Source: Curtobacterium sp. MR_MD2014
GTDB taxonomy: Bacteria > Actinomycetota > Actinomycetes > Actinomycetales > Microbacteriaceae
Assembly (NCBI RefSeq): GCF_000772085.1
Contig: NZ_CP009755.1
Location: 3,286,001 to 3,350,000, forward strand
Reading direction: 5' to 3'
Length of the DNA: 64,000 bases
Position numbers and translations under genes: made by a program. Positions 1 to 64,000 of this stretch are shown here, one piece after another (position 1 is the first letter of the stretch; each line of letters opens with the position of its first letter). Under the pieces are notes generated by a model that did not search any database, had not been told where the DNA came from, and saw nothing but the letters and a program-made list of their open reading frames with translations.

Positions 1-466
1 AGTCCGACGAGCCGATCGCACGCACCTTGCCGCTCCGGACGAGGTCGGTGAGTGCGGACAGGGTCTCCTCGAGGTCCACGGTGTCGTCGGGACGGTGTGC
101 CTGGTAGAGGTCGATGTGGTCGGTCTGCAGGCGTCGGAGCGAGTCCTCGACCGCCGTGGTGATCCAGCGGCGGGAGTTGCCGCGCCGGTTCGGGTCGTCC
201 CCCATCGGACCGTTGAACTTCGTGGCGAGGACGACGTCGTCGCGCCGGCCCTTGATCGCCTTGCCGACGAGCACCTCGGACCCGCCCTGCGAGTAGCGGT
301 CGGCGGTGTCGATGATGTTGATGCCGGCGTCGAGCGCGCGGTGCACGATGCGGATGGAGTCCTGCTCGTCGCCGTTGCCGATGCGACCGTCGGTGCCGAG
401 CATCATGGCGCCGAGCGCGAAGGGGCTGACCTGGATGCCGGTGCGGCCGAGGGTGCGGTACTGCAT
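1..466 (-). CDS. Aldo/keto reductase, 3' part cut by window edge
   Basis: NAD(P)H-dependent oxidoreductase of the aldo/keto reductase superfamily; the substrate cannot be told. The first 155 residues are present and the gene runs off the left edge. The N-terminus reads [17 protein letters not shown], and the catalytic set is visible: Asp53 and Tyr58 in [10 protein letters not shown], Lys83 in LATKFN, His124 in YQAHRPD. The ATG at 464-466 has AGGAGG upstream (474-479). The gene is divergent from a TetR regulator, and the shared 133-bp gap carries two identical-type palindromes, so it is probably the regulator's target. Confidence 0.9.
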
Positions 467-522
467 GGTGGTGCCTCCTGTCGGTGGCGTCCCGAGGCCG
501 GTCGTCGTAGGCTGACTCGAAG

Positions 523-537
523 CGGAACGCTCTTCCG
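523..537. promoter_or_regulatory. Palindromic operator, copy 1 (CGGAA-N5-TTCCG)
   Basis: A 15-bp inverted repeat between the divergent aldo/keto reductase and TetR genes. A second copy with the same arms and spacer lies 23 bp away centre to centre. This is the usual place for a TetR operator that controls both genes. Binding is inferred from position and symmetry. Confidence 0.6.
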
Positions 538-545
538 CAACGATA

Positions 546-560
546 CGGAAAGCTGTTCCG
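546..560. promoter_or_regulatory. Palindromic operator, copy 2 (CGGAA-N5-TTCCG)
   Basis: Second 15-bp palindrome with the same CGGAA/TTCCG arms as the copy at 523-537. It lies 40 bp before the TetR start codon, so it could mediate autoregulation as well as control of the divergent reductase. Confidence 0.6.
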
Positions 561-599
561 TTTCCGCAAGCCCTCACCGCGACCCCGTTCGGAGGAACC

Positions 600-1145
600 G
601 TGCGCGCCGATGCCCGCCGCAATCTCGACGCCCTCGTCGACGCTGCCCGTCAGGTGTTCGCCGACCAGGGCGTCGACGCTCCCGCCAGGGTGATCGCCGA
701 CCTCGCCGGCGTCGGTGTCGGCACGCTGTACCGCCACTTCCCGCAGCGCTCCGACCTGGTGGTCGCGGTGTTCCAGCAGGCCGTCGAGGAGTGCGCCGAC
801 GCCGCCGCGGACCTCGCCGAGCACCACGAGCCGGACGACGCCCTCGCGCTCTGGCTCCAGCGGTTCACCGGGTTCGTCGCGACGAAGCGCGGGCTCGCTG
901 CGGTGCTCCAGTCCGGTGACCCGGCGTTCGAGGGACTGCACCCCTGGTTCATCGGTCGACTCGGCGGGGCGCTGACCGGACTGCTCGACGCGGCCTCGGC
1001 AGCGGGGACCATCCGCAACGACATCGACGCCACGCAGCTGCTCCGCGCGGTCGCCGACCTCTGCCACGGGGCGCCGACGACCGAGCAGAGCCAGCAGCTG
1101 GTCGGACTGCTCGTCGACGGGCTGCGCTGGCGGGCGAGCGTCTGA
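600..1145 (+). CDS. TetR/AcrR family regulator
   Basis: DNA-binding repressor of the TetR family, 181 aa. The N-terminal helix-turn-helix (residues about 8-55) shows the family pattern [14 protein letters not shown]...[23 protein letters not shown]; the C-terminal 120 residues are the ligand-binding domain, whose ligand cannot be predicted. The GTG start at 600 has GGAGG at 591-595. It probably controls the divergent aldo/keto reductase through the two palindromes at 523-560. Confidence 0.92.
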
Positions 1146-1201
1146 TCCGGCACCGCCGGCGGGGTCCGCAACCCGCTGGGCGGGGCGGAGAGCGTCCGCG
1201 G

Positions 1202-2122
1202 TCAGCCGGGCTGGTGCAGTCGCTCGTGCGCGGTCGCCCGCACGGCCTCGGTCACCCGTTCGAGCAGCGGTGACGCCAGGTTCCACCGCTGCCACCAGAG
1301 CGCCACGTCCGCCCGACGCCCCGGCGTGAGCTCGACGAGTGCTCCGCTGCGCAGGCCGTCGAGGCACTGGGCCTCCGGCAGCATCCCCCACCCGAAGCCG
1401 AGCGACACCGCGCGCGCGAAGTCTGCCGACGTCGGGACGAAGTGCCGCGGCCCGCGAGGGGCGTGCCCGAGGACCCGGCGGAGGTACCCCTGCTGCAGGT
1501 CGTCGTCGCGGTCGTAGTCGACGAGCGGGACCGCGTCGAGCCGTGCGGTCATCTGCCGCTCGGACACCGCACCGGCGAGGTACCGGTCGACGAAGGCAGG
1601 CGCGGCGACGGCCCGGTAGCGGTCGACCCCGAGTGCCACCGACGAGCAGCCCTGCACCGGGTCGGCCTCGGCGGTGACCGCGGCCATCACGGTGCCCGCA
1701 CGGAGGAGCTCGGCGGTGCGGTCCTGGTCCTCGCGGTGCAGGTCGAACACGACCTCGGTGTCGGCTCGGACGAGCGCGAGGGCGTCGAGGAACCACGTGC
1801 CGAGCGTGTCCGCGTTCACGGCGAGCGGGATCGACGGCACGACGGGCGCGTCCGCATCCCCGACCGCGCCGAGCGCCCGGGCGGTCTCGTCCTCGAGGAG
1901 CCGGGCCTGCCGTGCGTGCCGGAGCACGACCGCACCGTCGGCGGTGGGCGCGACCGGCGTCGTCCGCTGGAGCAGCACCCGGCCGAGCTGCTGCTCCATC
2001 GCCTTGATGCGCTGCGACACCGCGGACGGGGTGATCGCGAGGGCGCGGGCCGCAGCGTCGAGCGTGCCGTGGTCGACGGCGGCGAGGAGCGTCTCGAGGT
2101 GGTCCCGCTGCAGACGGAGCAT
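1202..2122 (-). CDS. lysG: LysR-type regulator LysG/ArgP (IciA)
   Basis: LysR-family activator, 306 aa, of the ArgP/LysG branch, which senses intracellular lysine/arginine and switches on the LysE/ArgO exporter. The N-terminal HTH is clear (TLDAAARALAITPSAVSQRIKAMEQ, residues about 18-42), followed by the two-lobed effector domain ending in LWWQRWNL. ATG at 2120-2122 begins LRLQRDHLETLLA, the normal start for this branch. It is divergent from lysE with 70 bp between, the classic arrangement in actinobacteria. The function is assigned from family and pairing. Confidence 0.92.
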   Translation of the reverse strand: MLRLQRDHLETLLAAVDHGTLDAAARALAITPSAVSQRIKAMEQQLGRVLLQRTTPVAPTADGAVVLRHARQARLLEDETARALGAVGDADAPVVPSIPLAVNADTLGTWFLDALALVRADTEVVFDLHREDQDRTAELLRAGTVMAAVTAEADPVQGCSSVALGVDRYRAVAAPAFVDRYLAGAVSERQMTARLDAVPLVDYDRDDDLQQGYLRRVLGHAPRGPRHFVPTSADFARAVSLGFGWGMLPEAQCLDGLRSGALVELTPGRRADVALWWQRWNLASPLLERVTEAVRATAHERLHQPG

Positions 2123-2156
2123 GCAGCAGAGCTTACGGCGGTACAGGAACGTGAGC

Positions 2157-2185
2157 TGGACTGAACCGAGGGTCGCTCCTACCGT
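2157..2185 (+). promoter_or_regulatory. lysE promoter, leaderless
   Basis: -10 TACCGT (2180-2185) lies 7 nt before the GTG of lysE, with TGGACT (2157-2162) 17 bp upstream as -35. The transcript would start at or next to the start codon. The lysG/lysE gap also has to hold the LysG site. Confidence 0.6.
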
Positions 2186-2192
2186 CGAGACC

Positions 2193-3011
2193 GTGACCGT
2201 CCTCCTCCCCCTGTTCGCCGGCCTCGGCACCGGCCTCGCCCTGATCGTCGCGATCGGGGTGCAGAACGCGTACCTGCTCCGGCTCGCGGTCAGCGCCCCG
2301 GCGCGGGTCGTCGCCGCCGCGGTCGCCGTCTGTGCGGTGTCCGACGCCGTGCTCATCGTCGCCGGGGTGCTCGGTGTCGGGGTCGTCGTCGAGCGGTTCC
2401 CCGTCGCGCTCGTGGTGGTGCGGTTCGTGGGCGCGGCGTTCCTCGTGGTGTACGGGGTGCTCGCGGCCCGCAGGGCGTTCCGTCCCACCGGGGAGGCCAT
2501 GGCCGTCGAGCAGGAGGCGGCAGACGACGGCGTGGTGGTGCCGACGACGGTCGCGCCCACGGCGGTCGCGCAGGCGGATGGTGACCCCGGACCGGCCGAC
2601 GACACCGTCGTTCCCGACGGCGGGGGCGGGGCAGCGGGGCGGAGCGCAGAGGAGCCTCCCGGCCGGACCACGACACCCGCGGTCGCGACGCGGACCGCCT
2701 CCGCAGCACGCGCCGTACCGACCCTCGGTGCGGCGGTCGCGACGATGCTCGTGTTCACCTGGGCGAACCCGCACGTGTACCTCGACACCCTCGTGTTCCT
2801 CGGCTCGGTGGCGAACCAGCAGGGCGTCGACGACCGCTGGTGGTGGACCGTCGGCGCGGTCGCCGCGAGCTGCCTCTGGTTCGGCGCACTCGGGTTCGGG
2901 GGACGACTGCTCCGACCGCTGTTCGCGAAGCCGCTCACGTGGCGGGTCTTCGACGGGCTCGTCGCCGTCGTGATGCTGTCGTTCGGCGTCGCGCTCGCCG
3001 TCGGGGCGTAG
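2193..3011 (+). CDS. lysE: LysE-family basic amino acid exporter with long internal loop
   Basis: Membrane exporter for lysine/arginine (LysE/ArgO family), 272 aa. The N-terminal half has three membrane segments (IGVQNAYLLRLAV is the family signature) and the C-terminal half three more, with FTWANPHVYLDTLVFLGS at residues 188-205. Between them, residues about 96-172 form a Pro/Ala/Asp/Gly-rich linker with no recognisable domain, far longer than in the roughly 200-230-aa family members, so the protein is enlarged there. GTG at 2193 fits a leaderless start (TACCGT box). Paired with divergent lysG. Confidence 0.92.
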   Translation: MTVLLPLFAGLGTGLALIVAIGVQNAYLLRLAVSAPARVVAAAVAVCAVSDAVLIVAGVLGVGVVVERFPVALVVVRFVGAAFLVVYGVLAARRAFRPTGEAMAVEQEAADDGVVVPTTVAPTAVAQADGDPGPADDTVVPDGGGGAAGRSAEEPPGRTTTPAVATRTASAARAVPTLGAAVATMLVFTWANPHVYLDTLVFLGSVANQQGVDDRWWWTVGAVAASCLWFGALGFGGRLLRPLFAKPLTWRVFDGLVAVVMLSFGVALAVGA

Positions 3012-3050
3012 CCGCCGCGGCGCGGGGCGTGCGGCACCCGGCACCCGGCA

Positions 3051-3111
3051 CGGCGGGCGGTGGCGCGGGTGCCGGGCGGCGGGCGGCGGGCGGCGGGCGG
3101 TGGCGCGGGCT
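3051..3111. repeat. GC-only simple repeat tract, (GGCGGGC)n
   Basis: Imprecise heptamer repeat of GGCGGGC with an 18-bp direct repeat (GGCGGGCGGTGGCGCGGG) at its two ends. It lies between the lysE stop and the 60-bp palindrome at 3118 and has no coding sense. Confidence 0.7.
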
Positions 3112-3117
3112 GCTCCG

Positions 3118-3177
3118 GCACAACCAGAAGCACCTCGCGCCACGGCGATCCGTGGCGCGAGGTGCTTCCCGTTGTGC
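3118..3177. repeat. 60-bp palindromic repeat, family A copy 1
   Basis: Near-perfect inverted repeat with arms beginning GCACAACC and ending GGTTGTGC-like, 4-nt centre CGAT. Same length and core (GAAGCAC-n-TCGC-n-CCACGG) as copies at 17023, 36840 and 52028. It sits between the convergent ends of lysE and the permease gene, so it could act as a bidirectional terminator, but there is no T-tract. Confidence 0.85.
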
Positions 3178-3210
3178 GCGCGGCGAAGCCGCCGGCGAGG
3201 CCGCCGCCCG

Positions 3211-4686
3211 CTACTGCAGGCCCTTGCCCACCCGGCTGTTGCGTCGGCTGTAGCCGAAGTAGATCGCGAACCCGATCGCCAGCCAGGCGATGAAGCGCAG
3301 CCAGGTCTCGACCTCGAGGTTGAGCATGAGCCAGAAGCACAGCACCGCGGAGAGGATCGGCAGGACCGGCACCCACGGCACTCGGAAGGCCCGCGGTGCG
3401 TCCGGGCGGGTCTTGCGCAGCACCACGATGCCGATCGACACGAGCACGAACGCCGAGAGCGTGCCGATGTTGATCATGCCCTCGAGGCGCTCGACGGCGG
3501 TGAACCCGGCGATGAACGCGACGACGACACCGGCGACGACCTGCACCCGCACCGGGGTCTGCGTCTTCGGGTTCGTCTTCGAGAACCAGCGGGGCAGCAG
3601 TCCGTCGCGGCTCATCGAGAAGACGATGCGGGACAGGCCGAGCAGCAGGACCATCACCACGGTGGTCAGGCCGATGAGCGAGCCGATCGCGATGATGCCG
3701 GCCGCCCACGGCAGTCCGACGATGTCGAAGGCCGAGGCGAGGGACGGCGCTTCCTCGTCGGCGAGCCGCTGGTAGGAGACCATGCCGGTGATGACGATGC
3801 TGACGCCGATGTAGAGCAGCGTGACGATGCCGAGGCCGATGAAGATGCCTCGGGGCAGGGTCTTCTGCGGGTTCTCGGTCTCCTCGGCGCTCGTCGCCAC
3901 GACGTCGAAACCGATGAAGGCGAAGAACACGAGCGAGGCCGCGGCGAGCAGGCCGAACACGCCGTACTGCGCCGGGGCCTGACCGGTCACGAAGGACACG
4001 AGCGACTGCGTCAGCACACCGCCCTCGGCGCCCTTGGACGCCTCGGCCGGCGGGACGAACGGGGTGAAGTTCGCGGCCTTGACGAAGAACGCCCCGGCGA
4101 CGATGACGAAGACGACGATCGCGACCTTGATGATCGTGATGACGGCGGAGACGCGGGACGACAGGCGGGTGCCGAACGCGAGCAGCAGCGTGAAGACGCC
4201 GACGATGAGGACCGGGCCCCACGTGAAGCCGATCGGGCCGAGCTGGATCGTGTCGGGGAGGTCGATGCCGAAGACCCCGAACGCGGTGCTCAGGTAGATG
4301 CCCCAGTACTTCGCGATGACGGCGCTCGCGGTCAGGGTCTCGAGGATGAGGTCCCACCCGACGATCCACGCGAGCAGCTCGCCCATCGTGGCGTACGTGA
4401 ACGTGTACGCGGAGCCGGCGACCGGGATGGTCGAGGCGAACTCGGCGTAGCACATGATCGCCAGGCCGCACGTGACGGCTGCGAGCAGGAACGAGATGAT
4501 GACGCTCGGGCCGGCGAAGTTCGCGGCGGCGTTCGCGCCGACCGAGAAGATGCCGGCGCCGACGGCGACCGCGATGCCCATCGCGGCGATGTCGAACGTC
4601 TTGAGGGACCGCTTGAGCGAGCGACCCTCCTCCTCGGAGTCGGCGAGGGAGGCCTCGATCGACTTGATGCGGAGCGGTGATGCCAT
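3211..4686 (-). CDS. Cationic amino acid transporter-type APC permease
   Basis: Amino acid/proton symporter or exchanger of the APC superfamily, CAT subfamily, 491 aa, inner membrane. The N-terminus carries SLKTFDIAAMGIAVAVGAGIFSVGA (TM1 with the GAGIF substrate-binding break), then about 12-14 hydrophobic segments; FFAFIGFDVVATSAEETENPQKTLPRGI is the CAT signature in the middle, and the C-terminus ends FGYSRRNSRVGKGLQ. ATG at 4684-4686 was chosen because the signature starts about 30 residues later; longer frames upstream run into repeats. Convergent with lysE, but no shared regulation is visible. Exact substrate unknown. Confidence 0.92.
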   Translation of the reverse strand: MASPLRIKSIEASLADSEEEGRSLKRSLKTFDIAAMGIAVAVGAGIFSVGANAAANFAGPSVIISFLLAAVTCGLAIMCYAEFASTIPVAGSAYTFTYATMGELLAWIVGWDLILETLTASAVIAKYWGIYLSTAFGVFGIDLPDTIQLGPIGFTWGPVLIVGVFTLLLAFGTRLSSRVSAVITIIKVAIVVFVIVAGAFFVKAANFTPFVPPAEASKGAEGGVLTQSLVSFVTGQAPAQYGVFGLLAAASLVFFAFIGFDVVATSAEETENPQKTLPRGIFIGLGIVTLLYIGVSIVITGMVSYQRLADEEAPSLASAFDIVGLPWAAGIIAIGSLIGLTTVVMVLLLGLSRIVFSMSRDGLLPRWFSKTNPKTQTPVRVQVVAGVVVAFIAGFTAVERLEGMINIGTLSAFVLVSIGIVVLRKTRPDAPRAFRVPWVPVLPILSAVLCFWLMLNLEVETWLRFIAWLAIGFAIYFGYSRRNSRVGKGLQ

Positions 4687-4723
4687 GGAGGTTCCCGTCG
4701 AACGGCTGGCGATGGACCCCGTG

Positions 4724-4753
4724 AGGGTACTGGTGTACCACCCCGGCTCGCAA
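4724..4753 (-). promoter_or_regulatory. Putative sigma70-type promoter of the APC permease
   Basis: On the minus strand TTGCGA (4748-4753) and TACCCT (4724-4729) are separated by 18 bp, placing a start point about 30 nt before the permease ATG. Confidence 0.45.
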
Positions 4754-4864
4754 ACGGTGTCGCCCCGGGACACGGGGCCAGCAGCACCAGCCGTCCGGAC
4801 GGTGCGCGGCGCTGGCGTCCGGGCGAGGGCGGCGCTGGCGTCCGGGCGAGACGGCGTGGGGTGC

Positions 4865-4968
4865 GAGACGACGGCGTCCCGGCGAGACGCCGTCGACGCG
4901 TCGAGACACCGCCGGATCCGGGACCGTCTCGAGGCACTCAGGGCGTCTGGTGCAGACGCCGGCGTCTC
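4865..4968. repeat. 104-bp imperfect palindromic repeat, family C copy 1
   Basis: Begins GAGACGACGGCGTC and ends GACGCCGGCGTCTC, which are inverted versions of each other. It aligns end to end, with the same length, to 9290-9393; the best-conserved stretch is the central GGATCCGG and the right arm. It lies between two minus-strand genes. Confidence 0.75.
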
Positions 4969-5056
4969 GGCACCCGGGCAGACGCCGGCGGCGCGGCATC
5001 GGCCTGGAGGCTCGGCGCGGGTCGGGCGCGGGAGGCCCGCCCGAGCGCGGGGCGGC

Positions 5057-5929
5057 TCAGGCGCCGCGGCGCCAGTCGGCCAGGAAGCGCGCGCCCGCCT
5101 CGTCGTGGATCACGCCGTCGTCCGCGGTGAGCACCGGGTACGGCGTCGCCGGCACCCCGTCCGCCGGCCGGACGTCCACGTGCGCGACGTCGTGCCCGTT
5201 GGCGTGCAACCAGTCCGCCATGGCGTAGTCGCTACGAGAGTCGCCGACGGTCCGCCAGGTCACCGGCAGCTCCCCGTCCTGCGCGAGCAGCTCGAGGGCT
5301 CGCTCGGCACCCATGTCCTTGCCGGACCGGTCGGACTCGACGTCGGTGGAGATGATCGTCGGGTCGACGCGCCACTGCACCGCGCCGTCGGCGTCCGGTC
5401 GGACGTCGTCGAGCCGGCGGACACCGAGCCCGCGCCGCTCCAGCGCCGCCATCGCCTTCGCGTCGAACTCGGCCTGGCGGGCGAGGTACGCGGCGTTCGG
5501 CACCTCGACGCGCTGCTCGATCGAGACCATCGCGTGCTTCGTCTCGTCGAAGAACACCAGGTCGGCGTACTCGTCACGGACGAGGTCGCGCATCTCGTCG
5601 GCGAAGTCCCGCGGGAGCGCGAGGTCCTCGGCGATCACCAGGTCGCTCATCCCGCCCTCGTACTGCGGGCCGATCGAGCACCAGACGGCACCCTTCTCGC
5701 ACACCGCGTGCACCCGGCCGCCCTCCGCGAGCCCTCCGGCGATCAGCGGACCGACGACCTGCTCGCGGATGAACGCGTCGCTGCGGCCGGTGTTGAAGAC
5801 GATCGGGACGCCCTCGGCGGCGAGCGCGACGAGGTCCGCCACGATCGAGGGGATCGCGATCGTCCGGGTCACCGGGCTGGCGATGGGTCCGTCGACGTCG
5901 AGCAGCAGGCCGAGGCGGGGAGCAGTCAC
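5057..5929 (-). CDS. HAD-superfamily hydrolase (Cof/SPP-like)
   Basis: Cytoplasmic phosphohydrolase, 290 aa. The N-terminal motif LLLDVDGPI carries the nucleophile Asp with a Gly-Pro variant of the usual DxD/T; FNTGRS is motif II and VGDSRSDYAMADWL is motif IV, with a large cap between, as in sucrose/mannosyl-phosphate-phosphatase-type HADs. GTG at 5927-5929 was chosen because the HAD core starts a few residues in and GGAGG lies just upstream. Substrate not predictable. Confidence 0.85.
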   Translation of the reverse strand: MTAPRLGLLLDVDGPIASPVTRTIAIPSIVADLVALAAEGVPIVFNTGRSDAFIREQVVGPLIAGGLAEGGRVHAVCEKGAVWCSIGPQYEGGMSDLVIAEDLALPRDFADEMRDLVRDEYADLVFFDETKHAMVSIEQRVEVPNAAYLARQAEFDAKAMAALERRGLGVRRLDDVRPDADGAVQWRVDPTIISTDVESDRSGKDMGAERALELLAQDGELPVTWRTVGDSRSDYAMADWLHANGHDVAHVDVRPADGVPATPYPVLTADDGVIHDEAGARFLADWRRGA

Positions 5930-6011
5930 GCCTCCATCCTCTCGCACCCGCGATGCCCACCCTCCCGCGTCGGCCGGTGACGACCGACCGCAGCGGCTCC
6001 GGGCGCGCACG

Positions 6012-6869
6012 TCACTCGGGCGCGGGCAGCCCGACGAACCGGTCGACCAGGTGCCGCAGCACCTTCGGCTCCGGCACGTGCCCCTGACCGGGGACGACGA
6101 GGTGCCGCGAGCCGGGCACCGCCTCGGCCAGCGCGACCGAGGCCTGCCGCATCCACTCGGCGCCGCCGACGCCCGAGGCCACGAGCACCGGGACGCCGAC
6201 CGACGCCGCCACCCGCTCGGGGACGGAGAGGCCGTTGAGCACCCGGACGTCCCGGGAGAGCACGTGTGCGTCGGCCAGGAGCGACCGCCACAGTCCGGGC
6301 TTCAGGCGCGCCGCGGTGATGTGCGGGATCGGGATGCCGAGCACGCGGGACAGGAAGGCCCGCACCGCCTGCGCCCGGCGTCCGGCCGCGACGTGCCCGT
6401 CGAGGAAGTCCGCGAACAGCACGTCGTCGCCCTGCGGGTCGACCGTGGCGCGGTACGGCGGCTCCCAGAGCACCGCGCGCCCGAACGGCACGCCGGCGGC
6501 GAGGCCACGCAGCACCACCCCTGCACCGACGCACCACCCCACCGCGTCGGCCGGGCCGTCGACGGACGCCGCGACCGCCGCCAGGTCCTCGACCTCGCGC
6601 TCGACCGACCACGGCGCGGTGTCCCCGCTCGCACCCCGACCCCGCCGGTCGTAGGTGACGACACGGTAGCGGTCGCTGAGGGCCGCGACCATCCGGTCGA
6701 CCGCCGGGCTGCCGTAGTGGTCCCAGGCGCCGCCGACCAGCACCAGGGCGGGCCCGGAGCCGCTCTCGGCGACCGCGAGCGGTGTGCCGTCCGCGGACAC
6801 GACCGTGCGGTCGACGTGCGCGGGGTCCCCCGGCTGCTGTCCGGGCGGGGCGTGCTGGTCGGGGGGCAT
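6012..6869 (-). CDS. Alpha/beta-fold hydrolase
   Basis: Predicted cytoplasmic esterase/hydrolase, 285 aa. Family marks are LVLVGGAWDHYGS (oxyanion loop), VTYDRRGRGASGD, a nucleophile-elbow region that reads AVGWCVGAGV (Cys where Ser is usual: GxCxG), a late acid in VLVASG and His in PGQGHVPEP. The nucleophile change may mean altered chemistry or loss of activity. ATG at 6867-6869 has GGAAGG upstream. Substrate unknown; no operon partner evident. Confidence 0.85.
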   Translation of the reverse strand: MPPDQHAPPGQQPGDPAHVDRTVVSADGTPLAVAESGSGPALVLVGGAWDHYGSPAVDRMVAALSDRYRVVTYDRRGRGASGDTAPWSVEREVEDLAAVAASVDGPADAVGWCVGAGVVLRGLAAGVPFGRAVLWEPPYRATVDPQGDDVLFADFLDGHVAAGRRAQAVRAFLSRVLGIPIPHITAARLKPGLWRSLLADAHVLSRDVRVLNGLSVPERVAASVGVPVLVASGVGGAEWMRQASVALAEAVPGSRHLVVPGQGHVPEPKVLRHLVDRFVGLPAPE

Positions 6870-7024
6870 GGGTCCTTCCGAGGTGCGCGACGGCGCTGCG
6901 TCGGGTCCTGCGGAGGGACCGTGCGGGTCGGTACCCAGAGCATGACAGTCCGGACCGTGAGCGTCACCACCCGCAACCAGGGGGAGCGCTCCACGTTCCC
7001 TGTGCAATCTGCTCGGTCGAACCT

Positions 7025-7068
7025 GCTCGGTCGCCGCTCGGTTCCCGCTCGGTCGCCGCTCGGTTCCC
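7025..7068. repeat. 22-bp tandem repeat, two copies
   Basis: Two exact copies of a 22-bp unit made of GCTCGGTCGCC followed by GCTCGGTTCCC, preceded by a degenerate third. It lies just past the end of ogt. Confidence 0.7.
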
Positions 7069-7082
7069 GCGCACGGAGCGGC

Positions 7083-7601
7083 TCAGGCGAGCGCGGTCAC
7101 GCCGACCGACTCGCGCTCGAGCAGGGAGCGCTTGACGTCGAGCCCCCACGCGAAGCCGCCGAGCGTCCCGTCGGACCGCAGCACCCGGTGACACGGCACG
7201 AAGAGCGCCGGGGCGTTCCGCGCGCAGACGCTCGCAGCCGCGCGGACGGCGTCCGGTCGCCCCATGGCCGCCGCGAGCTCGGTGTACGTCAGGACGGTGC
7301 CGGCCGGGATCGCGCGGAGCTGCCGCCAGCCCTCGGCGAACAGGTCGGTGCCGTGCTGCCGGACCGGGACCCGCATCGCCGCCTCGACCTCGCCGGCGTA
7401 GAAGGCCTCGACCGCCTCGGCCGCGTGCACCCGGCCGTCGATCAGCCGTCGTGGGCGGTGCCGATCGGCCAGCCGCGCGAGCAACCGTGCGGAGTCGTCG
7501 GTCCACCCCGACGCGAGCACGTACCCCTCGTCGTCCTCGAGCACCGTGAAGGGGCCGTCGGGGGTGTCGAGCGTCTGGATGGTCGTCGTGGGCTCGGTCA
7601 T
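7083..7601 (-). CDS. ogt: Methylated-DNA-[protein]-cysteine S-methyltransferase
   Basis: Suicide repair protein that takes the methyl group from O6-methylguanine/O4-methylthymine onto its own Cys; 172 aa. The active-site loop PCHRV is at residues 136-140 (Cys137), followed by the family [29 protein letters not shown] is the helix-turn-helix arginine-finger region. ATG at 7599-7601 has GGAGGAG upstream and overlaps the stop of the Ada-AlkA gene by ATGA, so the two repair activities are translationally coupled. Confidence 0.95.
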
Positions 7602-9196
7602 GGTGTCTCCTCCTGGTGGTCCGTCGCCGCTGCCGCCTCCGCCGCCGCGCTCGCGCGGTCGACGATCGGACGCCAGCAGTGCATCGTCAGGTAGCTCCGC
7701 CACGGCGCCACCTGCTCCGACCGTAGGGAGAGCTCGCGGGCGCCACCGGGCAGTCCGAGTTCCTGTGCACCGTTCCGCACGGCGAGGTCGCTGTGCAGGA
7801 ACACGTCCGGGTGGTGCCGGACCCGCAGGGCCACGTAGTCCGCCGTCCACGGCCCGATGCCCTTCACCGCCAGGAGCCCGGCGCGCAGCTCCGCGAGGGA
7901 CTGTCCCGCGTCGACGACGAGCGACCCGTCGGCGAGCGCCGCCGCGACGCGCAGGATCGTGACCACCCGTGCCGCGGGTCCCCGCAGGACCTCGTGCCCG
8001 CGGGTCGCGATCGTCGTCGCGGTCGGGAACAGCAGCCCGTCCTCGGCCAGCCCCGGGTCGACCGACTCCCCGAGGGCTGCGACGAGCCGGGTCTGTGCGG
8101 TGCGGGCGGCGGCCACGGAGACCTGCTGCCCGATCAGGGTGCGGAACACGACCTCGTGTGCGTCGACGGCGCCGGGGAGGCGGATGCCGGGGACCCGGGC
8201 GACCGCCGGGGCGAGGACGGGGTCCGTGGCGAGGACGGCGTCGACCGCCTCGGGGTCGGCGTCGAGGTCGAACAGGGCCCGCACCCGCGCCACGAGGGTC
8301 GGCAGGTCGGAGAGCGTCGTGAGCCGGACGCGCAGGGCGACCCCGACGCGCCCCGCGCCCCTGCCGACCCCGTCGGTGGCGGGGGCCGAGGCGGTGAAGC
8401 GGGCCGGGCCTCCCGGCAGGGCGACGAGGCGACCGTAGGCCGTGACGCGGCCCGAGGCGTCCCGCTCGACGTGCTCCAGCCCCGGCAGCGCGTGCAGCGC
8501 GTGCCAGTCGAGCAGGCCCTGCAGGTCGAAGGGCGCGCGAGCGGGGAGGTGGACGTGCAGCCAGCCGTCGTCGGCCGACGCCGGCCGGTCGGTCCGGCGC
8601 GCGCGGAGCTCGGAGGGGGTGAGGGCGAAGACCTCGCGCACGGTGTCGTTGAACTGCCGGACGCTCGTGAAGCCGGAGGCGAACGCGACGTCGGCCACCG
8701 GCAGGTCCGACGAGGTCAGGAGCGTCCGCGCGGTCTGTGCACGGTGCGCCCGGCTGAGGGCCTTCGGTCCGGCCCCGAGCTCCTCGGTCATGATCCGGCC
8801 CAGCTGCCGCTCGGAGTACCCGACGCGGGCGGCCAGGCCGGGTACCCCCTCGCGCTCGACGACGCCGTCGAGGACGAGTCGGACGGCACGGCCGGCGACG
8901 TCCTCACGGAGGTCCCACTCCGGGCTGCCCGGCGTCGCCTCGGGCAGGCAGCGCTTGCACGCGCGGAAGCCGGCGAGGTGGGCGGCGGCACTCGTGCGGT
9001 AGAACGTGACGCCCTCGGCGCGCGGGGTCCGGGCGGGGCAGCTCGGGCGGCAGTAGATGCCGGTGGAGTGCACGGCGGTGACGAACTGGCCGTCGAACCG
9101 GGCGTCGCGGGAGGCGACGGCGCGGTGGCGCTCGGCGTGCAGCTCGTCGGGTTGCGCGTCGGGCTGCGGCTCCGTGCGGGTTGCGGGGTTCGTCAC
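7598..9196 (-). CDS. Ada-AlkA fusion: adaptive-response regulator plus 3-methyladenine glycosylase
   Basis: Bifunctional alkylation-repair protein, 532 aa. Residues 25-95 are the Ada zinc domain with Cys49, Cys53, Cys80 and Cys83, which repairs methylphosphotriesters and thereby activates binding. Residues about 95-205 are an AraC-type HTH ([24 protein letters not shown]). Residues 215-350 are the AlkA N-terminal domain and about 365-515 the HhH-GPD glycosylase ([28 protein letters not shown], catalytic Asp in [10 protein letters not shown]). The O6-methylguanine domain is absent and is supplied by the coupled ogt. GTG at 9194-9196. Confidence 0.93.
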
Positions 9197-9289
9197 GCGG
9201 TCAGCCTGGCACGGGCCCCCGACAGGTTCTGGCGGGAATCGGACACGGCAGCGGGGCAGCGGTGTGTACCGGCGGTCGGCGGCTGTGTC

Positions 9290-9393
9290 GAGACGGCGGC
9301 GTCGCGTCGAGACGCACCGTTCGCTCCGAGACGCCGCGGGATCCGGCGGCGTCTCACAACCTTCGCGGCGTCTCGCGCGCACGCCGGCGTCTC
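9290..9393. repeat. 104-bp imperfect palindromic repeat, family C copy 2
   Basis: Same length and end structure as 4865-4968 (GAGACGGCGGCGTC ... ACGCCGGCGTCTC, central GGATCCGG). This copy lies in the divergent gap between the Ada-AlkA gene and the MOSC gene, so it is not limited to gene ends. Confidence 0.75.
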
Positions 9394-9434
9394 ACCACGA
9401 CAGCGGGACAGCGGTGCCGGCCGGGAGGCACGAC

Positions 9435-9440
9435 TACCGT
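9435..9440 (+). promoter_or_regulatory. -10 box TACCGT, leaderless MOSC gene
   Basis: TACCGT 7 nt before GTG 9448. Same box and spacing as lysE. Confidence 0.5.
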
Positions 9441-9447
9441 GGGCGCC

Positions 9448-10011
9448 GTGACCTCCGTCGACGACGTGGCCGGCCCCGGCGACCTGCCCTTCCGCACCGA
9501 CGTCGAGGTCGCGATGCTGCTCGTCTCCCCGCACCACCGCTACGAGGGGCGCCCGGCGGACGGGGCGCTGCCGGCCGCGGGCCCGGAGCTCCGCGACCGG
9601 ATCGAGCTCCGGGCGGGACTCGGCATCGTCGGTGACCGCTACTTCGCCGCACGGGCGCACGTGCACGCCACCGTCACGGTGATCGGTCTCGAGGGGCTCG
9701 ACGCCGTGGCCGAGGCGGTGGGTGCCCCCGTCGACCCCGCGGCGACCCGGCGCAACGTGTACCTGCGGGGTGCCGACGTCGAGGCACTCCGGGGTTCGCC
9801 GTTCTCGCTCGAGAGCCCGGGGTCCGGCGGTCCGGTGTCCTTCCGCGGGTACCGGCCGGCGAACCCGTGCGCCTGGATGGACCACGAGGTGGCTCCCGGC
9901 GCGTTCCGGGCGATGCGCGGGCTGGGCGGGGTGCGCTGCGACCCGGGGTCCGACGGCGTGCTCACCCTCGGGCCCGCGGTGCTCCGCACGGCGCGCCCCG
10001 TCGCGCTCTGA
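9448..10011 (+). CDS. MOSC-domain protein
   Basis: Small MOSC (molybdenum cofactor sulfurase C-terminal-like) protein, 187 aa; the family binds or transfers sulfur on a conserved Cys. Visible marks: GIVGDRYFA, TRRNVYLRG and NPCAWMDHEVAPG, where the Cys and the Cys-x3-Asp spacing fit the MOSC sulfur-carrier motif. Two starts are possible: GTG 9439 has GGGAGG 10 nt upstream, while GTG 9448 follows a TACCGT box by 7 nt and fits a leaderless start, which I prefer. Partner enzyme unknown. Confidence 0.85.
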   Translation: MTSVDDVAGPGDLPFRTDVEVAMLLVSPHHRYEGRPADGALPAAGPELRDRIELRAGLGIVGDRYFAARAHVHATVTVIGLEGLDAVAEAVGAPVDPAATRRNVYLRGADVEALRGSPFSLESPGSGGPVSFRGYRPANPCAWMDHEVAPGAFRAMRGLGGVRCDPGSDGVLTLGPAVLRTARPVAL

Positions 10012-10058
10012 CGGACGGGTGTGCCCGGCGCTCCCGCCCGTTCCGGCCGTTCCGGGGA

Positions 10059-10118
10059 ACGCACCGTGGGCGTCACCTCGCAGCGCCGTAGCCCTGCGAG
10101 GTGCCGCCCACGGTGCGT
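10059..10118. repeat. 60-bp palindromic repeat, family B copy 1
   Basis: Arms ACGCACCGTGGGCG and CGCCCACGGTGCGT enclose a second pair, CTCGCAG/CTGCGAG. Same 60-bp length and plan as 16334 and 57185. It lies between the convergent ends of the MOSC and DJ-1/PfpI genes. Confidence 0.85.
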
Positions 10119-10130
10119 GGTGCGAGCGGG

Positions 10131-10676
10131 TCAGGCGGTGAGCGCCTGCTCGATCGCGTCGACGAACGCCGGCAGGTCGTCGGGGTTGCGCGACGTGATC
10201 AGGCCGCCGTCGACCTGGACCTCCTGGTCGACCCACTCGGCGCCGGCGTTGCGCACGTCGGTCTGCAGCGAGGGGAACGAGGTGATGGTCCTGCCCTGCA
10301 GCACACCGGCCTCGATGAGGGTCCACGGGCCGTGGCAGATCGCGGCGACGGGCTTGCCCGCCTCGGCGAAGGCCTTCACGAGTGCGACCGCGTCCGAGTC
10401 CTGGCGGATGGTGTCCGCGTTGATGGTGCCACCGGGGACGACGAGTGCGTCGTAGTCGCCTGCGCCGCTGACACTGCCGATGGTGGTGTCGACGGAGACC
10501 GACTTGCCCGGGTCCTTGTCGCCGACGAGGGTCTCGATCGAGCCGGACTCCTGCGCCGCCACCGTGACGTCGGCACCGCGCTCGCGGAGCTGGTCGGTGG
10601 GGACGACGATCTCGTCCTGCTCCACGCCGTAGTTCGTCGCGATGACGAGGATCTTCTTGCCGTCGAGGGCTGCCAT
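10131..10676 (-). CDS. DJ-1/PfpI-family protein (type 1 glutamine amidotransferase-like)
   Basis: Cytoplasmic stress protein of the PfpI/YhbO branch, 181 aa; relatives are described as deglycases or chaperones/proteases. The nucleophile elbow AAICHGPW holds Cys114 and His115; the fold starts KKILVIATNYGVEQDEIVVP and contains DALVVPGGTINADTIR. ATG at 10674-10676 has AAGGAGC upstream. It ends 13 bp from the family B palindrome, convergent with MOSC. Confidence 0.9.
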   Translation of the reverse strand: MAALDGKKILVIATNYGVEQDEIVVPTDQLRERGADVTVAAQESGSIETLVGDKDPGKSVSVDTTIGSVSGAGDYDALVVPGGTINADTIRQDSDAVALVKAFAEAGKPVAAICHGPWTLIEAGVLQGRTITSFPSLQTDVRNAGAEWVDQEVQVDGGLITSRNPDDLPAFVDAIEQALTA

Positions 10677-10765
10677 GGTCGCTCCTTCCGCTGCCGGGGG
10701 TCTCCCGGCGCGATGTCCACGGTCGTCCGGACGGCCTGGGGACGTTCGCAGTCCGGAGCCGACGT

Positions 10766-11419
10766 TCAGCCCCGGATGCGGAAAGCGGACCCCTCGCGGA
10801 CGACCTCGATGCCGTCGTACCCCGTGATGCGCGGCAGCCCTGCGGTGACCGGTGCCTCGAGCGTCCCGACGACGACGGTCGTGGCTCCGGAGGCGACGGC
10901 GGCCTCGACCCCGGCGGGGGCGTCCTCGAACGCCAGGCACCGCTCCGGCGGCACCCCGAGCAGCGCGGCACCACGCAGGTAGCCCTCGGGGTGCGGCTTG
11001 CTCCGCTCGGCGTCCTCCGAGGGCACGAGTGCCTCGGGCACCGGGACCCCCGCGGCCCGCATCCGCTCCACCGCGAGCTCCCGCGGCGCGCTCGTGACGA
11101 GGGCGACCGGCACACCGGTGTCGAGCAGACGCTGCACGAACGCGGCCGCTCCCGGCACCTCGACGATGCCCTCGGTGTACCCGATCTCGGCGGCGATCAT
11201 CGTCGCGACGATCGCCCGCTGCTCGTCCGGGGCCAGGTGCGGCAGGAAGCGCTGCACGGTGTCGATCGTCTGCCGCCCGTGCGAGAAGCCGAGGATGTCG
11301 GTGGGGTCGATGCCGTGCTCCGCACCGAAGCGGCTCCACGCCTCCTCGACCACGGCGGTCGAGTCGACGAGCGTCCCGTCCATGTCGAACAGCACCCCGG
11401 ACACCACGACGTCGATCAC
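10766..11419 (-). CDS. HAD-superfamily sugar-phosphatase/phosphoglucomutase-like
   Basis: Cytoplasmic HAD phosphatase of the beta-phosphoglucomutase/GPP branch, 217 aa. Motif I FDMDGTLVDST (two Asp), motif II VTSAP, Lys in SKPHPEGYLRGA, motif IV FEDAPAGVEAA. A small alpha-helical cap lies between motifs I and II. The GTG at 11417-11419 follows a TAGGGT box by 7 nt. Likely acts on a small sugar or polyol phosphate; substrate not predictable. Confidence 0.9.
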   Translation of the reverse strand: MIDVVVSGVLFDMDGTLVDSTAVVEEAWSRFGAEHGIDPTDILGFSHGRQTIDTVQRFLPHLAPDEQRAIVATMIAAEIGYTEGIVEVPGAAAFVQRLLDTGVPVALVTSAPRELAVERMRAAGVPVPEALVPSEDAERSKPHPEGYLRGAALLGVPPERCLAFEDAPAGVEAAVASGATTVVVGTLEAPVTAGLPRITGYDGIEVVREGSAFRIRG

Positions 11420-11426
11420 GCGTCCG

Positions 11427-11432
11427 ACCCTA
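11427..11432 (-). promoter_or_regulatory. -10 box TAGGGT, leaderless HAD gene
   Basis: TAGGGT on the minus strand, 7 nt before GTG 11419. Confidence 0.45.
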
Positions 11433-11436
11433 GCCG

Positions 11437-11631
11437 CTACCGGTCGCCCGGCCGCCGGTCTCGAACGATCACAGCACCCGCAGCGACGATCAGCGCCAGG
11501 GTCGTGATCCACACCACCGCTGGGACCTCTCGGAGCGCGGGGACCATGTGGCCGCTCACCATGACGACCGCAGCGCAACCACAGAGCACGGCAGCGACGA
11601 TCGAGCCGCGCCGGGTCGATCGGCGACTCAC
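11437..11631 (-). CDS. Two-TM small membrane protein, candidate immunity protein
   Basis: 64-aa protein starting SRRSTRRGS, with two hydrophobic segments (IVAAVLCGCAAVVMVS at 11-26, VVWITTLALIVAAGAVIV at 40-57) and a charged tail RDRRPGDR. Its GTG (11629-11631) overlaps the stop of the upstream Cys-rich precursor as GTGA, so the two are made together. Small membrane proteins coupled to bacteriocin precursors are often immunity proteins; that role is inferred from context only. Confidence 0.65.
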   Translation of the reverse strand: MSRRSTRRGSIVAAVLCGCAAVVMVSGHMVPALREVPAVVWITTLALIVAAGAVIVRDRRPGDR

Positions 11632-12332
11632 CCTCGGCTCGCCTTCCCCGCGCAGAAGGAGATCGTCCCACTGGTCGCCGCGCCGGCAGCAGTGATGCAG
11701 GCGATGCAGCCGACACCCGCTGTGACCAGGCATGCTGCAGAACACGCGATGGTGAGGGCCGTGATGGCCCATGCTGCGACCCCGGCACTGTTCAGGCACG
11801 ACGAGAACCGGCTCCACCAGGTCGAGCGCGCCGCCGGTCCGGCTGCGACGTCACGATCGAGACCGGCGATCCCGTTGATCCAGGTCTGCAGGCGACCCGA
11901 GTCAGCCGTCTTCGGCGTCAGGACCAGCTCGCTCCAGGTCCTGATGTGCCCGCCGTCGAGGACGGCCGTGACGCTGGACTCGGGCAACACGTCGGCACCC
12001 TCAGCGAAGGGCAGCCGGAGGACCGTCCCGTCGACCGTCACGAAAGCCTGCGCTCGTGCGAGGTCGAGGGGGAGCCCGCTCGAGGACGTCCGTCCCGAAC
12101 CGGACCAGACCGCCACCGCCGCCGTGGTCTCGCTGTCGGTGAGTGCTTCCCACGACTGCGCCTGCTCGACGAGGTCGCGGATGCCCCGCTCGGTCGAGGT
12201 CGTCGAGGACCTCGGGGCAGCGGCCGCTGGGTCGGGCGCAGTCACGAGACCGCTGACGAGGGCAACGACGACGGCTCCCGTCGCGACGAGTGGCCGGGCG
12301 GTCAGGGGCGTGGGGAAGAAGATCGAGACCAT
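11628..12332 (-). CDS. Secreted Cys-rich precursor, halocin C8-like bacteriocin candidate
   Basis: 234-aa exported protein. Residues 1-40 are a signal peptide (hydrophobic 16-31, AAAA before a likely cut near 39). Residues 41-160 are a soluble Ser/Thr-rich domain. Residues 165-234 form a hydrophobic, Gly/Ala/Cys-rich C-terminal domain with Cys at 179, 197, 201, 209, 212 and 227 and the motif WWSRFSSCLNSAGVAAWAI. This layout resembles halocin C8-type precursors, in which the Cys-rich C-terminal peptide is released and toxic. ATG at 12330-12332; an in-frame TAG lies four codons upstream. Its stop overlaps the small membrane protein gene. Identification is by pattern, not search. Confidence 0.65.
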   Translation of the reverse strand: MVSIFFPTPLTARPLVATGAVVVALVSGLVTAPDPAAAAPRSSTTSTERGIRDLVEQAQSWEALTDSETTAAVAVWSGSGRTSSSGLPLDLARAQAFVTVDGTVLRLPFAEGADVLPESSVTAVLDGGHIRTWSELVLTPKTADSGRLQTWINGIAGLDRDVAAGPAARSTWWSRFSSCLNSAGVAAWAITALTIACSAACLVTAGVGCIACITAAGAATSGTISFCAGKASRG

Positions 12333-12375
12333 GCCAGGAGCCTACTGGCATGTCAGGTTTCAGTACCGGAGCCCG

Positions 12376-13131
12376 TCACCGTTCGTCACGGTCGCGCACC
12401 CACCGGGTCAGCAGCACACCGCCGTCGCCGAGCAGCACGTGCGCGGGCCGCATCCGGCGCAGCTCCGGCGAGGACCCGGTCGCGATGCGCGGACCCTCGC
12501 CGCCCTCGAGCGTCGGGTCGATCGTCAGCGTCAGTTCGTCGACCGCGTCGGCGGCGACGAGCGCCCCGAGGAACGACGGACCGCCCTCGCAGTGGATCCG
12601 GTCGAGGCCCCGAACGGCCAGGGCGTCCCGCACGGCACCCACGTCGACAGCATCCGAGCCGCAGTCCACGACGTCCGCGACGGACGCCAGGGCCTGCCCG
12701 GACGACGACGCGGCACCGGACCCGGACGTCAGCACGATCGGCCGCACCGGAGCCTCGGTGAACACCCGCGAGCCCGCGTCCACCGACGCGGAGTTCGTGA
12801 CGATCGCGAAGACCGGGTGGTCGGGCATCCCGTTCGCGCGGCGCCAGGCGACGTCCTCGTCGCGCAGCACCATCGGGCCGTACTCCTCGTCGCGCACGGT
12901 GCCGGCGGCCACGAGCACGACGTCGGCGACCCGGCGGAGCAGGTCGAACACGCGCAGGTCGTCGTCCCCGCCGAGGGACGCCGTGCGACCCGACGCGGAC
13001 GCCGAACCGTCGAGCGTCGCGACGAAGTTCACCCGCAGCCAGGGGCCGTCGGGGACGTCCGCGGTGTACCGGTCGAGCAGCTCGTCGTCGGACAGGTCGG
13101 CGATCGACGCCGGCAGGGAGGGGCTGTTCAC
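12376..13131 (-). CDS. RibD C-terminal/dihydrofolate reductase-fold pyrimidine reductase
   Basis: NADPH-dependent reductase fold, 251 aa. Marks: LRVNFVATLDGSASASGR (first strand), VLVAAGTVRDEEYGP, FAIVTNSASVD, IHCEGGPSFLGALVAADAVDELTLTIDPTL, as in RibD C-terminal proteins. It is last in an overlapping folE-folP cluster (its GTG at 13129-13131 overlaps the folP stop by GTGA), so it may reduce a pterin or folate precursor here rather than a riboflavin intermediate. That role is inferred from context. Confidence 0.88.
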   Translation of the reverse strand: MNSPSLPASIADLSDDELLDRYTADVPDGPWLRVNFVATLDGSASASGRTASLGGDDDLRVFDLLRRVADVVLVAAGTVRDEEYGPMVLRDEDVAWRRANGMPDHPVFAIVTNSASVDAGSRVFTEAPVRPIVLTSGSGAASSSGQALASVADVVDCGSDAVDVGAVRDALAVRGLDRIHCEGGPSFLGALVAADAVDELTLTIDPTLEGGEGPRIATGSSPELRRMRPAHVLLGDGGVLLTRWVRDRDER

Positions 13132-14066
13132 GTGTTGTGCCTCGCTTCCACGGGTTCGCGCCAACCGAGGACCGCCTCGACCATGCGCATCGCGTCGACG
13201 CTCTCGACGACATCGTGCATGCGGACGATCCGGGCACCGAGCATCGCGCTGACGGTCGCCGCGGCGAGCGACCCCGACAGGCGAGCACCACGGGGACGCC
13301 CGAGGGACTCCCCCACGAAGTCCTTGTTCGACACCGCTGCGAGCACCGGGAACCCGAGCGCGACGACCTCGGGCAGCCGTCGGGTCAGCTCGAGCGTGTG
13401 CACGGTGTTCTTGTTGAGGTCGTGCCCGGGGTCGACGATGATCCGCGACTCGGGGATCCCCGCCGCGAGCGCACGGTCGACCCGCTCGCGCAGGAAGTCC
13501 ACGACCGAGGCGGTCACGTCGGCGTACGTCGGCGGCGTCGGCAGCTGCTGGCGCGGCGGGGCGGTCGAGTGCGTGATCACGACGGTCGCGTCGGAGTCGG
13601 CGACCACGGACGCCATCCGCGGGTCGGACAACCCCGTGGTGTCGTTGACGACGCTGGCCCCCGCGGCGATCGTCGCCGCAGCGACCTCGGGCCGGAAGGT
13701 GTCGACCGAGATCACGACGTCGGACTGCTCGGCGAGCTGGGACACGACGGGCAGCACCCGGTCGATCTCGTCGTCGGCGGACAGCTCGGGCCCCGGCGCG
13801 AACTTGACCCCGCCGATGTCGACCCAGTCGGCGCCCTGGTCGGCCGCGCGGACGGCGGCCTCGACGGCCCGGTCGAGTGCGAAGGTCGCACCCTTGTCGT
13901 GGAACGAGTCCGGCGTGCGGTTCACGATCGCCATCACAGCGATGCGGTGGTCGAAGTCGAAGGTGCGGCGCCCGATGGTGCGGACCGGGTCGCGCAGGGC
14001 CGGCACGACCCAGCCGGGTGCGGGTGTCACGGCCTGGAGGCCCGTGGTCGGCTGCTCGCTCGTCAT
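13128..14066 (-). CDS. folP: Dihydropteroate synthase
   Basis: Joins p-aminobenzoate to the pterin pyrophosphate to make dihydropteroate in folate synthesis; 312 aa. Signatures: MAIVNRTPDSFHDKG (pterin/pyrophosphate loop), GADWVDIGGVKFAPG, ISVDTFRP, VVNDTTGL, IIVDPGHDLNKN and VSNKDFVGESLG near the C-terminus. Several loops differ slightly from textbook FolP (GGVKFAPG for GGxSTRPG), so it could be one of the actinobacterial FolP2-like paralogues. ATG at 14064-14066 overlaps the folE stop (ATGA). Confidence 0.88.
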   Translation of the reverse strand: MTSEQPTTGLQAVTPAPGWVVPALRDPVRTIGRRTFDFDHRIAVMAIVNRTPDSFHDKGATFALDRAVEAAVRAADQGADWVDIGGVKFAPGPELSADDEIDRVLPVVSQLAEQSDVVISVDTFRPEVAAATIAAGASVVNDTTGLSDPRMASVVADSDATVVITHSTAPPRQQLPTPPTYADVTASVVDFLRERVDRALAAGIPESRIIVDPGHDLNKNTVHTLELTRRLPEVVALGFPVLAAVSNKDFVGESLGRPRGARLSGSLAAATVSAMLGARIVRMHDVVESVDAMRMVEAVLGWREPVEARHNT

Positions 14067-14668
14067 GCGTCCGCCCCGTGGTCGGTCCCGGCGCCCGTCC
14101 CGATGAGCGCGATCGCCTCGGCCCGCCCCGACGCCTCGGCCAGGCTGCCGGTCGCGGCGACGGTCACCGTCGACGAGCCCGACTGCCGTTCGCCGCGGGC
14201 GGTGACGCACTGGTGCGTCGCGTCGAGCACGACGAGCACGCCGTCGGCGTCGAGCCCCTGGGCCACCGCCGACGCGACCTGCTCGCCGAGACGCTCCTGC
14301 AGCTGCGGCCGGGAGGCCACGGCGTCGAGCACGCGCGACAGGGTCCCGAGGCCGATGAGCTGCTCGCCCGGCGCGTACGCCAGGTGGGCGACGCCGATGA
14401 ACGGCAGCAGGTGGTGCTCGCACATCGAACGGAACCGCACGTCGCGGACGACCACGAGCTGCCCGCGCTCCCCGTCCTCGGAGTGCACGGCGCCGGAGCG
14501 TGCGATCGCGGTGGCGTCGACCCCCATGCCGGCGAAGAACTCGGCGTACGAGTCGGCGACGCGTGCCGGGGTCCGTTCGAGCTCGGGGCGGTCAGGGTCG
14601 TCGCCGACGGCGAGGAGGAGCTCACGCACGGCGGCTTCGACCCGCGCGCGGTCCAGACGTTCGTTCAC
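14063..14668 (-). CDS. folE: GTP cyclohydrolase I
   Basis: Converts GTP to dihydroneopterin triphosphate, the first step of folate synthesis; 201 aa. Zinc and active-site motif MCEHHLLPFIGVAHLAYAP, then GLGTLSRVLDAVASRPQLQERLGEQVA and DATHQCVTARGERQ with the second zinc Cys and catalytic His. It heads the folE-folP-reductase cluster, with overlaps at both joints. GTG at 14666-14668 was chosen; another GTG five codons upstream is possible. Confidence 0.95.
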   Translation of the reverse strand: MNERLDRARVEAAVRELLLAVGDDPDRPELERTPARVADSYAEFFAGMGVDATAIARSGAVHSEDGERGQLVVVRDVRFRSMCEHHLLPFIGVAHLAYAPGEQLIGLGTLSRVLDAVASRPQLQERLGEQVASAVAQGLDADGVLVVLDATHQCVTARGERQSGSSTVTVAATGSLAEASGRAEAIALIGTGAGTDHGADA

Positions 14669-14803
14669 GCTCTCATCCAACACCGTCGGATGGCCGCAGA
14701 ACGCGGCCGCCTGTCGGACGCACCGTCCCCCGGGTCGGTGACCCGCGCCTCCAGGCCGGTGCCCTGCAGCGACACACGAGCCGCTCGGACTCCCAGCGTT
14801 CTG

Positions 14804-14809
14804 TAAACT
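14804..14809 (+). promoter_or_regulatory. -10 box TAAACT, leaderless purine permease gene
   Basis: TAAACT (extended as TGTAAACT) 6 nt before GTG 14816; no Shine-Dalgarno is visible. Confidence 0.55.
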
Positions 14810-14815
14810 CGTTCG

Positions 14816-16288
14816 GTGAGCGCCCAGCAGACCGACACCCCGCCCCGGAACCGCTTCGCATCCGGCCTCGACCGCTTCTTCTCGATCACGCACCGCGGGT
14901 CGAGCATCCCCCGTGAGATCCGTGGTGGTCTCGTCTCCTTCGTGACGATGGCCTACATCGTCATCCTCAACCCGCTGATCCTCGGCGGGTTCAGCCAGGA
15001 CCAGGCGCCGCAGGACGTCCTCGGCGGCTGGCTGCAGAACGCGCAGGTCGCTGCCGCGACCGGCCTCGTCGCCGGTGTGATGACGATCGCGATGGGCCTC
15101 GTCGCGAACCTGCCGTTCGGGATCGCCGCGGGCCTCGGGATCAACTCGTTCCTCGCCGTGAGCGTCGTGCACCAGGTGACCTGGGCCGAGGCGATGGGCC
15201 TCGTCGTCATCAACGGTGTGGTGATCGTCATCCTCGCGTTGACCGGCATCCGGACGATGATCTTCACGGCCGTGCCCGCGCAGCTCAAGGCCGCGATCAC
15301 CGTCGGCATCGGTCTGTTCATCGCGTTCATCGGACTCGTCGACTCGGGGTTCGTCCGCACCACGAAGAACGCCTCGCCGCCGCTGCAGCTCGGTGAGGAC
15401 GGCTCCGTCGCGGCCCTGCCCACGATCGTGTTCCTGATCGGCCTGGTCATCATCGGCACGCTCATGGCCCGCCGGGTGAAGGGCGCGCTGCTCATCGGCA
15501 TCATCGGCACCACCGTGATCGCCATCGTCCTGCAGGCGATCTTCAAGGTCCCCACCTCGGTCGACTCCCCCACCGGCTGGAACCTCAACGCCCCCGGCCT
15601 GCCGAACGCCCTCTTCGCGCTGCCGGACCTGTCGCTCGTCGGGCACGCCGACGTCTTCGGAGCGTTCACCCGCATCGGCCCGGTCGCCGCGTCGATGCTC
15701 GTCTTCACCCTCGTCTTCACGAACTTCTTCGACGCGATGGGCACGATGACCGGGCTCGCGAAGGCCGCCGGTGTCGCGAAGCCCGACGGCACCTTCCCGC
15801 GCCTGAGGTCGGCGCTCGTCGTCGAGGGTGCCGGCGCCATCGCCGGTGGTGGCGCCTCGGTGTCGTCGAACACGGTGTTCATCGACTCGGCGTCGGGCAT
15901 CGGCGAGGGAGCCCGCACGGGCATGGCCTCGGTCGTGACGGGCCTGCTGTTCCTGGCGTCGATGTTCCTCACGCCCCTGACCCAGGTCGTCCCGCTCGAG
16001 GTCGCGGCCGCCGGACTCGTCGTCGTCGGTGCGCTCATGGTCGCGCAGGTGAAGGACATCGAGTGGAGTGACTTCGGGGCTGCGCTGCCGGCGTTCATGA
16101 CGATCGTCGTGATGCCGCTGACCTACTCGATCGCGAACGGCATCGGCGCCGGCTTCATCAGCTGGGTGCTCATCAAGCTGCTGTCCGGCCGCGGCCGCGA
16201 GGTCTCCTGGCTCCTCTACGTCGTCGCGGCGGGCTTCCTGCTGTACTTCGCGCGCGGGCCGCTCGAGGCGCTGCTCGGCGTCGGGTAG
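14816..16288 (+). CDS. NCS2/AzgA-type purine permease
   Basis: Membrane proton symporter for nucleobases of the AzgA (adenine/guanine/hypoxanthine) branch, 490 aa. Signatures: REIRGGLVSFVTMAYIVILNPLIL near the N-terminus, NLPFGIAAGLGINSFLAVSVV, FTNFFDAMGTMTGLAKAAG and GAGAIAGGGASVSSNTVFIDSASGIGEGARTG, the last two being the substrate-site helices. About 12-14 membrane segments. GTG 14816 fits a leaderless start. Convergent with the unknown gene at 16437. Confidence 0.93.
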   Translation: MSAQQTDTPPRNRFASGLDRFFSITHRGSSIPREIRGGLVSFVTMAYIVILNPLILGGFSQDQAPQDVLGGWLQNAQVAAATGLVAGVMTIAMGLVANLPFGIAAGLGINSFLAVSVVHQVTWAEAMGLVVINGVVIVILALTGIRTMIFTAVPAQLKAAITVGIGLFIAFIGLVDSGFVRTTKNASPPLQLGEDGSVAALPTIVFLIGLVIIGTLMARRVKGALLIGIIGTTVIAIVLQAIFKVPTSVDSPTGWNLNAPGLPNALFALPDLSLVGHADVFGAFTRIGPVAASMLVFTLVFTNFFDAMGTMTGLAKAAGVAKPDGTFPRLRSALVVEGAGAIAGGGASVSSNTVFIDSASGIGEGARTGMASVVTGLLFLASMFLTPLTQVVPLEVAAAGLVVVGALMVAQVKDIEWSDFGAALPAFMTIVVMPLTYSIANGIGAGFISWVLIKLLSGRGREVSWLLYVVAAGFLLYFARGPLEALLGVG

Positions 16289-16333
16289 CGCGCTCCCGCT
16301 TCCGCGTCCCGCGCTTCCCGCGCTCTCCACGAG

Positions 16334-16393
16334 ACGCAACGTGGGCGGTTCTTCGCAGCGACATCCCGCTGCGAGGGGCCGCCCACGGTGCGT
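16334..16393. repeat. 60-bp palindromic repeat, family B copy 2
   Basis: Arms ACGCAACGTGGGCGG and CCGCCCACGGTGCGT with inner CGCAGCG/CGCTGCG. Same length and plan as 10059 and 57185; lies between two convergent genes. Confidence 0.85.
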
Positions 16394-16436
16394 TCCGCGA
16401 GAGTGCGTCCGGCTCCTCCGGCCGGGAGGCGCTGGG

Positions 16437-16916
16437 TCAGTCCCGCAGGTCGGCCGGCTTGGCCTCGTGGCGGCGTCGGCCCGGGGTGCGCCGGTCCTCC
16501 TTCATGCCCGCCTCGTACAGGTGGCGCTTGCCGCCGACGAGCTGGTCGCGGGCGGTCTGCTCGAGCTCCTTGGCGAGGGCGTAGTAGTTGTCGTCGTAGT
16601 CCTCGACGATCTGGAACGTCCACCGCCCGTCGATGACGTTGCGGCCGACCAGCTCGGTGTCGATCCGCTCGGCGAGCTCGGTGTGGCCGGCCTTCCGGAG
16701 CTGTTCGACGGCCTCGCCGAGATTCAGGTCCGCGGTCCCGGTGAGCCGGTGGAACCCGTAGAGCAGGCCCCGTGCGTGCTCGAGCACCTCGAGTGCGGCC
16801 GACAGCGTGCCGAGCGCCTCGACCGTCGCCTCGGACACCCCCTCGGGCACCACGTGTGCATCGTCCGGTCCCTGTCCGTCTGCTGCCTGGCCGTCTGCGT
16901 TGCGCTCGTCCGTCAT
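16437..16916 (-). CDS. Conserved actinobacterial protein of unknown function
   Basis: 159 aa, soluble, no signal peptide. The acidic N-terminus is followed by a helical segment (EATVEALGTLSAALEVLEHARGLLYGFHRLTG) and a basic tail RRTPGRRRHEAK. The motif GRWTFQIVEDYDDNYYALAKELEQTARD looks well conserved in style, and I take the gene to be real from codon use and its clean ATG. No function can be assigned. Confidence 0.75.
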   Translation of the reverse strand: MTDERNADGQAADGQGPDDAHVVPEGVSEATVEALGTLSAALEVLEHARGLLYGFHRLTGTADLNLGEAVEQLRKAGHTELAERIDTELVGRNVIDGRWTFQIVEDYDDNYYALAKELEQTARDQLVGGKRHLYEAGMKEDRRTPGRRRHEAKPADLRD

Positions 16917-17022
16917 GCTCCTCGTCTACCGGAGCGTCGCTCGGGTCGCTCCGAGCAAGTGCGGGACGGGCTCCTTCGTCGCGTTCGGCTGGTGCGGTCG
17001 TGCGCTGGTTCGACTCGCTCGC

Positions 17023-17082
17023 GCACGACCGCAAGCACGTCGCACCACGGAACTCCGTGGTGCGACGTGCTTCCGGTGGTGC
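17023..17082. repeat. 60-bp palindromic repeat, family A copy 2
   Basis: Arms GCACGACCGCAAGCACGTCG... with inner CCACGG-AACT-CCGTGG. It lies between two minus-strand genes, just past the MFS gene's end, and has a GGCC-rich tract nearby (17149-17187). Confidence 0.85.
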
Positions 17083-17148
17083 GGCGTGACGACGGACCGC
17101 GCCGCCGCGAGCGCCGCGGCCGGCCGCCCCGCGAGCGCTGCCGACCGG

Positions 17149-17187
17149 CTGGCCGGCCGGCCGGCCGGCCGACCGGTCGGCCGACCG
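17149..17187. repeat. GGCC-rich simple repeat tract
   Basis: Alternating GGCC/GGTC/GACC repeats immediately before the MFS stop codon, 67 bp from the family A palindrome. Confidence 0.65.
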
Positions 17188-17189
17188 GG

Positions 17190-18458
17190 CTACGGGACCG
17201 GGACCGTCGGCGGCACGGCCGCGGGCGCCGTCGCCGTCGGGCGCTCCATGAGCCGCCAGGACCCACCGAGCAGCGGCGACAGCGTGACGATCGTGTAGAC
17301 GACCGCCACGACGCCGAACGTCGCGGTCACGCCGATGCCGTCCGCAGCGATGCCCCCGAAGAGTCCGCCGAGCGGGATGCCCGCCCACGACCCCGCCGAC
17401 AGGAGCCCGAACACCCGGGCCCGCATGTGCGACGGGATGCGCTCGAGCTCGACGGCCCCCAGGATCGGGTTGAGCGCGCCCGCCGCGAAGCCCGACAGCA
17501 CGCACGCGCCGAGCACCCACGGCAGCCCGAGTCCGAGTGCCGGCACCGCGAGCGACGGCCCGCCGGCCAGGACGAAGCACACCACGAACGTGATCCGCCG
17601 GGGCACCCGGTGCGCCACGTACCCGAACGCGAGGGACCCGAGGAACGCCGCACCACCGAAGGTCCCGCTGACGATCCCGAGCGACTGCGCGCCGTCGAGC
17701 ACTCGGTCGGCGTAGACCGGGAGCAGCGCTGTCGAGCGCGCCGCGTCGAGCAGGTTCGTCACGAGCACGAGCGTGATGACGAGCCGGAAGAGCGGGTCGC
17801 GCACGCAGAAGCGCAGCCCGGCGCCGAGGTCGCGCCAGTACCCGGCGGACGGCTCGGCGGCGCCCGCGTCGGTCGCGGGAGCGACGACGACACCCCGCAG
17901 CGTGACGGCGGCGAGCACCGCTGCCGCCCCGAACACGGCGGCGGTCACGGCCAGTGCGGGCAACGGCCCGACGGCGCCCACGAGCAGTCCCGCCGCGGGG
18001 GCGCCGAGCAGCACCGAGAAGCGCACCGACGCCTCGAAGTGGCCCACGGCACGCTCGAGCGGGATCCCCGCCGCCGCCGCGAGTCCCGGCAGGAGCACCC
18101 GCCGGCCCGACTCCCCCGGGGTGTCGAACAGGCCGCCGAGGAACACGAGCACGAGCAGCGCCCAGGCCGGCAGCCCGACCGTCCACGCGAGGAGCGGGAT
18201 CGCGACGAGCGTCGCGGCGCTGACCAGGTCGGACGCCACGCTCGACCGGACGAACCCGAAGCGCTCGACGAGCACGCCGCCGAAGGCCCCGCCGAGCACG
18301 ATCGGGATCGTCGCCGCGAAGGCCGCGATGCCGACGTCCGTCGCCGACCCGCCGCGGGAGAGCACCACGAACGGCACCGCGATCGTCGTCGCGACGTTCC
18401 CGGTCCGCGAGACCACCTGGACGGCGAGCAGCGACCGCAGCCGCCAGTGTGCGTTCAC
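17190..18458 (-). CDS. MFS transporter
   Basis: Major facilitator superfamily protein, 422 aa, about 12 hydrophobic segments, most like drug-efflux or enterobactin-exporter-type MFS. Loop 2-3 reads GVLVERFGFVRSSVASDL (variant of the GxLaDrxGrk motif), and the second half repeats it as GYVAHRVPRRITFV. GTG at 18456-18458 overlaps the regulator's stop by GTGA, so the regulator probably controls this exporter. Substrate unknown. Confidence 0.9.
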   Translation of the reverse strand: MNAHWRLRSLLAVQVVSRTGNVATTIAVPFVVLSRGGSATDVGIAAFAATIPIVLGGAFGGVLVERFGFVRSSVASDLVSAATLVAIPLLAWTVGLPAWALLVLVFLGGLFDTPGESGRRVLLPGLAAAAGIPLERAVGHFEASVRFSVLLGAPAAGLLVGAVGPLPALAVTAAVFGAAAVLAAVTLRGVVVAPATDAGAAEPSAGYWRDLGAGLRFCVRDPLFRLVITLVLVTNLLDAARSTALLPVYADRVLDGAQSLGIVSGTFGGAAFLGSLAFGYVAHRVPRRITFVVCFVLAGGPSLAVPALGLGLPWVLGACVLSGFAAGALNPILGAVELERIPSHMRARVFGLLSAGSWAGIPLGGLFGGIAADGIGVTATFGVVAVVYTIVTLSPLLGGSWRLMERPTATAPAAVPPTVPVP

Positions 18459-19027
18459 GGGCGCGCCGACCGGTAGCTCTGGACGACCGCGGTGACCCGC
18501 TCGGCACCGTCGCCGGGTTCGTGCTCGGCGCTCCGCGCCTCCCACCGGTCGAGGACGCCCTGCAGCTCCGACCCGAGGGCACGCAGCTCGTCGATCGTCA
18601 GCCGGAGGGTCCGGTCGCCGCTGTTCGACGCCGCGACCCACTCGCGCCCGAAGGCCGGGACGTGGTCGAGGAACGCCGTGTACTCGTCGGCGTACGCCTG
18701 CGCGACGGTCCGGTCGAGCGCGGTGCCGGCGACCATCCGGTCGGGGTCGTCGAAGCCGTCCGCGAGGTCCCACGACGTGTGCTGCGCGACCGCCCGCCAC
18801 CAGCGCTCACGTCGGTCGGTGCCGAGCTCGGGTGCGGGTTCGATGAAGCCGGCGTCGGCCAGGCGCTTGCAGTGGTAGCTGATCGTCCCCGGTGCCTCGT
18901 CGACCTGCTCGCCGAGCATCGCCGCGGTCTGCGGGCCACCGGTCCGGAGCAGCCCGACGAGCCGCAGCCGGGTCGGGTGGGCGAGCGCGCGCATCTGCGC
19001 CGCGTCGTCGAGTCGCTGCACGTCCAT
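18455..19027 (-). CDS. ArsR-type winged-helix regulator
   Basis: 190-aa regulator with an N-terminal winged helix: MRALAHPTRLRLVGLLRTGGPQTAAMLGEQVDEAPGTISYHCKRLADAGFIEPAPE is typical of ArsR/HTH_20-type repressors. The C-terminal 110 residues are a helical effector domain without metal-binding Cys. It is coupled to the MFS gene, and a perfect 9-4-9 inverted repeat lies 28 bp upstream of its ATG, so autoregulation of a regulator-exporter operon is likely. Confidence 0.9.
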   Translation of the reverse strand: MDVQRLDDAAQMRALAHPTRLRLVGLLRTGGPQTAAMLGEQVDEAPGTISYHCKRLADAGFIEPAPELGTDRRERWWRAVAQHTSWDLADGFDDPDRMVAGTALDRTVAQAYADEYTAFLDHVPAFGREWVAASNSGDRTLRLTIDELRALGSELQGVLDRWEARSAEHEPGDGAERVTAVVQSYRSARP

Positions 19028-19054
19028 GGCTCGACCATAGGTGCACAAGACTTC

Positions 19055-19076
19055 TTGCGCAATGGCTATTGCGCAA
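19055..19076. promoter_or_regulatory. 22-bp perfect inverted repeat, likely ArsR-type operator
   Basis: TTGCGCAAT, 4-nt gap, ATTGCGCAA, placed 28 bp before the regulator's ATG; a further half site (GTTGCG) follows. Position and AT-rich centre in a GC-rich region suggest it overlaps the regulator's promoter. Confidence 0.7.
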
Positions 19077-19126
19077 TCGTCGTTGCGGATCGGCCGGGAG
19101 GCTCGCCCCACCGCCGCCGGGCAGGC

Positions 19127-19132
19127 TACGGT
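19127..19132 (+). promoter_or_regulatory. -10 box TACGGT, leaderless DUF1697 gene
   Basis: TACGGT 6 nt before ATG 19139. Confidence 0.5.
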
Positions 19133-19138
19133 TCCGGC

Positions 19139-19654
19139 ATGTCCAGGTGGGTCGCGCTGCTGCGCGGGGTGAACGTCAACGGGATCACGATCCGGAACGC
19201 CGAGCTCGCGGCGCTGTTCGGGGGCCTCGGGTACACCGACGTGCGGACGGTGCTCGCCTCGGGCAACGTCGTGTTCACGGCACCGGGCGACGCGTCGGCT
19301 GTGCAGACCGCCGTCGAGCAGGCCCTGCGGGACCGCTTCGGGTACGACGCCCGGATCGTCCTCGTCCCGCACGAGCGACTCGCCGAGGTCGTCGACGGCT
19401 TCCCGTTCGACTCCGCCCCCGACCGGCACGACCACGTCGTCTTCGGCTCCGACGACGCCGCCCTCGACGGCCTGGTCGCCGACCTGTCGCTCGACGACGG
19501 TGTCGAGCGGGTGGCCCGGGGCGACGGTGTCGTCTACTGGTCCTGCCCGAAGGGCTCGAGCACCGACACCGCGTTCGCGAAGCGGGCCGCCGCCGCGCGC
19601 TTCCGGCGCACGACGACGACCCGCAACACGAACACCCTGCGCAAGCTGCTCTGA
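19139..19654 (+). CDS. DUF1697 family protein
   Basis: 171-aa cytoplasmic protein. The N-terminus WVALLRGVNVNGITIRNAELAALFGGLGYTDVRTVLASGNVVF is the DUF1697 signature, and the C-terminus RRTTTTRNTNTLRKLL matches the family end. The biochemical role of the family is not known. It ends 16 bp from the convergent short-chain dehydrogenase. Confidence 0.92.
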   Translation: MSRWVALLRGVNVNGITIRNAELAALFGGLGYTDVRTVLASGNVVFTAPGDASAVQTAVEQALRDRFGYDARIVLVPHERLAEVVDGFPFDSAPDRHDHVVFGSDDAALDGLVADLSLDDGVERVARGDGVVYWSCPKGSSTDTAFAKRAAAARFRRTTTTRNTNTLRKLL

Positions 19655-19670
19655 GCCGCGCGTCGGACGG

Positions 19671-20438
19671 TCAGGACTGCGCGGGCTGCCCGTTGCTCGC
19701 GGTCGTCCCGCCGTCGACCGGCAGGATCGCTCCCGTGATGTAGGACGCAGCGTCGCTGGCCAGGAACAGGACCGCTGCAGCGACCTCCTCCGAGCGCCCG
19801 CCGCGACCGAGCGAGACACGCTCCGCGAACGCGTGCTGGAGCTCCTCGTCCTCGGCCTGCTGCTGGGTCATGTCCGTCCAGATGAGGCCCGGCGCGACCG
19901 CGTTCACCCGGACACCGAACTGCCCGTTGTCGAGCGCCGCGGCCTTCGTGAAGTTCGAGACGCCGCCCTTCGCCGCGTTGTACGGGCTCATCCGCCAGTC
20001 GGCGTCCATCCCGGAGACCGACGACGTGTTCACGACCGACCCCTTGGTCTCCCGCAGGAACGGCAGCGCCGCCCGCGTGCCGTAGAACACGCTCGACAGA
20101 TCGGTCTCGATGACCCGGTGCCACTCGTCGGGCTCGATGTCGGTGATGTCGCCGGAGGTGAAGGTGCCGGCGTTGTTCACGAGCACGTCGACGCGGTCCC
20201 ACCGGTCCACCGCGCCGGACACGATCGTCTCCCACGCCGCCGGGTCGGCCACGTCGGCCTGCAGCGCGACCGCACGACCGGTCGGCAGGCTGTCGGCGAC
20301 GGCACGGACCTTGTCCTCGACACTGTCGACGAGCAGCACGGCAGCTCCCTCGTCGACGAACGCCCGCGCGGTGGCCTCGCCGATGCCCGACCCCGCTCCC
20401 GTGACGATCGCGACCTTGCCCTCGAACCGCTTGTCCAT
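19671..20438 (-). CDS. Short-chain dehydrogenase/reductase (glucose-dehydrogenase-like)
   Basis: NAD(P)-dependent oxidoreductase, 255 aa, classical SDR. Cofactor motif TGAGSGIG (residues 13-20), NNAG at about 89-92, catalytic Ser in NTSSVSG and Tyr/Lys in YNAAKGG; ends TGAILPVDGGTTASNG. An acidic residue after the second strand (LLVDSVED) suggests NAD preference. ATG at 20436-20438 has GAGGAG upstream. Substrate unknown. Confidence 0.92.
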   Translation of the reverse strand: MDKRFEGKVAIVTGAGSGIGEATARAFVDEGAAVLLVDSVEDKVRAVADSLPTGRAVALQADVADPAAWETIVSGAVDRWDRVDVLVNNAGTFTSGDITDIEPDEWHRVIETDLSSVFYGTRAALPFLRETKGSVVNTSSVSGMDADWRMSPYNAAKGGVSNFTKAAALDNGQFGVRVNAVAPGLIWTDMTQQQAEDEELQHAFAERVSLGRGGRSEEVAAAVLFLASDAASYITGAILPVDGGTTASNGQPAQS

Positions 20439-20585
20439 GTGTGTCTCCTCTCGATGCACTGCTCGTGCCGCAGGAGACGCCGTCGGCCCGGGGGCACGGA
20501 CGACCACGGTGCCCGCACCCGCCTGGGCGCGTGTGCAGGCGGGACGGAGGCGGCACCGGTGCCGGTGTGGAGGGTACGGAGACGA

Positions 20586-20626
20586 CGGGAGGCGCGGCGC
20601 GGGGCGGACCCGCACCGCGCCTCCCG
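20586..20626. terminator. Hairpin terminator, GGGAGGCGCGG stem
   Basis: 18-bp stem (CGGGAGGCGCGGCGCGGG with its complement, one mismatch) and 5-nt loop, just past the end of the GH65 gene. No T-tract. Its stem resembles those at 25532 and 50826. Confidence 0.65.
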
Positions 20627-20635
20627 GCCGGACGA

Positions 20636-23146
20636 TCAGGCGGTGGTCTCGTCGAGGTCGAGGTTCCGGTCCAGCGAGATCATCGGGATCGACGCCGTGA
20701 TGACGGAGCCGTCCGCCCGGAGCGTGCCCTGGATGTCGCTCGTGGTGGGCGCGTGCCCGCTCATCCGCGGCCCGTGGTGGGCGAGCGGCACGACCGTCGG
20801 CGCCCCCGCGGTGACGTCCCACTGCTGGTTGTGCACCCACGCGGTGAAGCCCTCGCCGGTCTCCACCGTGAAGGTCATCGCGTCCTCTTCCAGGTCGACC
20901 CGGACGCGCGAGCCGTGCACCTGGATGCGGTAGGTCAGGCGCTCCCAGTCCTTCGGCAGGCGCGGGTTGAACGTCATCCGGCCACCGTGGTCGCGCATGC
21001 CGCCGAAGCCGTTCACGAGCGCACCCCAGATGCCGCCCGTCGACGCGATGTGCACGCCGTCCGCGGTGTTGCCGTGCAGGTCGGCGAGGTCGACGTAGAG
21101 CGCCGTCAGGAAGTACTGCGCCGCCAGGTCGTGGTACCCGACCTCGGCCGCCATGATCGACTGGACCACGGCGGAGAGCGTCGAGTCACCGGTCGTCAGG
21201 GCGTCGTAGTAGTCGAAGTCGCGACGCTTCTCGGCCGCGGTGAACTCGTGGCCCTGCAGGAACAGCGCGAGCACGACGTCGGCCTGCTTGAGCACCTGGA
21301 ACCGGTAGATCACCAGCGGGTGGTAGTGCAGCAGCAGCGGCCGCTTGGACTCGGGCGTGTTCTCGAGGTCCCAGAGCTCCTTGTCGAGGAACTGGGCGTC
21401 CTGCGGGTGGATGCCGCGGTGCGGGTCGAACGGGATCTCCATCGACTCGGCGGCGTGCTCCCACTCGGTGACCTCGTCGTCGACGAGCCCGGTGCGCCGG
21501 ACCATGCGGCCGTACTCCTCCGGGTCGTCGGTCGCGAGCTGCCGGCAGGCGTTCACCGCGAACCACAGGTTGGCCCGCGCCATCACGTTCGTGTAGAGGT
21601 TGTCGTCGACGACCGTCGTGTACTCGTCGGGCCCGGTGACCCCGTCGATGTGGAACTTCCGGTCGCCGTTCGACCGCCAGAAGCCCAGGTCGGACCACAG
21701 GCGGGCGGTCTCGACCAGGATGTCGATCGCCCCGCGCTTCAGGAAGTCGGTGTCGCCCGAGGCCCGCACGTACTGCATGAGCGCATGGGCGATGTCCGCA
21801 TCGATGTGGTACTGCGCGGTGCCGGCCGCGTAGTACGCGCTCGACTCCTCGCCGTTGATCGTCCGCCACGGGAAGAGCGCTCCGCGCTGGTTCAGCTCCC
21901 GCGCCCGCGACCGGGCGGCGTCGAGCATGTTGTAGCGGAAGCGCAGCGCGTTCCGCGCGACGATCGGCGCCGTGTACGACAGGAACGGCAGGACGTAGAT
22001 CTCCATGTCCCAGAAGTAGTGACCGCCGTACCCGGAGCCCGTGACGCCCTTCGCCGCGATGCCGTGCCCGTCGGTGCGGGCGGTGGCCTGCGCGAGCATG
22101 AACAGGTTCCACCGGACCGCCTGCTGGATCGCGGGCTGCCCCGGGATCTCGACGTCGCTGCGCGTCCAGTAGTCGTCCATCCACGCGCGCTGCTTGGCGA
22201 AGGTCTCCTCGACCGTCTCGGCGCGCGCACGGTCGAGCGTCCGCTCGCACCGGTCGGCGAGCTCCCGCGCCGGCACCCCGCGGGACGTGTGGTAGACCAT
22301 GTGCTTCACGAGTCGGATCGGCACCCCGGCGCGGGCCTGCACGCGGTAGACGTGCTTCGCGAGGTCGTCCTCGATCGACGACGCCTCGTCCCACGAGTTC
22401 TCGGTCTCCAGGTGGTGCTCGACACCGACGCAGATCGTCATGCCCGAGCTCGACGCCTGGTAGCCGAGCAGCGAACGGCCGCCCGTGCTGCGCTTGAGCT
22501 TCGGCTCGAGCACCCGCTCGGTGAACGCCTCGGCCTTGCGGGGGTCGAAGGCGTTCGCCGCAGCCCGCATGCCCGCGTGGTACTCGTCCTGCACGTCCTG
22601 CCGGTTGAGGATCTGGCTCGACAGCAGGATCGAGGCGTCCCCGTCGAGCACGGTGACCTCGTAGTCGATGACGGCGAGGTGCCGGTCGGTGAACGACACG
22701 AGTCGACGGGCACGGATGAGCACCCGCTTGCCGGACGGCGTCGACCACTCCGTCTCGCGGTACAGGTAGCCGCCGCGGAACTCGAGCCGACGGGTGTGCC
22801 GCAGGATGTCGGCCTCGGCCAGGACCAGCGGCTCGTCGTCGACGTACAACCGGATGACCTTGGCGTCAGGCGCGTTGATGATCGTCTGCCCGGTCTTGGC
22901 GAAGCCGAAGGCGTCCTCGGCGTGCCGGATCGGCCAGGTCTCGTGGAAGCCGTTGACGTACGTGCCGTACTGCACGCCGCCGCGGCCCTCGTCGAGGTTG
23001 CCGCGCAGGCCGAGGTAGCCGTTGCCGACCGCGAAGTTCGTCTCCGCGACGCCCTGCTCGTCCGGGGCGTACTCGGTCTCGACGAGCGCCCACTCGTCGA
23101 CCGGGTAGCGGACGCGGTCGAGGGGGTCGGAGGTGATGGGGTTCAT
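20636..23146 (-). CDS. GH65 family disaccharide phosphorylase
   Basis: Glycoside hydrolase family 65 enzyme, 836 aa; members split maltose, trehalose, kojibiose or related alpha-glucosides with phosphate, releasing beta-glucose 1-phosphate. Residues 1-280 are the N-terminal beta-sandwich (NGYLGLRGNLDEGRGGVQYGTYVNGF). The (alpha/alpha)6 barrel carries GYGGHYFWDMEIYVLPF and the general acid Glu508 in GVTGPDEYTTVVDDNLYTN; the phosphate loop is STGGIWGALVNGFGGMRD-like. The beta-phosphoglucomutase gene directly upstream completes the pathway to glucose 6-phosphate. Disaccharide specificity cannot be read. Confidence 0.93.
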   Translation of the reverse strand: MNPITSDPLDRVRYPVDEWALVETEYAPDEQGVAETNFAVGNGYLGLRGNLDEGRGGVQYGTYVNGFHETWPIRHAEDAFGFAKTGQTIINAPDAKVIRLYVDDEPLVLAEADILRHTRRLEFRGGYLYRETEWSTPSGKRVLIRARRLVSFTDRHLAVIDYEVTVLDGDASILLSSQILNRQDVQDEYHAGMRAAANAFDPRKAEAFTERVLEPKLKRSTGGRSLLGYQASSSGMTICVGVEHHLETENSWDEASSIEDDLAKHVYRVQARAGVPIRLVKHMVYHTSRGVPARELADRCERTLDRARAETVEETFAKQRAWMDDYWTRSDVEIPGQPAIQQAVRWNLFMLAQATARTDGHGIAAKGVTGSGYGGHYFWDMEIYVLPFLSYTAPIVARNALRFRYNMLDAARSRARELNQRGALFPWRTINGEESSAYYAAGTAQYHIDADIAHALMQYVRASGDTDFLKRGAIDILVETARLWSDLGFWRSNGDRKFHIDGVTGPDEYTTVVDDNLYTNVMARANLWFAVNACRQLATDDPEEYGRMVRRTGLVDDEVTEWEHAAESMEIPFDPHRGIHPQDAQFLDKELWDLENTPESKRPLLLHYHPLVIYRFQVLKQADVVLALFLQGHEFTAAEKRRDFDYYDALTTGDSTLSAVVQSIMAAEVGYHDLAAQYFLTALYVDLADLHGNTADGVHIASTGGIWGALVNGFGGMRDHGGRMTFNPRLPKDWERLTYRIQVHGSRVRVDLEEDAMTFTVETGEGFTAWVHNQQWDVTAGAPTVVPLAHHGPRMSGHAPTTSDIQGTLRADGSVITASIPMISLDRNLDLDETTA

Positions 23147-23231
23147 GGCGTGTGCTCCGTGGGAGGGAGGAGTCGTGCGGTGGTCGGACGGTCTGGCCAC
23201 GCCGTCGGGGCCGTTCCGGTGGGACGGGAGG

Positions 23232-23993
23232 TTAGCTGGTGCGCGGGGCCGGGAGCTGGTCGACGAGTTCGGCGAGGTCCTGGACGACGACGTCCGCGCC
23301 GTGCTCGCGCAGCGCGTCGGCTCCGGCGCCGCGGTCCACGCCGACGACGAGCCCGAAGGCACCGTTCCGACCGGCCTCGACCCCGCTCGTGGCGTCCTCG
23401 ACGACGACGCACTCGGCCGGGGCCAGCCCGAAGCGCCCGGCGGCGTCGAGGTAGGTGTCCGGCGCGGGCTTGCCGGCGAGGCCGTCCTGACGCGCGACCA
23501 GGCCGTCGACGACCACCGGGAAGTGGTCGAGGATCCCCGCCGTCCGCAGGACCTGCGTCGCGTTCGCCGAGCTCGACACGACGGCGACCTGCATGCCGGC
23601 GGCGATCGCGGCGACGAGGAACCGGAGCGACCCCGGGTACGGCTCGACGCCGTGCTCGGTCAGCTCGGCCGTGAACTCGGCGTTCTTGCGGTTGCCGAGC
23701 GCGCACACGGTGTCGCTCCCGGGGGCGTCGTCCGGCGCGCCCTGCGGGAGCTCGATGCCCCGGGACGCCAGCAACGAACGGACCCCGTCGTAGCGGGGCT
23801 TGCCGTCGATGTGGTCGAAGTAGTCCTGCTCCGTGTACGGCGCAGCGCCGTGCTCGGACAGGAACGACGTGAACAGGCGGCTCCACGCGCGCATGTGCAC
23901 GTCGGCGGTGGGCGTCAGCACGCCGTCCAGGTCGAACAGGAGTGCCCGCGTGTCGGCGAGTCGTGCGGGCGTGCGCCGGTCCGGCATCGTCAT
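23232..23993 (-). CDS. pgmB: Beta-phosphoglucomutase (HAD)
   Basis: Converts beta-glucose 1-phosphate to glucose 6-phosphate; 253 aa HAD protein. Motif I LLFDLDGVLTPTADVHMRAW (nucleophile and acid/base Asp), cap residues HIDGKPRYDGVRSLLASRGI, motif II VVSSSANA, Lys in GKPAPDTYLDAA, motif IV VVEDATSGVEAGRNG. ATG at 23991-23993 has GAGGA at good spacing; a second ATG two codons later is possible. It is first in a two-gene operon with the GH65 phosphorylase (85 bp gap), which fixes its role. Confidence 0.9.
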   Translation of the reverse strand: MTMPDRRTPARLADTRALLFDLDGVLTPTADVHMRAWSRLFTSFLSEHGAAPYTEQDYFDHIDGKPRYDGVRSLLASRGIELPQGAPDDAPGSDTVCALGNRKNAEFTAELTEHGVEPYPGSLRFLVAAIAAGMQVAVVSSSANATQVLRTAGILDHFPVVVDGLVARQDGLAGKPAPDTYLDAAGRFGLAPAECVVVEDATSGVEAGRNGAFGLVVGVDRGAGADALREHGADVVVQDLAELVDQLPAPRTS

Positions 23994-24158
23994 CGGAGTT
24001 CCTCTGGTCTCGGTGGTCGGTTCGGCTCCGATCGAGTCTAGGACCGCCCCGGCTCGGACGCTCAGGCTCGGGAGGACCCGTGTCGACCGCGCCGAGCGGA
24101 CCTTCCGGGAGCGCTCGGACCGCTCCCCGTCGAGGTTGGGCGTGACGGAAGGCACCAC

Positions 24159-25508
24159 ATGAGCACCACCACGACGGCCCAGGACGGCTCGGGCTCGAAG
24201 CTCAAGCAGGCGATCACCGGCCCGCTCCTGTTCCTCTTCATCCTCGGCGACGTGCTCGGCGCCGGCATCTACGCCCTCATGGGCACCCTGTCGAAGGACG
24301 TCGGCGGCGCGCTCTGGGCACCACTGGTCCTCGCGCTGCTCCTGGCCCTGCTGACCGCGGGCTCGTACGCCGAGCTCGTGACGAAGTACCCGAAGGCCGG
24401 TGGCGCCGCGGTGTTCGCCGAGCGGGCGTACCGGACGCCGATCGTGTCGTTCCTCGTCGGCTTCAGCATGCTCGCCGCCGGTGTCACGAGCGCCGCGGGG
24501 CTCTCGCTGGCGTTCGCGGGCGACTACCTCGGCACCTTCGTGGACCTGCCGCCGGTGCCGACGGCGATCGTGTTCCTCGCACTCGTCGCCTGCCTGAACG
24601 CCCGGGGCATCTCCGACTCGCTGCGCAGCAACGTCGTCATGACGATCATCGAGGTCTCCGGCCTGGTCATCGTCATCGTGGTCGTCGCGGTCATGCTGGG
24701 CGGTGGCGGCGGCGACGTCTCGCGCATCGGCGCCTTCCCCGCCGAGGCGAACCCCGCACTCGCGACCCTGAGCGCCGCGATCGTCGCCTACTACTCGTTC
24801 GTCGGCTTCGAGACCTCGGCGAACATCGCCGAGGAGGTCCGCGACGTCCGTCGCATCTACCCCCGCGCGCTGTTCGGCTCCCTCGCCACCGCCGGCGTCG
24901 TCTACGTGCTCGTCGCGCTCGCGAGCTCGATCACCCTGCCCGCCTCGGAGCTGTCCGGGTCGAGCGGCCCCCTGCTGGCCGTCGTGTCGGCGACCGGCGT
25001 GCCGATCCCCGACTGGGTGTTCAGCCTCATCGCCCTGGTCGCCGTCGCGAACGGCGCGCTCCTCACGATGATCATGGCGAGCCGCGTCACGTACGGCATG
25101 GCGGAGCAGCGGCTCCTGCCCGCCCTGCTCGCGAAGGTCCTGCCGAACCGGAAGACGCCGTGGGTCGCCATCGTCGCGACCACCGTCGTCGCGATGCTCC
25201 TGACGCTCGTCGGTGACGTCGGAACCCTCGCCGAGACCGTCGTGCTCCTGCTGCTGTTCGTGTTCATCAGCACGAACGTCGCCGTGCTGGTGCTGCGGAA
25301 GGACAGGGTCGAGCACGACCACTTCCGTGTGTGGACGTGGGTGCCGGTGCTCGGGGTGGCGTCCTGCATCCTGCTGCTCACGCAGCAGAGCGGGCAGGTC
25401 TGGCTGTACGCCGCCCTGCTGCTGGCCGTCGGCGTGGTGCTGTACTTCGTCGCCCGCGCGACGGGTCGCCGGACCGGTCGCGACCACGAGGCGGGCCGCA
25501 TCCACTGA
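24159..25508 (+). CDS. APC-superfamily amino acid permease
   Basis: Integral membrane amino acid transporter, 449 aa, about 12 segments. TM1 holds LGDVLGAGIYALMG (GAGIY loop), then GGAAVFAERAYR, and VAYYSFVGFETSANIAEEVRDVRRIYPRALFGS, the CAT/YfnA-type signature; C-terminal TM bundle ends VARATGRRTGRDHEAG. Divergent from pgmB with 165 bp between. ATG 24159 preceded by GGAAGG. Followed by a strong terminator hairpin. Substrate not determined. Confidence 0.92.
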   Translation: MSTTTTAQDGSGSKLKQAITGPLLFLFILGDVLGAGIYALMGTLSKDVGGALWAPLVLALLLALLTAGSYAELVTKYPKAGGAAVFAERAYRTPIVSFLVGFSMLAAGVTSAAGLSLAFAGDYLGTFVDLPPVPTAIVFLALVACLNARGISDSLRSNVVMTIIEVSGLVIVIVVVAVMLGGGGGDVSRIGAFPAEANPALATLSAAIVAYYSFVGFETSANIAEEVRDVRRIYPRALFGSLATAGVVYVLVALASSITLPASELSGSSGPLLAVVSATGVPIPDWVFSLIALVAVANGALLTMIMASRVTYGMAEQRLLPALLAKVLPNRKTPWVAIVATTVVAMLLTLVGDVGTLAETVVLLLLFVFISTNVAVLVLRKDRVEHDHFRVWTWVPVLGVASCILLLTQQSGQVWLYAALLLAVGVVLYFVARATGRRTGRDHEAGRIH

Positions 25509-25531
25509 TCACTCCCCGATCAGCCGACGGT

Positions 25532-25567
25532 CCGGAGGCTCGGTGCCGGCTGGCACCGAGCCTCCGG
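25532..25567. terminator. Hairpin terminator (CCGGAGGCTCGGTGCC stem)
   Basis: Perfect 16-bp stem and 4-nt loop between the convergent permease (+) and hydrolase (-) genes. Serves both directions. Confidence 0.75.
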
Positions 25568-25584
25568 TCTGTCGTGTGGTCGCG

Positions 25585-26307
25585 TCAGCCCAGGGTGCGC
25601 ACCCAGTCCTGGACGGCCGCGCTGATCTGCGCCCGCGCGTCCTCGCGTGAGATCGTCGCCGCGCGGTCGCCGGGCTGGTCGCCGTACGCGCCGAAGTCGG
25701 CGTGGTTCGCACCCTCGATCTCGACCATCCGCGCCGTGGAGGGGAGTTCGTCGCGGGCGGCGGCGACCTTGTCGGGCGTCGAGAGGCCGTCGCGGGAGCC
25801 GGAGACGCTGAGGACCTGGACGTACGAGCGAGCGATGTCGTCCGCGCAGTAGCTGCCGAGCAGCAGCAGACCGTCCGCGTCCTGCGCGAGCTGGCACGCG
25901 CGGACGCCGCCGAGCGAGTGGCCGCCGACCGCCCAGGTGCGGACACCGGGTGCGTGCGCCTCGAAGGTCGCCAACGGGCGGGTGTCGAAGAACGCCAGGT
26001 TCAGCGTCGGCTTCGTGATGACGACGGTGGTGCCCGAGGCGACGACCTGGCGGAAGGTCGCCAGGTACGCGAAGGGGTCGACCTTCGCGCCCGGGATGAA
26101 GACGATCCCCTTGCCGTCGTCGCTGCCCGTCGGGGTCATCACGACGCTGTCGCCCACGTCGCGCACGGCCACACGATCATCCCGCCAGACCTGCAGCGCA
26201 GCGCTCCTGGTGCCCTGCATGACGATGTTCGCGTACACGAGGAAGACCACCGCGAGCAGCACCACCACGGTGACGACCCAGGCGGTCCATCGGAGTGCTC
26301 GGTTCAC
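25585..26307 (-). CDS. Membrane-anchored alpha/beta hydrolase
   Basis: 240 aa. An N-terminal membrane anchor (AWVVTVVVLLAVVFLVYANIVM, residues 9-30) precedes a hydrolase domain facing outward: GIVFIPGAKVDPFAYL (oxyanion region), nucleophile GHSLGG with Ser at about 128, late acid and His in GANHADFG. This matches the actinobacterial alpha/beta-hydrolase_5 type. GTG at 26305-26307 overlaps the preceding gene's stop as GTGA. Confidence 0.88.
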   Translation of the reverse strand: MNRALRWTAWVVTVVVLLAVVFLVYANIVMQGTRSAALQVWRDDRVAVRDVGDSVVMTPTGSDDGKGIVFIPGAKVDPFAYLATFRQVVASGTTVVITKPTLNLAFFDTRPLATFEAHAPGVRTWAVGGHSLGGVRACQLAQDADGLLLLGSYCADDIARSYVQVLSVSGSRDGLSTPDKVAAARDELPSTARMVEIEGANHADFGAYGDQPGDRAATISREDARAQISAAVQDWVRTLG

Positions 26308-27419
26308 GGTCGGTCCTCCTCGTCGGGCTGGTCCTCCTCGGGCCGACGGGCCGTCACGGTCAGCCAGCGCTCCTCGGCGCCGGGGCGGGTGGTCTCACGG
26401 ACCCGGACGTCGTGCCACCCGGCGGTCGTGACGGCTGCCGCGAGGGCGTCCTCGTCCCAGTAGGTGAACCAGCGGGGGTCGTCGAGCTTCCGGTCGCTCC
26501 AGCCGTCACCCTGGCCGTCACCGTCGCCCCGCTTCACCGTCGCCGCGAGGACGCCACCGGGGCGGACCGCCCGGCGCGCGCGCTCGAGCACGGCGGGGGT
26601 GTCCGACCGCGCGACGTGCAGGAGGACCGCGTTCGCGACGACGGCGTCGTACGGGCCGCCCCAGCCGTCGCGGCGGACGTCGAGCACGCGGGCCTCGTGG
26701 CCGGCGGCGCGGAGCCGGTCGACGAACGCCGTGGTGCCGTCGGTCCGGTCGACACGGAGGCCCGCTGCCTCGAGCGCGTCCGCGTCCCGACCTGGGCCGG
26801 AGCCGAGTTCCAGGACGTGGGCGCCGCCGGGCACGAGGCCGAGCAGGTCGTCGACGAGTCCCGCGCGGTGGTCGTCGGTCCGTTCCGTCCAGCGGTCGGC
26901 GCCGCGCTCGTACGCGAGGAGCGTGCGCTCGGCGCTGAGGTCGCGGCGCATCACGGTCTCGGTCCGGCCGTCCGGAAGCCGGTCACCGGGGGTGTCCGTC
27001 GCGCTGAACCCGATGCGCTCGTACGCCCGGCGAGCGCGGTCGTTGTCCGGCATCACCGAGAGCTCGAGGTGTTCGGTCCCCTGCACGACGAGCACGCGGG
27101 CGACCTCGTCGACGAGGCGTGCGACGAGCCCCCGACCGCGGGCGCCCGGCGCGACCCACATCGAGATCAGCTCGGCCAGCGCGGGGTCGTCCGGGTCGGG
27201 GACCCCGCTCGCCATCCCGACGGTGTCGCCCTCCTCGACCGCGAGCAGGTCGACCGCGCCCGGCAGCGACAACCGGGTGCGCCAGCGGTGTTCCGGAGCG
27301 TCCTGCCAGTCCTCGAGGCGGGAGCCGAACGCCTGCGGCGCGTCGGTGAGGGCGGCGAGGCGGACCGGGCGCCAGACGGCCCAGTCCTCGGCGGTCACCC
27401 GGCGCAGCTCGATGGTCAC
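26304..27419 (-). CDS. GNAT acetyltransferase fused to SAM methyltransferase
   Basis: 371-aa two-domain protein. Residues 1-160 are a GNAT N-acetyltransferase (LISMWVAPGARGRGLVARLVDEV with the acetyl-CoA loop, LSVMPDNDRARRAYERIGF). Residues 163-365 are a class I methyltransferase with VLELGSGPGRDADALEAAGLRVDRTD and a late LARAVRPGG-like strand. The junction (VMRRDLSAERTLLAYERGADRW) reads straight through, so this is a real fusion rather than a frameshift. Targets unknown. GTG 27419 follows a TACCGT box by 6 nt; coupled to the hydrolase downstream. Confidence 0.88.
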   Translation of the reverse strand: MTIELRRVTAEDWAVWRPVRLAALTDAPQAFGSRLEDWQDAPEHRWRTRLSLPGAVDLLAVEEGDTVGMASGVPDPDDPALAELISMWVAPGARGRGLVARLVDEVARVLVVQGTEHLELSVMPDNDRARRAYERIGFSATDTPGDRLPDGRTETVMRRDLSAERTLLAYERGADRWTERTDDHRAGLVDDLLGLVPGGAHVLELGSGPGRDADALEAAGLRVDRTDGTTAFVDRLRAAGHEARVLDVRRDGWGGPYDAVVANAVLLHVARSDTPAVLERARRAVRPGGVLAATVKRGDGDGQGDGWSDRKLDDPRWFTYWDEDALAAAVTTAGWHDVRVRETTRPGAEERWLTVTARRPEEDQPDEEDRP

Positions 27420-27425
27420 GGATCG

Positions 27426-27431
27426 ACGGTA
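27426..27431 (-). promoter_or_regulatory. -10 box TACCGT, leaderless GNAT-methyltransferase gene
   Basis: TACCGT on the minus strand, 6 nt before GTG 27419. Confidence 0.5.
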
Positions 27432-27480
27432 CCGCCCGCTCGTGTCCGGGGGACGCGGGCGGTACCGGCGGTGTCCGTGG

Positions 27481-29640
27481 TCAGGACGCCGGCGTGAGGT
27501 CGTACATCGTCACGCCGTCGACCGTCGTCGGCTCGTAGTGCGCGGCGACCCACTCGGCGATCTCGGCTGCGGCGTCGCTCCCGCTGCTGCTGGTGCTGGT
27601 GCTGGTGCTGCCACCGACGAACCAGTGCACCTTCCCCGCGGCGACGAGTGTCCGGAACTCCGCCAGGGTCGGGGCCGGGTCGGTGCCGTTGTAGCCGCCG
27701 ATCGCCATCACGGGGTCGCCCGTCGCGAGCTGGTACGTGGCGGCGCTGTTCGACCCGACGGTCGCGGCGGCCCAGGTGTACTCGTCGGCGTCCGCGGACA
27801 GCGCGGCGACGACCTCGTCGGACACCTCGGTCGAACCGCCGAGCAGGTTCGTGCCGCCGCCGGGGGCGTTCGTGGCGCCGTCGGCGCCGCCCGCGGTCCC
27901 CGGGCCGTTCGCGTTCTGGCTCGTCCCGTTCTGGCGCGTCCCGTTCTGGCCGGTCGCGTTCTGGCCGGTCCCGTTCTGGCCGGTCCCGTTCTGGCCGGTC
28001 TGGCCGCCCGGTGCTCCGCCGGGGCCGCCCTGACCGCCGGGCGCTCCCTGGCCGCCGGGCGCTCCCTGGCCGCCGGGACCACCCTGACCACCGGGCGCGC
28101 CGCCGCGACCGCCGCCGAACCCGCTCGTCGTGACGCTCGGCCCGGCCGACGGGAGCGCACCCGTGTGCCCGACCGTGGTGGTCTGCACCGAGAACGCCGT
28201 CGGCCCGAGCAGCGCCGCGACGAGCACGGTCGCCACCGTCGCCCCCGCGAGGCCCCGACCGCGCGGCGGCAGCAGGACGAGGACGGTCCCGACGACGGCC
28301 ACGACGAGGACCACCCACCGGATCCACGGTTGCCACGACGACGCCTGGGACAGCAGCGCGGACGACCACGCTCCGGAGAGGGCGACGACGCCGGCGGCGA
28401 CGATGCGCCAGGCGAGCACCGCGCGGCGCTCCCACAGGAGCCCGGCGCCGATGCCGACCACGCCCGCGATGTACGGCGCGAGCGCCACCGTGTAGTACGG
28501 GTGGAAGATCCCGCCCATGAAGCTGAAGACCAGCCCGGTGACGAGCAACGAGCCGCCGAGCACCAGCACGGTCGCGAGCCGCGGGTCACGGCGGCGACGG
28601 ACCCCGAGCGCGACGAGGGACACGACGAGCAGCACGAGCGCGGTCGGCAGCAGCCAGGTCACCTGCGTGCCGAACTCCGAGCCGAACAGCCGGGTCAGGC
28701 CGGTCGAGCCCCACGACCCCGCCCCGGTCGTCCCGCCGGGCACGACGCTCCCCGTCTCGTCGCCCGTGACCCGGCCGAGCCCGTTGTAGCCGAAGGTCAG
28801 CTCGAGGAAGCTGTTCGTCTGCGACCCGCCGACGTACGGCCGAGCCGAGGCCGGCACGAGTTCGACGATCGCGACCCACCACCCGGCGGAGACCCCCACG
28901 GCGAGCGCCGCCGCGGACAGGTGCCCGATCCGCCGGAGCACCGGGCGGGGCGACGCGAGGAGGTACACCCCGACCAGGGGCGGCAGCACGAGGAACGCCT
29001 GCAGCTGCTTCGTCAGGAAGCCGAGCCCGACGAGCACGCCGGCCCAGACGACCCACCGCATCCGCCCGGACTCGATCCCGCGCAGCGTCAGGGCGATCGC
29101 CCCGACGGTGAGCAGCACGAGCAGGGCGTCCGGGTTGTCGTAGCGGAACATGAGGGTCGCGACCGGGGTCGTGGCCAGGACCGCACCCGCGGTCAGGGCG
29201 GCACCGGCCGGGAACCGGCGCCGGACGATCCGGTACAGGACCGCCACCGACGCGACGCCCATCAACGCCTGCGGCACGAGGATCGACCACGAGTTCAGCC
29301 CGAACAACCGGACGGAGATGCCGATCACCCAGAGGAACGCCGGCGGCTTGTCGACCGTGATCGCGTTCGCTGCGTCGGAGGAGCCGTAGAAGAACGCCTC
29401 CCAGCTCTGGCTCCCCGCCTGCACCGCTGCCGAGTAGAACGCGTTCGCCCAGCCGTTCACGCCGAGGTTCACGACGTAGAGGACAGCGGTCACCAGCAGC
29501 AGCCCGAGGAACGCGGGGCGCTCCCACCGCGCGGTGTCCGCACGGCCGCGGACGAGACCGACCAGGCGGTCGCGGACGCCGTGCGGACGGATGGGTGGCG
29601 GGAGCAGGCGCGGGCGCTCGGCGGGGATCGTCTGGGTCAT
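27481..29640 (-). CDS. GT39/ArnT-like membrane glycosyltransferase with repeat linker
   Basis: 719-aa polytopic glycosyltransferase of the PMT/ArnT type, which moves a sugar from a lipid carrier to an exported acceptor. The N-terminal half shows YVVNLGVNGWANAFYSAAVQAGSQSWEAFFYGSSDAANAITVDKPP with the catalytic acidic loop, and about 10-12 membrane segments follow. Residues about 500-590 are low complexity: a collagen-like GGQGAPGGQGGP stretch and a run of QNGTG-type repeats. The C-terminal 130 residues form an extracytoplasmic domain. ATG at 29638-29640. Acceptor unknown. Confidence 0.88.
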   Translation of the reverse strand: MTQTIPAERPRLLPPPIRPHGVRDRLVGLVRGRADTARWERPAFLGLLLVTAVLYVVNLGVNGWANAFYSAAVQAGSQSWEAFFYGSSDAANAITVDKPPAFLWVIGISVRLFGLNSWSILVPQALMGVASVAVLYRIVRRRFPAGAALTAGAVLATTPVATLMFRYDNPDALLVLLTVGAIALTLRGIESGRMRWVVWAGVLVGLGFLTKQLQAFLVLPPLVGVYLLASPRPVLRRIGHLSAAALAVGVSAGWWVAIVELVPASARPYVGGSQTNSFLELTFGYNGLGRVTGDETGSVVPGGTTGAGSWGSTGLTRLFGSEFGTQVTWLLPTALVLLVVSLVALGVRRRRDPRLATVLVLGGSLLVTGLVFSFMGGIFHPYYTVALAPYIAGVVGIGAGLLWERRAVLAWRIVAAGVVALSGAWSSALLSQASSWQPWIRWVVLVVAVVGTVLVLLPPRGRGLAGATVATVLVAALLGPTAFSVQTTTVGHTGALPSAGPSVTTSGFGGGRGGAPGGQGGPGGQGAPGGQGAPGGQGGPGGAPGGQTGQNGTGQNGTGQNATGQNGTRQNGTSQNANGPGTAGGADGATNAPGGGTNLLGGSTEVSDEVVAALSADADEYTWAAATVGSNSAATYQLATGDPVMAIGGYNGTDPAPTLAEFRTLVAAGKVHWFVGGSTSTSTSSSGSDAAAEIAEWVAAHYEPTTVDGVTMYDLTPAS
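27913..28002. repeat. 15-bp tandem repeat, six copies, inside the glycosyltransferase gene
   Basis: Unit GTTCTGGCCGGTCCC with small variants at 27913, 27928, 27943, 27958, 27973 and 27988. It keeps the reading frame and encodes QNGTG/QNATG pentapeptides, so copy number could change linker length without a frameshift. Confidence 0.85.
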
Positions 29641-29696
29641 GCCCCCGAGCGTGCGATCCCGACGTGCGCGGATCGTCGGCGCAGCCTTGGACGCCC

Positions 29697-30182
29697 CTAA
29701 GGGACCGGTACGGGCGGGACCAGCAGCCGGCTCCACGCGACCTCGTCCCCGAGCTGCCCGGTTGCGCGGAACAGCTCGACCTGCGTCGTGCCGGCGAGCA
29801 CGGTCGCGAGCTCCGCGCGATCGGCCGGCGCGAAGCCGAGGCCCTGCCAGAACGGCCCGGACCGCCGACTGAACAACCACGCCCGTCGTGCCCCGCCCGC
29901 CGTCGCCTCCGCCATCGCGAACCGAGCGAGCGCCGCACCGCGACCCGAGCCACGCAGCGCCGGTCCGACGGCGACGCTGCGGAGGAGGGCGTGCCTCCCG
30001 TCCGGCCCGGTCTCGTACCCGGTGGTGCCGACGACGGCGCCGCCCTGACCACGGAGCGCCCAGAGCCGGACGCCCGGGTCCGACAGCCCCGCGACCGTCA
30101 GGTCGCACGCCGACAGGAAGGCGTGCACCTCGTCGACGTCGTCCGGCCCGACGCGGACCGGCGTCGGCTCAGCGAGCGGCAC
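29697..30182 (-). CDS. GNAT N-acetyltransferase, ArsN2-like
   Basis: 161-aa acetyltransferase. HALLRSVAVGPALRGSGRGAALARFAMAEA holds the acetyl-CoA loop, followed by AWLFSRRSGPFWQGLGFAPADRAEL, the order seen in ArsN2-type proteins tied to organoarsenical resistance; no arsenic genes are nearby, so the substrate is open. The GTG at 30180-30182 lies inside the 3' end of the upstream regulator gene (14-bp overlap), which implies coupling. Confidence 0.82.
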   Translation of the reverse strand: MPLAEPTPVRVGPDDVDEVHAFLSACDLTVAGLSDPGVRLWALRGQGGAVVGTTGYETGPDGRHALLRSVAVGPALRGSGRGAALARFAMAEATAGGARRAWLFSRRSGPFWQGLGFAPADRAELATVLAGTTQVELFRATGQLGDEVAWSRLLVPPVPVP

Positions 30183-30690
30183 GGACCGGCACGTCGGTCG
30201 CCGACGACAGCGGCCAGCGCCGGTCGAGCCAGGGGCCGAGCACCGAGTCGAGCAGGAACCGTCCGGCCAACCGCCCGACCGCCCAGTACGCCCCGACGAG
30301 CAGGAACACCAGCGGGGACCACACGTGCAGGACGAGGAGCAGGACCGCGAGGATCCCGAAGGCGATCCCGACCGCGGAGTACAGCGACCAGAACCCGCCG
30401 ACGAACCGGTCACGCGCGGCCTGCTCCGACGCCGCCGCAGCCGCGGCGGCCTCGGTCCGCTCGTCGAGCCCGCGCACGCCCGGCTCCAGCTCCGCGGGGT
30501 CGTCCTGCGCGAAGAGCTCCCGCACCGGGACCTCGAGTGCACGGGCGATCGCGGACAGGGTCTCGAGGCTCGCGTCGTTCCCGCCCTCGAGTCGTTGCAC
30601 GGTCCGGACGGCCACGCCGCTCGCCTCGGCCAGCCGTTCCTGGGTCCAGCCGCGCTCACGTCGGAGGGTGGCGATCCGCATCTCGTTCAT
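30169..30690 (-). CDS. XRE-family regulator with membrane segments
   Basis: 173 aa. N-terminal HTH_3 domain (RIATLRRERGWTQERLAEASGVAVRTVQRLEGGNDASLETLSAIARALEV, residues 5-54), then an acidic linker, and two hydrophobic stretches (YSAVGIAFGILAVLLLVLHVW; LVFLLVGAYWAVGRLAG). It is therefore a membrane-tethered DNA-binding protein of the type found with 2TM domains. ATG at 30688-30690 follows a TAGGCT box by 7 nt. Overlaps the acetyltransferase gene. Confidence 0.88.
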   Translation of the reverse strand: MNEMRIATLRRERGWTQERLAEASGVAVRTVQRLEGGNDASLETLSAIARALEVPVRELFAQDDPAELEPGVRGLDERTEAAAAAAASEQAARDRFVGGFWSLYSAVGIAFGILAVLLLVLHVWSPLVFLLVGAYWAVGRLAGRFLLDSVLGPWLDRRWPLSSATDVPVRAAR

Positions 30691-30697
30691 GGTGCCG

Positions 30698-30703
30698 AGC
30701 CTA
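30698..30703 (-). promoter_or_regulatory. -10 box TAGGCT, leaderless XRE gene
   Basis: TAGGCT on the minus strand, 7 nt before ATG 30690; identical box and spacing at 62135. Confidence 0.5.
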
Positions 30704-30791
30704 GGAACGCCCGGGGCGACAGCACCACGACACGGACACGACACGCACCCGCCAGTGCCCCGCCACCCGGGCGTCGGCGCCCTTCTGCGGG

Positions 30792-31442
30792 TCAGTCGTC
30801 GGTGTCGACCGTGTTCGTGACGACCTCGCCGCTGCCGGCGTCGATCCGGATGCTGTGCTTCGTCCCGGCGTCGTCGCGGACGTCACCCTCCCAGACGACC
30901 GTGCCGGCGTGGTCGTCGAGTCCGAGCTCGGTGACCGTGCCGGGCACCGTCTCGACGAGCGTGGATGCTGCCTGCTCGACGGACAGGTCTGCGGCGTCGA
31001 CGAACCGCTGGTTCTCCGCGACGTCCTCGGCGTCCGTGGTGTCCTCCGTCGGACCGGCGGTGGTGCGCTCCCCGTCGGCGGCCACGTGGACCTCCTGCTC
31101 GTTGCCGTCCGCGGTCACGACGAGCACCTCCCACGAGGTACCGCCGGCCTCCTGCTCGATCGAGGTGACGGTACCCGAGCCGACGGCCTCCCGTGCGGTC
31201 TCCGCAGCGGCTCCGAGGGCGTCGTTCCCGGCTGCGTCGGAACCGCTGCCCGTGCGGCCGCTGCCCGTGCTGCCGCTCGCGCTGCCGTCGGTCGCCGTCA
31301 CGGAGGGTGCCGAGGCAGCCGGGGCGGCCGTGTCGTCGCGGTCGTCGTCACCGGCGCAGCCGGCGAGCGCCAGCGCCCCGACGAGCGGGAGCGCGGAGAG
31401 GAGGGCGATGCGGCGGGCGGTGGTCTTCGTCGTGGTCTGCAT
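30792..31442 (-). CDS. Lipoprotein with two PepSY domains
   Basis: 216-aa exported lipoprotein: basic N-terminus, hydrophobic core and lipobox LALAGC (Cys about 29). A Ser/Gly/Asp-rich spacer precedes two PepSY repeats (AAAETAREAVGSGTVTSIEQEAGGTSWEVLVV; VDAADLSVEQAASTLVETVPGTVTELGLDD). PepSY proteins inhibit proteases or tune sensor kinases. It lies directly downstream of a two-component system on the same strand (89-bp gap), so it is either a target or a modulator of that sensor. Confidence 0.88.
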   Translation of the reverse strand: MQTTTKTTARRIALLSALPLVGALALAGCAGDDDRDDTAAPAASAPSVTATDGSASGSTGSGRTGSGSDAAGNDALGAAAETAREAVGSGTVTSIEQEAGGTSWEVLVVTADGNEQEVHVAADGERTTAGPTEDTTDAEDVAENQRFVDAADLSVEQAASTLVETVPGTVTELGLDDHAGTVVWEGDVRDDAGTKHSIRIDAGSGEVVTNTVDTDD

Positions 31443-31531
31443 GCGGCAAGCCTGCGGAACGGGCACTGAAGCAGGCCTGAAGCCACCTGGGGTGACGCCG
31501 GGGGCGTCCGGCACGCCCCTCGGGCAGCGCA

Positions 31532-32869
31532 TCAGTCGTGCAGCAGCGGGAGCCGGACCGTGAACCGGGCTCCGCCCGCCGGGGCCGTCGAGACCGCGGT
31601 GCTGCCGCCGTGCGCCCGGACGACGGCGTCGACGATCGCGAGCCCCAGCCCCGACCCACCCGCGTCCCGGGCACGGCCCTCGTCGAGCCGCACGAAGCGG
31701 TCGAACACGCGCTGCCGGTCCTGCTCCGGGATCCCCCGCCCGTCGTCGTCGACGGTGAGGACCGCGTCGTCGCCGGTCCCGACGAGCGTGACCGTCACGG
31801 TGCTCACGGCGTGCCGGACGGCGTTGTCGACGAGGTTCCGCACCGCCCGGGCGAGCAGCCGGTCGTCCCCGCCGACCCGCGCGGGAGCGACACCGGACAC
31901 GTCCACGCGGACGACCCCGGCCCCCGCGGACCGCGACCCCTCCGCGAACACGAGGTCGTCGAGGTCCACCGCCCGGTCACGGGTACGGCCCCGCTCGTCG
32001 ACACGGGTGAGCAGGAGGAGCGACTCGACGAGGTCCTGCAGACGGGCACCCTCGTCGAGGACGACCGCGGCCAGCTCGGCCGTCCCGGTGACGTCGGGGT
32101 GCGCCCGGGCGACCTCGGCGTGCTGCCGGATCGTCGCGAGCGGGGACCGCAGCTCGTGCGACGCATCCGAGACGAAGCGCTGCTGGGCCTGCTGCGACGC
32201 CTCGAGCCGCGCGAGCATCCGGTTCATCGTGACGGCGAGACGGTCGACCTCGTCCCCCGAGCCCGGTTCCTCCACGCGCGCGTGCAGGTTCGTGCCTTCG
32301 ACGTCGTCGACCTCGCGGCGCATCCGGTCGACCGGACGGAGCGCTCGACCGACGACGAACCACGTCACGAGCGACATGAGGGCCACGACGACCGGGACGG
32401 CGACGACGAGCAGCACGGACACGGTCCGCACGGCGGCGTCGGCGTCCTCGAGCGGCAGCCCGACGACGAGCACGCCCTCGGTGCCGTCCGGCAGCTCGAC
32501 GTCGTCGGACACGAGGGACCAGCGCTCGCCGTCGTGCCGGTACCGGGACTCCTCGGCGCCGGAGAGGGCCGCGTCGGGACTGTCCTCGGCCCGCGCGAGC
32601 ACCCGGCCGGTGCCGTCCTGCAGCTGGGCGAGCACGTCGTCGCCCTCGGCCTCGACGGCGGCGACACCGTCCGCCTCCACCCGTGCGGAGAGGCCGTCGA
32701 GCGTCTGCTCGGCCGACGACCGGACGCCGTCGGACAGCGAGCTCCGGAGGACCCAGACGAAGGCGACCGCCCCGATCACGAGCGCGACGAGGACGACGAC
32801 CGCCGCGCCTCCCGTCGCGCGTGCACGGATGCTGCGCGGCCGTCGGACCCGCCGCGACCGGTCAGCCAC
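31532..32869 (-). CDS. Sensor histidine kinase
   Basis: 445-aa membrane sensor kinase. TM1 at residues 19-42, extracytoplasmic sensor about 45-145, TM2 about 150-172, HAMP 172-228, HisKA with phosphorylated His in SDASHELRSPLATIRQHAE, and ATPase N-box NLVDNAVRHA, G1 DDGRGIPEQD and G2 GGSGLGLAIVDAVV. GTG at 32867-32869 overlaps the response regulator stop by 8 bp. Forms a two-component pair; together with the PepSY lipoprotein it likely senses an envelope or peptide signal. Confidence 0.93.
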   Translation of the reverse strand: MADRSRRVRRPRSIRARATGGAAVVVLVALVIGAVAFVWVLRSSLSDGVRSSAEQTLDGLSARVEADGVAAVEAEGDDVLAQLQDGTGRVLARAEDSPDAALSGAEESRYRHDGERWSLVSDDVELPDGTEGVLVVGLPLEDADAAVRTVSVLLVVAVPVVVALMSLVTWFVVGRALRPVDRMRREVDDVEGTNLHARVEEPGSGDEVDRLAVTMNRMLARLEASQQAQQRFVSDASHELRSPLATIRQHAEVARAHPDVTGTAELAAVVLDEGARLQDLVESLLLLTRVDERGRTRDRAVDLDDLVFAEGSRSAGAGVVRVDVSGVAPARVGGDDRLLARAVRNLVDNAVRHAVSTVTVTLVGTGDDAVLTVDDDGRGIPEQDRQRVFDRFVRLDEGRARDAGGSGLGLAIVDAVVRAHGGSTAVSTAPAGGARFTVRLPLLHD

Positions 32870-33539
32870 CGTCGGCGTCCAGGCGGTAGCCGGCCCCGCG
32901 GACGGTCTCGATCGCGGTCCGGCCGAACGGCCGGTCGACCTTCCGGCGCAGGTGCCCGACGTACACCTCGACGATGTTCGGGTCGCCCGCGAAGTCGTCG
33001 TCCCAGACGTTCGCGATGACGTCGCGCTTCGACAGCACCTGACCCGCGTGCCGCATGAGGTACTCGAGGACCGTGAACTCCCGGCTCGTCAGGTCGAGCA
33101 GCTCCTCGCCCCGCCACACCCGTCGCTCCGCCGGGTCGAGACGCAGGTCGCCGGCCCGGAGGACCGTCGGTCGTTCCCGGGACCCCCTGCGGACGAGCGC
33201 ACGGAGACGCGCGACGAGCACCGGGAACGAGAACGGCTTGGTCACGTAGTCGTCGGCACCGGCGTCGAGGGCGTCGACCTGGTCCCACTCACCGTCCTTC
33301 GCGGTCAGCATGAGCACGGGGGTCCAGTCCTGCTCGGCGCGGAGCGTCTCGCACACCTTCCAGCCGCTCATGCCCGGCATCATCAGGTCGAGGACGATGG
33401 CGTCGTACGGGTGCTCACGGGCGTACCAGAGCCCGTCGACCCCGTCGTGCGCGACGTCGACGGCGAAGCCCTCGGCCTGCAGCCCGGCGCGGATGCCGTC
33501 CGCGAGCCGCACCTCGTCGTCGACGACCAGCACACGCAT
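32862..33539 (-). CDS. OmpR-type response regulator
   Basis: 225-aa regulator: receiver domain with VLVVDDEVRLA and phospho-acceptor Asp in IVLDLMMPGMSG, Lys in YVTKPF, then an OmpR/PhoB winged helix (LTSREFTVLEYLMRHAGQVLSKRDVIANVWDDDF ... VYVGHLRRKVD). Paired with the overlapping kinase gene. ATG at 33537-33539. Confidence 0.94.
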   Translation of the reverse strand: MRVLVVDDEVRLADGIRAGLQAEGFAVDVAHDGVDGLWYAREHPYDAIVLDLMMPGMSGWKVCETLRAEQDWTPVLMLTAKDGEWDQVDALDAGADDYVTKPFSFPVLVARLRALVRRGSRERPTVLRAGDLRLDPAERRVWRGEELLDLTSREFTVLEYLMRHAGQVLSKRDVIANVWDDDFAGDPNIVEVYVGHLRRKVDRPFGRTAIETVRGAGYRLDADGG

Positions 33540-33585
33540 CGTCCGAGCATGGCGGCGCGGCCTGAACCGGCGCTGAAGGGAGGGC

Positions 33586-34287
33586 TCAGGCCCCGCTCGG
33601 GTCGAACCGGTACCCCATGCCCGACTCGGTCACGAGGAACCGCGGGTGCGACGGCTCGGGCTCGAGCTTCCGCCGCAGCTGCGCCATGTAGAGCCGCAGG
33701 TACCCGGAGTCGTTGCCGTGCGTCGGACCCCACACCTCGGTCAGGAGCATCTCGCGGGTCATCAGCCGCCCGGGGTTCGTGACGAGGACCTCGAGCAGCC
33801 GCCACTCGGTCGGGGTGAGCCGGATCGCTGGGCCGGTCGGCGGGGTGACCTGCTTCGCGACGAGGTCGACGACCAGATCGCCGATCGTCACCGTCGGCGT
33901 GACCCCCGCGGTCGCCGCGGCCGACGCCTGCCGCCGTCCGAGGGCTCGGAGTCGGGCGAGCAGCTCGTCCATCTGGAACGGCTTCGTCACGTAGTCGTCC
34001 GCTCCGGCGTCGAGCGCGTCGACCTTGTCCGACGAGTCGGTCCGCCCGGAGAGCACGAGCACCGGCACCTGCGACCACGCACGGATGCCCTCGAGCACCC
34101 CGATGCCGTCGAGTCGGGGCATGCCGAGGTCGAGCATGACGATGTCGGGGCGCTCGGTGATCACGGCGTCGATGGCGGCCCGACCGTCACGGGCGGTGGC
34201 GACGTCGTACCCGCGCGCGGCGAGCGTGACGGACAGGGCGCGGACGAGCTGTGCGTCGTCGTCGGCGATGAGGACCTTCGTGCTCAC
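33586..34287 (-). CDS. kdpE: KdpE response regulator
   Basis: 233-aa OmpR-family regulator that turns on the kdp potassium pump. Receiver Asp in IVMLDLGMPRLDG, Lys in YVTKPFQMDELLARLRAL, C-terminal winged helix with PTEWRLLEVLVTNPGRLMTREMLLTEVWGPTHGNDSGYLRLYMAQLRRKLE, the characteristic KdpE stretch. GTG at 34285-34287 overlaps the kdpD stop as GTGA. Probably binds the 11-bp-spaced repeats at 41674-41703. Confidence 0.95.
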   Translation of the reverse strand: MSTKVLIADDDAQLVRALSVTLAARGYDVATARDGRAAIDAVITERPDIVMLDLGMPRLDGIGVLEGIRAWSQVPVLVLSGRTDSSDKVDALDAGADDYVTKPFQMDELLARLRALGRRQASAAATAGVTPTVTIGDLVVDLVAKQVTPPTGPAIRLTPTEWRLLEVLVTNPGRLMTREMLLTEVWGPTHGNDSGYLRLYMAQLRRKLEPEPSHPRFLVTESGMGYRFDPSGA

Positions 34288-36776
34288 TTGACATCCACTC
34301 CCAGGTGTCCGGCGATCGGCAGCCGCACGACGACGGTGAGCCCGCCGCCCGGGGTGTCGTCGACCTCGATGGTTCCGCCCATGCCCTCGGTGAACCCGCG
34401 GGCGAGGGCCAGCCCGAGGCCGAGGCCGGTCTCGTTGTCGGTGTCCCCGAGCCGCTGGAAGGGCTGGAACACCTCGCCGCGGCGGTCCTCGGGGATGCCG
34501 GGTCCGTGGTCGGCGACACGCAGCTCGACCCCGCCGCCGAAGGCGCTGGCGGCGACCCGGACCCGGGTGCCCTCCGGCGCGTAGCGCTGCGCGTTCGCGA
34601 GCAGGTTGACGACGACGCGCTGCAGGAGCACCGGGTCGGCGAGGACCGGCGGCAGGTCGGCGGGCAGGTCGAGGTCGACGTCGTCCGGCCCGAGTTCGAG
34701 CTCGTCGAGCGCGGGGGCGACGACCGTCTCGAGCGCGGTGGGCAGCGGGGTGACGGCGAGAACCCCGGCCTGGACCCGGCTGACGTCGAGCAGGTCGGCC
34801 AGCAGGACCGCCAGCTGACCGAGGCTCTCGTCGGCGGTGGCGAGCAGTGCCTCCCGGTCGGGTGCCGACAGCTGGATGTCGGACGCCCGCAACGTCTGCA
34901 CGGCGGCGGAGGCCGCCGCGATCGGCCGGCGCACGTCGTGGCCGACGGCCGCGAGGATGGCGCTCCGTACCCGGTCGGCCGCCGCGATCCGCTCGGCGTC
35001 GACCGCGGTGCGGGTGAGTCGGCGGTGCTCGACCGCGGCGTCGAGCTGCTGCTCGACGACGCGCAGCAGCCGGCGCTGGGTCGGGTCGTCGGGAGCGCCG
35101 GAGAACTCCAGGACGGCACCGGACGGGAGGCTCGTGGTCGCGTCCGGCCCGTCGGCGAACGTCCCCGACGTGGCCGGGACCTCCTCGCCCTGCCGGATCC
35201 GCACGCCGGTGAACCCGAACGCCTCGCGGGTGCGGTCGAGCAGCGCCTGCAGGGCGTCGTCGCCGCGGAGGACGCTGCCGGCGATCCCGACGAGCAGCCC
35301 GGACTCGGCCGCCGCGCGACGGGCGGCTCGACTGCGGCGGGCGGACCGGTCGACCACGAAGCTGACCAGGACGGCACTGATCACGTACATCACGAGGGCC
35401 ACCAGGTGCCACGGTTGCTGGACGGTGACCATGTAGAGGGGTTGCACGAAGAAGTAGTCGAGGCTCAGGCCGGAGAGCACCGCGGTGAAGACCGCCGGCC
35501 ACATCCCGCCGGTCAGGGCGACGACGAGCACGAGCAGTTGGTACGACAGCACGTCGACCGTGATCGAGTCGGGGTCGCTGCCGAGCGACAGCAGCCAGGT
35601 CAGCAGCGGGCCGAGCAGCAGCGAGACCGCGAACGCCGCGGCGATCCGGCCGCGCGAGAGGCTGCCGCCGAGCTTCGGCAGGGCGAACCCGCCGCCGGCG
35701 CGCTCGTGCGTGACGACGTGCACGTCGATGTCGCCGGACTCACGGACCACCGTGTTGCCGATGCCCGGCCCGGTCAGTGCGGCGGCGAGGCGGCTGCGAC
35801 GGCTGACGCCGATCACGATCTGGGTCGCGTCGACCGACTTCGCGAAGCGCACGAGGGTGCTCGGCACGTCGTCGCCGACCACCTGGTGGTACGTCCCGCC
35901 GAGCTGCTCGAGCAGGGCGCGCTGCTTGCCGAGCGCGCCGGGGTGGCGCTCGCGCAGCCCGTCGTTCGTCGTGACGTGCACGGCCGCGAGCTCTCCACCG
36001 GCACTGCGGGCGGCGATGCGGGCACCGCGGCGCAGCAGGGTCTCGCCCTCGGGACCGCCGGTCAACGCGACGAGCACGCGCTCCCGGGTCTCCCACCGGT
36101 GGTCGATGCCGTGCTCGGCGCGGTAGGCCTTGAGCGCGTCGTCGACCTCGTCGGCGAGCCAGAGCAGGGCGATCTCGCGAAGTGCGGTGAGGTTGCCGAG
36201 GCGGAAGTAGTTCGACAGCGCCGCGTCGATGCGGGCGGCCGGGTAGACCAGCCCGTCCGAGAGCCGTTCGCGGAGGGACGCCGGCGACAGGTCGACGACC
36301 TCGATCTGGTCGGCGGCGCGGACCACGGTGTCGGGGACGGTCTCGCGCTGCACCGTGCCGGTGATCTCACGCACGACGTCGCCGAGGGACTGCATGTGCT
36401 GGATGTTCACGGTCGAGATGACGCTGATGCCGGCGGCGAGGAGCTCCTCGACGTCCTGCCAGCGCTTCTCGTTCGGGCTGCCCGGGGCGTTCGTGTGCGC
36501 GAGTTCGTCGACGAGGGCGACGTCGGGTGCCCGTGCCACGACCGCGTCGAGGTCCATGTCGTCGAGTGCGACGCCGCGGTGCTCGACGACGCGGCGGGGC
36601 ACGAGCTCGAGACCGTCGACCAGGGCTGCGGTGGCGGCTCGCTCGTGGGTCTCGACGACGGCGACGACGACGTCCCGGCCCTCGGCACGCAGCCGGTGGC
36701 CCTCCTCGAGCATCGTGTACGTCTTGCCGACACCCGGAGCGGCGCCGAGCAGCACCCGGAGTTTCCCGCGCTTCAC
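34284..36776 (-). CDS. kdpD: KdpD sensor kinase
   Basis: 830-aa sensor for potassium limitation. Order: KdpD domain with Walker A GAAPGVGKTY (residues 12-21) and VALVDELAHTN; universal stress protein domain (about 225-365); four membrane segments (about 370-480); GAF-like region; HisKA with AVGHDVRRPIAAASAAVQTL; ATPase with NLLANAQRYAPEG and ETGLGLGLALARGF. GTG at 36774-36776 has GGGAGG upstream. Co-directional with kdpFABC and kdpE, in the order kdpF-A-B-C-D-E. Confidence 0.96.
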   Translation of the reverse strand: MKRGKLRVLLGAAPGVGKTYTMLEEGHRLRAEGRDVVVAVVETHERAATAALVDGLELVPRRVVEHRGVALDDMDLDAVVARAPDVALVDELAHTNAPGSPNEKRWQDVEELLAAGISVISTVNIQHMQSLGDVVREITGTVQRETVPDTVVRAADQIEVVDLSPASLRERLSDGLVYPAARIDAALSNYFRLGNLTALREIALLWLADEVDDALKAYRAEHGIDHRWETRERVLVALTGGPEGETLLRRGARIAARSAGGELAAVHVTTNDGLRERHPGALGKQRALLEQLGGTYHQVVGDDVPSTLVRFAKSVDATQIVIGVSRRSRLAAALTGPGIGNTVVRESGDIDVHVVTHERAGGGFALPKLGGSLSRGRIAAAFAVSLLLGPLLTWLLSLGSDPDSITVDVLSYQLLVLVVALTGGMWPAVFTAVLSGLSLDYFFVQPLYMVTVQQPWHLVALVMYVISAVLVSFVVDRSARRSRAARRAAAESGLLVGIAGSVLRGDDALQALLDRTREAFGFTGVRIRQGEEVPATSGTFADGPDATTSLPSGAVLEFSGAPDDPTQRRLLRVVEQQLDAAVEHRRLTRTAVDAERIAAADRVRSAILAAVGHDVRRPIAAASAAVQTLRASDIQLSAPDREALLATADESLGQLAVLLADLLDVSRVQAGVLAVTPLPTALETVVAPALDELELGPDDVDLDLPADLPPVLADPVLLQRVVVNLLANAQRYAPEGTRVRVAASAFGGGVELRVADHGPGIPEDRRGEVFQPFQRLGDTDNETGLGLGLALARGFTEGMGGTIEVDDTPGGGLTVVVRLPIAGHLGVDVK

Positions 36777-36839
36777 GTGCTCATCCTCCCGCGGTTCGGT
36801 GTGGTGTGGTGGTGGTGGTGCGTGGTGCGACGTGCTGCC

Positions 36840-36899
36840 GAACAACCGGAAGCACGTCGCACCACGCGGTTCCGCGGCGCGAGGTGCTTCCGGTTGTGC
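36840..36899. repeat. 60-bp palindromic repeat, family A copy 3
   Basis: Arms read AACAACCGGAAGCACGTCGC and a complementary right arm ending CTTCCGGTTGTGC. An extra half-arm (GTGGTGCGACGTGCTGCCG, 36822-36840) abuts the left side, as if a second copy had lost an arm. It separates kdpC from kdpD, so it may lower kdpDE expression relative to kdpFABC. Confidence 0.8.
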
Positions 36900-36917
36900 T
36901 GGCGGCTCCGCCCTCGG

Positions 36918-36979
36918 GCCGGACCGGGCCGGCCACGGCCAGGCCGAGCCAGACCGGCCGGACCGGCCGGCCGGCCGGC
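36918..36979. repeat. GGCC-rich simple repeat tract
   Basis: Imprecise GGCCGGACC-type repeats running up to the kdpC stop codon, next to the family A palindrome. Confidence 0.6.
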
Positions 36980-36980
36980 G

Positions 36981-37586
36981 TCAGCGTTCGGCGGCCAGGG
37001 CCAGGTTCAGCTCGAGGACGTTCACGACCGGCTCGCCGAGGAACCCGGCCTGCCGGGACTCGATGTGCTGCTCGACGAGCGTGCGGACCGTCGACTCCGA
37101 CAGACCCCGGGCGTCGGCCACCCGGGCCACCTGCTGCAGCGCGTACTCCGGGCTGATGTCCGGGTCGAGCCCCGAGCCCGAGGCGGTGACCGCGTCGGCG
37201 GGCACGTCGGCAGCGCTGACCCCGTCGGCATCCGCCACGGCGGCCCGCCGCTCCTCGATGCTCTTGAGCAGGTCGGGGTTGTTCGGCCCGAGGTTCGAGC
37301 CGGACGAGGCGTTCGCGTCGTAGCCGTCCTCGCCCGCGGCACTCGGACGCGACTGGAACCAGCGGTCGGCCTGGGCACCCGCGAAGGACTGCCCGATCAG
37401 GGACGAGCCGACGACCTTCCCGGAGGAGTCGGTGACCATCGAGCCGTTCGCCTGGTCGTGGAAGGCCGCCTGCCCGACGCCCCACACCGCGAGCGGGTAG
37501 GCGACGCCGAGGACGACGGTGGACAGCAGGGCGAGACGGATCGCCACACCGGTGGAACGGAGGAAGGAGCGTGATGAGGAAGCCAT
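36981..37586 (-). CDS. kdpC: KdpC, potassium-transporting ATPase subunit C
   Basis: 201-aa single-pass subunit that supports KdpA-KdpB assembly. One N-terminal membrane helix (IRLALLSTVVLGVAYPLAVWGVGQ), then GSMVTDSSGKVVGSSLIGQSFAGADRWFQSRPSA-like periplasmic motif, NASSGSNLGPNNPDLL and TASGSGLDPDISPEYALQQVARVA, all KdpC signatures. ATG at 37584-37586, 3 bp from the kdpB stop. Confidence 0.97.
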   Translation of the reverse strand: MASSSRSFLRSTGVAIRLALLSTVVLGVAYPLAVWGVGQAAFHDQANGSMVTDSSGKVVGSSLIGQSFAGAQADRWFQSRPSAAGEDGYDANASSGSNLGPNNPDLLKSIEERRAAVADADGVSAADVPADAVTASGSGLDPDISPEYALQQVARVADARGLSESTVRTLVEQHIESRQAGFLGEPVVNVLELNLALAAER

Positions 37587-37589
37587 GGT

Positions 37590-39719
37590 CTAGAACCCCG
37601 GGATGAGACCGACCACGAGGTCGATCAGCTTGATACCGATGAAGGGGACGATGACGCCGCCCAGCCCGTAGACGAGCAGGTTGCGTCCGAGCACGGACGA
37701 TGCCGAGGCGGCGCGGTAGCGCACACCCCGCAGCGACAGCGGGATGAGCGCCACGATGACGAGCGCGTTGAACACGACGGCCGACAGGATCGCCGACGCC
37801 GGGCTGTGCAGCCCCATGACGTTGAGCGCCGCGAGGCCGGGGAACGCCGCCTGGAACATCGCCGGGATGATCGCGAAGTACTTCGCGACGTCGTTGGCGA
37901 TCGAGAACGTGGTGAGCGCCCCGCGGGTGATGAGCAGCTGCTTGCCGATCCGGACGACGTCGATGAGCTTCGTCGGGTCGGAGTCGAGGTCGACCATGTT
38001 GCCGGCCTCCTTCGCAGCGGTGGTGCCGGTGTTCATCGCGACGCCGACGTCGGCCTGCGCCAGGGCGGGGGCGTCGTTCGTGCCGTCACCGGTCATCGCG
38101 ACGAGGTTCCCGCCCTCCTGTTCCTTCCGGATGTAGGCGAGCTTGTCCTCGGGCGTGGCCTCGGCGAGGAAGTCGTCGACGCCGGCCTCGGCGGCGATCG
38201 CGGCCGCGGTGCGGGGGTTGTCGCCGGTGATCATCACCGTGCGGATGCCCATCGACCGCAGCTCCGCGAAGCGCTCGGCCATGCCGTCCTTCACGACGTC
38301 CTTCAGGTGCACGACCCCGAGCAGGTCGACGGCGCCCGAGGCCGAGCGACGGCCGACGACGAGCGGCGTCCCGCCCTGGTCGGAGATCTCGGCGACCGCG
38401 GTGTCGACCGCGGCGACCACGGCGGCGTCGGCAGACCCCGCCCAGGCGAGCACGGCGGCCGCTGCACCCTTGCGGATCTGCGATCCGTCGGCCAGGTCGA
38501 GCCCGGACATGCGGGTCTGCGCGGTGAAGGGCACCTCGACCGCACCCGCCGGGGTGCCGGGCGTGATGCCGTCCTGCTCGGCGAGCGTGACGATGGAGCG
38601 GCCCTCCGGCGTGCTGTCCGCGGCGCTCGACAGGGCTGCGGCCTCCATGAGCGTCGCGACCGTGACGCCCGGGACGGGCACCACGCGCGATGCCTGCCGG
38701 TTGCCGTACGTGATCGTGCCGGTCTTGTCGAGGAGCAGCGTGGTGATGTCCCCGGCCGCCTCGACCGCGCGCCCGGACATCGCGAGCACGTTGTGCTGCA
38801 CGAGCCGGTCCATGCCGGCGATGCCGATCGCCGAGAGCAGCGCGCCGATGGTGGTCGGGATGAGGCAGACGAGCAGGGCGATGAGCACCGGCACGCTGAC
38901 GGTCGCACCGACGAGGCCGGCGATGGGCTGCATCGTCAGGCAGACGATCACGAAGACGATCGACAGCGACGCCAGCAGGATGTTCAGCGCGATCTCGTTC
39001 GGCGTCTTCTGCCGCGCGGCACCCTCGACGAGCCGGATCATCCGGTCGATGAAGGTCTCGCCGGGCGTCGAGGTGATGCGCACGACGATCCGGTCGGACA
39101 GCACCCGCGTCCCACCGGTGACGGCGCTGCGGTCGCCACCGGACTCGCGGATGACGGGCGCCGACTCGCCCGTGACCGCGGACTCGTCGACGCTGGCGAT
39201 GCCCTCGACCACGTCACCGTCGCCGGGGATGACCTCGCCGGCGACGACCACCACGACGTCGCCCTTCGCGAGGTCCACCGAGGCGACCTCCTCGGTGTCG
39301 TTCGACAGTGCGGCGGCGTCGGACGCGTCCCATCGCAGCACCCGGCGGGCGCTGGTCGTCGAACGGGTCTTCCGCAGGGTGTCGGCCTGCGCCTTGCCCC
39401 GGCCCTCGGCGACGGCCTCGGCCAGGTTCGCGAAGACGACGGTCAGCCAGAGCCACACCGCGATCGCGGCGGTGAACACCGACGGCTCGACGAACGCGGT
39501 CACGGTGGTGAGCGCGGCGCCGACCTCGACGATGAACATGACCGGGTTGCGCCACATCAGGCGCGGGTCGAGCTTGCGGAGGGCGCCCGGGAGGCCCGCC
39601 GCCAGTTGACGGGGACCGAACGCGGACGATCGGGTGACCGGCCGGGAGGCACTGCTCGCCTCCGGCGCGCTGGTCACGGTGGACGAGGGGGTCGGGGTGG
39701 ACACGGGTTCGGTTCCCAT
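37590..39719 (-). CDS. kdpB: KdpB, potassium-transporting P-type ATPase
   Basis: 709-aa P-type ATPase that energises high-affinity potassium uptake. Phosphorylation motif [14 protein letters not shown] loop ([13 protein letters not shown]), nucleotide-domain [10 protein letters not shown], hinge [25 protein letters not shown], and [21 protein letters not shown], the KdpB-specific membrane stretch. A Ser/Thr/Pro-rich N-terminal tail of about 30 residues is not part of the core. Overlaps kdpA by 1 nt. Confidence 0.97.
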
Positions 39720-41401
39720 CAGGAGAGGGCCTCCGCGAGCGGGCCCAGGGCGAGCACGGGGAAGTAGGTGAGTGCGGTGACGATCACGGCGACGGCACCG
39801 AGCAGGCCGATGAACAGCGGCCGGTGCGTCGGCAGGGTGCCGACGGTCGCGGGCACCTTGTCCTGTGCGGCCAGGGAGCCGGCGAGCGCCAGGACGAGCG
39901 CGATCGGGATGAACCGGCCGAGCAGCATCACGACGCCGAGCGCCGAGTTCATCCACGTGGTGTTCGCGGTGAGACCGCCGAACGCCGAGCCGTTGTTGTT
40001 CGCGCCGGAGGTGAAGGCGTAGAGCAGCTCGGACAGCCCGTGGTTGCCGGGGTTGAAGATGCTCGTGCCGAGGACCTGCTCACGGACACCCGGGATCACC
40101 AGGGACAGTCCGGTGCCGAGCAGCACCAGGGTCGGCGTGACGAGGATGTACAGCGCCGCGAAGGTCATCTCACGGGCGCGGATCTTCTTGCCGAGGTACT
40201 CCGGGGTCCGGCCGACGAGCAGTCCGCCGATGAACACCGTGATCACGGCGAGCACGAGCATGCCGTACAGGCCGGAGCCGACGCCGCCGGGGCTGATCTC
40301 GCCGAGCATCATGTTGAGGAGCGCCATCATCCCGCCGATCGGCGTGAAGCTGTCGAACATGCCGTTCACGGCGCCCGTCGACGTGGCGGTCGAGGTCGTG
40401 CCGAAGAGCGTCGTGCCGAGGATGCCGAAGCGCATCTCCTTGCCCTCCATCGCCGCACCGGCCGCCTGCGTGGCGCTGCCGCCGCCCGCGAGCTCGGCGA
40501 TCGACATCACCGAGAGCGACACGAGGAAGATCGCGCCCATCACCGCGAGGATCGCGTACCCCTGTCGGTCGTCCCCGACGAGCCGCCCGAACGTGCGGGG
40601 CAGCGAGAACGGGATGACGAGCATGAGGAAGACCTCGACGAGGTTCGTCCACGCCTGCGGGTTCTCGAACGGGTGCGCCGAGTTCGCGTTGAAGTAGCCG
40701 CCGCCGTTCGTGCCGAGCTCCTTGATCGCCTCCTGCGACGCGACGAAGCCGTCGGGGATGTGCTGGGTGCCACCCGCGAGCGTGGTGATGTCCGTGCCGC
40801 TGCCCCACGACTGCACGACGCCGCCGGCGACCAGGACGATCGCGAAGACGAAGGCCCCGGGGAGCAGGAGCCGGCCGGTGCCGCGGACGACGTCGACCCA
40901 GACGTTGCCGAGCGTGCCGCTCCTCCGCCGTGCGAACCCGCGCACCAGGGCCACGGCGACCGCGAGCCCGACCGCGGCGGACAGGAAGTTCTGCACCGCC
41001 AGGCCTGCCATCTGCACGGAGTACCCCACGGTGGCCTCGGGCGAGTACGACTGCCAGTTGGTGTTCGCGACGAAGGACGCGGCGGTGTTGAACGCGAGCG
41101 ACGGGCCGACGTTCGGCAGCCCGAGGTCACCGGGCAGCACGACCTGGATGCGCTGCAGCAGGTAGACGAGCAGCACGCCGACGGCGCTGAAGAGCAGCAC
41201 GCCGCGCAGGTACGCGGGCCAGGACTGCTCGGCGTCGGGGTCCACACCGATCACGCGGTAGACGCTGCGCTCGATGCGGGCGTGCCGCGTGGGCGTGTAG
41301 ACACGCGCCATCCAGTCACCGACCGGGCGGTACGCGACCACGAGGAGCAGGACGAGGGTGGCGACCTGGGCGATCCCGGCCCAGGTGTCGGCAGCGCTCA
41401 T
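39719..41401 (-). CDS. kdpA: KdpA, potassium-translocating subunit
   Basis: 560-aa membrane channel-like subunit that binds and moves potassium. Selectivity-filter-like repeats are visible: [56 protein letters not shown] and [15 protein letters not shown]. About ten hydrophobic segments. ATG at 41399-41401, 1-nt overlap with the kdpF stop (TGATG). Confidence 0.97.
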
Positions 41402-41490
41402 CAGAACCGCTCCGGGTGCACGAGCGCCCACACGAGGTAGACGACCGAGGCGATGCCGAGGACGGCGGCGGCGATGGTGACGACGATCAC
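41401..41490 (-). CDS. kdpF: KdpF, small stabilising subunit
   Basis: 29-aa single-TM peptide, IVVTIAAAVLGIASVVYLV then WALVHPERF; the HPERF ending is the KdpF hallmark. GTG at 41488-41490. Overlaps kdpA downstream and the micropeptide upstream. Confidence 0.93.
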   Translation of the reverse strand: MIVVTIAAAVLGIASVVYLVWALVHPERF

Positions 41491-41570
41491 AGCCGCTCCA
41501 CCCCCTTGGCGATGAGTGCCACGACACCGAACACGGCGAGGACACCGGCGACGACGAAGACGTCGAACAC
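41487..41570 (-). CDS. 27-aa membrane micropeptide heading the kdp operon
   Basis: Starts GTG at 41568-41570: FDVFVVAGVLAVFGVVALIAKG then VERL, one hydrophobic helix with a positively charged, conserved-looking VERL end. Its stop overlaps the kdpF GTG by 2 nt, so the two are coupled. ACGGAG lies upstream as a possible ribosome site. Short peptides ending CERL/VERL occur at this spot in other kdp operons, as far as I recall. Function unknown; translation unproven. Confidence 0.6.
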   Translation of the reverse strand: MFDVFVVAGVLAVFGVVALIAKGVERL

Positions 41571-41616
41571 GAAGGACTCCGTTGGTTGCTGCGGGTCCGA
41601 CGCCGGGCGGCGCGGA

Positions 41617-41636
41617 CCGCACCACGTGGGGTGCGG
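41617..41636 (-). promoter_or_regulatory. Leader hairpin upstream of kdp operon
   Basis: CCGCACC and GGTGCGG (7-bp stem, 6-nt loop) between the KdpE-type repeats and the first kdp ORF; may shape the leader RNA. Confidence 0.35.
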
Positions 41637-41673
41637 TACCGATGCTGGTTCCGGCCGTGTGCCTCCAGGCCGG

Positions 41674-41703
41674 TCCTCACGGAATCCTCACGCCGTCCTG
41701 ACG
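41674..41703 (-). promoter_or_regulatory. Three direct repeats at 11-bp period, likely KdpE box
   Basis: Minus strand reads CGTCAGGA, CGTGAGGA, CGTGAGGA, each 11 bp apart (plus-strand starts 41674, 41685, 41696). Head-to-tail repeats one helical turn apart are how OmpR/PhoB-type regulators bind. They lie 104 bp before the first kdp ORF. Confidence 0.65.
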
Positions 41704-41749
41704 GACGCATGCACCGCCCTAACGCGCAGGGCACGAGGGAGCTTCACCG

Positions 41750-41778
41750 TTGCCCGCCGTGGACGGCTCGGCTATCCT
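41750..41778 (+). promoter_or_regulatory. Promoter of the Abi RNA/gene, TTGCCC-17-TATCCT
   Basis: -35 TTGCCC (41750-41755), 17-bp spacer, -10 TATCCT (41773-41778). Expected start near 41785, just before the hairpin RNA. Confidence 0.7.
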
Positions 41779-41784
41779 CGGAGC

Positions 41785-41834
41785 ATCACGATCGGCCCGC
41801 TCGCCTCACGGCTCGGGCCGATTTTCTTGTCTCG
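41785..41834 (+). ncRNA. abiF-type hairpin RNA, copy 1
   Basis: Short structured RNA between the promoter and the Abi gene. A 9-bp stem (ATCGGCCCG 41791-41799 with CGGGCCGAT 41814-41822, 14-nt loop) is followed by TTTCTT and then GTCTC (41829-41833). The T-rich run after the stem makes it look like an intrinsic terminator, so a free RNA of about 45-50 nt could form. An abiF RNA motif is catalogued upstream of such genes, and Abi/HEPN toxins controlled by such RNAs have been reported. The copy at 62893-62947 shares stem position, 6-nt spacing and GTCTC. Confidence 0.65.
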
Positions 41835-41849
41835 GGGTGGGAGGACGAG

Positions 41850-42854
41850 GTGTCGTACGCGAAACCGTGGCTGTCGATCGACGAGCAGATCGCGTTGCTG
41901 CGCGAGCGGGGTCTGTCCATCGAGGACCACGACCGCGCGGCAGCAGCGCTCCGCGAGAGCGGCTACTACCGCCTGAGCGGCTACCTCCACCCGTTCCGTG
42001 TCTCCGGAACGGAGATCGACGAGAGCGGACGCCACACCACCGTCGTGCTCGAGCAGTACCGTCCCGGTGCCGACCTGGACGCAGCCTGCGAGCTGCTCAC
42101 CTTCGATCGGTCGCTGCGCCTGCTCGTCCTCGAGGCGGTCGAGCGCTTCGAGGTCGCCTTCCGGACGTGCCTTGCACACGTCCTCGGGGCGGTGTCTCCG
42201 TTCGCCCACGAAGATCCAGCGATCTTCAACACGGCCTTCTGCGCACCGCGGAACGGGGACGACCCGAGGAGCGAGCACGCTCGGTGGCTCGACCGTCTGG
42301 AGGACCGGAAGACCCGGTCGGACGAGTCGTTCGTCGCGCACTTCCGCGAACACTACGACGGTCGGATGCCCATCTGGGTGATCGTCGAGCTGCTCGAGCT
42401 CGGCCAGGTGTCACGCCTCTACGGAGGACTGCGGAACGACCTCGCGACGGAGGTCGCTGCATCCTTCGCCGTCCCGACGAAGCAGCTGATGCGGAGTTGG
42501 GTCGCCTCGGTCAACTACGTCCGCAACGTCGCGGCCCACCATTCGCGACTCTTCAACCGCAAGCTCGTCGCCGCACCGAAGCGGGCGAGCGCAGAGCAGG
42601 TCCCAGCGCTCGCACACCTCGTGGTCGGCCGGGCACCGAAACGCTTCGGCGTGTACGAGGTCCTGGCAGTCCTGGCGTACCTGCTCGATTCCGTGCCGTC
42701 GAACGTCGACTGGAAGGTCCGTACCGCAGAACTCCTGTCCGCGTTCCCGGCGGTCGACGGGATCGACGTCGGTTCGATGGGTCTCGTCCCCGCCTGGCTC
42801 GACGAGCCGATCTGGAGCCGACGCCTGAGGGAGGACGGTCCGGTCAGTCCCTGA
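41850..42854 (+). CDS. Abi-family (Abi_2/AbiF-like) HEPN protein
   Basis: 334-aa abortive-infection-type protein. The N-terminus KPWLSIDEQIALLRERGLSI and ALRESGYYRLSGYLHPFR is the Abi_2 signature. Two RxxxxH motifs of HEPN ribonucleases are present: R105-H110 (RTCLAH) and R225-H230 in NYVRNVAAHHSRLFNR. It probably cleaves RNA when released from control, limiting phage or plasmid spread. GTG at 41850 has GGGAGGACGAG just upstream. The hairpin RNA lies 16 nt before, and the gene looks slightly less GC-rich than its neighbours. Convergent overlap of 11 bp with the WYL gene. Confidence 0.88.
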   Translation: MSYAKPWLSIDEQIALLRERGLSIEDHDRAAAALRESGYYRLSGYLHPFRVSGTEIDESGRHTTVVLEQYRPGADLDAACELLTFDRSLRLLVLEAVERFEVAFRTCLAHVLGAVSPFAHEDPAIFNTAFCAPRNGDDPRSEHARWLDRLEDRKTRSDESFVAHFREHYDGRMPIWVIVELLELGQVSRLYGGLRNDLATEVAASFAVPTKQLMRSWVASVNYVRNVAAHHSRLFNRKLVAAPKRASAEQVPALAHLVVGRAPKRFGVYEVLAVLAYLLDSVPSNVDWKVRTAELLSAFPAVDGIDVGSMGLVPAWLDEPIWSRRLREDGPVSP

Positions 42855-43800
42855 ACGATCGGCGCAGTCGGGTGGCGAGCGCGTCGACAGCAGCACGCAG
42901 TTCCTCGGGCCCCTCGACCACGAACGGCACCGTCAGCCCGGCGATCGTGCCGGCGAGCCCGTCCCACGACCAGGACCCGAGCGTCAGCCGTCGACGGTCG
43001 TCGTCGGCATCCTCGAGCACGGCGTCCTCCGGCAGGAACGGGGCGACCCGCGCGGCGTCGGCAGCGGTCAGCGAGACCGACCCGGTGCACGGCCACGCGT
43101 CGTCGCGGTCGGACCCCTTGAAGCGGGCCGCCACGAAGGCTGCCACGTCCCCACCGGGTACGGGTCGCTGCACGAACGGCAGCCGCGTCCGCATCCGCGG
43201 GGTGATCCGGTCCACCCGGTAGGTCCGCCAGTCGTCGTGCTCGGGCTCCCACGCCAGCAGGTACCACCGACCGTGCCGGGCGACCACCGCGTGCGCTTCG
43301 ACCCTGCGGGGACGGTCGTCCGTGCCGTACCCGAACCGGAACACCTCGTGGCGCTGCACGGCCTCGCTGACGGCCACCAGCACGTCCGGATCGACCCGCT
43401 GGGCGGACGATCCCACGACGGCATCCACCAGGTCCACCCGGTTCCGGAGCCGTTCGGGCATGACCTGTCGCACCGTCGCGAGCGCGCGGGTGGCGGCCTC
43501 GGCGATGTCGGCACCCGATGCCGGCGCCACCGCGAGGGCGAGGGCGATCGCCACCGCCTGGTCGTCGTCGAACAGCAGCGGCGGCAGGTCCGATCCGGCG
43601 GCGAGTCGGTAGCCGCCGGCCGGACCGCGGACGGAGTCGATGCGGTAGCCGAGGTCCCGGAGGCGGTCGACGTCGCGGCGGAGGGTGCGCGGACTCACGG
43701 TCAGGCGACCGGCGAGCTCGTCGCCCGTCCACTCCCGGTGCACCTGCAGCAGGGAGAGCAGCGCGAGCATGCGCGAGGAGGGTCCGGACACGTCGTCCAT
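42844..43800 (-). CDS. WYL-domain transcriptional regulator
   Basis: 318-aa regulator: N-terminal HTH_11 (SRMLALLSLLQVHREWTGDELAGRLTVSPRTLRRDVDRLRDLGYRIDS) and a WYL domain (HGRWYLLAWEPEHDDWRTYRVDRI) with a C-terminal WCX extension. WYL proteins sense nucleic-acid or other ligands and often regulate stress or defence genes; this one sits between an Abi gene and a divergent VOC gene. ATG at 43798-43800 chosen; a GTG at 43819-43821 would add seven residues. Confidence 0.9.
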   Translation of the reverse strand: MDDVSGPSSRMLALLSLLQVHREWTGDELAGRLTVSPRTLRRDVDRLRDLGYRIDSVRGPAGGYRLAAGSDLPPLLFDDDQAVAIALALAVAPASGADIAEAATRALATVRQVMPERLRNRVDLVDAVVGSSAQRVDPDVLVAVSEAVQRHEVFRFGYGTDDRPRRVEAHAVVARHGRWYLLAWEPEHDDWRTYRVDRITPRMRTRLPFVQRPVPGGDVAAFVAARFKGSDRDDAWPCTGSVSLTAADAARVAPFLPEDAVLEDADDDRRRLTLGSWSWDGLAGTIAGLTVPFVVEGPEELRAAVDALATRLRRSFRD

Positions 43801-43853
43801 CCTCGTCGGAGAAGCGGTCACGATCTGACCGCAACGCTCGCGACACTCGATCC

Positions 43854-44273
43854 ATGAGCATCGAGACCACGACCCACCTCAACTTCGACGGACAGGCCCG
43901 CGAGGCCCTGGACCACTACGCATCCGCGTTCGGCGGCACCGTGACCGCCGCCACCTACGGCCAGATGGGCGCGTCCCAGGACCCCGCCTGGGCGGACCGC
44001 ATCGTGTTCGGTCAGGTCAACACCGAGGCCGGCTTCCGGATCATGGCGTTCGACGTCTGGCCGGACCAGCCGTACGACCAGGGCACGAACGCCTGCTACG
44101 TCTTCGTGCACGGCGACGACGCGGACGAGGTCACCCGGTACTGGGAGGCGCTGTCGGAGGGTGCCGAGGTGCGACAGCCGCTCGCGCCCTCGCCGTGGGC
44201 CCCGCTCGCCGGGCAGCTGCGCGACCGGTTCGGCGTCGTGTGGCAGTTCGACGTGGCGGTGCCGCAGGGCTGA
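43854..44273 (+). CDS. VOC/PhnB-like protein
   Basis: 139-aa vicinal-oxygen-chelate-fold protein of the PhnB/3-demethylubiquinone-like group: HLNFDGQAREALDHYASAFGG, VNTEAGFRIMAFD, YVFVHGDDADEVTRYWEALSEG and PWAPLAGQLRDRFGVVWQFDVA. The family includes metal-binding glyoxalase-type enzymes and resistance proteins; substrate unknown. Divergent from the WYL regulator (53-bp gap), so it is a likely target of it. Confidence 0.9.
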   Translation: MSIETTTHLNFDGQAREALDHYASAFGGTVTAATYGQMGASQDPAWADRIVFGQVNTEAGFRIMAFDVWPDQPYDQGTNACYVFVHGDDADEVTRYWEALSEGAEVRQPLAPSPWAPLAGQLRDRFGVVWQFDVAVPQG

Positions 44274-44285
44274 CACCCGACCCCG

Positions 44286-44340
44286 GCACGTGGACGGCCG
44301 ACGGCAGCGCCTCAGTGCTGCCTGGCGACCGTCCACGTGC
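44286..44340. repeat. Long inverted repeat at convergent gene ends
   Basis: GCACGTGGACGG and CCGTCCACGTGC enclose an inner GGCAGC/GCTGCC pair. It overlaps the last codons of the methyltransferase gene and faces the VOC stop, so it may serve as a terminator for the VOC gene. Confidence 0.5.
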
Positions 44341-45187
44341 TCACGGTCACCGCGGCCGTCACGGCCGTCGGCGCGAACACCCGGTCCGGATCGACGTGGT
44401 GGTGGCTCGGGCCCATGTGCACCACGTCGTGCACGTCCTCCGCGGACAGCTCCATCGTCCACGTGAGGTCCTCGGACCCCTGCAGCGCGAACGTCGGCTC
44501 GAGCGACTCCCGCAGCCGCCGCTCCTTCTCCGGGTCCACCGCGATGGTCGCCTCGGCGAGCTCCGCCAGGTGTCCGGTCCGTGGCGTCACGACGACGAGC
44601 ACGCCGTCCGGGTGGAGCACCCGCGCGTACTCCCGCTGGTTGCGCGGGGCGAAGACGTCCAGCACGACGGCCGCCGCGTCGTCGACGACCGGGAGGCGCT
44701 CGGTCACGTCCCCGACGACGGCGCCGGCCCGCGGGTGGACGCGTGCCGCCCGCCGGACGGCGACGGGTGACAGGTCCAGCGCGACCCCGAGGCGGGCAGC
44801 GACGGGGCCTGCCGGGGCCGAGCCGGGCCTCCCGGCCGACGCAGTCTCGTCCGGTCCGTCCGCGTCCAGCACGTGCGCGAGGTAGGTGCCGGGGCCGGAG
44901 CCGACGTCGAGGACGACGCCCGGGGCCTTCGTGGCGGCGACCACCGCGGCGAGCGCCCGCTCGACCGGTGCGTAGTGCCCCCGCCCGAGGAACCGGATCC
45001 GCGCGTCGACCATGTCCGGGGTGTCCGCGGTCAGGGCGCGGCGCTTTGCGGGCAGGAGCGTGAGGTGGCCCTGCTTCGCCTCGTCGAACCGGTGGCCGCC
45101 GGCGCAGCCGACCTGCCCGCCGTCGACACGGGCGAGGGGCTCGGCGCAGACGGGGCAGGCGAGCACGGGGAGCAGGTCGTCGCGCAC
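44312..45187 (-). CDS. RlmA-like 23S rRNA guanine-N1 methyltransferase
   Basis: 291-aa SAM-dependent methyltransferase. An N-terminal zinc ribbon (LACPVCAEPLARVDGGQVGCAGGHRFDEAKQGHLTLLP) is followed by VLDVGSGPGTYLAHVLDAD (SAM motif I), a short Pro/Ala insertion, DLSPVAVRRAARVHPRAGAVVGDV and VFAPRNQREYARVLHPDG, the RlmA/TlrB plan. It likely methylates a G in 23S rRNA hairpin 35 and could alter macrolide response. GTG at 45185-45187 follows a TACGCT box by 6 nt; divergent from the SDR gene. Confidence 0.88.
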   Translation of the reverse strand: MRDDLLPVLACPVCAEPLARVDGGQVGCAGGHRFDEAKQGHLTLLPAKRRALTADTPDMVDARIRFLGRGHYAPVERALAAVVAATKAPGVVLDVGSGPGTYLAHVLDADGPDETASAGRPGSAPAGPVAARLGVALDLSPVAVRRAARVHPRAGAVVGDVTERLPVVDDAAAVVLDVFAPRNQREYARVLHPDGVLVVVTPRTGHLAELAEATIAVDPEKERRLRESLEPTFALQGSEDLTWTMELSAEDVHDVVHMGPSHHHVDPDRVFAPTAVTAAVTVSTWTVARQH

Positions 45188-45193
45188 CGACCC

Positions 45194-45199
45194 AGCGTA
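45194..45199 (-). promoter_or_regulatory. -10 box TACGCT, leaderless rlmA-like gene
   Basis: TACGCT on the minus strand, 6 nt before GTG 45187. Confidence 0.5.
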
Positions 45200-45209
45200 C
45201 GGGCGTCGG

Positions 45210-45215
45210 TAGCCT
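45210..45215 (+). promoter_or_regulatory. -10 box TAGCCT, leaderless SDR gene
   Basis: TAGCCT 6 nt before ATG 45222. The two divergent start codons are only 34 bp apart and the two -10 boxes 10 bp apart. Confidence 0.5.
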
Positions 45216-45221
45216 GGCCCG

Positions 45222-45977
45222 ATGGCACTGGAGCAGCTCTTCGGCCTCGACGGACGCCGTGCACTGGTCACCGGGGGCAGCTCCGGCATCGGTCGGGCGA
45301 TCGCGCTCGCCCTCGCGGACGCGGGCGCCCACGTGCTGGTCGCGGCGCGCACGCGGGAGGCGATCGACGAGACCGTCGCGACGATCACCGCCGACGGCGG
45401 GTCGGCCGCCGGTGTCGTCGCGGACCTGTCGACCCGGGCGGGCGCCCACGCGCTCGCGGACGCCGTCGGCGAGGTGGACGTCCTCGTCAACTCGGCCGGC
45501 ATCAACCTGCGGCCGCCGATGCCGGACCTCGACGAGGGCACGTGGGACGCGACGATGGCCGTCAACCTCGACGCACCCTTCGTGCTCGGCCAGCGGCTCG
45601 CGCCCGGCATGGCCGCACGCGGGTACGGCCGGATCATCGGCATCAGTTCGCAGCAGGCCCACCGCCCCTTCGCCGCGAGCGGCGCGTACGGGGTGTCGAA
45701 GGCCGGCCTGGAGGCACTGGCACGCTCCCAGGCGGAGGCCTGGTCGGGCAGCGGGGTCACCTCGAACGTCCTGGTCCCCGGCTTCGTGCAGACCGCGCTC
45801 AACAGGCGACTGTCCGCCGACCCCGAGCGGGTCGCGGCGCTCGCCGCGCGCACGCTCGTCGGACGCAACGGCGAGCCGTCGGACTTCGCGGCCGTGGCGG
45901 TGTTCCTGGCCGGACCGGGGTCCGCGTACGTCACGGGCCAGTCGATCGCGGTCGACGGCGGCTTCTCGGTGCACTGA
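45222..45977 (+). CDS. Short-chain dehydrogenase/reductase
   Basis: 251-aa classical SDR, NAD(P)-dependent. TGGSSGIGRAIAL (residues 17-29), NSAGIN at about 89-94, catalytic Ser in GISSQQAHRPF, Tyr/Lys in YGVSKAG, and TGQSIAVDGGFSVH at the end. An Arg in AARTREAI suggests NADP preference. Reads like a gluconate 5-dehydrogenase/2-deoxygluconate-type SDR; substrate open. Confidence 0.92.
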   Translation: MALEQLFGLDGRRALVTGGSSGIGRAIALALADAGAHVLVAARTREAIDETVATITADGGSAAGVVADLSTRAGAHALADAVGEVDVLVNSAGINLRPPMPDLDEGTWDATMAVNLDAPFVLGQRLAPGMAARGYGRIIGISSQQAHRPFAASGAYGVSKAGLEALARSQAEAWSGSGVTSNVLVPGFVQTALNRRLSADPERVAALAARTLVGRNGEPSDFAAVAVFLAGPGSAYVTGQSIAVDGGFSVH

Positions 45978-46061
45978 CCCCGTGCACTGAGCCCCGTGCA
46001 CCGACCTCCGCGCCCTGACCGCAGTGCGGCGGGCCGACGGTGGAAGCCGAGGTCTGCTCGG

Positions 46062-46067
46062 TAGCGT
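46062..46067 (+). promoter_or_regulatory. -10 box TAGCGT, leaderless gene
   Basis: TAGCGT 6 nt before ATG 46074. Confidence 0.5.
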
Positions 46068-46073
46068 CGGTGC

Positions 46074-46685
46074 ATGGCCGTCATCCACCGCGCAGAACTC
46101 CGACCGTCCAAGGCCGAGGCCCTCGCCGCCTGGCTGCCAGCGCAGCCGTGGAGCGGCCTCACCGCCGGTGCCGCCGTCGAGATCGTCACCCGCTTCCGGT
46201 TCGACGACCCCGAGGGCGAGGTCGGTGTCGAGGAGATCGTCGTGCGGACGCCCGAGGGACGGCTCCTGCACACGCCGCTGACCTACCGCGGCGCTCCGCT
46301 CGACGGCGCCCGGGGCTCCCTGGTGTGCGAGATGCACCACTCCGTGCTCGGGCAGCGCTGGGTGTACGACGCCGTCGCGGATCCGGTGTACGCCGACGTC
46401 CTGCGTCGTGCGATCGCCACCGGCGGGCACGAGGCGGAGCTCGAGCGCGCCGACGGCTCCGGACGGTTCGACAAGGAGGGCACGGCGGTCGGCAGCGGGT
46501 CGGCGCCGGACTCCCCCACGGTGACGTCGGCCACGGCCAGCACCGACGGGACCGAGACGACGGTGCGCACCGACCACGGCGACCTCGTCGTGCTGCGGGT
46601 GATCGGGCTGCCCGTGCCGGACGGCGAGACACTGACCGCGACCTGGCGCGACCGCTCGGCCGTCGTCGCGGTCCTGCCCGCCTGA
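46074..46685 (+). CDS. Maltokinase N-terminal cap-like domain protein
   Basis: 203-aa protein matching the stand-alone maltokinase-cap (CG0192-type) family: AVIHRAELRPSKAEALAAWLPAQPW, VTRFRFDDPEGEVGVEEIVVRT, LLHTPLTYRGAPLDGA, MHHSVLGQRWVYDAVADPVYADVL. The C-terminal 70 residues are a Ser/Thr/Gly-rich linker and a final beta segment. No kinase domain is fused or adjacent, so its role is unknown. Confidence 0.82.
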   Translation: MAVIHRAELRPSKAEALAAWLPAQPWSGLTAGAAVEIVTRFRFDDPEGEVGVEEIVVRTPEGRLLHTPLTYRGAPLDGARGSLVCEMHHSVLGQRWVYDAVADPVYADVLRRAIATGGHEAELERADGSGRFDKEGTAVGSGSAPDSPTVTSATASTDGTETTVRTDHGDLVVLRVIGLPVPDGETLTATWRDRSAVVAVLPA

Positions 46686-46758
46686 CGGACCCGGTCGCGG
46701 CCGCTCCGCGACGTGCCCCGTCCGGGGGACTCGGAGCTTCCGGGCGTCTGATTGCAAT

Positions 46759-47418
46759 GTGCAACTTCAAGGCGGGACCGACTGGGTGGGGCTGCTCCCC
46801 GCCTCGGTGGTCGCCGCCGCTGCCGACCACGACCTGAGCGGCCCCCTCGCCGACGAGGAACGCGCGGCGATCGCCCGTGCCGTCCCGGCGCGGCGTGCCG
46901 AGTTCCGGACCGGCCGCCTGCTCGCCCGCCGCGCCCTGACGGCGATCGGCACCCCGGTGACGGCACTGCCCGTGGGTCGGAGCGGGGCTCCCCGCTGGCC
47001 CGAGGGCGTGGTCGGCACGATCACCCACTGCCCCGGCCTGCGCGCCTGCGCCGTCGCCCGGCGCGACGACCACGCCGGCATCGGCATCGATGCCACGCCG
47101 GCACGTCCCCTGCCGCCGGGAGTGCTCCGACGCATCGCGGACGTCACGGACGACCGTGTCGCGCGGGGTCTCACCGCACTCCGGCGAACCGGGGTTGAGA
47201 GTCCGGACAGCGTCCTGCTCGCCGCGACCGAGGCCGTCGCCAAGGCCCGCTCGGCCGCGCACGACGGCTGGTTCGGCATCGACGGTGCCCACGTGGAGCT
47301 GCGCCCGGACGGGACCTTCACGGCGAGCGCGCGTCGCGGCCCGGCGTTCGCGGCGACGGGACGGTGGGCAGTGGACCGGGGGACGGCGCGTGCGGGCATC
47401 GTGCTCGCCGCGCGCTGA
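46759..47418 (+). CDS. 4'-phosphopantetheinyl transferase (PptT/EntD-like), divergent
   Basis: 219-aa enzyme expected to load the phosphopantetheine arm onto carrier domains. Family layout is present: RRAEFRTGRLLARRAL, GAPRWPEGVVGTITHCPGLRACAVAR (CoA site), GIGIDATP and TEAVAKAR. Two usual residues differ: the Glu/Asp after the metal Asp111 is Thr113, and KE in the K-E-x3-K motif is TE. It lies 47 bp before the carboxylic acid reductase gene, whose carrier domain needs this activity. GTG 46759 sits in a TTGCA-ATG-TGCAA palindrome (46752-46764); no ribosome site is evident. Confidence 0.85.
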   Translation: MQLQGGTDWVGLLPASVVAAAADHDLSGPLADEERAAIARAVPARRAEFRTGRLLARRALTAIGTPVTALPVGRSGAPRWPEGVVGTITHCPGLRACAVARRDDHAGIGIDATPARPLPPGVLRRIADVTDDRVARGLTALRRTGVESPDSVLLAATEAVAKARSAAHDGWFGIDGAHVELRPDGTFTASARRGPAFAATGRWAVDRGTARAGIVLAAR

Positions 47419-47465
47419 GAGGCCGCGCGCGGGGGCGCGTCGGACGAACGAGGAAGGGAACCACC

Positions 47466-50400
47466 ATGGTGCAGCAGGACGAGGACACCTCCGTCGAGGC
47501 GGTGTTCGACCGGTACGCCGACCGAACGGCGATCCGACAGCGGGACGGCGAGGTCGTCACCGACACGAGCTTCCGGGAGCTCCGGGACCGTGCGCGGGCC
47601 CTCGCGGCGGTGCTCGGCGAGTCCGTGGCCCCGGGTGACCGGATCGCGGTGCTCGGTCCGCCGAGCGCCGACGTCGTGACCCTCGAGCTCGCGTGCTCGG
47701 TGCTCGGCGCGGTGAGCGTGCCGCTGCAGACCAGCGCGGCCGTCGAGCAGCTCCGTGCGATCGTCGACGAGACGACGCCGGTGTGGCTGGGCGTCACCGC
47801 CGACCAGGCCGCGACGGCCCGGGCGGTCACCGACGCGGCCGCCGCCGAGGTGCACACCGTCCTGCTCGACACGACGGGTGCGGCCGGCGCGGCGACCGGG
47901 GCCGAGGGCACCGACGGTGCGGCGGCGCTGCCGACGCTCGCCGACCTCGTGGCACGGGGCCGCGACCTGCCGCAGCCGACCCCGTGGCGACCGGCGCCCG
48001 ACGAGGACCCGCTCGCCCTGCTGCTGTACACCTCGGGCAGCACCGGGACCCCGAAGGGCGCGATGTACACGCGGTCCATGGTCGAGCGGCTCTGGCACGC
48101 ACTCCCGCCGGACCACCCGGACGCCGTGACCGTCGGCTACGCCTACCTCCCGCTGAGCCACCTGACCGGTCGCGCGGCGCTGCTCGCCACGCTCGGCCGC
48201 GGCGGCACCGTGGCGCTCGCGACCTCGACCGACCTGTCGGCCCTGTTCGAGGACCTGCGGGTCTACGCACCGACCGAGCTCGTGCTCGTCCCGCGGATCG
48301 CCGAGATGGTCCGCCAGGAGGGCGCCCGCGAGGAGCAGCGCCGGCTCGCGGCCGGAGCCACCGACGCCCCGGCCGTGCGTGCTCAGGTGCAGGACGACCT
48401 CCGGACACGTGCCTTCGGTGGTCGCGTCGGGCAGGCCGTCTGCGCCAGCGCCCCGCTCACGCCCGAGCTCCGCACGTACCTCGAGGAGTGCCTCGGCGTC
48501 CCGCTGCACGACCTGTACGGCTCGACCGAGGCGGGCAGCATCCTGCGCGACGGCGTGGTGCAGCAGCCACCGGTCACCGAGCACAAGCTGGTGGACGTCC
48601 CCGAGCTCGGGTACCGCACCACCGACCGACCGCACCCGCGCGGCGAACTGCTCGTGAAGAGCACCGCGGTGATCCCCGGGTACTTCCGCCGCCCGGACGT
48701 CACCGCCGCGGTGTTCGACGAGGACGGGTTCTACCGGACCGGCGACGTGATGGCGCAGACCGGTCCGGACACGTACGAGTACCTCGACCGCCGGAACAAC
48801 GTCATCAAGCTCTCGCAGGGCGAGTTCGTCGCGGTCTCGGCCCTCGAGGCGACCTTCGGTGGGACGCCGGAGGTCCGGCAGATCGCCCTGCACGGGGACA
48901 GCAGGCACGCGTTCCTCGTCGCGGTCGTCGTGCCGGTCGACCCGGAGGCCACGGAGGGCGACCTGCTCGCCGCCCTCCAGCGCACCGCCCGCGCCCACGG
49001 GCTCGCGCCGTACGAGGTGCCCCGAGCGATCGTCGTCGAACCGGACCCCTTCACGGTCGACAACGGCATGCTCTCCGATGCCCGCAAGCTCCTCCGCCCC
49101 CGGGTCACCGCCCGCTACGGGGACCGGTTCGCGGCGCTCTACGGCGCGGTCGCCGAGCAGCAGAGCGGCACCCTCGTCGCGACCCTGCGCGAGCACGTGG
49201 GTGACGAACCGACCGTCGACACCGTCGTCCGTGCCGCCCGTGACCTGCTCGGTGCCGAGGTCAGCACCGAGACCGCCTCGGCCGCCCGGTTCTCGGACCT
49301 CGGCGGTGACTCGCTGTCGGCCCTGACGTTCTCCGGGGTCCTCGAGGACGTCTTCGAGACCGAGGTGCCCGTCGGTGTCATCACCGACCCGACGAACGAC
49401 CTCGCGGCCGTGGCCGCGTACGTCGAGCGCTCGGCCGCCGACGACCGGCCGACCATCGCCCGCGTGCACGGCGCCGACCCGACGGTGCTGCGAGCGTCGG
49501 ACCTGCGGGTGGACCGCCTGCTCGGTGCGGTCCCCGCGCCGGTGGCACGCGCACCCCGCCCCACCGCGGACGGGCCGCGCACCGTCCTGCTCACCGGCGC
49601 GAACGGCTACCTCGGCCGCTTCACCGCGATGGACTGGCTCGAGCGGCTCGCACCGGTCGGCGGCACGCTGGTCTGCGTCGTGCGCGGGTCGGACGACGCC
49701 GCTGCCCGCCGTCGACTGGACGCGGCCTTCGCGGCCGATCCCGCGTTCGCCGACCGGTTCGCCGAGCTCTCGGGGTCGCTCGAGGTGGTCGCCGGGGACG
49801 TCAGCGAGCACCTGCTCGGCCTCGAGGAACCGCGGTGGGAGGACCTCGCCGCGCGGGTCGACCTCGTCACGCACGCCGCCGCCCTGGTGAACCACGTCCT
49901 GCCGTACACCGCGCTGTTCGGGCCAAACGTCGTCGGCACCGCCGAGGTCGTCCGGCTCGCGATCGCCGCCGGGAGCGTGCCCGTCACCTTCGTGTCGAGC
50001 GTCGCCGTCGCCGGTGGAGCCCGCCCGAGCGCGACCGAGGACGTCGCCCCCGACGCCCCCGCGGCACTCGACGAGCGAGCGGACCTCCGGTCGACGATCC
50101 CCGAGTGGACGATCGCCGACGAGTACGCGAACGGGTACGGCGCGAGCAAGTGGGCGAGCGAGGTGCTGCTCCGCGAGGCGCACGAGCAGCACGGCGTCCC
50201 CGTCGCGGTGTTCCGCTCCGACATGGTGCTGGCGCACCCGCGCTGGCGCGGCCAGGTGAACCTGCCCGACGTGTTCACCCGTCTGGTCTGGAGCGTGCTC
50301 GCGACCGGGCTGGCACCCGTGTCCTTCGTGCAGCGGACCCCGGACGGCCGGGTGCAGCGCTCGCACTACGACGGCCTGCCCGCCGACTTCACGGCCGCCG

Positions 50401-50819
50401 CGATCGACGCCATCGGCGCGTCGGTGGTCGACGGCCACCGGACGTTCAACGTCGTCAACCCGCACGACGACGGCGTCTCGCTGGACACCTTCGTCGACTG
50501 GCTGGTCGAGGACGGGTACGCGATCGAGCGGGTCGCGGACCACGCCGAGTGGGTCGAGCGCTTCCGGTCCGCACTCGAGGCGCTGCCGGACGAGGACCGT
50601 GCACGCTCGGTCCTGCCGCTGCTGCACGCGTTCGCGACCCCGGAGGTGCCGCACGCCGGGTCCGCGATCCCCGCGGACGCGTTCGCGGCCGCGGTCCGCT
50701 CGGTGCGTCCGCTCGGCTCACCGGACATCCCGTCGCTCGACCACACGCTCGTCACCAAGGTGGCGGACGACCTGACGTTCCTCGGTCTGCTCGGCCCGGC
50801 CGCGTCGCCCACGCGCTGA
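47466..50819 (+). CDS. car: Carboxylic acid reductase (adenylation-carrier-reductase)
   Basis: 1117-aa enzyme that reduces carboxylic acids to aldehydes with ATP and NADPH. Adenylation domain 1-600: LLYTSGSTGTPKGAMYTR (P-loop-like), LYGSTEAGS, GFYRTGDVMA, DRRNNVIKLSQGEFVAVSALE. Carrier domain with Ser616 in DLGGDSLSAL. Reductase domain about 700-1117: LLTGANGYLGRF (NADPH, about 709-720), catalytic Tyr891 and Lys895 in YGASKWASE. It is about 50 residues shorter at the N-terminus than the usual 1170-aa enzymes. ATG 47466 has GAGGAAGG upstream. The preceding transferase gene likely activates it. Confidence 0.95.
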   Translation: MVQQDEDTSVEAVFDRYADRTAIRQRDGEVVTDTSFRELRDRARALAAVLGESVAPGDRIAVLGPPSADVVTLELACSVLGAVSVPLQTSAAVEQLRAIVDETTPVWLGVTADQAATARAVTDAAAAEVHTVLLDTTGAAGAATGAEGTDGAAALPTLADLVARGRDLPQPTPWRPAPDEDPLALLLYTSGSTGTPKGAMYTRSMVERLWHALPPDHPDAVTVGYAYLPLSHLTGRAALLATLGRGGTVALATSTDLSALFEDLRVYAPTELVLVPRIAEMVRQEGAREEQRRLAAGATDAPAVRAQVQDDLRTRAFGGRVGQAVCASAPLTPELRTYLEECLGVPLHDLYGSTEAGSILRDGVVQQPPVTEHKLVDVPELGYRTTDRPHPRGELLVKSTAVIPGYFRRPDVTAAVFDEDGFYRTGDVMAQTGPDTYEYLDRRNNVIKLSQGEFVAVSALEATFGGTPEVRQIALHGDSRHAFLVAVVVPVDPEATEGDLLAALQRTARAHGLAPYEVPRAIVVEPDPFTVDNGMLSDARKLLRPRVTARYGDRFAALYGAVAEQQSGTLVATLREHVGDEPTVDTVVRAARDLLGAEVSTETASAARFSDLGGDSLSALTFSGVLEDVFETEVPVGVITDPTNDLAAVAAYVERSAADDRPTIARVHGADPTVLRASDLRVDRLLGAVPAPVARAPRPTADGPRTVLLTGANGYLGRFTAMDWLERLAPVGGTLVCVVRGSDDAAARRRLDAAFAADPAFADRFAELSGSLEVVAGDVSEHLLGLEEPRWEDLAARVDLVTHAAALVNHVLPYTALFGPNVVGTAEVVRLAIAAGSVPVTFVSSVAVAGGARPSATEDVAPDAPAALDERADLRSTIPEWTIADEYANGYGASKWASEVLLREAHEQHGVPVAVFRSDMVLAHPRWRGQVNLPDVFTRLVWSVLATGLAPVSFVQRTPDGRVQRSHYDGLPADFTAAAIDAIGASVVDGHRTFNVVNPHDDGVSLDTFVDWLVEDGYAIERVADHAEWVERFRSALEALPDEDRARSVLPLLHAFATPEVPHAGSAIPADAFAAAVRSVRPLGSPDIPSLDHTLVTKVADDLTFLGLLGPAASPTR

Positions 50820-50825
50820 GCACCG

Positions 50826-50866
50826 GACGGGAGGCGCGGTGCCGGTCCGGCACCGCGCCTCCCGTC
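50826..50866. terminator. Hairpin terminator after car
   Basis: Perfect 18-bp stem beginning GACGGGAGGCGCGGTGCC with a 5-nt loop, 7 nt past the car stop. Stem sequence nearly matches 20586-20626. Confidence 0.8.
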
Positions 50867-50963
50867 CGTCACCCGGTCGCATCGGGCGTGACTGCCGGGC
50901 GCGGCCCGACGGGCACCGGCAGGGCCTCTCTGCGCACGGCGAGCTGCTGGCAGGATCGAGCGC

Positions 50964-51902
50964 GTGAAGACACTGGAGTTGCCACAGACCGACCTCACCG
51001 CGTCCGACGTCGTCGTCGGCCTCATGCGGATCAACGACATGAGCGACGAGGACATCCGCGAGCTGTACACCGCCTCGCGCGACGCCGGCGTCACGATGTT
51101 CGACCACGCCGCCGTGTACGGCGTCTGGCACGGGTGCGAGCAGCGGTTCGGTTCCGCCGTCACCCTGTCGCCGTCCGAGCGCGCCGACATCCAGCTGCAG
51201 ACCAAGGTCGGCATCCGCCCGACGCCGGACGGCGCGTACTTCGACTTCTCGTACGAGCACATCATCGAGTCCGTGCACGAGTCCCTCGAGGCGCTGCGGA
51301 CCGACTACGTGGACGTGCTGCTCCTGCACCGTCCCGACGCCCTCGTCGAGCCCGAGGAGGTCGCCCGGGCGTTCGACGAGCTGCACGCCGCCGGCAAGGT
51401 GCACCACTTCGGCGTCTCGAACCACACCCCCGGTCAGGTCGAGCTGCTGAAGCGGTCGGTGCGGCAGCCGCTCGCGTTCAACCAGGTGCAGCTGAGCATC
51501 ACGCACGCCAACGTGATCACGCAGGGCCTGACGGCGAACATGGCCGGGCTCGACCAGTCGATCGACCGCGACAACGACATCCTCAACCACGCGCGCCTGA
51601 ACGACGTCACGCTGCAGGCCTGGTCGCCGTTCCAGAAGGGCTTCTTCGACGGCGTCTTCCTCGGTGACCGCGAGCAGTACGCCGAGCTCAACGACGTGCT
51701 CGAGGAGCTCGCCTCGGCACACGGCGTCACCCCGACGGGGATCGCGGTCGCGTGGATCACCCGGCACCCCGCGCGCTTCCAGGTCGTCCTGGGCACGACG
51801 AACCCGCAGCGGGTACGGGACTCGGCCGCGGGTTCCGACGTCCGGCTCTCGCGCGAGGAGTGGTACCGCGTCCTGACGGCAGCGGGGCACACCGTCCCCT
51901 GA
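50964..51902 (+). CDS. Aldo/keto reductase (YdhF-like)
   Basis: 312-aa NADPH-dependent reductase. Catalytic tetrad in MFDHAAVYG (Asp, Tyr), LQTKVGI (Lys) and LLLHRPD (His); WSPFQKGFFDGVFL and VLGTTNPQRVRDSA at the C-terminal cofactor site. Close in layout to the oxidoreductase YdhF. GTG 50964. Next to a carboxylic acid reductase it might reduce the aldehyde product to an alcohol, but the terminator hairpin between them argues for separate transcription. Confidence 0.9.
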   Translation: MKTLELPQTDLTASDVVVGLMRINDMSDEDIRELYTASRDAGVTMFDHAAVYGVWHGCEQRFGSAVTLSPSERADIQLQTKVGIRPTPDGAYFDFSYEHIIESVHESLEALRTDYVDVLLLHRPDALVEPEEVARAFDELHAAGKVHHFGVSNHTPGQVELLKRSVRQPLAFNQVQLSITHANVITQGLTANMAGLDQSIDRDNDILNHARLNDVTLQAWSPFQKGFFDGVFLGDREQYAELNDVLEELASAHGVTPTGIAVAWITRHPARFQVVLGTTNPQRVRDSAAGSDVRLSREEWYRVLTAAGHTVP

Positions 51903-52027
51903 CCGGGCTGCGGGGCTGGGCCTGACCGTTCCGGGGCTCTGGGGGTCGGCCCTGACCGTGCCGGGCTCCGGGGCTGGGCCCTGACCGTGCCGGGCTCCGG
52001 GGCTGGGCCCTGACCGTGCCGGGCTCG
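51899..52027. repeat. 29-bp tandem repeats, about four copies
   Basis: Units starting CTGACCGTGCCGGGCTCC at 51952, 51981 and 52010 (29 bp apart), with degenerate units at 51899 and 51922. The first unit includes the reductase stop codon. It abuts the family A palindrome. Confidence 0.8.
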
Positions 52028-52087
52028 GCACAACGGGGAGCACGTCGCGCCACGGAAGTCCGTGGTGTCGCGTGCTCCCCGTTGTGC
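52028..52087. repeat. 60-bp palindromic repeat, family A copy 4
   Basis: Arms GCACAACGGGGAGCACGTCG... and ...CGTGCTCCCCGTTGTGC, inner CCACGG-AAGT-CCGTGG. Between convergent genes, flanked by tandem repeats on both sides. Confidence 0.85.
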
Positions 52088-52112
52088 TGACGCACGTCGT
52101 GCCCCCAGGCTG

Positions 52113-52147
52113 CTCGGCTCGGCTCGGCTCGGCTCGGCTCGGCTCGG
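52113..52147. repeat. CTCGG pentamer repeat, seven copies
   Basis: Seven perfect CTCGG units, 18 bp before the stop codon of the small minus-strand gene at 52166. Confidence 0.85.
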
Positions 52148-52165
52148 GCGGGAGCGGGCGGGCGG

Positions 52166-52369
52166 TCAGTCGTCGGTGGTCGGTGCGCTCGGCACGCGCA
52201 CGTCGACGGGTGAGACCCGTGACGGGTCGGCCGACGCGCCGCCGACGACGTCGAACGAGATGCCGAGCTCGGCGGCGGTGTCCTCGTCGAGCTCGAGTCC
52301 GTCCTCGGTGACCTGGTCCTCTGGGATGGCGCGACCCTTCGACGGGTCCCACGCGTTCGCGAACGACAT
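52166..52369 (-). CDS. Small acidic protein, unknown
   Basis: 67 aa, SFANAWDPSKGRAIPEDQV then an acidic/Gly/Val-rich remainder ending APTTDD. No membrane segment or motif that I know. The ribosome site is weak. Accepted because of codon use and position, with moderate doubt. Confidence 0.5.
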   Translation of the reverse strand: MSFANAWDPSKGRAIPEDQVTEDGLELDEDTAAELGISFDVVGGASADPSRVSPVDVRVPSAPTTDD

Positions 52370-52447
52370 GCGCCCGAGCTTGCCGTCCGCGGCTGGCAGC
52401 GAGGTGTCAGGCGTCGGTGGTGTCCGTCAGCGGTCAGCCGTCTCGGG

Positions 52448-52633
52448 TCACCGGGCGACCGGGCCGCCGCCGGCCTCGTCCTCGTCCTCGTGCGGGGCCG
52501 GCGAGACCGACGGGTCGACCGAGTCCGGGCCGACGTCGGCGCCGCGGTCCTCCTCGACCTCGATCTCGGTCTGGTCGTCGCCGTCCACGGGGAGGTCGGC
52601 GCCGGGCTGCTGCGGATCGAACGGTGTGCTCAT
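52448..52633 (-). CDS. Small very acidic protein, unknown
   Basis: 61 aa from ATG at 52631-52633 (STPFDPQQPGADLPVDGDDQ..., then EIEVEEDRGADVG), Asp/Glu-rich and probably disordered. GGAG lies 7 nt before this ATG; an ATG two codons earlier is also possible. Follows the kinase gene and precedes the other small gene; no function assignable. Confidence 0.55.
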   Translation of the reverse strand: MSTPFDPQQPGADLPVDGDDQTEIEVEEDRGADVGPDSVDPSVSPAPHEDEDEAGGGPVAR

Positions 52634-52717
52634 CGACATGCTCCGAGCGTGCTCCCGCGACGGTGGGCGTCGGCTCGACGCTGTCCGTCCACCGCGCCGG
52701 GGTCGGCAGCGACCGCG

Positions 52718-54439
52718 TCAGCCGCGGCCGGGGCCCGTCGCCGGCCCCTGGGTGAGCGACCCGACGGTGGTGTCGACCGTCGTGTCCGCCGCACCGGATC
52801 CCTTGCCCTTGCCGCTGTTGCTCCCGGGACCGTTGCCGTTGCCGTTGCCGTTGTTGCCCGCGCCGCCCTGCGGGGCCTCGACGGGGTTGGACGCCGGACC
52901 GCCCGGTTGGGGGCCGACGCTCGGGTCGTCGGCGGGCTGGCTCGGTTCCTGCGCGGGCTCGCTCGGCTGCTGCTGCTCCTGGCTGGGCTCCTGCGCCGGC
53001 TCGCTCGGCTCCTGCGCGGGTTCGCTCGGCTGCTGCTCCTCCTGGCTGGGCTGCTGCTCCGGCTCGCTCGTCTGCTGCTCCGTCGGCGACGAGGGCTCGC
53101 TGGAGTCGGTCGGCGCGGGCGTCGAGTCGTCTCCTCCGCCCAGCGCGATCAGCGCGACGCCGATCCCCGCGAGGACGAGGATCCCGACGACCACCGCGGT
53201 GATGATCCCCGCACGCCGTCGCTTCGATCCGTCCGTACCGGGACCGCCCCGTCCGGCAGCCCCCGCTGGACCACCGGCTCCTCGCGACGCGGCACCACCG
53301 GCCACCGCACCACCGCCTGCAGCAGCGGCGGCGCCCGCTCCACCGGCGCCCCGCTGGGCACCGAGGACCGTCGTCGCGACGTCGTCCTGCGCACCCGTCC
53401 GGTCGTACGCCCGGGTCGCGGCGTCGGCACCGCCGGCGGTCGGCATCGCCCGCGTGGCCTGGTCGCCGTCCGCAGCGCCCGGCACGGCCTGGGTGGCCTG
53501 GTCGGCGTGGGCTGCATCCGGTCCGCCGGCACCGAGCGCGGCACCAGCGAGACCGGCTCCGGCGCCGGCCGCGCCTCCGGCAGCACGGGTGAGCGTGCCG
53601 GGTCCGCCCGGGAGCAGCTGGGTCGCCGGTGCCGTCCCGTCGCGTTCGAGGGCACGGAGACGTCGTGCCGCCTCGGCCGCGGTCGGACGCTCGGCCGGGT
53701 CCTGCGCGGTCATCACGTGCAGCAGCGTCCGCCACGCGGTGGGCAGGTGCTGGTCGATGTCGGGGCCCCGCGTGAGCCGCGCGGTGGCGGACTCGACGGC
53801 GGTGCCGGGGAACGGACGTGCACCCGTCAGGCACTGCAGCAGGACGAGCCCGAGGGCGTAGACGTCAGCCTGACCGGTGACCTCGCGCCCGAGGACCTGC
53901 TCCGGTGAGATGTAGGCGGCGGTGCCGATGACGGTGCCGGTCCCGGTCACGCGGGCGGCGTCCCGGAGCAGCGCGATGCCGAAGTCGGCGAGCTTGACGT
54001 GCTGGCCGTCGCTCTCGAGCAGCACGTTGGCGGGCTTCACGTCACGGTGCACGATGCCCTGCGCGTGCACGGCGGCGAGTCCCTCGGCGACCTGGGCGCC
54101 GGTGCGCGCGGTCGTCGTGGTGTCGAGCGGGCCCTCGCGCAGCCGGGTGTCCAGGTCGCTGCCGGGGACGAGCTCCATCACGAGGTACGAGTCGCCGTTG
54201 CCGTCGTCGAGTGCGGCATCGTAGAGCGTGACGAGCGAGGGGCTGCGGAGCGCGGCCAGCGTGTGCATCTCGGCCTCGGCGCGCGCACGTTCGCCGTGGT
54301 CGACCGCGCCGATCCGGAAGACCTTGACGGCCACCTCGCGGCCGAGCTGCTCGTCGACGGCGCGGTAGACGGAGGCCATGCCGCCGTGACCGAGCGTGCC
54401 GGTGACGCGGTACCTGCCGCCGAAGACCCGTTCTTCCAT
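52718..54439 (-). CDS. PknB-like Ser/Thr protein kinase, no PASTA domains
   Basis: 573-aa membrane kinase. Kinase domain 1-265: LGHGGMASVYRA (P-loop), AVKVF (Lys), VHRDVKPANVL, LADFGIA (DFG) and GTAAYISPEQ. A long Ala/Gly-rich cytoplasmic linker follows, one membrane helix (GIITAVVVGILVLAGIGVALIALGG, about 440-463), then an exported tail rich in Ser/Glu/Gln/Pro with EPAQEPSEP repeats and an Asn/Gly end. No PASTA repeats, so the outside ligand is unknown. ATG 54439 follows a TAGGTT box by 7 nt. Confidence 0.92.
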   Translation of the reverse strand: MEERVFGGRYRVTGTLGHGGMASVYRAVDEQLGREVAVKVFRIGAVDHGERARAEAEMHTLAALRSPSLVTLYDAALDDGNGDSYLVMELVPGSDLDTRLREGPLDTTTTARTGAQVAEGLAAVHAQGIVHRDVKPANVLLESDGQHVKLADFGIALLRDAARVTGTGTVIGTAAYISPEQVLGREVTGQADVYALGLVLLQCLTGARPFPGTAVESATARLTRGPDIDQHLPTAWRTLLHVMTAQDPAERPTAAEAARRLRALERDGTAPATQLLPGGPGTLTRAAGGAAGAGAGLAGAALGAGGPDAAHADQATQAVPGAADGDQATRAMPTAGGADAATRAYDRTGAQDDVATTVLGAQRGAGGAGAAAAAGGGAVAGGAASRGAGGPAGAAGRGGPGTDGSKRRRAGIITAVVVGILVLAGIGVALIALGGGDDSTPAPTDSSEPSSPTEQQTSEPEQQPSQEEQQPSEPAQEPSEPAQEPSQEQQQPSEPAQEPSQPADDPSVGPQPGGPASNPVEAPQGGAGNNGNGNGNGPGSNSGKGKGSGAADTTVDTTVGSLTQGPATGPGRG

Positions 54440-54446
54440 GCGGGTG

Positions 54447-54452
54447 AACCTA
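54447..54452 (-). promoter_or_regulatory. -10 box TAGGTT, leaderless kinase gene
   Basis: TAGGTT on the minus strand, 7 nt before ATG 54439; overlaps the 3' end of the PAP2 gene. Confidence 0.45.
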
Positions 54453-55334
54453 CCGTGACGACCTGACCGGGCGTGCCGGTCCGCGGCCGCGCACGACCGG
54501 GTCGGCACCCCGGTGGAGGGCGGTCAGGTACAGCCGGTGCGCCGTGATCACGAGCGCCAGCCACGCCAGACCGAGGGCCCACGCGGCGAGCACGTCCGTC
54601 GTCCAGTGGTGGCCCAGGAACACCCGCGAGACGCCGATCGACAGCACGAAGAGCGTGCCGATGACGATCGTCCACACCCGGGTGACCGTGCGTGACTGCC
54701 GCAGGATGAGCAGGTACACGATCGTGCCGACGACGACCGTGGCGTTGAGCGTGTGGCCGGACGGGAACGACGGCGAGTGCTCGTACGGCGGCACCGCGTC
54801 GGACAGCGGCGGTCGGGCACGGCCGATCAGGTCCTTGCCTGCGATGGTCATGAGGAGCGAGCCGCCGCTCGCCGCGACGAGCAGCACGAGCGGGGTCCAG
54901 GCGCGGCGCTGCACCGTGAAGCCGATCAGGAAGCAGACCGCGACGATCGGCATCCCGATCGTCCCGGCGATGTCGGTCCACCACGTGACCGCCTGGTCGG
55001 CGAACGGCGAGCGCAGGGTGAGCATCCAGTCGAGGACGGGGCGGTCGAGCACCGCGACGTCGTCGGACGCCCGCACGGCGTCGTACACCTCCGATGCCGC
55101 CCAGGTCGCGGTCGCGGCGATGCCGACACCGACGGCCAGCGTCAGGACGAGCAGGGGGAGGGCGCCGTAGCGACGGCCGAGTGCCGCCCAGCCATCGGCG
55201 ACCGTGTGGCCGGCCCGGGACCGCCACGTCGTGAGGTCGAGGTCGCCGACGCGCCGGTCCTCGACGACCGCCGCCTGCTCCGCACGGTCGACCCGACCGG
55301 CAGCCGAGGGGTCCTCGTCGTGGTGTCGCTCCAT
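54450..55334 (-). CDS. PAP2-family membrane phosphatase
   Basis: 294-aa integral membrane phosphatase (undecaprenyl-diphosphate or lipid phosphate type). Three-part active site: KDLIGRARP, PSFPSGHT and SRVFLGHHWTTDVLAA. About six hydrophobic segments after a charged 60-residue N-terminal region. ATG at 55332-55334. Upstream of the kinase on the same strand. May recycle the lipid carrier for cell-wall synthesis; substrate not proven. Confidence 0.92.
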   Translation of the reverse strand: MERHHDEDPSAAGRVDRAEQAAVVEDRRVGDLDLTTWRSRAGHTVADGWAALGRRYGALPLLVLTLAVGVGIAATATWAASEVYDAVRASDDVAVLDRPVLDWMLTLRSPFADQAVTWWTDIAGTIGMPIVAVCFLIGFTVQRRAWTPLVLLVAASGGSLLMTIAGKDLIGRARPPLSDAVPPYEHSPSFPSGHTLNATVVVGTIVYLLILRQSRTVTRVWTIVIGTLFVLSIGVSRVFLGHHWTTDVLAAWALGLAWLALVITAHRLYLTALHRGADPVVRGRGPARPVRSSR

Positions 55335-55374
55335 CGACCCACCCTGCCCGTCCCAGGCTGCGAGCGCGCACGCG

Positions 55375-55470
55375 CCGGCCCGGACGCAGTCCTCACCGCG
55401 GGCGAGCACCCGCCCGTACCGGCCCGGACGCAGTCCTCACGGCGGGCGAGCACCCGCACGCGCCGGCCCG
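55375..55470. repeat. 44-bp tandem repeat, 2.2 copies
   Basis: Units begin CCGGCCCGGACGCAGTCCTC at 55375 and 55419, with a partial third at 55463. Lies between the polymerase stop and the PAP2 start. Confidence 0.8.
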
Positions 55471-55472
55471 GC

Positions 55473-57158
55473 TCAGTCCTTCGCTGCCCCGTAGTCGCGC
55501 ACCGTCGACACCGTCAGGGGGAAGACCACCGGGAAGTCCCGGAAGAGCAGCCGTCCGGCGTCGACCGCCGCGGCCCGGACCTGCTCCGCCACGAACGCGG
55601 CGTGCTCGACGGGCGTGTGCACCACGATCTCGTCGTGCACGAAGAACACCAGGTGCGGCCCGGCCGTCAGCGGGCCGGGGAACCGGGTCGCGAGCCGGGT
55701 CCGGAGCGATCCCATCCACGCCAGTGCCCACTCGGCCGCGGTGCCCTGCACCACGAAGTTCCGCGTGAAGCGCCCCCAGCTGCGGGCACGCCCCTCGACC
55801 GCCCGCTGCTGCGCCGGCGTGCCGTCCACCGACCAGGCGCGGTTGCGCGCGGCGAACCAGGCCTCGTCGGGGACGGGCGACGTCCGGCCGAGCAGCGTCG
55901 TCACGGGCTCGCCGCGCTCGCCCGCCCGGGCCGCCCGGTCGACGAGCCCCAGCGCCGCAGGGAACGCCCTCGCCAGCCGCGGGACGAGCCGTCCAGCGTC
56001 ACCCTGGGTCGCGCCGTACATCGCGCCGAGCATCGCGCCCTTCGCCTGCTGCCGCGTCTCGACCGCGCCCGAGGCGACCACCCCGTCGTACAGGTCCCGC
56101 CCGTCGCCCGCGGTCGCCATCGCCCGGTCACCGGCCATCGCCGCGAGCACCCGCGGTTCGAGCTGCGCCGCGTCCGCCACCACGAAGGCCCAGCCGTCGT
56201 CGGCGACCACCGCACTGCGGACCGTCCTCGGCAGCTGCATGGCACCGCCGCCGTCCGCCGCCCAGCGCCCGGTGACGACCCCGCCGACGACGTACTTCGG
56301 GTGGAAGCGCCCGTCCTGCACCCACTCGTCGAGCCATGCCCAGCCGTTCGCGGTGAGCAGGCGGGACAGGCGCTTGTACTCGAGCAGCGGCGCGATGACC
56401 GGGTGCTCGAGCTCCTGCAGCTCCCACTTGCGCGTCGACGTCACCATCAGGCCGACGGCCCGGAGCGACCGCAGGACGTCGGCGGGCGAGTCGGGGTTGA
56501 GTGCGGGGTCGCCGAGGTGTGCGCGGATCTCCCCCGCGAGCTCCTCGAGCCGGCGCGGCCGCACCCCGGCGGGTACCCGGGGGCCGAGTTCCTCCTCGAG
56601 CAGGCGCTCGTGCACGTCCGGACGCCAGGGCAGACCCGCGGACAGGATCTCGGCCGCGACGAGGGCTCCCGCCGACTCGGCGGTGGTGAGCAGGCGCAGT
56701 GCGCCCGGCGTCGTCGACGTGGCGACCGCGTCGAGCTGGCGGCGGAACTCGGCGACCGGATCGGCTGCGTCGTCGGCCGGTGCGACGGTGAAGAGCGCGT
56801 CGTCGAACAGCCGGGCCTGCGTCGGGCGGGTGGGGCGGGCCTCCTGGCCGGGGTCGTCCCACGTGTCGGGTGGTGCCGTCGCGAGGGCCGTCCCCCGTGC
56901 GGCGAGCGCGCCGCGCAGGATGCGACGGCACAGGCGGAGGTCGACGCAGCGGCCGACGCGTCCTCCGGCCGCCAGGACGGCCGGGTACCAGCGGGCGGTG
57001 TCGTCCCAGACCCAGCGCACGTCGGGTGCGTCGTGCGCGGCGACGAAGGCCGGGAGGCCCGGCTCGTCCAGGCGCGTCGGCTCGCCGGCCGGCTCCCCCG
57101 CGTCGGTCAGGGGCGTCGCGGTGACGCCGCCGTCGACGCGGTGGAGGACGAGGTGCAC
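55473..57158 (-). CDS. PolA-like protein (actinobacterial bifunctional exonuclease/DNA polymerase type)
   Basis: 561-aa family A polymerase relative. The C-terminal half carries the polymerase core: GRWAADGGGAMQLPRTVRSAVVAD, motif A as VVADAAQLEPRVLAAMAGD (Asp kept, SQIE replaced by AQLE), ATQGDAGRLVPRLARAFPAALG and motif C VHDEIVVHT. The N-terminal 200 residues replace the exonuclease domain without clear DEDD residues. It is smaller than the real Pol I and is known in actinobacteria as a separate gene. GTG at 57156-57158. Possible repair polymerase; activity uncertain. Confidence 0.85.
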   Translation of the reverse strand: MHLVLHRVDGGVTATPLTDAGEPAGEPTRLDEPGLPAFVAAHDAPDVRWVWDDTARWYPAVLAAGGRVGRCVDLRLCRRILRGALAARGTALATAPPDTWDDPGQEARPTRPTQARLFDDALFTVAPADDAADPVAEFRRQLDAVATSTTPGALRLLTTAESAGALVAAEILSAGLPWRPDVHERLLEEELGPRVPAGVRPRRLEELAGEIRAHLGDPALNPDSPADVLRSLRAVGLMVTSTRKWELQELEHPVIAPLLEYKRLSRLLTANGWAWLDEWVQDGRFHPKYVVGGVVTGRWAADGGGAMQLPRTVRSAVVADDGWAFVVADAAQLEPRVLAAMAGDRAMATAGDGRDLYDGVVASGAVETRQQAKGAMLGAMYGATQGDAGRLVPRLARAFPAALGLVDRAARAGERGEPVTTLLGRTSPVPDEAWFAARNRAWSVDGTPAQQRAVEGRARSWGRFTRNFVVQGTAAEWALAWMGSLRTRLATRFPGPLTAGPHLVFFVHDEIVVHTPVEHAAFVAEQVRAAAVDAGRLLFRDFPVVFPLTVSTVRDYGAAKD

Positions 57159-57184
57159 CCGACGATCATCCTCCTTCCCGCGGG

Positions 57185-57244
57185 ACGCACCGTCGGCGGG
57201 TGCTCGCAGCGGTACCGCGGTGCGAGGTGTCGCCGGGGTCGCGT
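57185..57244. repeat. 60-bp palindromic repeat, family B copy 3
   Basis: Same 60-bp length as 10059 and 16334, more diverged: outer ACGCACCGTCGGCG/CGCCGG...GCGT, inner CTCGCA/TGCGAG. Between two co-directional minus-strand genes. Confidence 0.75.
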
Positions 57245-57259
57245 CGTGCGAGGGAGGGC

Positions 57260-57508
57260 TCAGTCGGCGGGGTGGGGGTCCTGCGTCGCGTCGGTCCGGG
57301 GGTCGGTGCCGTCGGCGTCCCCGGGGCGGACGGCCGCGGAGTCCGCGACGTCGATGCGCACGTCCCCGTCCTCGACGCGGGAGACCTCGACGCGCGGGTC
57401 GGCGTCGTGCTCGTCCGACCCGGACATCCTGCGGAGGGTGTCCTGTCGGCGTTCCTCGAAGGACATGTCGACGCCGTCGCCGAGGTGGTCGTGGTCCGTG
57501 TCGCTCAT
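57260..57508 (-). CDS. Small acidic protein, unknown
   Basis: 82 aa, very rich in Asp and Arg (SDTDHDHLGDGVDMSFEERR, ...PRVEVSRVEDGDVRIDVADS), no membrane segment, probably disordered. ATG 57508 follows a TACGGT box by 7 nt. No function assignable. Confidence 0.65.
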   Translation of the reverse strand: MSDTDHDHLGDGVDMSFEERRQDTLRRMSGSDEHDADPRVEVSRVEDGDVRIDVADSAAVRPGDADGTDPRTDATQDPHPAD

Positions 57509-57515
57509 GCGTCCG

Positions 57516-57521
57516 ACCGTA
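57516..57521 (-). promoter_or_regulatory. -10 box TACGGT, leaderless small gene
   Basis: TACGGT on the minus strand, 7 nt before ATG 57508. Confidence 0.45.
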
Positions 57522-57599
57522 CCCGCGGCGGCCGGAGCGCCTCCCGGCAGTGCACGTGAGCAGCGTTCAGCGATTTGGTGCGCGAATCGGACAGACGCC

Positions 57600-57625
57600 A
57601 TGGTGGAGTGATGGAGGTGGAGTGA
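57600..57625 (+). other. Two minimal ORFs chained before a small gene
   Basis: ATG-GTG-GAG-TGA (57600-57611) and ATG-GAG-GTG-GAG-TGA (57611-57625) run head to tail through shared TGATG into the next ATG. The same bases also provide GGAGG-type ribosome sites. Confidence 0.45.
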
Positions 57626-57846
57626 TGGAGACGGAGCGCGCACGAGCACCACGGTGGCGACCGGTCCCCGCCGACGACGTCCCGATCCACGCGGTGGTCC
57701 GCTACCGCGACCGCGGGCGACTCGTCGCCGGGACGGCGGTGGACGTCCTCGACACTCCGGGGCGTCCCGCACTCATCGTCCGCACCGACGACGGGCAGCA
57801 CCACGTCGCACCGCGCGCGATCCCGCTGGAGATGCAGGTCCACTGA
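57625..57846 (+). CDS. Small protein, SH3-like, unknown
   Basis: 73 aa: ETERARAPRWRPVPADDVPI, VVRYRDRGRLVAGTAVDVLD, RPALIVRTDDGQHHVAPRAI. The run of short beta segments looks like a small barrel domain. ATG 57625 is preceded by GGAGGTGGAGTG. No function assignable. Confidence 0.65.
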   Translation: METERARAPRWRPVPADDVPIHAVVRYRDRGRLVAGTAVDVLDTPGRPALIVRTDDGQHHVAPRAIPLEMQVH

Positions 57847-57901
57847 CCGGCCCGGGCGGTCGTACCGGGGCCGTCGCCACGACGCAGCGCGCTGCGGCCG
57901 C

Positions 57902-59275
57902 TCAGCAGAGGGGGACGTTGACCGCCAGTCCGCCCATCGCGGTCTCCTTGTACTTCGTCGACATGTCCGCACCGGTCTGCCGCATCGTCTCGACGACCTG
58001 GTCGAGGGACACGTGGTGCACACCGTCCCCGCGCAGCGCCATCCGGGCCGCGTTGATCGCCTTGTTCGCCGCGATCGCGTTCCGCTCGATGCAGGGGATC
58101 TGCACGAGGCCGCCGATCGGGTCGCAGGTCAGCCCGAGGTTGTGCTCCATCGCGATCTCGGCGGCGTTCTCGACCTGTTCGGGGGTCCCACCGAGGACCT
58201 CGGCCAACCCGGCCGCCGCCATCGACGCGGCGGAGCCGACCTCGCCCTGGCAGCCGACCTCGGCGCCCGAGATCGACGCCCGCTCCTTGTAGATCGAGCC
58301 GATGGCCCCGGCCGTGAGCAGGAAGCGGACCACGGCGTCGTCGCGGTCCTCCGGGAGGACCTCGGAGACGTAGGTCAGGGCGTAGTACAGCACCGCGGGG
58401 ATGATCCCGGCGGCACCGTTCGTGGGGGCGGTGACGACCCGGCCACCCGTGGCGTTCTCCTCGTTGACCGCCATCGCGGTGAGGTTCACCCACTCCATCG
58501 CGAAGAGCGGGTCGTGGTGCGGGTCGTCGCGGGTGAGCTGCTCGTGCCAGTTCGCCGCGCGACGCCGGACCGTCAGGCCGCCGGGCAGCGTGCCGGTGCG
58601 GCGGATGCTGCGGTCGACGCTCTCGCGCATGACGTCGTGCACGTGCAGGAGTCCGGCGCGGACCTCGGCACCGGTCCGTGTCGCGGTCTCGTTCGCCATC
58701 GCGACGCCGCTGACGGGCAGGCCGGTCGCGGCGCACGCGGCGAGGAGTTCGGCGCCGCTCGAGAACGGGTGCGGGACGGCGTCGTCGACGGGGATCGCGG
58801 CCTCGGCCACGGCACCCTCGGTGTCGCTCGTGATGAACCCGCCACCGATCGAGTAGTAGGTCTCCTCGGCGAGGACCGCCCCCGAGGCACCGGTCGCCCG
58901 CAGCCGCATCGCGTTCGGGTGGCGGGGCAGCATGGTGAGCGGGTGCAGCACGATGTCGGCCTGGCGGAACGGCACCGTCGCCCCGCCCGCGAGCCGCAGC
59001 ACACCGGTGCGTTCGAGGTCGTCCAGGGCCGCTGCCATCGCGTCCGGGTCGACCGTCTCGGGGTCGGAGCCCATCAGCCCGGCGAGCACCGCACCGAGCG
59101 TGCCGTGTCCCTGCCCGGTCGAGGCGAGCGAGCCGTACAGGTGGACGTCGAGCCCGGTCACGGGGGCGTCGGCGAGCCCGGCCGCGAAGGCCGCGCCGGC
59201 ACGCATGGGCCCGACGGTGTGGGAACTCGACGGGCCGATCCCGACGCTGAACAGATCGAAGACGGAGACCGGCAT
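57902..59275 (-). CDS. sdaA: L-serine ammonia-lyase (serine dehydratase), single-chain
   Basis: 457-aa iron-sulfur enzyme that turns L-serine into pyruvate and ammonia. Beta domain at the N-terminus: [24 protein letters not shown]; alpha domain: [40 protein letters not shown] and [26 protein letters not shown], whose Cys residues bind the 4Fe-4S cluster. Ends GLAVNVPLC, the tail that sits in the active site. ATG 59275 follows a TAGTGT box by 6 nt. Confidence 0.97.
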
Positions 59276-59281
59276 CCCGCC

Positions 59282-59287
59282 ACACTA
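59282..59287 (-). promoter_or_regulatory. -10 box TAGTGT, leaderless sdaA
   Basis: TAGTGT on the minus strand, 6 nt before ATG 59275. Confidence 0.5.
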
Positions 59288-59289
59288 AC

Positions 59290-59301
59290 CCGTCCGGACG
59301 G
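59290..59301. promoter_or_regulatory. 12-bp perfect palindrome CCGTCCGGACGG
   Basis: Between divergent sdaA and aroE-like genes, next to the sdaA -10 box. Possible operator; could also be chance in GC-rich DNA. Confidence 0.3.
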
Positions 59302-59362
59302 CACTGCTGTCGGGTACCGGGAGTGGACCGCTCCATCGGCACGGGCGTGGGAGACTCGTGCC

Positions 59363-60181
59363 ATGCCCATCCTCCACAAGGACATGCAGGTCTGCATCTC
59401 GCTCGCGGCCCGACCGAGCAACATCGGCACGCGCTTCCACAACTTCCTCTACGACGAGCTCGGGCTGGACTTCGTCTACAAGGCGTTCACCACGACCGAC
59501 CTGCCCGGCGCGGTCACCGGGATCCGCGCGCTCGGCATCCGGGGCTGCTCGGTGTCGATGCCCTTCAAGGAGGCGATCATCCCCCTCGTCGACGTGGTCG
59601 AGGAGTCCGCGGCCGCCATCCGGTCGATCAACACCGTGGTGAACGACGACGGTGTGCTCACCGCGTCGAACACCGACTACGAAGCCGTCGCGTCCCTGCT
59701 CCGCACGCACGATGTCGACCCGACGGCCCGCGTGGTGCTCCGTGGCTCCGGCGGGATGGCCAAGGCGGTCACGGCGGCGTTCCGCGGTGCGGGCTTCGAG
59801 CAGCTCACCGTCGTCGCGCGCAACGCGGAGACCGGTCCTGCCCTGGCCGAGCAGTACGGCTTCGACTGGGTCGCGAGCGTGCAGGAGGCGCCCGAGGCCG
59901 ACGTCCTGGTCAACGTCACCCCGCTCGGCATGCGCGGTGCGGACGAGGACGCCCTCGCCTTCGCGCAGGACCGTGTCGAGGCCGCGTCGACCGTCTTCGA
60001 CGTGGTCGCGTTCCCCGCCGAGACCCCGCTGGTCCGCGCCGGTCGCGCCGCGGGTGCGCACGTGATCACCGGCGCCGAGGTCATCGCACTGCAGGCAGCC
60101 CGCCAGTTCGAGCGGTACACGGGCGTCGCCCTGACGAACGACCAGGTGCGTCGAGCGAGCGAGTTCAGTCGCGCGGAGTGA
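59363..60181 (+). CDS. Shikimate 5-dehydrogenase-like protein
   Basis: 272-aa NADP-binding protein of the AroE family. SLAARPSNIGTRFHNFLYDELGLDFVYKAF, GCSVSMPFKEAI (catalytic Lys), SINTVVNDDGVLTASNTDYEA (catalytic Asp), LRGSGGMAKAVTAAF (dinucleotide loop) and NVTPLGMRG. The usual SPxLHN opening is changed to RPSNIGTRFHN, as in the AroE-like paralogues, so the true substrate may differ from shikimate. ATG 59363. Divergent from sdaA. Confidence 0.9.
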   Translation: MPILHKDMQVCISLAARPSNIGTRFHNFLYDELGLDFVYKAFTTTDLPGAVTGIRALGIRGCSVSMPFKEAIIPLVDVVEESAAAIRSINTVVNDDGVLTASNTDYEAVASLLRTHDVDPTARVVLRGSGGMAKAVTAAFRGAGFEQLTVVARNAETGPALAEQYGFDWVASVQEAPEADVLVNVTPLGMRGADEDALAFAQDRVEAASTVFDVVAFPAETPLVRAGRAAGAHVITGAEVIALQAARQFERYTGVALTNDQVRRASEFSRAE

Positions 60182-60195
60182 CCAGGTGGCGGCAC

Positions 60196-60227
60196 GGAGG
60201 CTCGTGGCGGTGCCGCCACGAGCCTCC
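60196..60227. terminator. Hairpin terminator (GGAGGCTCGTGGCGG stem)
   Basis: 15-bp stem with a minimal loop between the convergent aroE-like (+) and SRPBCC (-) genes. Confidence 0.75.
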
Positions 60228-60234
60228 AGACCGT

Positions 60235-60678
60235 CTACTGGGCGCCCGCGCGCCCCTCCGCGACCCAGCGGAGCCGCCGGATGCTCTCGTTGTTGCGGAT
60301 CCAGATGCCGGGCTGCGCGATGAACCCGGGCACGAGTGATCCGGGACCCCGGACGGGGTTCTCGCGGAGCGTCACCCGGCTCCCCCGCGGGTGCGGTTCC
60401 ACCTCGACCTCGACCCGGGCCTCGCCGACCGGCCAGCCCTTCGCCTGGATGACGAGCCGCCGGGGCTCGTCGACCTCGAGCGAGATCGTCGTGTCGTTGA
60501 TCAGGAACGGCCAGATGCCGAACGAGTGGTGCAGCTCCGTACCGACGGCGGGCCACCCCGGGTCCTGACCGCGCATGCGCGAGGCGCCGACCACCCAGGT
60601 CGGGTAGAGCCAGCCGTCCCGGAGCACGTCGAAGACGGCCTCCGGGCTGCAGTGCACGATGCGGACGTTCTTCGCCAT
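60235..60678 (-). CDS. SRPBCC (polyketide cyclase/dehydrase-like) protein
   Basis: 147-aa helix-grip protein: VRIVHCSPEAVFDVLRDGWLYPTWVVGA at the N-terminus, VEVEVEPHPRGSRVTLRENPVRGPG and IRNNESIRRLRWVAEG at the C-terminus. It binds a hydrophobic ligand, identity unknown. ATG at 60676-60678 is 3 bp past the stop of the oxidoreductase gene, so the two form an operon. Confidence 0.88.
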   Translation of the reverse strand: MAKNVRIVHCSPEAVFDVLRDGWLYPTWVVGASRMRGQDPGWPAVGTELHHSFGIWPFLINDTTISLEVDEPRRLVIQAKGWPVGEARVEVEVEPHPRGSRVTLRENPVRGPGSLVPGFIAQPGIWIRNNESIRRLRWVAEGRAGAQ

Positions 60679-60681
60679 GGT

Positions 60682-62127
60682 TCAGTCCTCCGGTGCGAGG
60701 TCGACGTGCTCGGACAGGCCGAAGGTGTGCCGCAGGGCGCTGCGGGCCGCGTGCCAGCCCGCCATGCCGTGCACACCCGGGCCGGGCGCGGACGCCTCCG
60801 AGCACAGGTACATGCCGCCGCCCATCCGCCACGGATCGGACGACAGGACGGGCCGCTTGACGAGCTGCCAGAAGCTCGCGGCCCCGGCGGCGATGTCGCC
60901 GCCGACGTAGTTCGGGTTGTACTCGCCCATCTGGACGGCCGTGCGGCTGCTCGACTGCAGGACGGTGTCGCGGAACCCGGGCGCGAAGCGCTCGACCTGC
61001 CGGACGATCGCGTCGGTCGGGTCGACGTCGGAGCCCGCGGGCACGTGTGCGTACGCCCAGAAGACGTGCTTGCCGCGCGGGGCCCGGCTCGGGTCGACCA
61101 CGGTCGGCTCGCTCCCGAGGACGTACGGGCGTTCGGCGTGCCGACCCTGTGCCACGGCGTGCTCGGCCTCGGCGATCTCCGCACGGGTGCCGCCGATGTG
61201 CACGGTGCCGGCCTTCCGCAGCTCGGTGTTGGTCCACGGCACCGGGTCGGACAGCGCGAAGTCGACCTTCGCCGCCGCGTTGCCGAACCGGAAGCGGCGC
61301 AGCGCCCCGCGCTTCGGGGTGGGGATCTGCTTCCCGGCGATGTGCAGCATGCCCGGGACGCTCGTGTCGAAGAGGACGGCCTTCGCCGGGGTCAGGTCGG
61401 CGAGGGACCGGACCTCGCGCCCGGTCTCGATGGTGCCGCCGTGGGCGACGAGGTCGGCGGCGAGCGCGTCGACGATCGCCTGGCTGCCCCCGATCGGCAC
61501 GGGCCAACCGCGGGCGTGGGCGTAGGAGCCGAGCGACAGCGCGGCCGCGGCGGTCGACAGGGACGGCATGTGCTGGATCGAGTGCGCCGCGACGCCGGAG
61601 ACCATCGCCGGTGCGACCTCGTCGCGGAACCGGGCGTTCCAGGCGGCGCTGCCCTGCTCGAGGGCGCGGAGACCGAACCGCAGGACGGTGAGCGGGTGTC
61701 GCGGGACGTGCAGCAGCGCGTCGGTGGCGAAGTCCGCGACCTGGTCGGCGCTGCCGGACAGGGGCGCCATGAGGTTCCGGAAGGCGCGGCCGTCGATGCC
61801 CAGGCCCTCGGCGGTGCGCTCGAGGTCGCGGTAGGCGATGCCGGCGCGGCCTCGGTCGAGGGGGTGGCCGTACTGCACCTCGGGCAGCCGGAGCTCGATG
61901 CGGTCCTCCATGCGGAAGAGCCGGAAGAACTCGGACTGCAGCGCCATGGGGTGCACCGCGGAGCAGACGTCGTGGTGGAACCCGGGCAGCGTCAGCTGTG
62001 CCGTGCGGGCACCACCGCCGATCGTGTCGTTCCGCTCGACGACCTCGACCGACAGCCCGGCCCGCGCGAGCGTCACCGCCGCCGCGAGTCCGTTCGGTCC
62101 GGCACCGACGACCACCGCATCAACCAT
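60682..62127 (-). CDS. FAD-dependent oxidoreductase, phytoene desaturase-like
   Basis: 481-aa flavoprotein. N-terminal dinucleotide motif DAVVVGAGPNGLAAAVTLARAGLSVEVVERNDTIGGGARTAQL and C-terminal GGMYLCSEASAPGPGVHGMAGWHAARSAL, typical of the CrtI/NAD(P)-FAD oxidoreductase family (COG1233). No other carotenoid gene is nearby, so carotenoid desaturation is not implied. ATG 62127 follows a TAGGCT box by 7 nt. Operon with the SRPBCC gene. Confidence 0.92.
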   Translation of the reverse strand: MVDAVVVGAGPNGLAAAVTLARAGLSVEVVERNDTIGGGARTAQLTLPGFHHDVCSAVHPMALQSEFFRLFRMEDRIELRLPEVQYGHPLDRGRAGIAYRDLERTAEGLGIDGRAFRNLMAPLSGSADQVADFATDALLHVPRHPLTVLRFGLRALEQGSAAWNARFRDEVAPAMVSGVAAHSIQHMPSLSTAAAALSLGSYAHARGWPVPIGGSQAIVDALAADLVAHGGTIETGREVRSLADLTPAKAVLFDTSVPGMLHIAGKQIPTPKRGALRRFRFGNAAAKVDFALSDPVPWTNTELRKAGTVHIGGTRAEIAEAEHAVAQGRHAERPYVLGSEPTVVDPSRAPRGKHVFWAYAHVPAGSDVDPTDAIVRQVERFAPGFRDTVLQSSSRTAVQMGEYNPNYVGGDIAAGAASFWQLVKRPVLSSDPWRMGGGMYLCSEASAPGPGVHGMAGWHAARSALRHTFGLSEHVDLAPED

Positions 62128-62134
62128 GTGCCCG

Positions 62135-62140
62135 AGCCTA
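62135..62140 (-). promoter_or_regulatory. -10 box TAGGCT, leaderless oxidoreductase gene
   Basis: TAGGCT on the minus strand, 7 nt before ATG 62127. Confidence 0.5.
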
Positions 62141-62163
62141 GGGACGCGCGCCCCCGCGGGCGG

Positions 62164-62880
62164 TCAGATGACCGTCCGACCCGCCTGCAGCGCCTCGTCG
62201 CGACGATCGAGCACGGCGTCGATGCGACTCGACGCGACGATGAGTCGCTCGGCGTCCCGGCTCACGGCCCCCGCGATCCTGGCGATGTCGTCACGGATGT
62301 GCCCCAGCGGGGCGGTGTGGATCGGCTCGTGGTGCGCGAGGCGGTTGCGGAACCGGCGGACGTCGTCGAGCAAGCGGTGCAGACCCTTGCGGCGGAGCGT
62401 GCCGCGGTGCGGGAACGCCGTCGTCAGGCGCGGTTGCCAGAGCACGGTCTCGTAGCTGAGGGTCGGGTGGCGAGGCACCCCGGCGTCGGTCAACCCGACC
62501 CAGAACCCGAAGCTCGTCGCGGCGACGACCTGGTCGGCGGTCGGTCGGGCGAAGCCTCGTCGCATCAGCGTGTCCGTGGCACCGTCGACGGCGCGGCGCT
62601 CTCGCGGCATGAGGTGCACCGCTTCGTCGTTCCACCAGTCGTCGTTCCGTCCAGCACGCAGGGCGTCGTGCATCGCGTTCCGCACGGCGACCTCGAGCAC
62701 GGCGATCGGACCCCAGAACGCGGCGGTCATCTCGATGTTCCAGGCGTAGAGCCGGAGAGCGCCAGCTCGATCACCGTCGCACGCGGCGAGGTAGGGGCAC
62801 AGACGGGCAGCGCTGAAGAGGCGCGGGAGGCCCGCGAGTGCGGCGATGTCCAGCGCATCGACGGCTGCCCGACCGGTCAC
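62164..62880 (-). CDS. Abi-like HEPN protein
   Basis: 238-aa abortive-infection-type protein. Residues 19-75 (PRLFSAARLCPYLAACDGDR, ALRLYAWNIEMTAAFWGPIAVLEVAVRNAMHDAL), SFGFWVGL, LWQPRLTTAFP, and the HEPN motif R178-H183 in RFRNRLAHHEPIH match Abi-like proteins. An N-terminal RNAMH echoes the first motif. Probably an RNase toxin. GTG at 62878-62880 has GGGGGAG upstream and follows a hairpin RNA laid out like that of the other Abi gene, although the two proteins are only distantly related. Confidence 0.85.
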   Translation of the reverse strand: MTGRAAVDALDIAALAGLPRLFSAARLCPYLAACDGDRAGALRLYAWNIEMTAAFWGPIAVLEVAVRNAMHDALRAGRNDDWWNDEAVHLMPRERRAVDGATDTLMRRGFARPTADQVVAATSFGFWVGLTDAGVPRHPTLSYETVLWQPRLTTAFPHRGTLRRKGLHRLLDDVRRFRNRLAHHEPIHTAPLGHIRDDIARIAGAVSRDAERLIVASSRIDAVLDRRDEALQAGRTVI

Positions 62881-62892
62881 ATCAACTCCCCC

Positions 62893-62947
62893 GGAGACGA
62901 CGATCGCCCCAGGAGTCCGGCGGTGCCGAATGGTCCTGGGGCGTTAC
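62893..62947 (-). ncRNA. abiF-type hairpin RNA, copy 2
   Basis: Minus-strand RNA between promoter and Abi-like gene. A 10-bp stem (62905-62914 with 62934-62943, CGCCCCAGGA/TCCTGGGGCG, 19-nt loop) is followed after 6 nt by GTCTC (62894-62898), the same layout as copy 1 at 41785. No T-tract after the stem. Expected start near 62947. Confidence 0.55.
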
Positions 62948-62953
62948 ACCTCT

Positions 62954-62982
62954 ACCGTAGACGAACCTCGGTGGTACATCAA
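62954..62982 (-). promoter_or_regulatory. Promoter of the second Abi module, TTGATG-17-TACGGT
   Basis: Minus strand: -35 TTGATG (62977-62982), 17-bp spacer, -10 TACGGT (62954-62959). The -10 to start-codon gap is 73 nt, against 71 nt in the first module. Confidence 0.65.
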
Positions 62983-63005
62983 GTACCAGTCCTGCACTCC
63001 CGTCG

Positions 63006-64000
<995 letters not shown>

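Follow-up and report, generated by a model that had tools for sequence, protein, structure and literature searches.

Results

Two HEPN-type genes are preceded by leaders of the same plan

The window, i.e. the whole stretch of 64,000 nucleotides of Curtobacterium sp. MR_MD2014 DNA that was analysed, contains two modules in which a promoter, a hairpin and a gene follow each other:

41750..41778, + strand, module 1 promoter, by consensus (-35 TTGCCC at 41750-41755, 17-bp spacer, -10 TATCCT at 41773-41778)
41786..41828, + strand, leader 1 hairpin, class A (9-bp stem 41791-41799/41814-41822; 74.2 bits with covariance model R1)
41829..41833, + strand, GTCTC of leader 1
41850..42854, + strand, Abi_2/AbiD HEPN gene (334 aa, GTG start)
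62954..62982, - strand, module 2 promoter, by consensus (-35 TTGATG at 62982-62977, 17-bp spacer, -10 TACGGT at 62959-62954)
62900..62946, - strand, leader 2 hairpin, class PA (conserved stem 62942-62934/62914-62906; 73.6 bits with covariance model R2)
62894..62898, - strand, GTCTC of leader 2
62164..62880, - strand, PD-T4-5-like HEPN gene (238 aa, GTG start, RNRLAH motif)

The module 1 protein belongs to the Abi_2/AbiD/F HEPN proteins (Pfam Abi_2 1.1e-46, 160 bits against a cut-off of 25.6) and also matches PADLOC AbiD (4.5e-59) and PDB 8vz6_A (4.9e-32); its structure predicted without an alignment was unusable (pLDDT 40). The module 2 protein scores 14.5 bits against the same Pfam cut-off and matches the PADLOC PD-T4-5 profile distantly (9.8e-14 over residues 41-188). 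Its match to the AbiF fold comes from the predicted fold and not from the Pfam profile, and Foldseek alone did not recover 8vz6 at E<=0.001. In total, both proteins are related, by sequence or by predicted fold, to the same AbiF structure, and in both modules a structured RNA, in module 2 a covarying one, lies between the consensus-predicted promoter and the gene.

The preliminary description of this DNA had pointed to a common architecture of the two leaders, and this observation is confirmed: both promoter spacers are 17 bp, the GTG starts (41850 and 62880) lie 71 and 73 nt past the -10, stems of 9 and 10 bp begin 12 and 10 nt past the -10, and GTCTC follows 6 nt past the stem in both. The 10-bp stem of leader 2 (62943-62934 with 62914-62905) comprises nine conserved pairs and a tenth that is missing in many relatives. 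Both hairpins consist of an outer stem, a 3-nt by 1-nt internal loop and an inner hairpin. In leader 1 the internal loop is CTC/T and the inner stem GCC/GGC, followed by TTTCTT, a terminator-like U run; in leader 2 the internal loop is CCA/C and there is no U run immediately 3' of the stem. The CGAT that had been noted as shared is present in this pair, at the end of a stem arm in leader 1 and across the stem end in leader 2; many class-PA relatives lack it.

Folded alone, each hairpin beats 200/200 dinucleotide shuffles (z -3.88 for leader 1, z -4.29 for leader 2), an excess that is weaker when the ribosome site is included (z -1.05 with 30/200 shuffles as good, and z -2.14 with 6/200 as good, respectively). 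Together with the recurrence of the hairpins in relatives with compensatory changes, this places the hairpins above chance.

The hairpin and its distance to the promoter are conserved

Protein relatives were sought in 66 genomes of the genus and 299 of the family, and upstream DNA was read for the best matches only. Among these, all 11 other Abi_2 proteins with at least 47% identity over at least 260 residues (L063-L073), a count that leaves out short fragments of similar identity, are preceded by the class A hairpin. All 21 class-A leaders have a TANNNT -10, separated from the stem by 12 nt in 19 cases and 13 nt in two, and TTTCT immediately 3' of the stem. Of the 23 class-PA leaders, 21 have their conserved stem 11 or 12 nt past the -10, and the other two showed no TANNNT. 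GTCTC, proposed as a mark of the family, is kept in 3/21 and 2/23 relatives of leaders 1 and 2, respectively; the GTG start is likewise not kept, and the stem-to-start distance varies among relatives of both leaders, with numbers that give a range only because the script misassigned some start codons, that of leader 2 included. Since the -10-to-stem gap and the hairpin are kept and GTCTC and the start distance are not, we regard promoter and hairpin as one unit, and the GTCTC common to the window pair is a coincidence. Judged by usual -10-to-start distances, transcription probably starts about 5 nt 5' of the stem.

Covariation among orthologous leaders, named in the preliminary description as a test of its reading, was found to different extents. 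In class PA, five pairs show double changes and 98.3% of the cells are paired, and class B, which occurs together with further hairpin kinds in more distant Abi_2 proteins, has four such pairs; the inner hairpin covaries in both. Class A is almost invariant, with 12 pairs that are 100% paired in leaders picked, like those of A3 and A4, by patterns that were written after reading them and that prescribe parts of each arm of the stem, which biases the choice towards rows that pair. Covariation in class A comes from one pair, because this near-invariant alignment (A2, all 15 distinct pattern matches) has a single compensatory pair (G-C to A-U in 6/15 rows), a number of covarying pairs that was matched in 399/500 shuffles. 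Controls slid out of register had a covariation score below that of the true register in 5/5 alignments, and further pair types showed no excess over shuffles in A2, A3, A4 and A7. A crude control for perfect stems gave 24/80 leaders versus 1/80 control windows at p<=0.02, and 39 versus 3 at p<=0.05. Sequence in the loop and internal loop is kept beyond what a terminator needs, and in a lineage-specific manner.

Of the other alignments, A1 holds 15 of 30 relative loci, A3 13 of 15 distinct pattern matches (L009 and L012 left out), A4 all 11, and A8 the window protein with 29 of 80 relatives (L170, L185, L186, L193 and L232 left out after L186 did not translate). A joint alignment for the GCAGAGGC class (A5, 29/33 rows) was dropped and split into A6 and A7 because its two sub-classes are one column out of register; A6 and A7 together hold 32 of 33 pattern matches (L179 left out), and A7 covaries weakly (two pairs, matched in 115/500 shuffles).

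Hairpin classes follow protein sub-lineages

Within the window, the covariance models R1 (class A) and R2 (class PA) each match their own leader only, with one match each above 20 bits and, hence, no ToxIN-like tandem repeats of an RNA unit. A common RNA family for both leaders is thus rejected at the sequence level, neither model finding the other leader, although the two hairpins may have a very old origin in common.

The best 80 of the gene-2 relatives listed, fetched from named records, come from Curtobacterium, Clavibacter, Nocardioides, Actinomyces, Frankia, Streptomyces, alpha- and gammaproteobacteria and others, and 33 of the 80 have, by pattern, a third hairpin class with a CAGAGGC core. 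In the 419,530 bases of these 80 relatives, R3, trained on 14 of its own matching rows, gave 42 matches at E<=0.01 and R2 gave 10 at E<=1e-6; all are on the sense strand directly upstream of the gene and together they account for 52/80 leaders. Over 296 genomes of the phylum R3 gave 0 matches, an empty result that is uninformative.

Among 132 proteins, 103 leaders fall into nine hairpin classes and 29 are unclassed, the latter including those of two plasmid genes (L285 and L289). A protein tree made with a quick method from 132 of 134 proteins (two under 120 aa left out) requires 10 class changes, against a minimum of 8 and a shuffled mean of 52.2, with 0/200 shuffles as low; the class labels come from our own patterns, and L061 and L187 each fitted two of these and were labelled by the first, so that the number of changes may be overestimated. 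Because the classes need so few changes, we conclude that the RNA is inherited with the protein sub-lineage. As far as sequence can tell, hairpins locked to lineages in this way speak for cognate pairing of RNA and protein. The source genome has at least four modules of this kind, whose hairpins belong to four classes; two of the modules are in the window and two elsewhere:

1885 kb, outside the window, Abi_2 gene with hairpin class B
132.5 kb, outside the window, PD-T4-5-like gene with hairpin class PB

The RNA in some cases occurs without an intact putative toxin gene

HEPN genes lie downstream of most strong R1 and R2 matches, in the same orientation. In the genus, R2 gave 14 matches of at least 54 bits, of which 12 precede a PD-T4-5-like gene (some broken); downstream of one match (L296) lies a gene that has lost most of its middle, and another (L299) is followed by no recognisable gene remnant. 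Similarly, 13 of 14 R1 matches of at least 56 bits precede Abi_2 genes, and the remaining one (L321) a frame without an Abi_2 profile match. Looked at from the gene, gene-2-type matches of at least 46% identity are present in 13 genomes of the genus and have the RNA in 12/13, the exception (G058) holding residues 115-237 only, and Abi_2 matches of class-A length (597-621 nt) have it in 13/13. In 249 genomes of the family, with cut-offs set at score gaps chosen after viewing the lists, the expected gene follows 11/16 R1 matches of at least 45 bits and 9/11 R2 matches of at least 52 bits, and none is recognisable for the other five and two; none of 20 weaker matches (13 R1, 7 R2) has the expected gene. 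Many weak matches of both models resemble plain terminators.

A toxin-antitoxin pair would be expected to leave orphan RNAs but no full-length toxin that lacks its RNA, and the pattern agrees with this, here in small numbers; against this reading, the orphan RNAs could be mere leftovers.

Comparison with Rfam

At gathering thresholds no Rfam family, the abiF RNA family RF03085 included, matches anywhere in the window. Leader 2 had no match, and leader 1 had seven weak matches, all far under gathering scores, with none to RF03085 at E up to 10; module 1 is for this reason not filed under RF03085. In the loci of the relatives no leader matched, and a single TPP riboswitch was found elsewhere (in L198).

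Discussion

The closest known systems are the type III-like AbiF-AbiFr/RCd22 toxin-antitoxin pairs (PbAbiF, 8vz6; C. difficile AbiF; RF03085). In the account of RCd22 in PMC12373285, this RNA lies between the promoter and abiF, with the abiF motif starting at +9 and a terminator at its end, and it neutralises the AbiF toxin through direct binding, in cis and in trans. The sections on AbiF of the review PMC12737573 state that AbiFr likewise neutralises PbAbiF by direct binding and that AbiF with its RNA is the reported ancestor of Cas13. RF03085 is the only RNA mentioned for AbiD/F in the relevant part of a 2024 paper in Science (PMC12165695). The modules described here share with these systems a HEPN protein of the Abi_2/AbiD/F fold, a structured RNA right after the promoter and upstream of the gene and, in module 1, a terminator-like U run. 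They differ in having a single hairpin of other sequence without an RF03085 match and, in module 2, a protein under the Pfam Abi_2 cut-off.

Because their anatomy matches the RCd22/AbiFr plan, we take both modules to be pairs of an RNA antitoxin and a HEPN RNase: by analogy, module 1 would be an actinobacterial member of the AbiF-type pairs with another RNA, and module 2 a further branch of such pairs. We therefore consider it probable that each locus is a toxin-antitoxin (abortive-infection) module of the AbiF kind, made up of an RNA and a protein, with the hairpin as antitoxin. From the known systems we infer transcript ends, binding, neutralisation, termination ratio and trigger as follows: (i) the promoter would give rise to a short RNA with the hairpin as its 5' end, (ii) only part of the transcripts would continue into the toxin gene, stem and U run probably terminating transcription in module 1, (iii) the hairpin would bind and silence the HEPN RNase encoded directly downstream, and (iv) phage infection would disturb the RNA supply, freeing the RNase and halting the cell. 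The likeness of the two leaders would then come not from a common RNA but from two proteins of the AbiD/F fold that have retained the same order of promoter, hairpin and toxin. Several points argue against this model: RF03085 has no match, the single covarying pair of class A is readily matched by shuffles, leader 2 and class PA lack a U run immediately 3' of the stem, 29/132 leaders are unclassed, each window module has one hairpin versus two motifs in RCd22 and, uninformative as it is, the phylum search with R3 was empty.

Alternatively, the hairpins may be cis-acting leaders only, i.e. attenuators or translation switches, perhaps bound by the toxin or a phage protein, without neutralisation in trans. 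The TTTCT directly 3' of the stem throughout group A fits such leaders, and so does L. lactis AbiD1, an AbiD-type protein for which PMC12373285 describes a 5' UTR that is structured and a short terminated transcript; there, unlike in the role proposed here, the leader is presented as a translation switch opened by a phage protein. However, the lineage-specific conservation of loop and internal loop exceeds the needs of a terminator, leader 2 has no U run at that place, and RNAs remain where the toxin gene is lost; we regard this alternative as unlikely, yet as the most serious of those considered. The preliminary description had instead proposed one RNA family serving both HEPN lineages and permitting cross-control. 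The common plan of the window hairpins, including the 3x1 internal loop, and the match of both proteins to the same structure would agree with this; the failure of R1 and R2 to cross-match, the lack of conservation of GTCTC and the distribution of classes over protein sub-lineages, each with its own hairpins, make it very improbable. Its interpretation is thus borne out in part: the data support a structured, covarying RNA, built on one secondary-structure plan and set at a fixed distance from the promoter, ahead of both genes and of their close relatives. Finally, palindromic stems and the terminator-like weak matches could indicate DNA operators or plain terminators of upstream genes, an explanation that we give hardly any weight given the position of the stem directly downstream of a promoter at fixed distance, the covarying inner hairpin and the sense-strand location of most strong matches upstream of HEPN genes.

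The toxin of ToxIN/AbiQ has a non-HEPN fold. This type III system resembles the proposed RNA-antitoxin/HEPN-RNase modules in that an RNA antitoxin lies upstream of an RNase toxin and a terminator sets the ratio (PMC12373285); unlike its tandem-repeat RNA, neither hairpin is repeated in the window.

PD-T4-5 is an E. coli plasmid defence gene (Vassallo 2022), and its PADLOC profile is matched first by the module 2 protein and by eight tested relatives. Passages of PMC9519451 call PD-T4-5 TA-like, abortive and a distant relative of AbiF/D, and describe neither an antitoxin nor an RNA for it; phage defence by abortive infection has been demonstrated for this E. coli gene only. Our incomplete literature search found no RNA partner, and we do not claim that none has been published; a passage of the review PMC10952713 mentions none, and neither PD-T4-5 nor any word beginning with Actinom occurs in the main text of PMC12373285. 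Unlike module 2, L286, a near relative with a PD-T4-5-like gene on an E. coli plasmid and the top scorer among the eight against the PD-T4-5 profile, has no evident class hairpin, which also counts against the AbiF-type reading.

On balance, we lean towards the view that PD-T4-5-like proteins constitute a large multi-phylum family of HEPN toxins with RNA antitoxins, in which at least nine lineage-locked hairpin classes replace one another. In that case an RNA in the leader of PD-T4-5 itself would be its missing antitoxin, and what restrains PD-T4-5 could be addressed in a simple plasmid test. Together with AbiF, RNA antitoxins would then be the ancestral state of the whole fold that gave rise to Cas13, and if the PD-T4-5 branch, below the Abi_2 cut-off, carries many cognate RNA classes, RNA control would be the rule of this HEPN fold. 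Protein-RNA pairs could be compared side by side, and the covariance models allow such genes to be found through their RNA. We suggest that such RNAs are built-in antidotes of several lineage-specific kinds that travel with each toxin family. Several of the nine classes have a CCCCGG/CCGGGG outer stem in common, so that they may have diverged from a single old hairpin and a remote shared origin is possible.

Genomic setting and promoter of module 2

Because its flanks look similar among several genomes of the genus (upstream flank, L003-L012), module 2, comprising the PD-T4-5-like HEPN gene with its promoter and hairpin leader, seems to be a fixed chromosomal locus that is subject to gain and loss and not an obvious island. 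The following element is present at its promoter:

62973-62987, minus strand: inverted repeat GGTAC-TTGAT-GTACC, overlapping the -35 element of module 2

The repeat is also found 5' of L004-L006 and L010, and in the upstream DNA read from several relatives the copies are often imperfect. It looks like a candidate repressor site that would operate in addition to control by the hairpin RNA.

Further leader classes

Among relatives of the module 2 gene, the CAGAGGC-class RNA, a third hairpin class, has a perfect 13-bp stem terminating immediately 5' of it in Streptomyces (L188, L204, L215-L217, L224 and L230). This stem is probably a terminator for the preceding gene, and the RNA would therefore constitute an insulated unit. 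Class PE carries GCCCCGGCGCG...CGTCCGGGGC (L101-L103, L106, L107, L110 and L115); its inner hairpin displays paired changes between members, as judged by eye, and the start codon is located farther from the hairpin.

Other Abi_2 genes of the genus (L048, L050, L052-L057 and L059) are preceded by leaders of further kinds, in which a GC stem encloses a core resembling CCAAGGCTCGAGC...GCTTCCTCAAA. Several of the L052-L059 leaders additionally contain either another hairpin or a stretch of conserved CTGTAGTTGCTGCCGG. An Rfam search with L052 and L053 gave no match.

Orphan leaders

At several loci the conserved hairpin RNA is present and the toxin gene is deleted or unrecognisable (L123, L131, L134-L136, L157, L158 and the following three):

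L296, genome G007, 1500-1800: orphan leader
L299, genome G032: orphan leader
L321, genome G047: orphan leader, with a different frame now downstream

Possibly, these orphan leaders are retained antitoxins.
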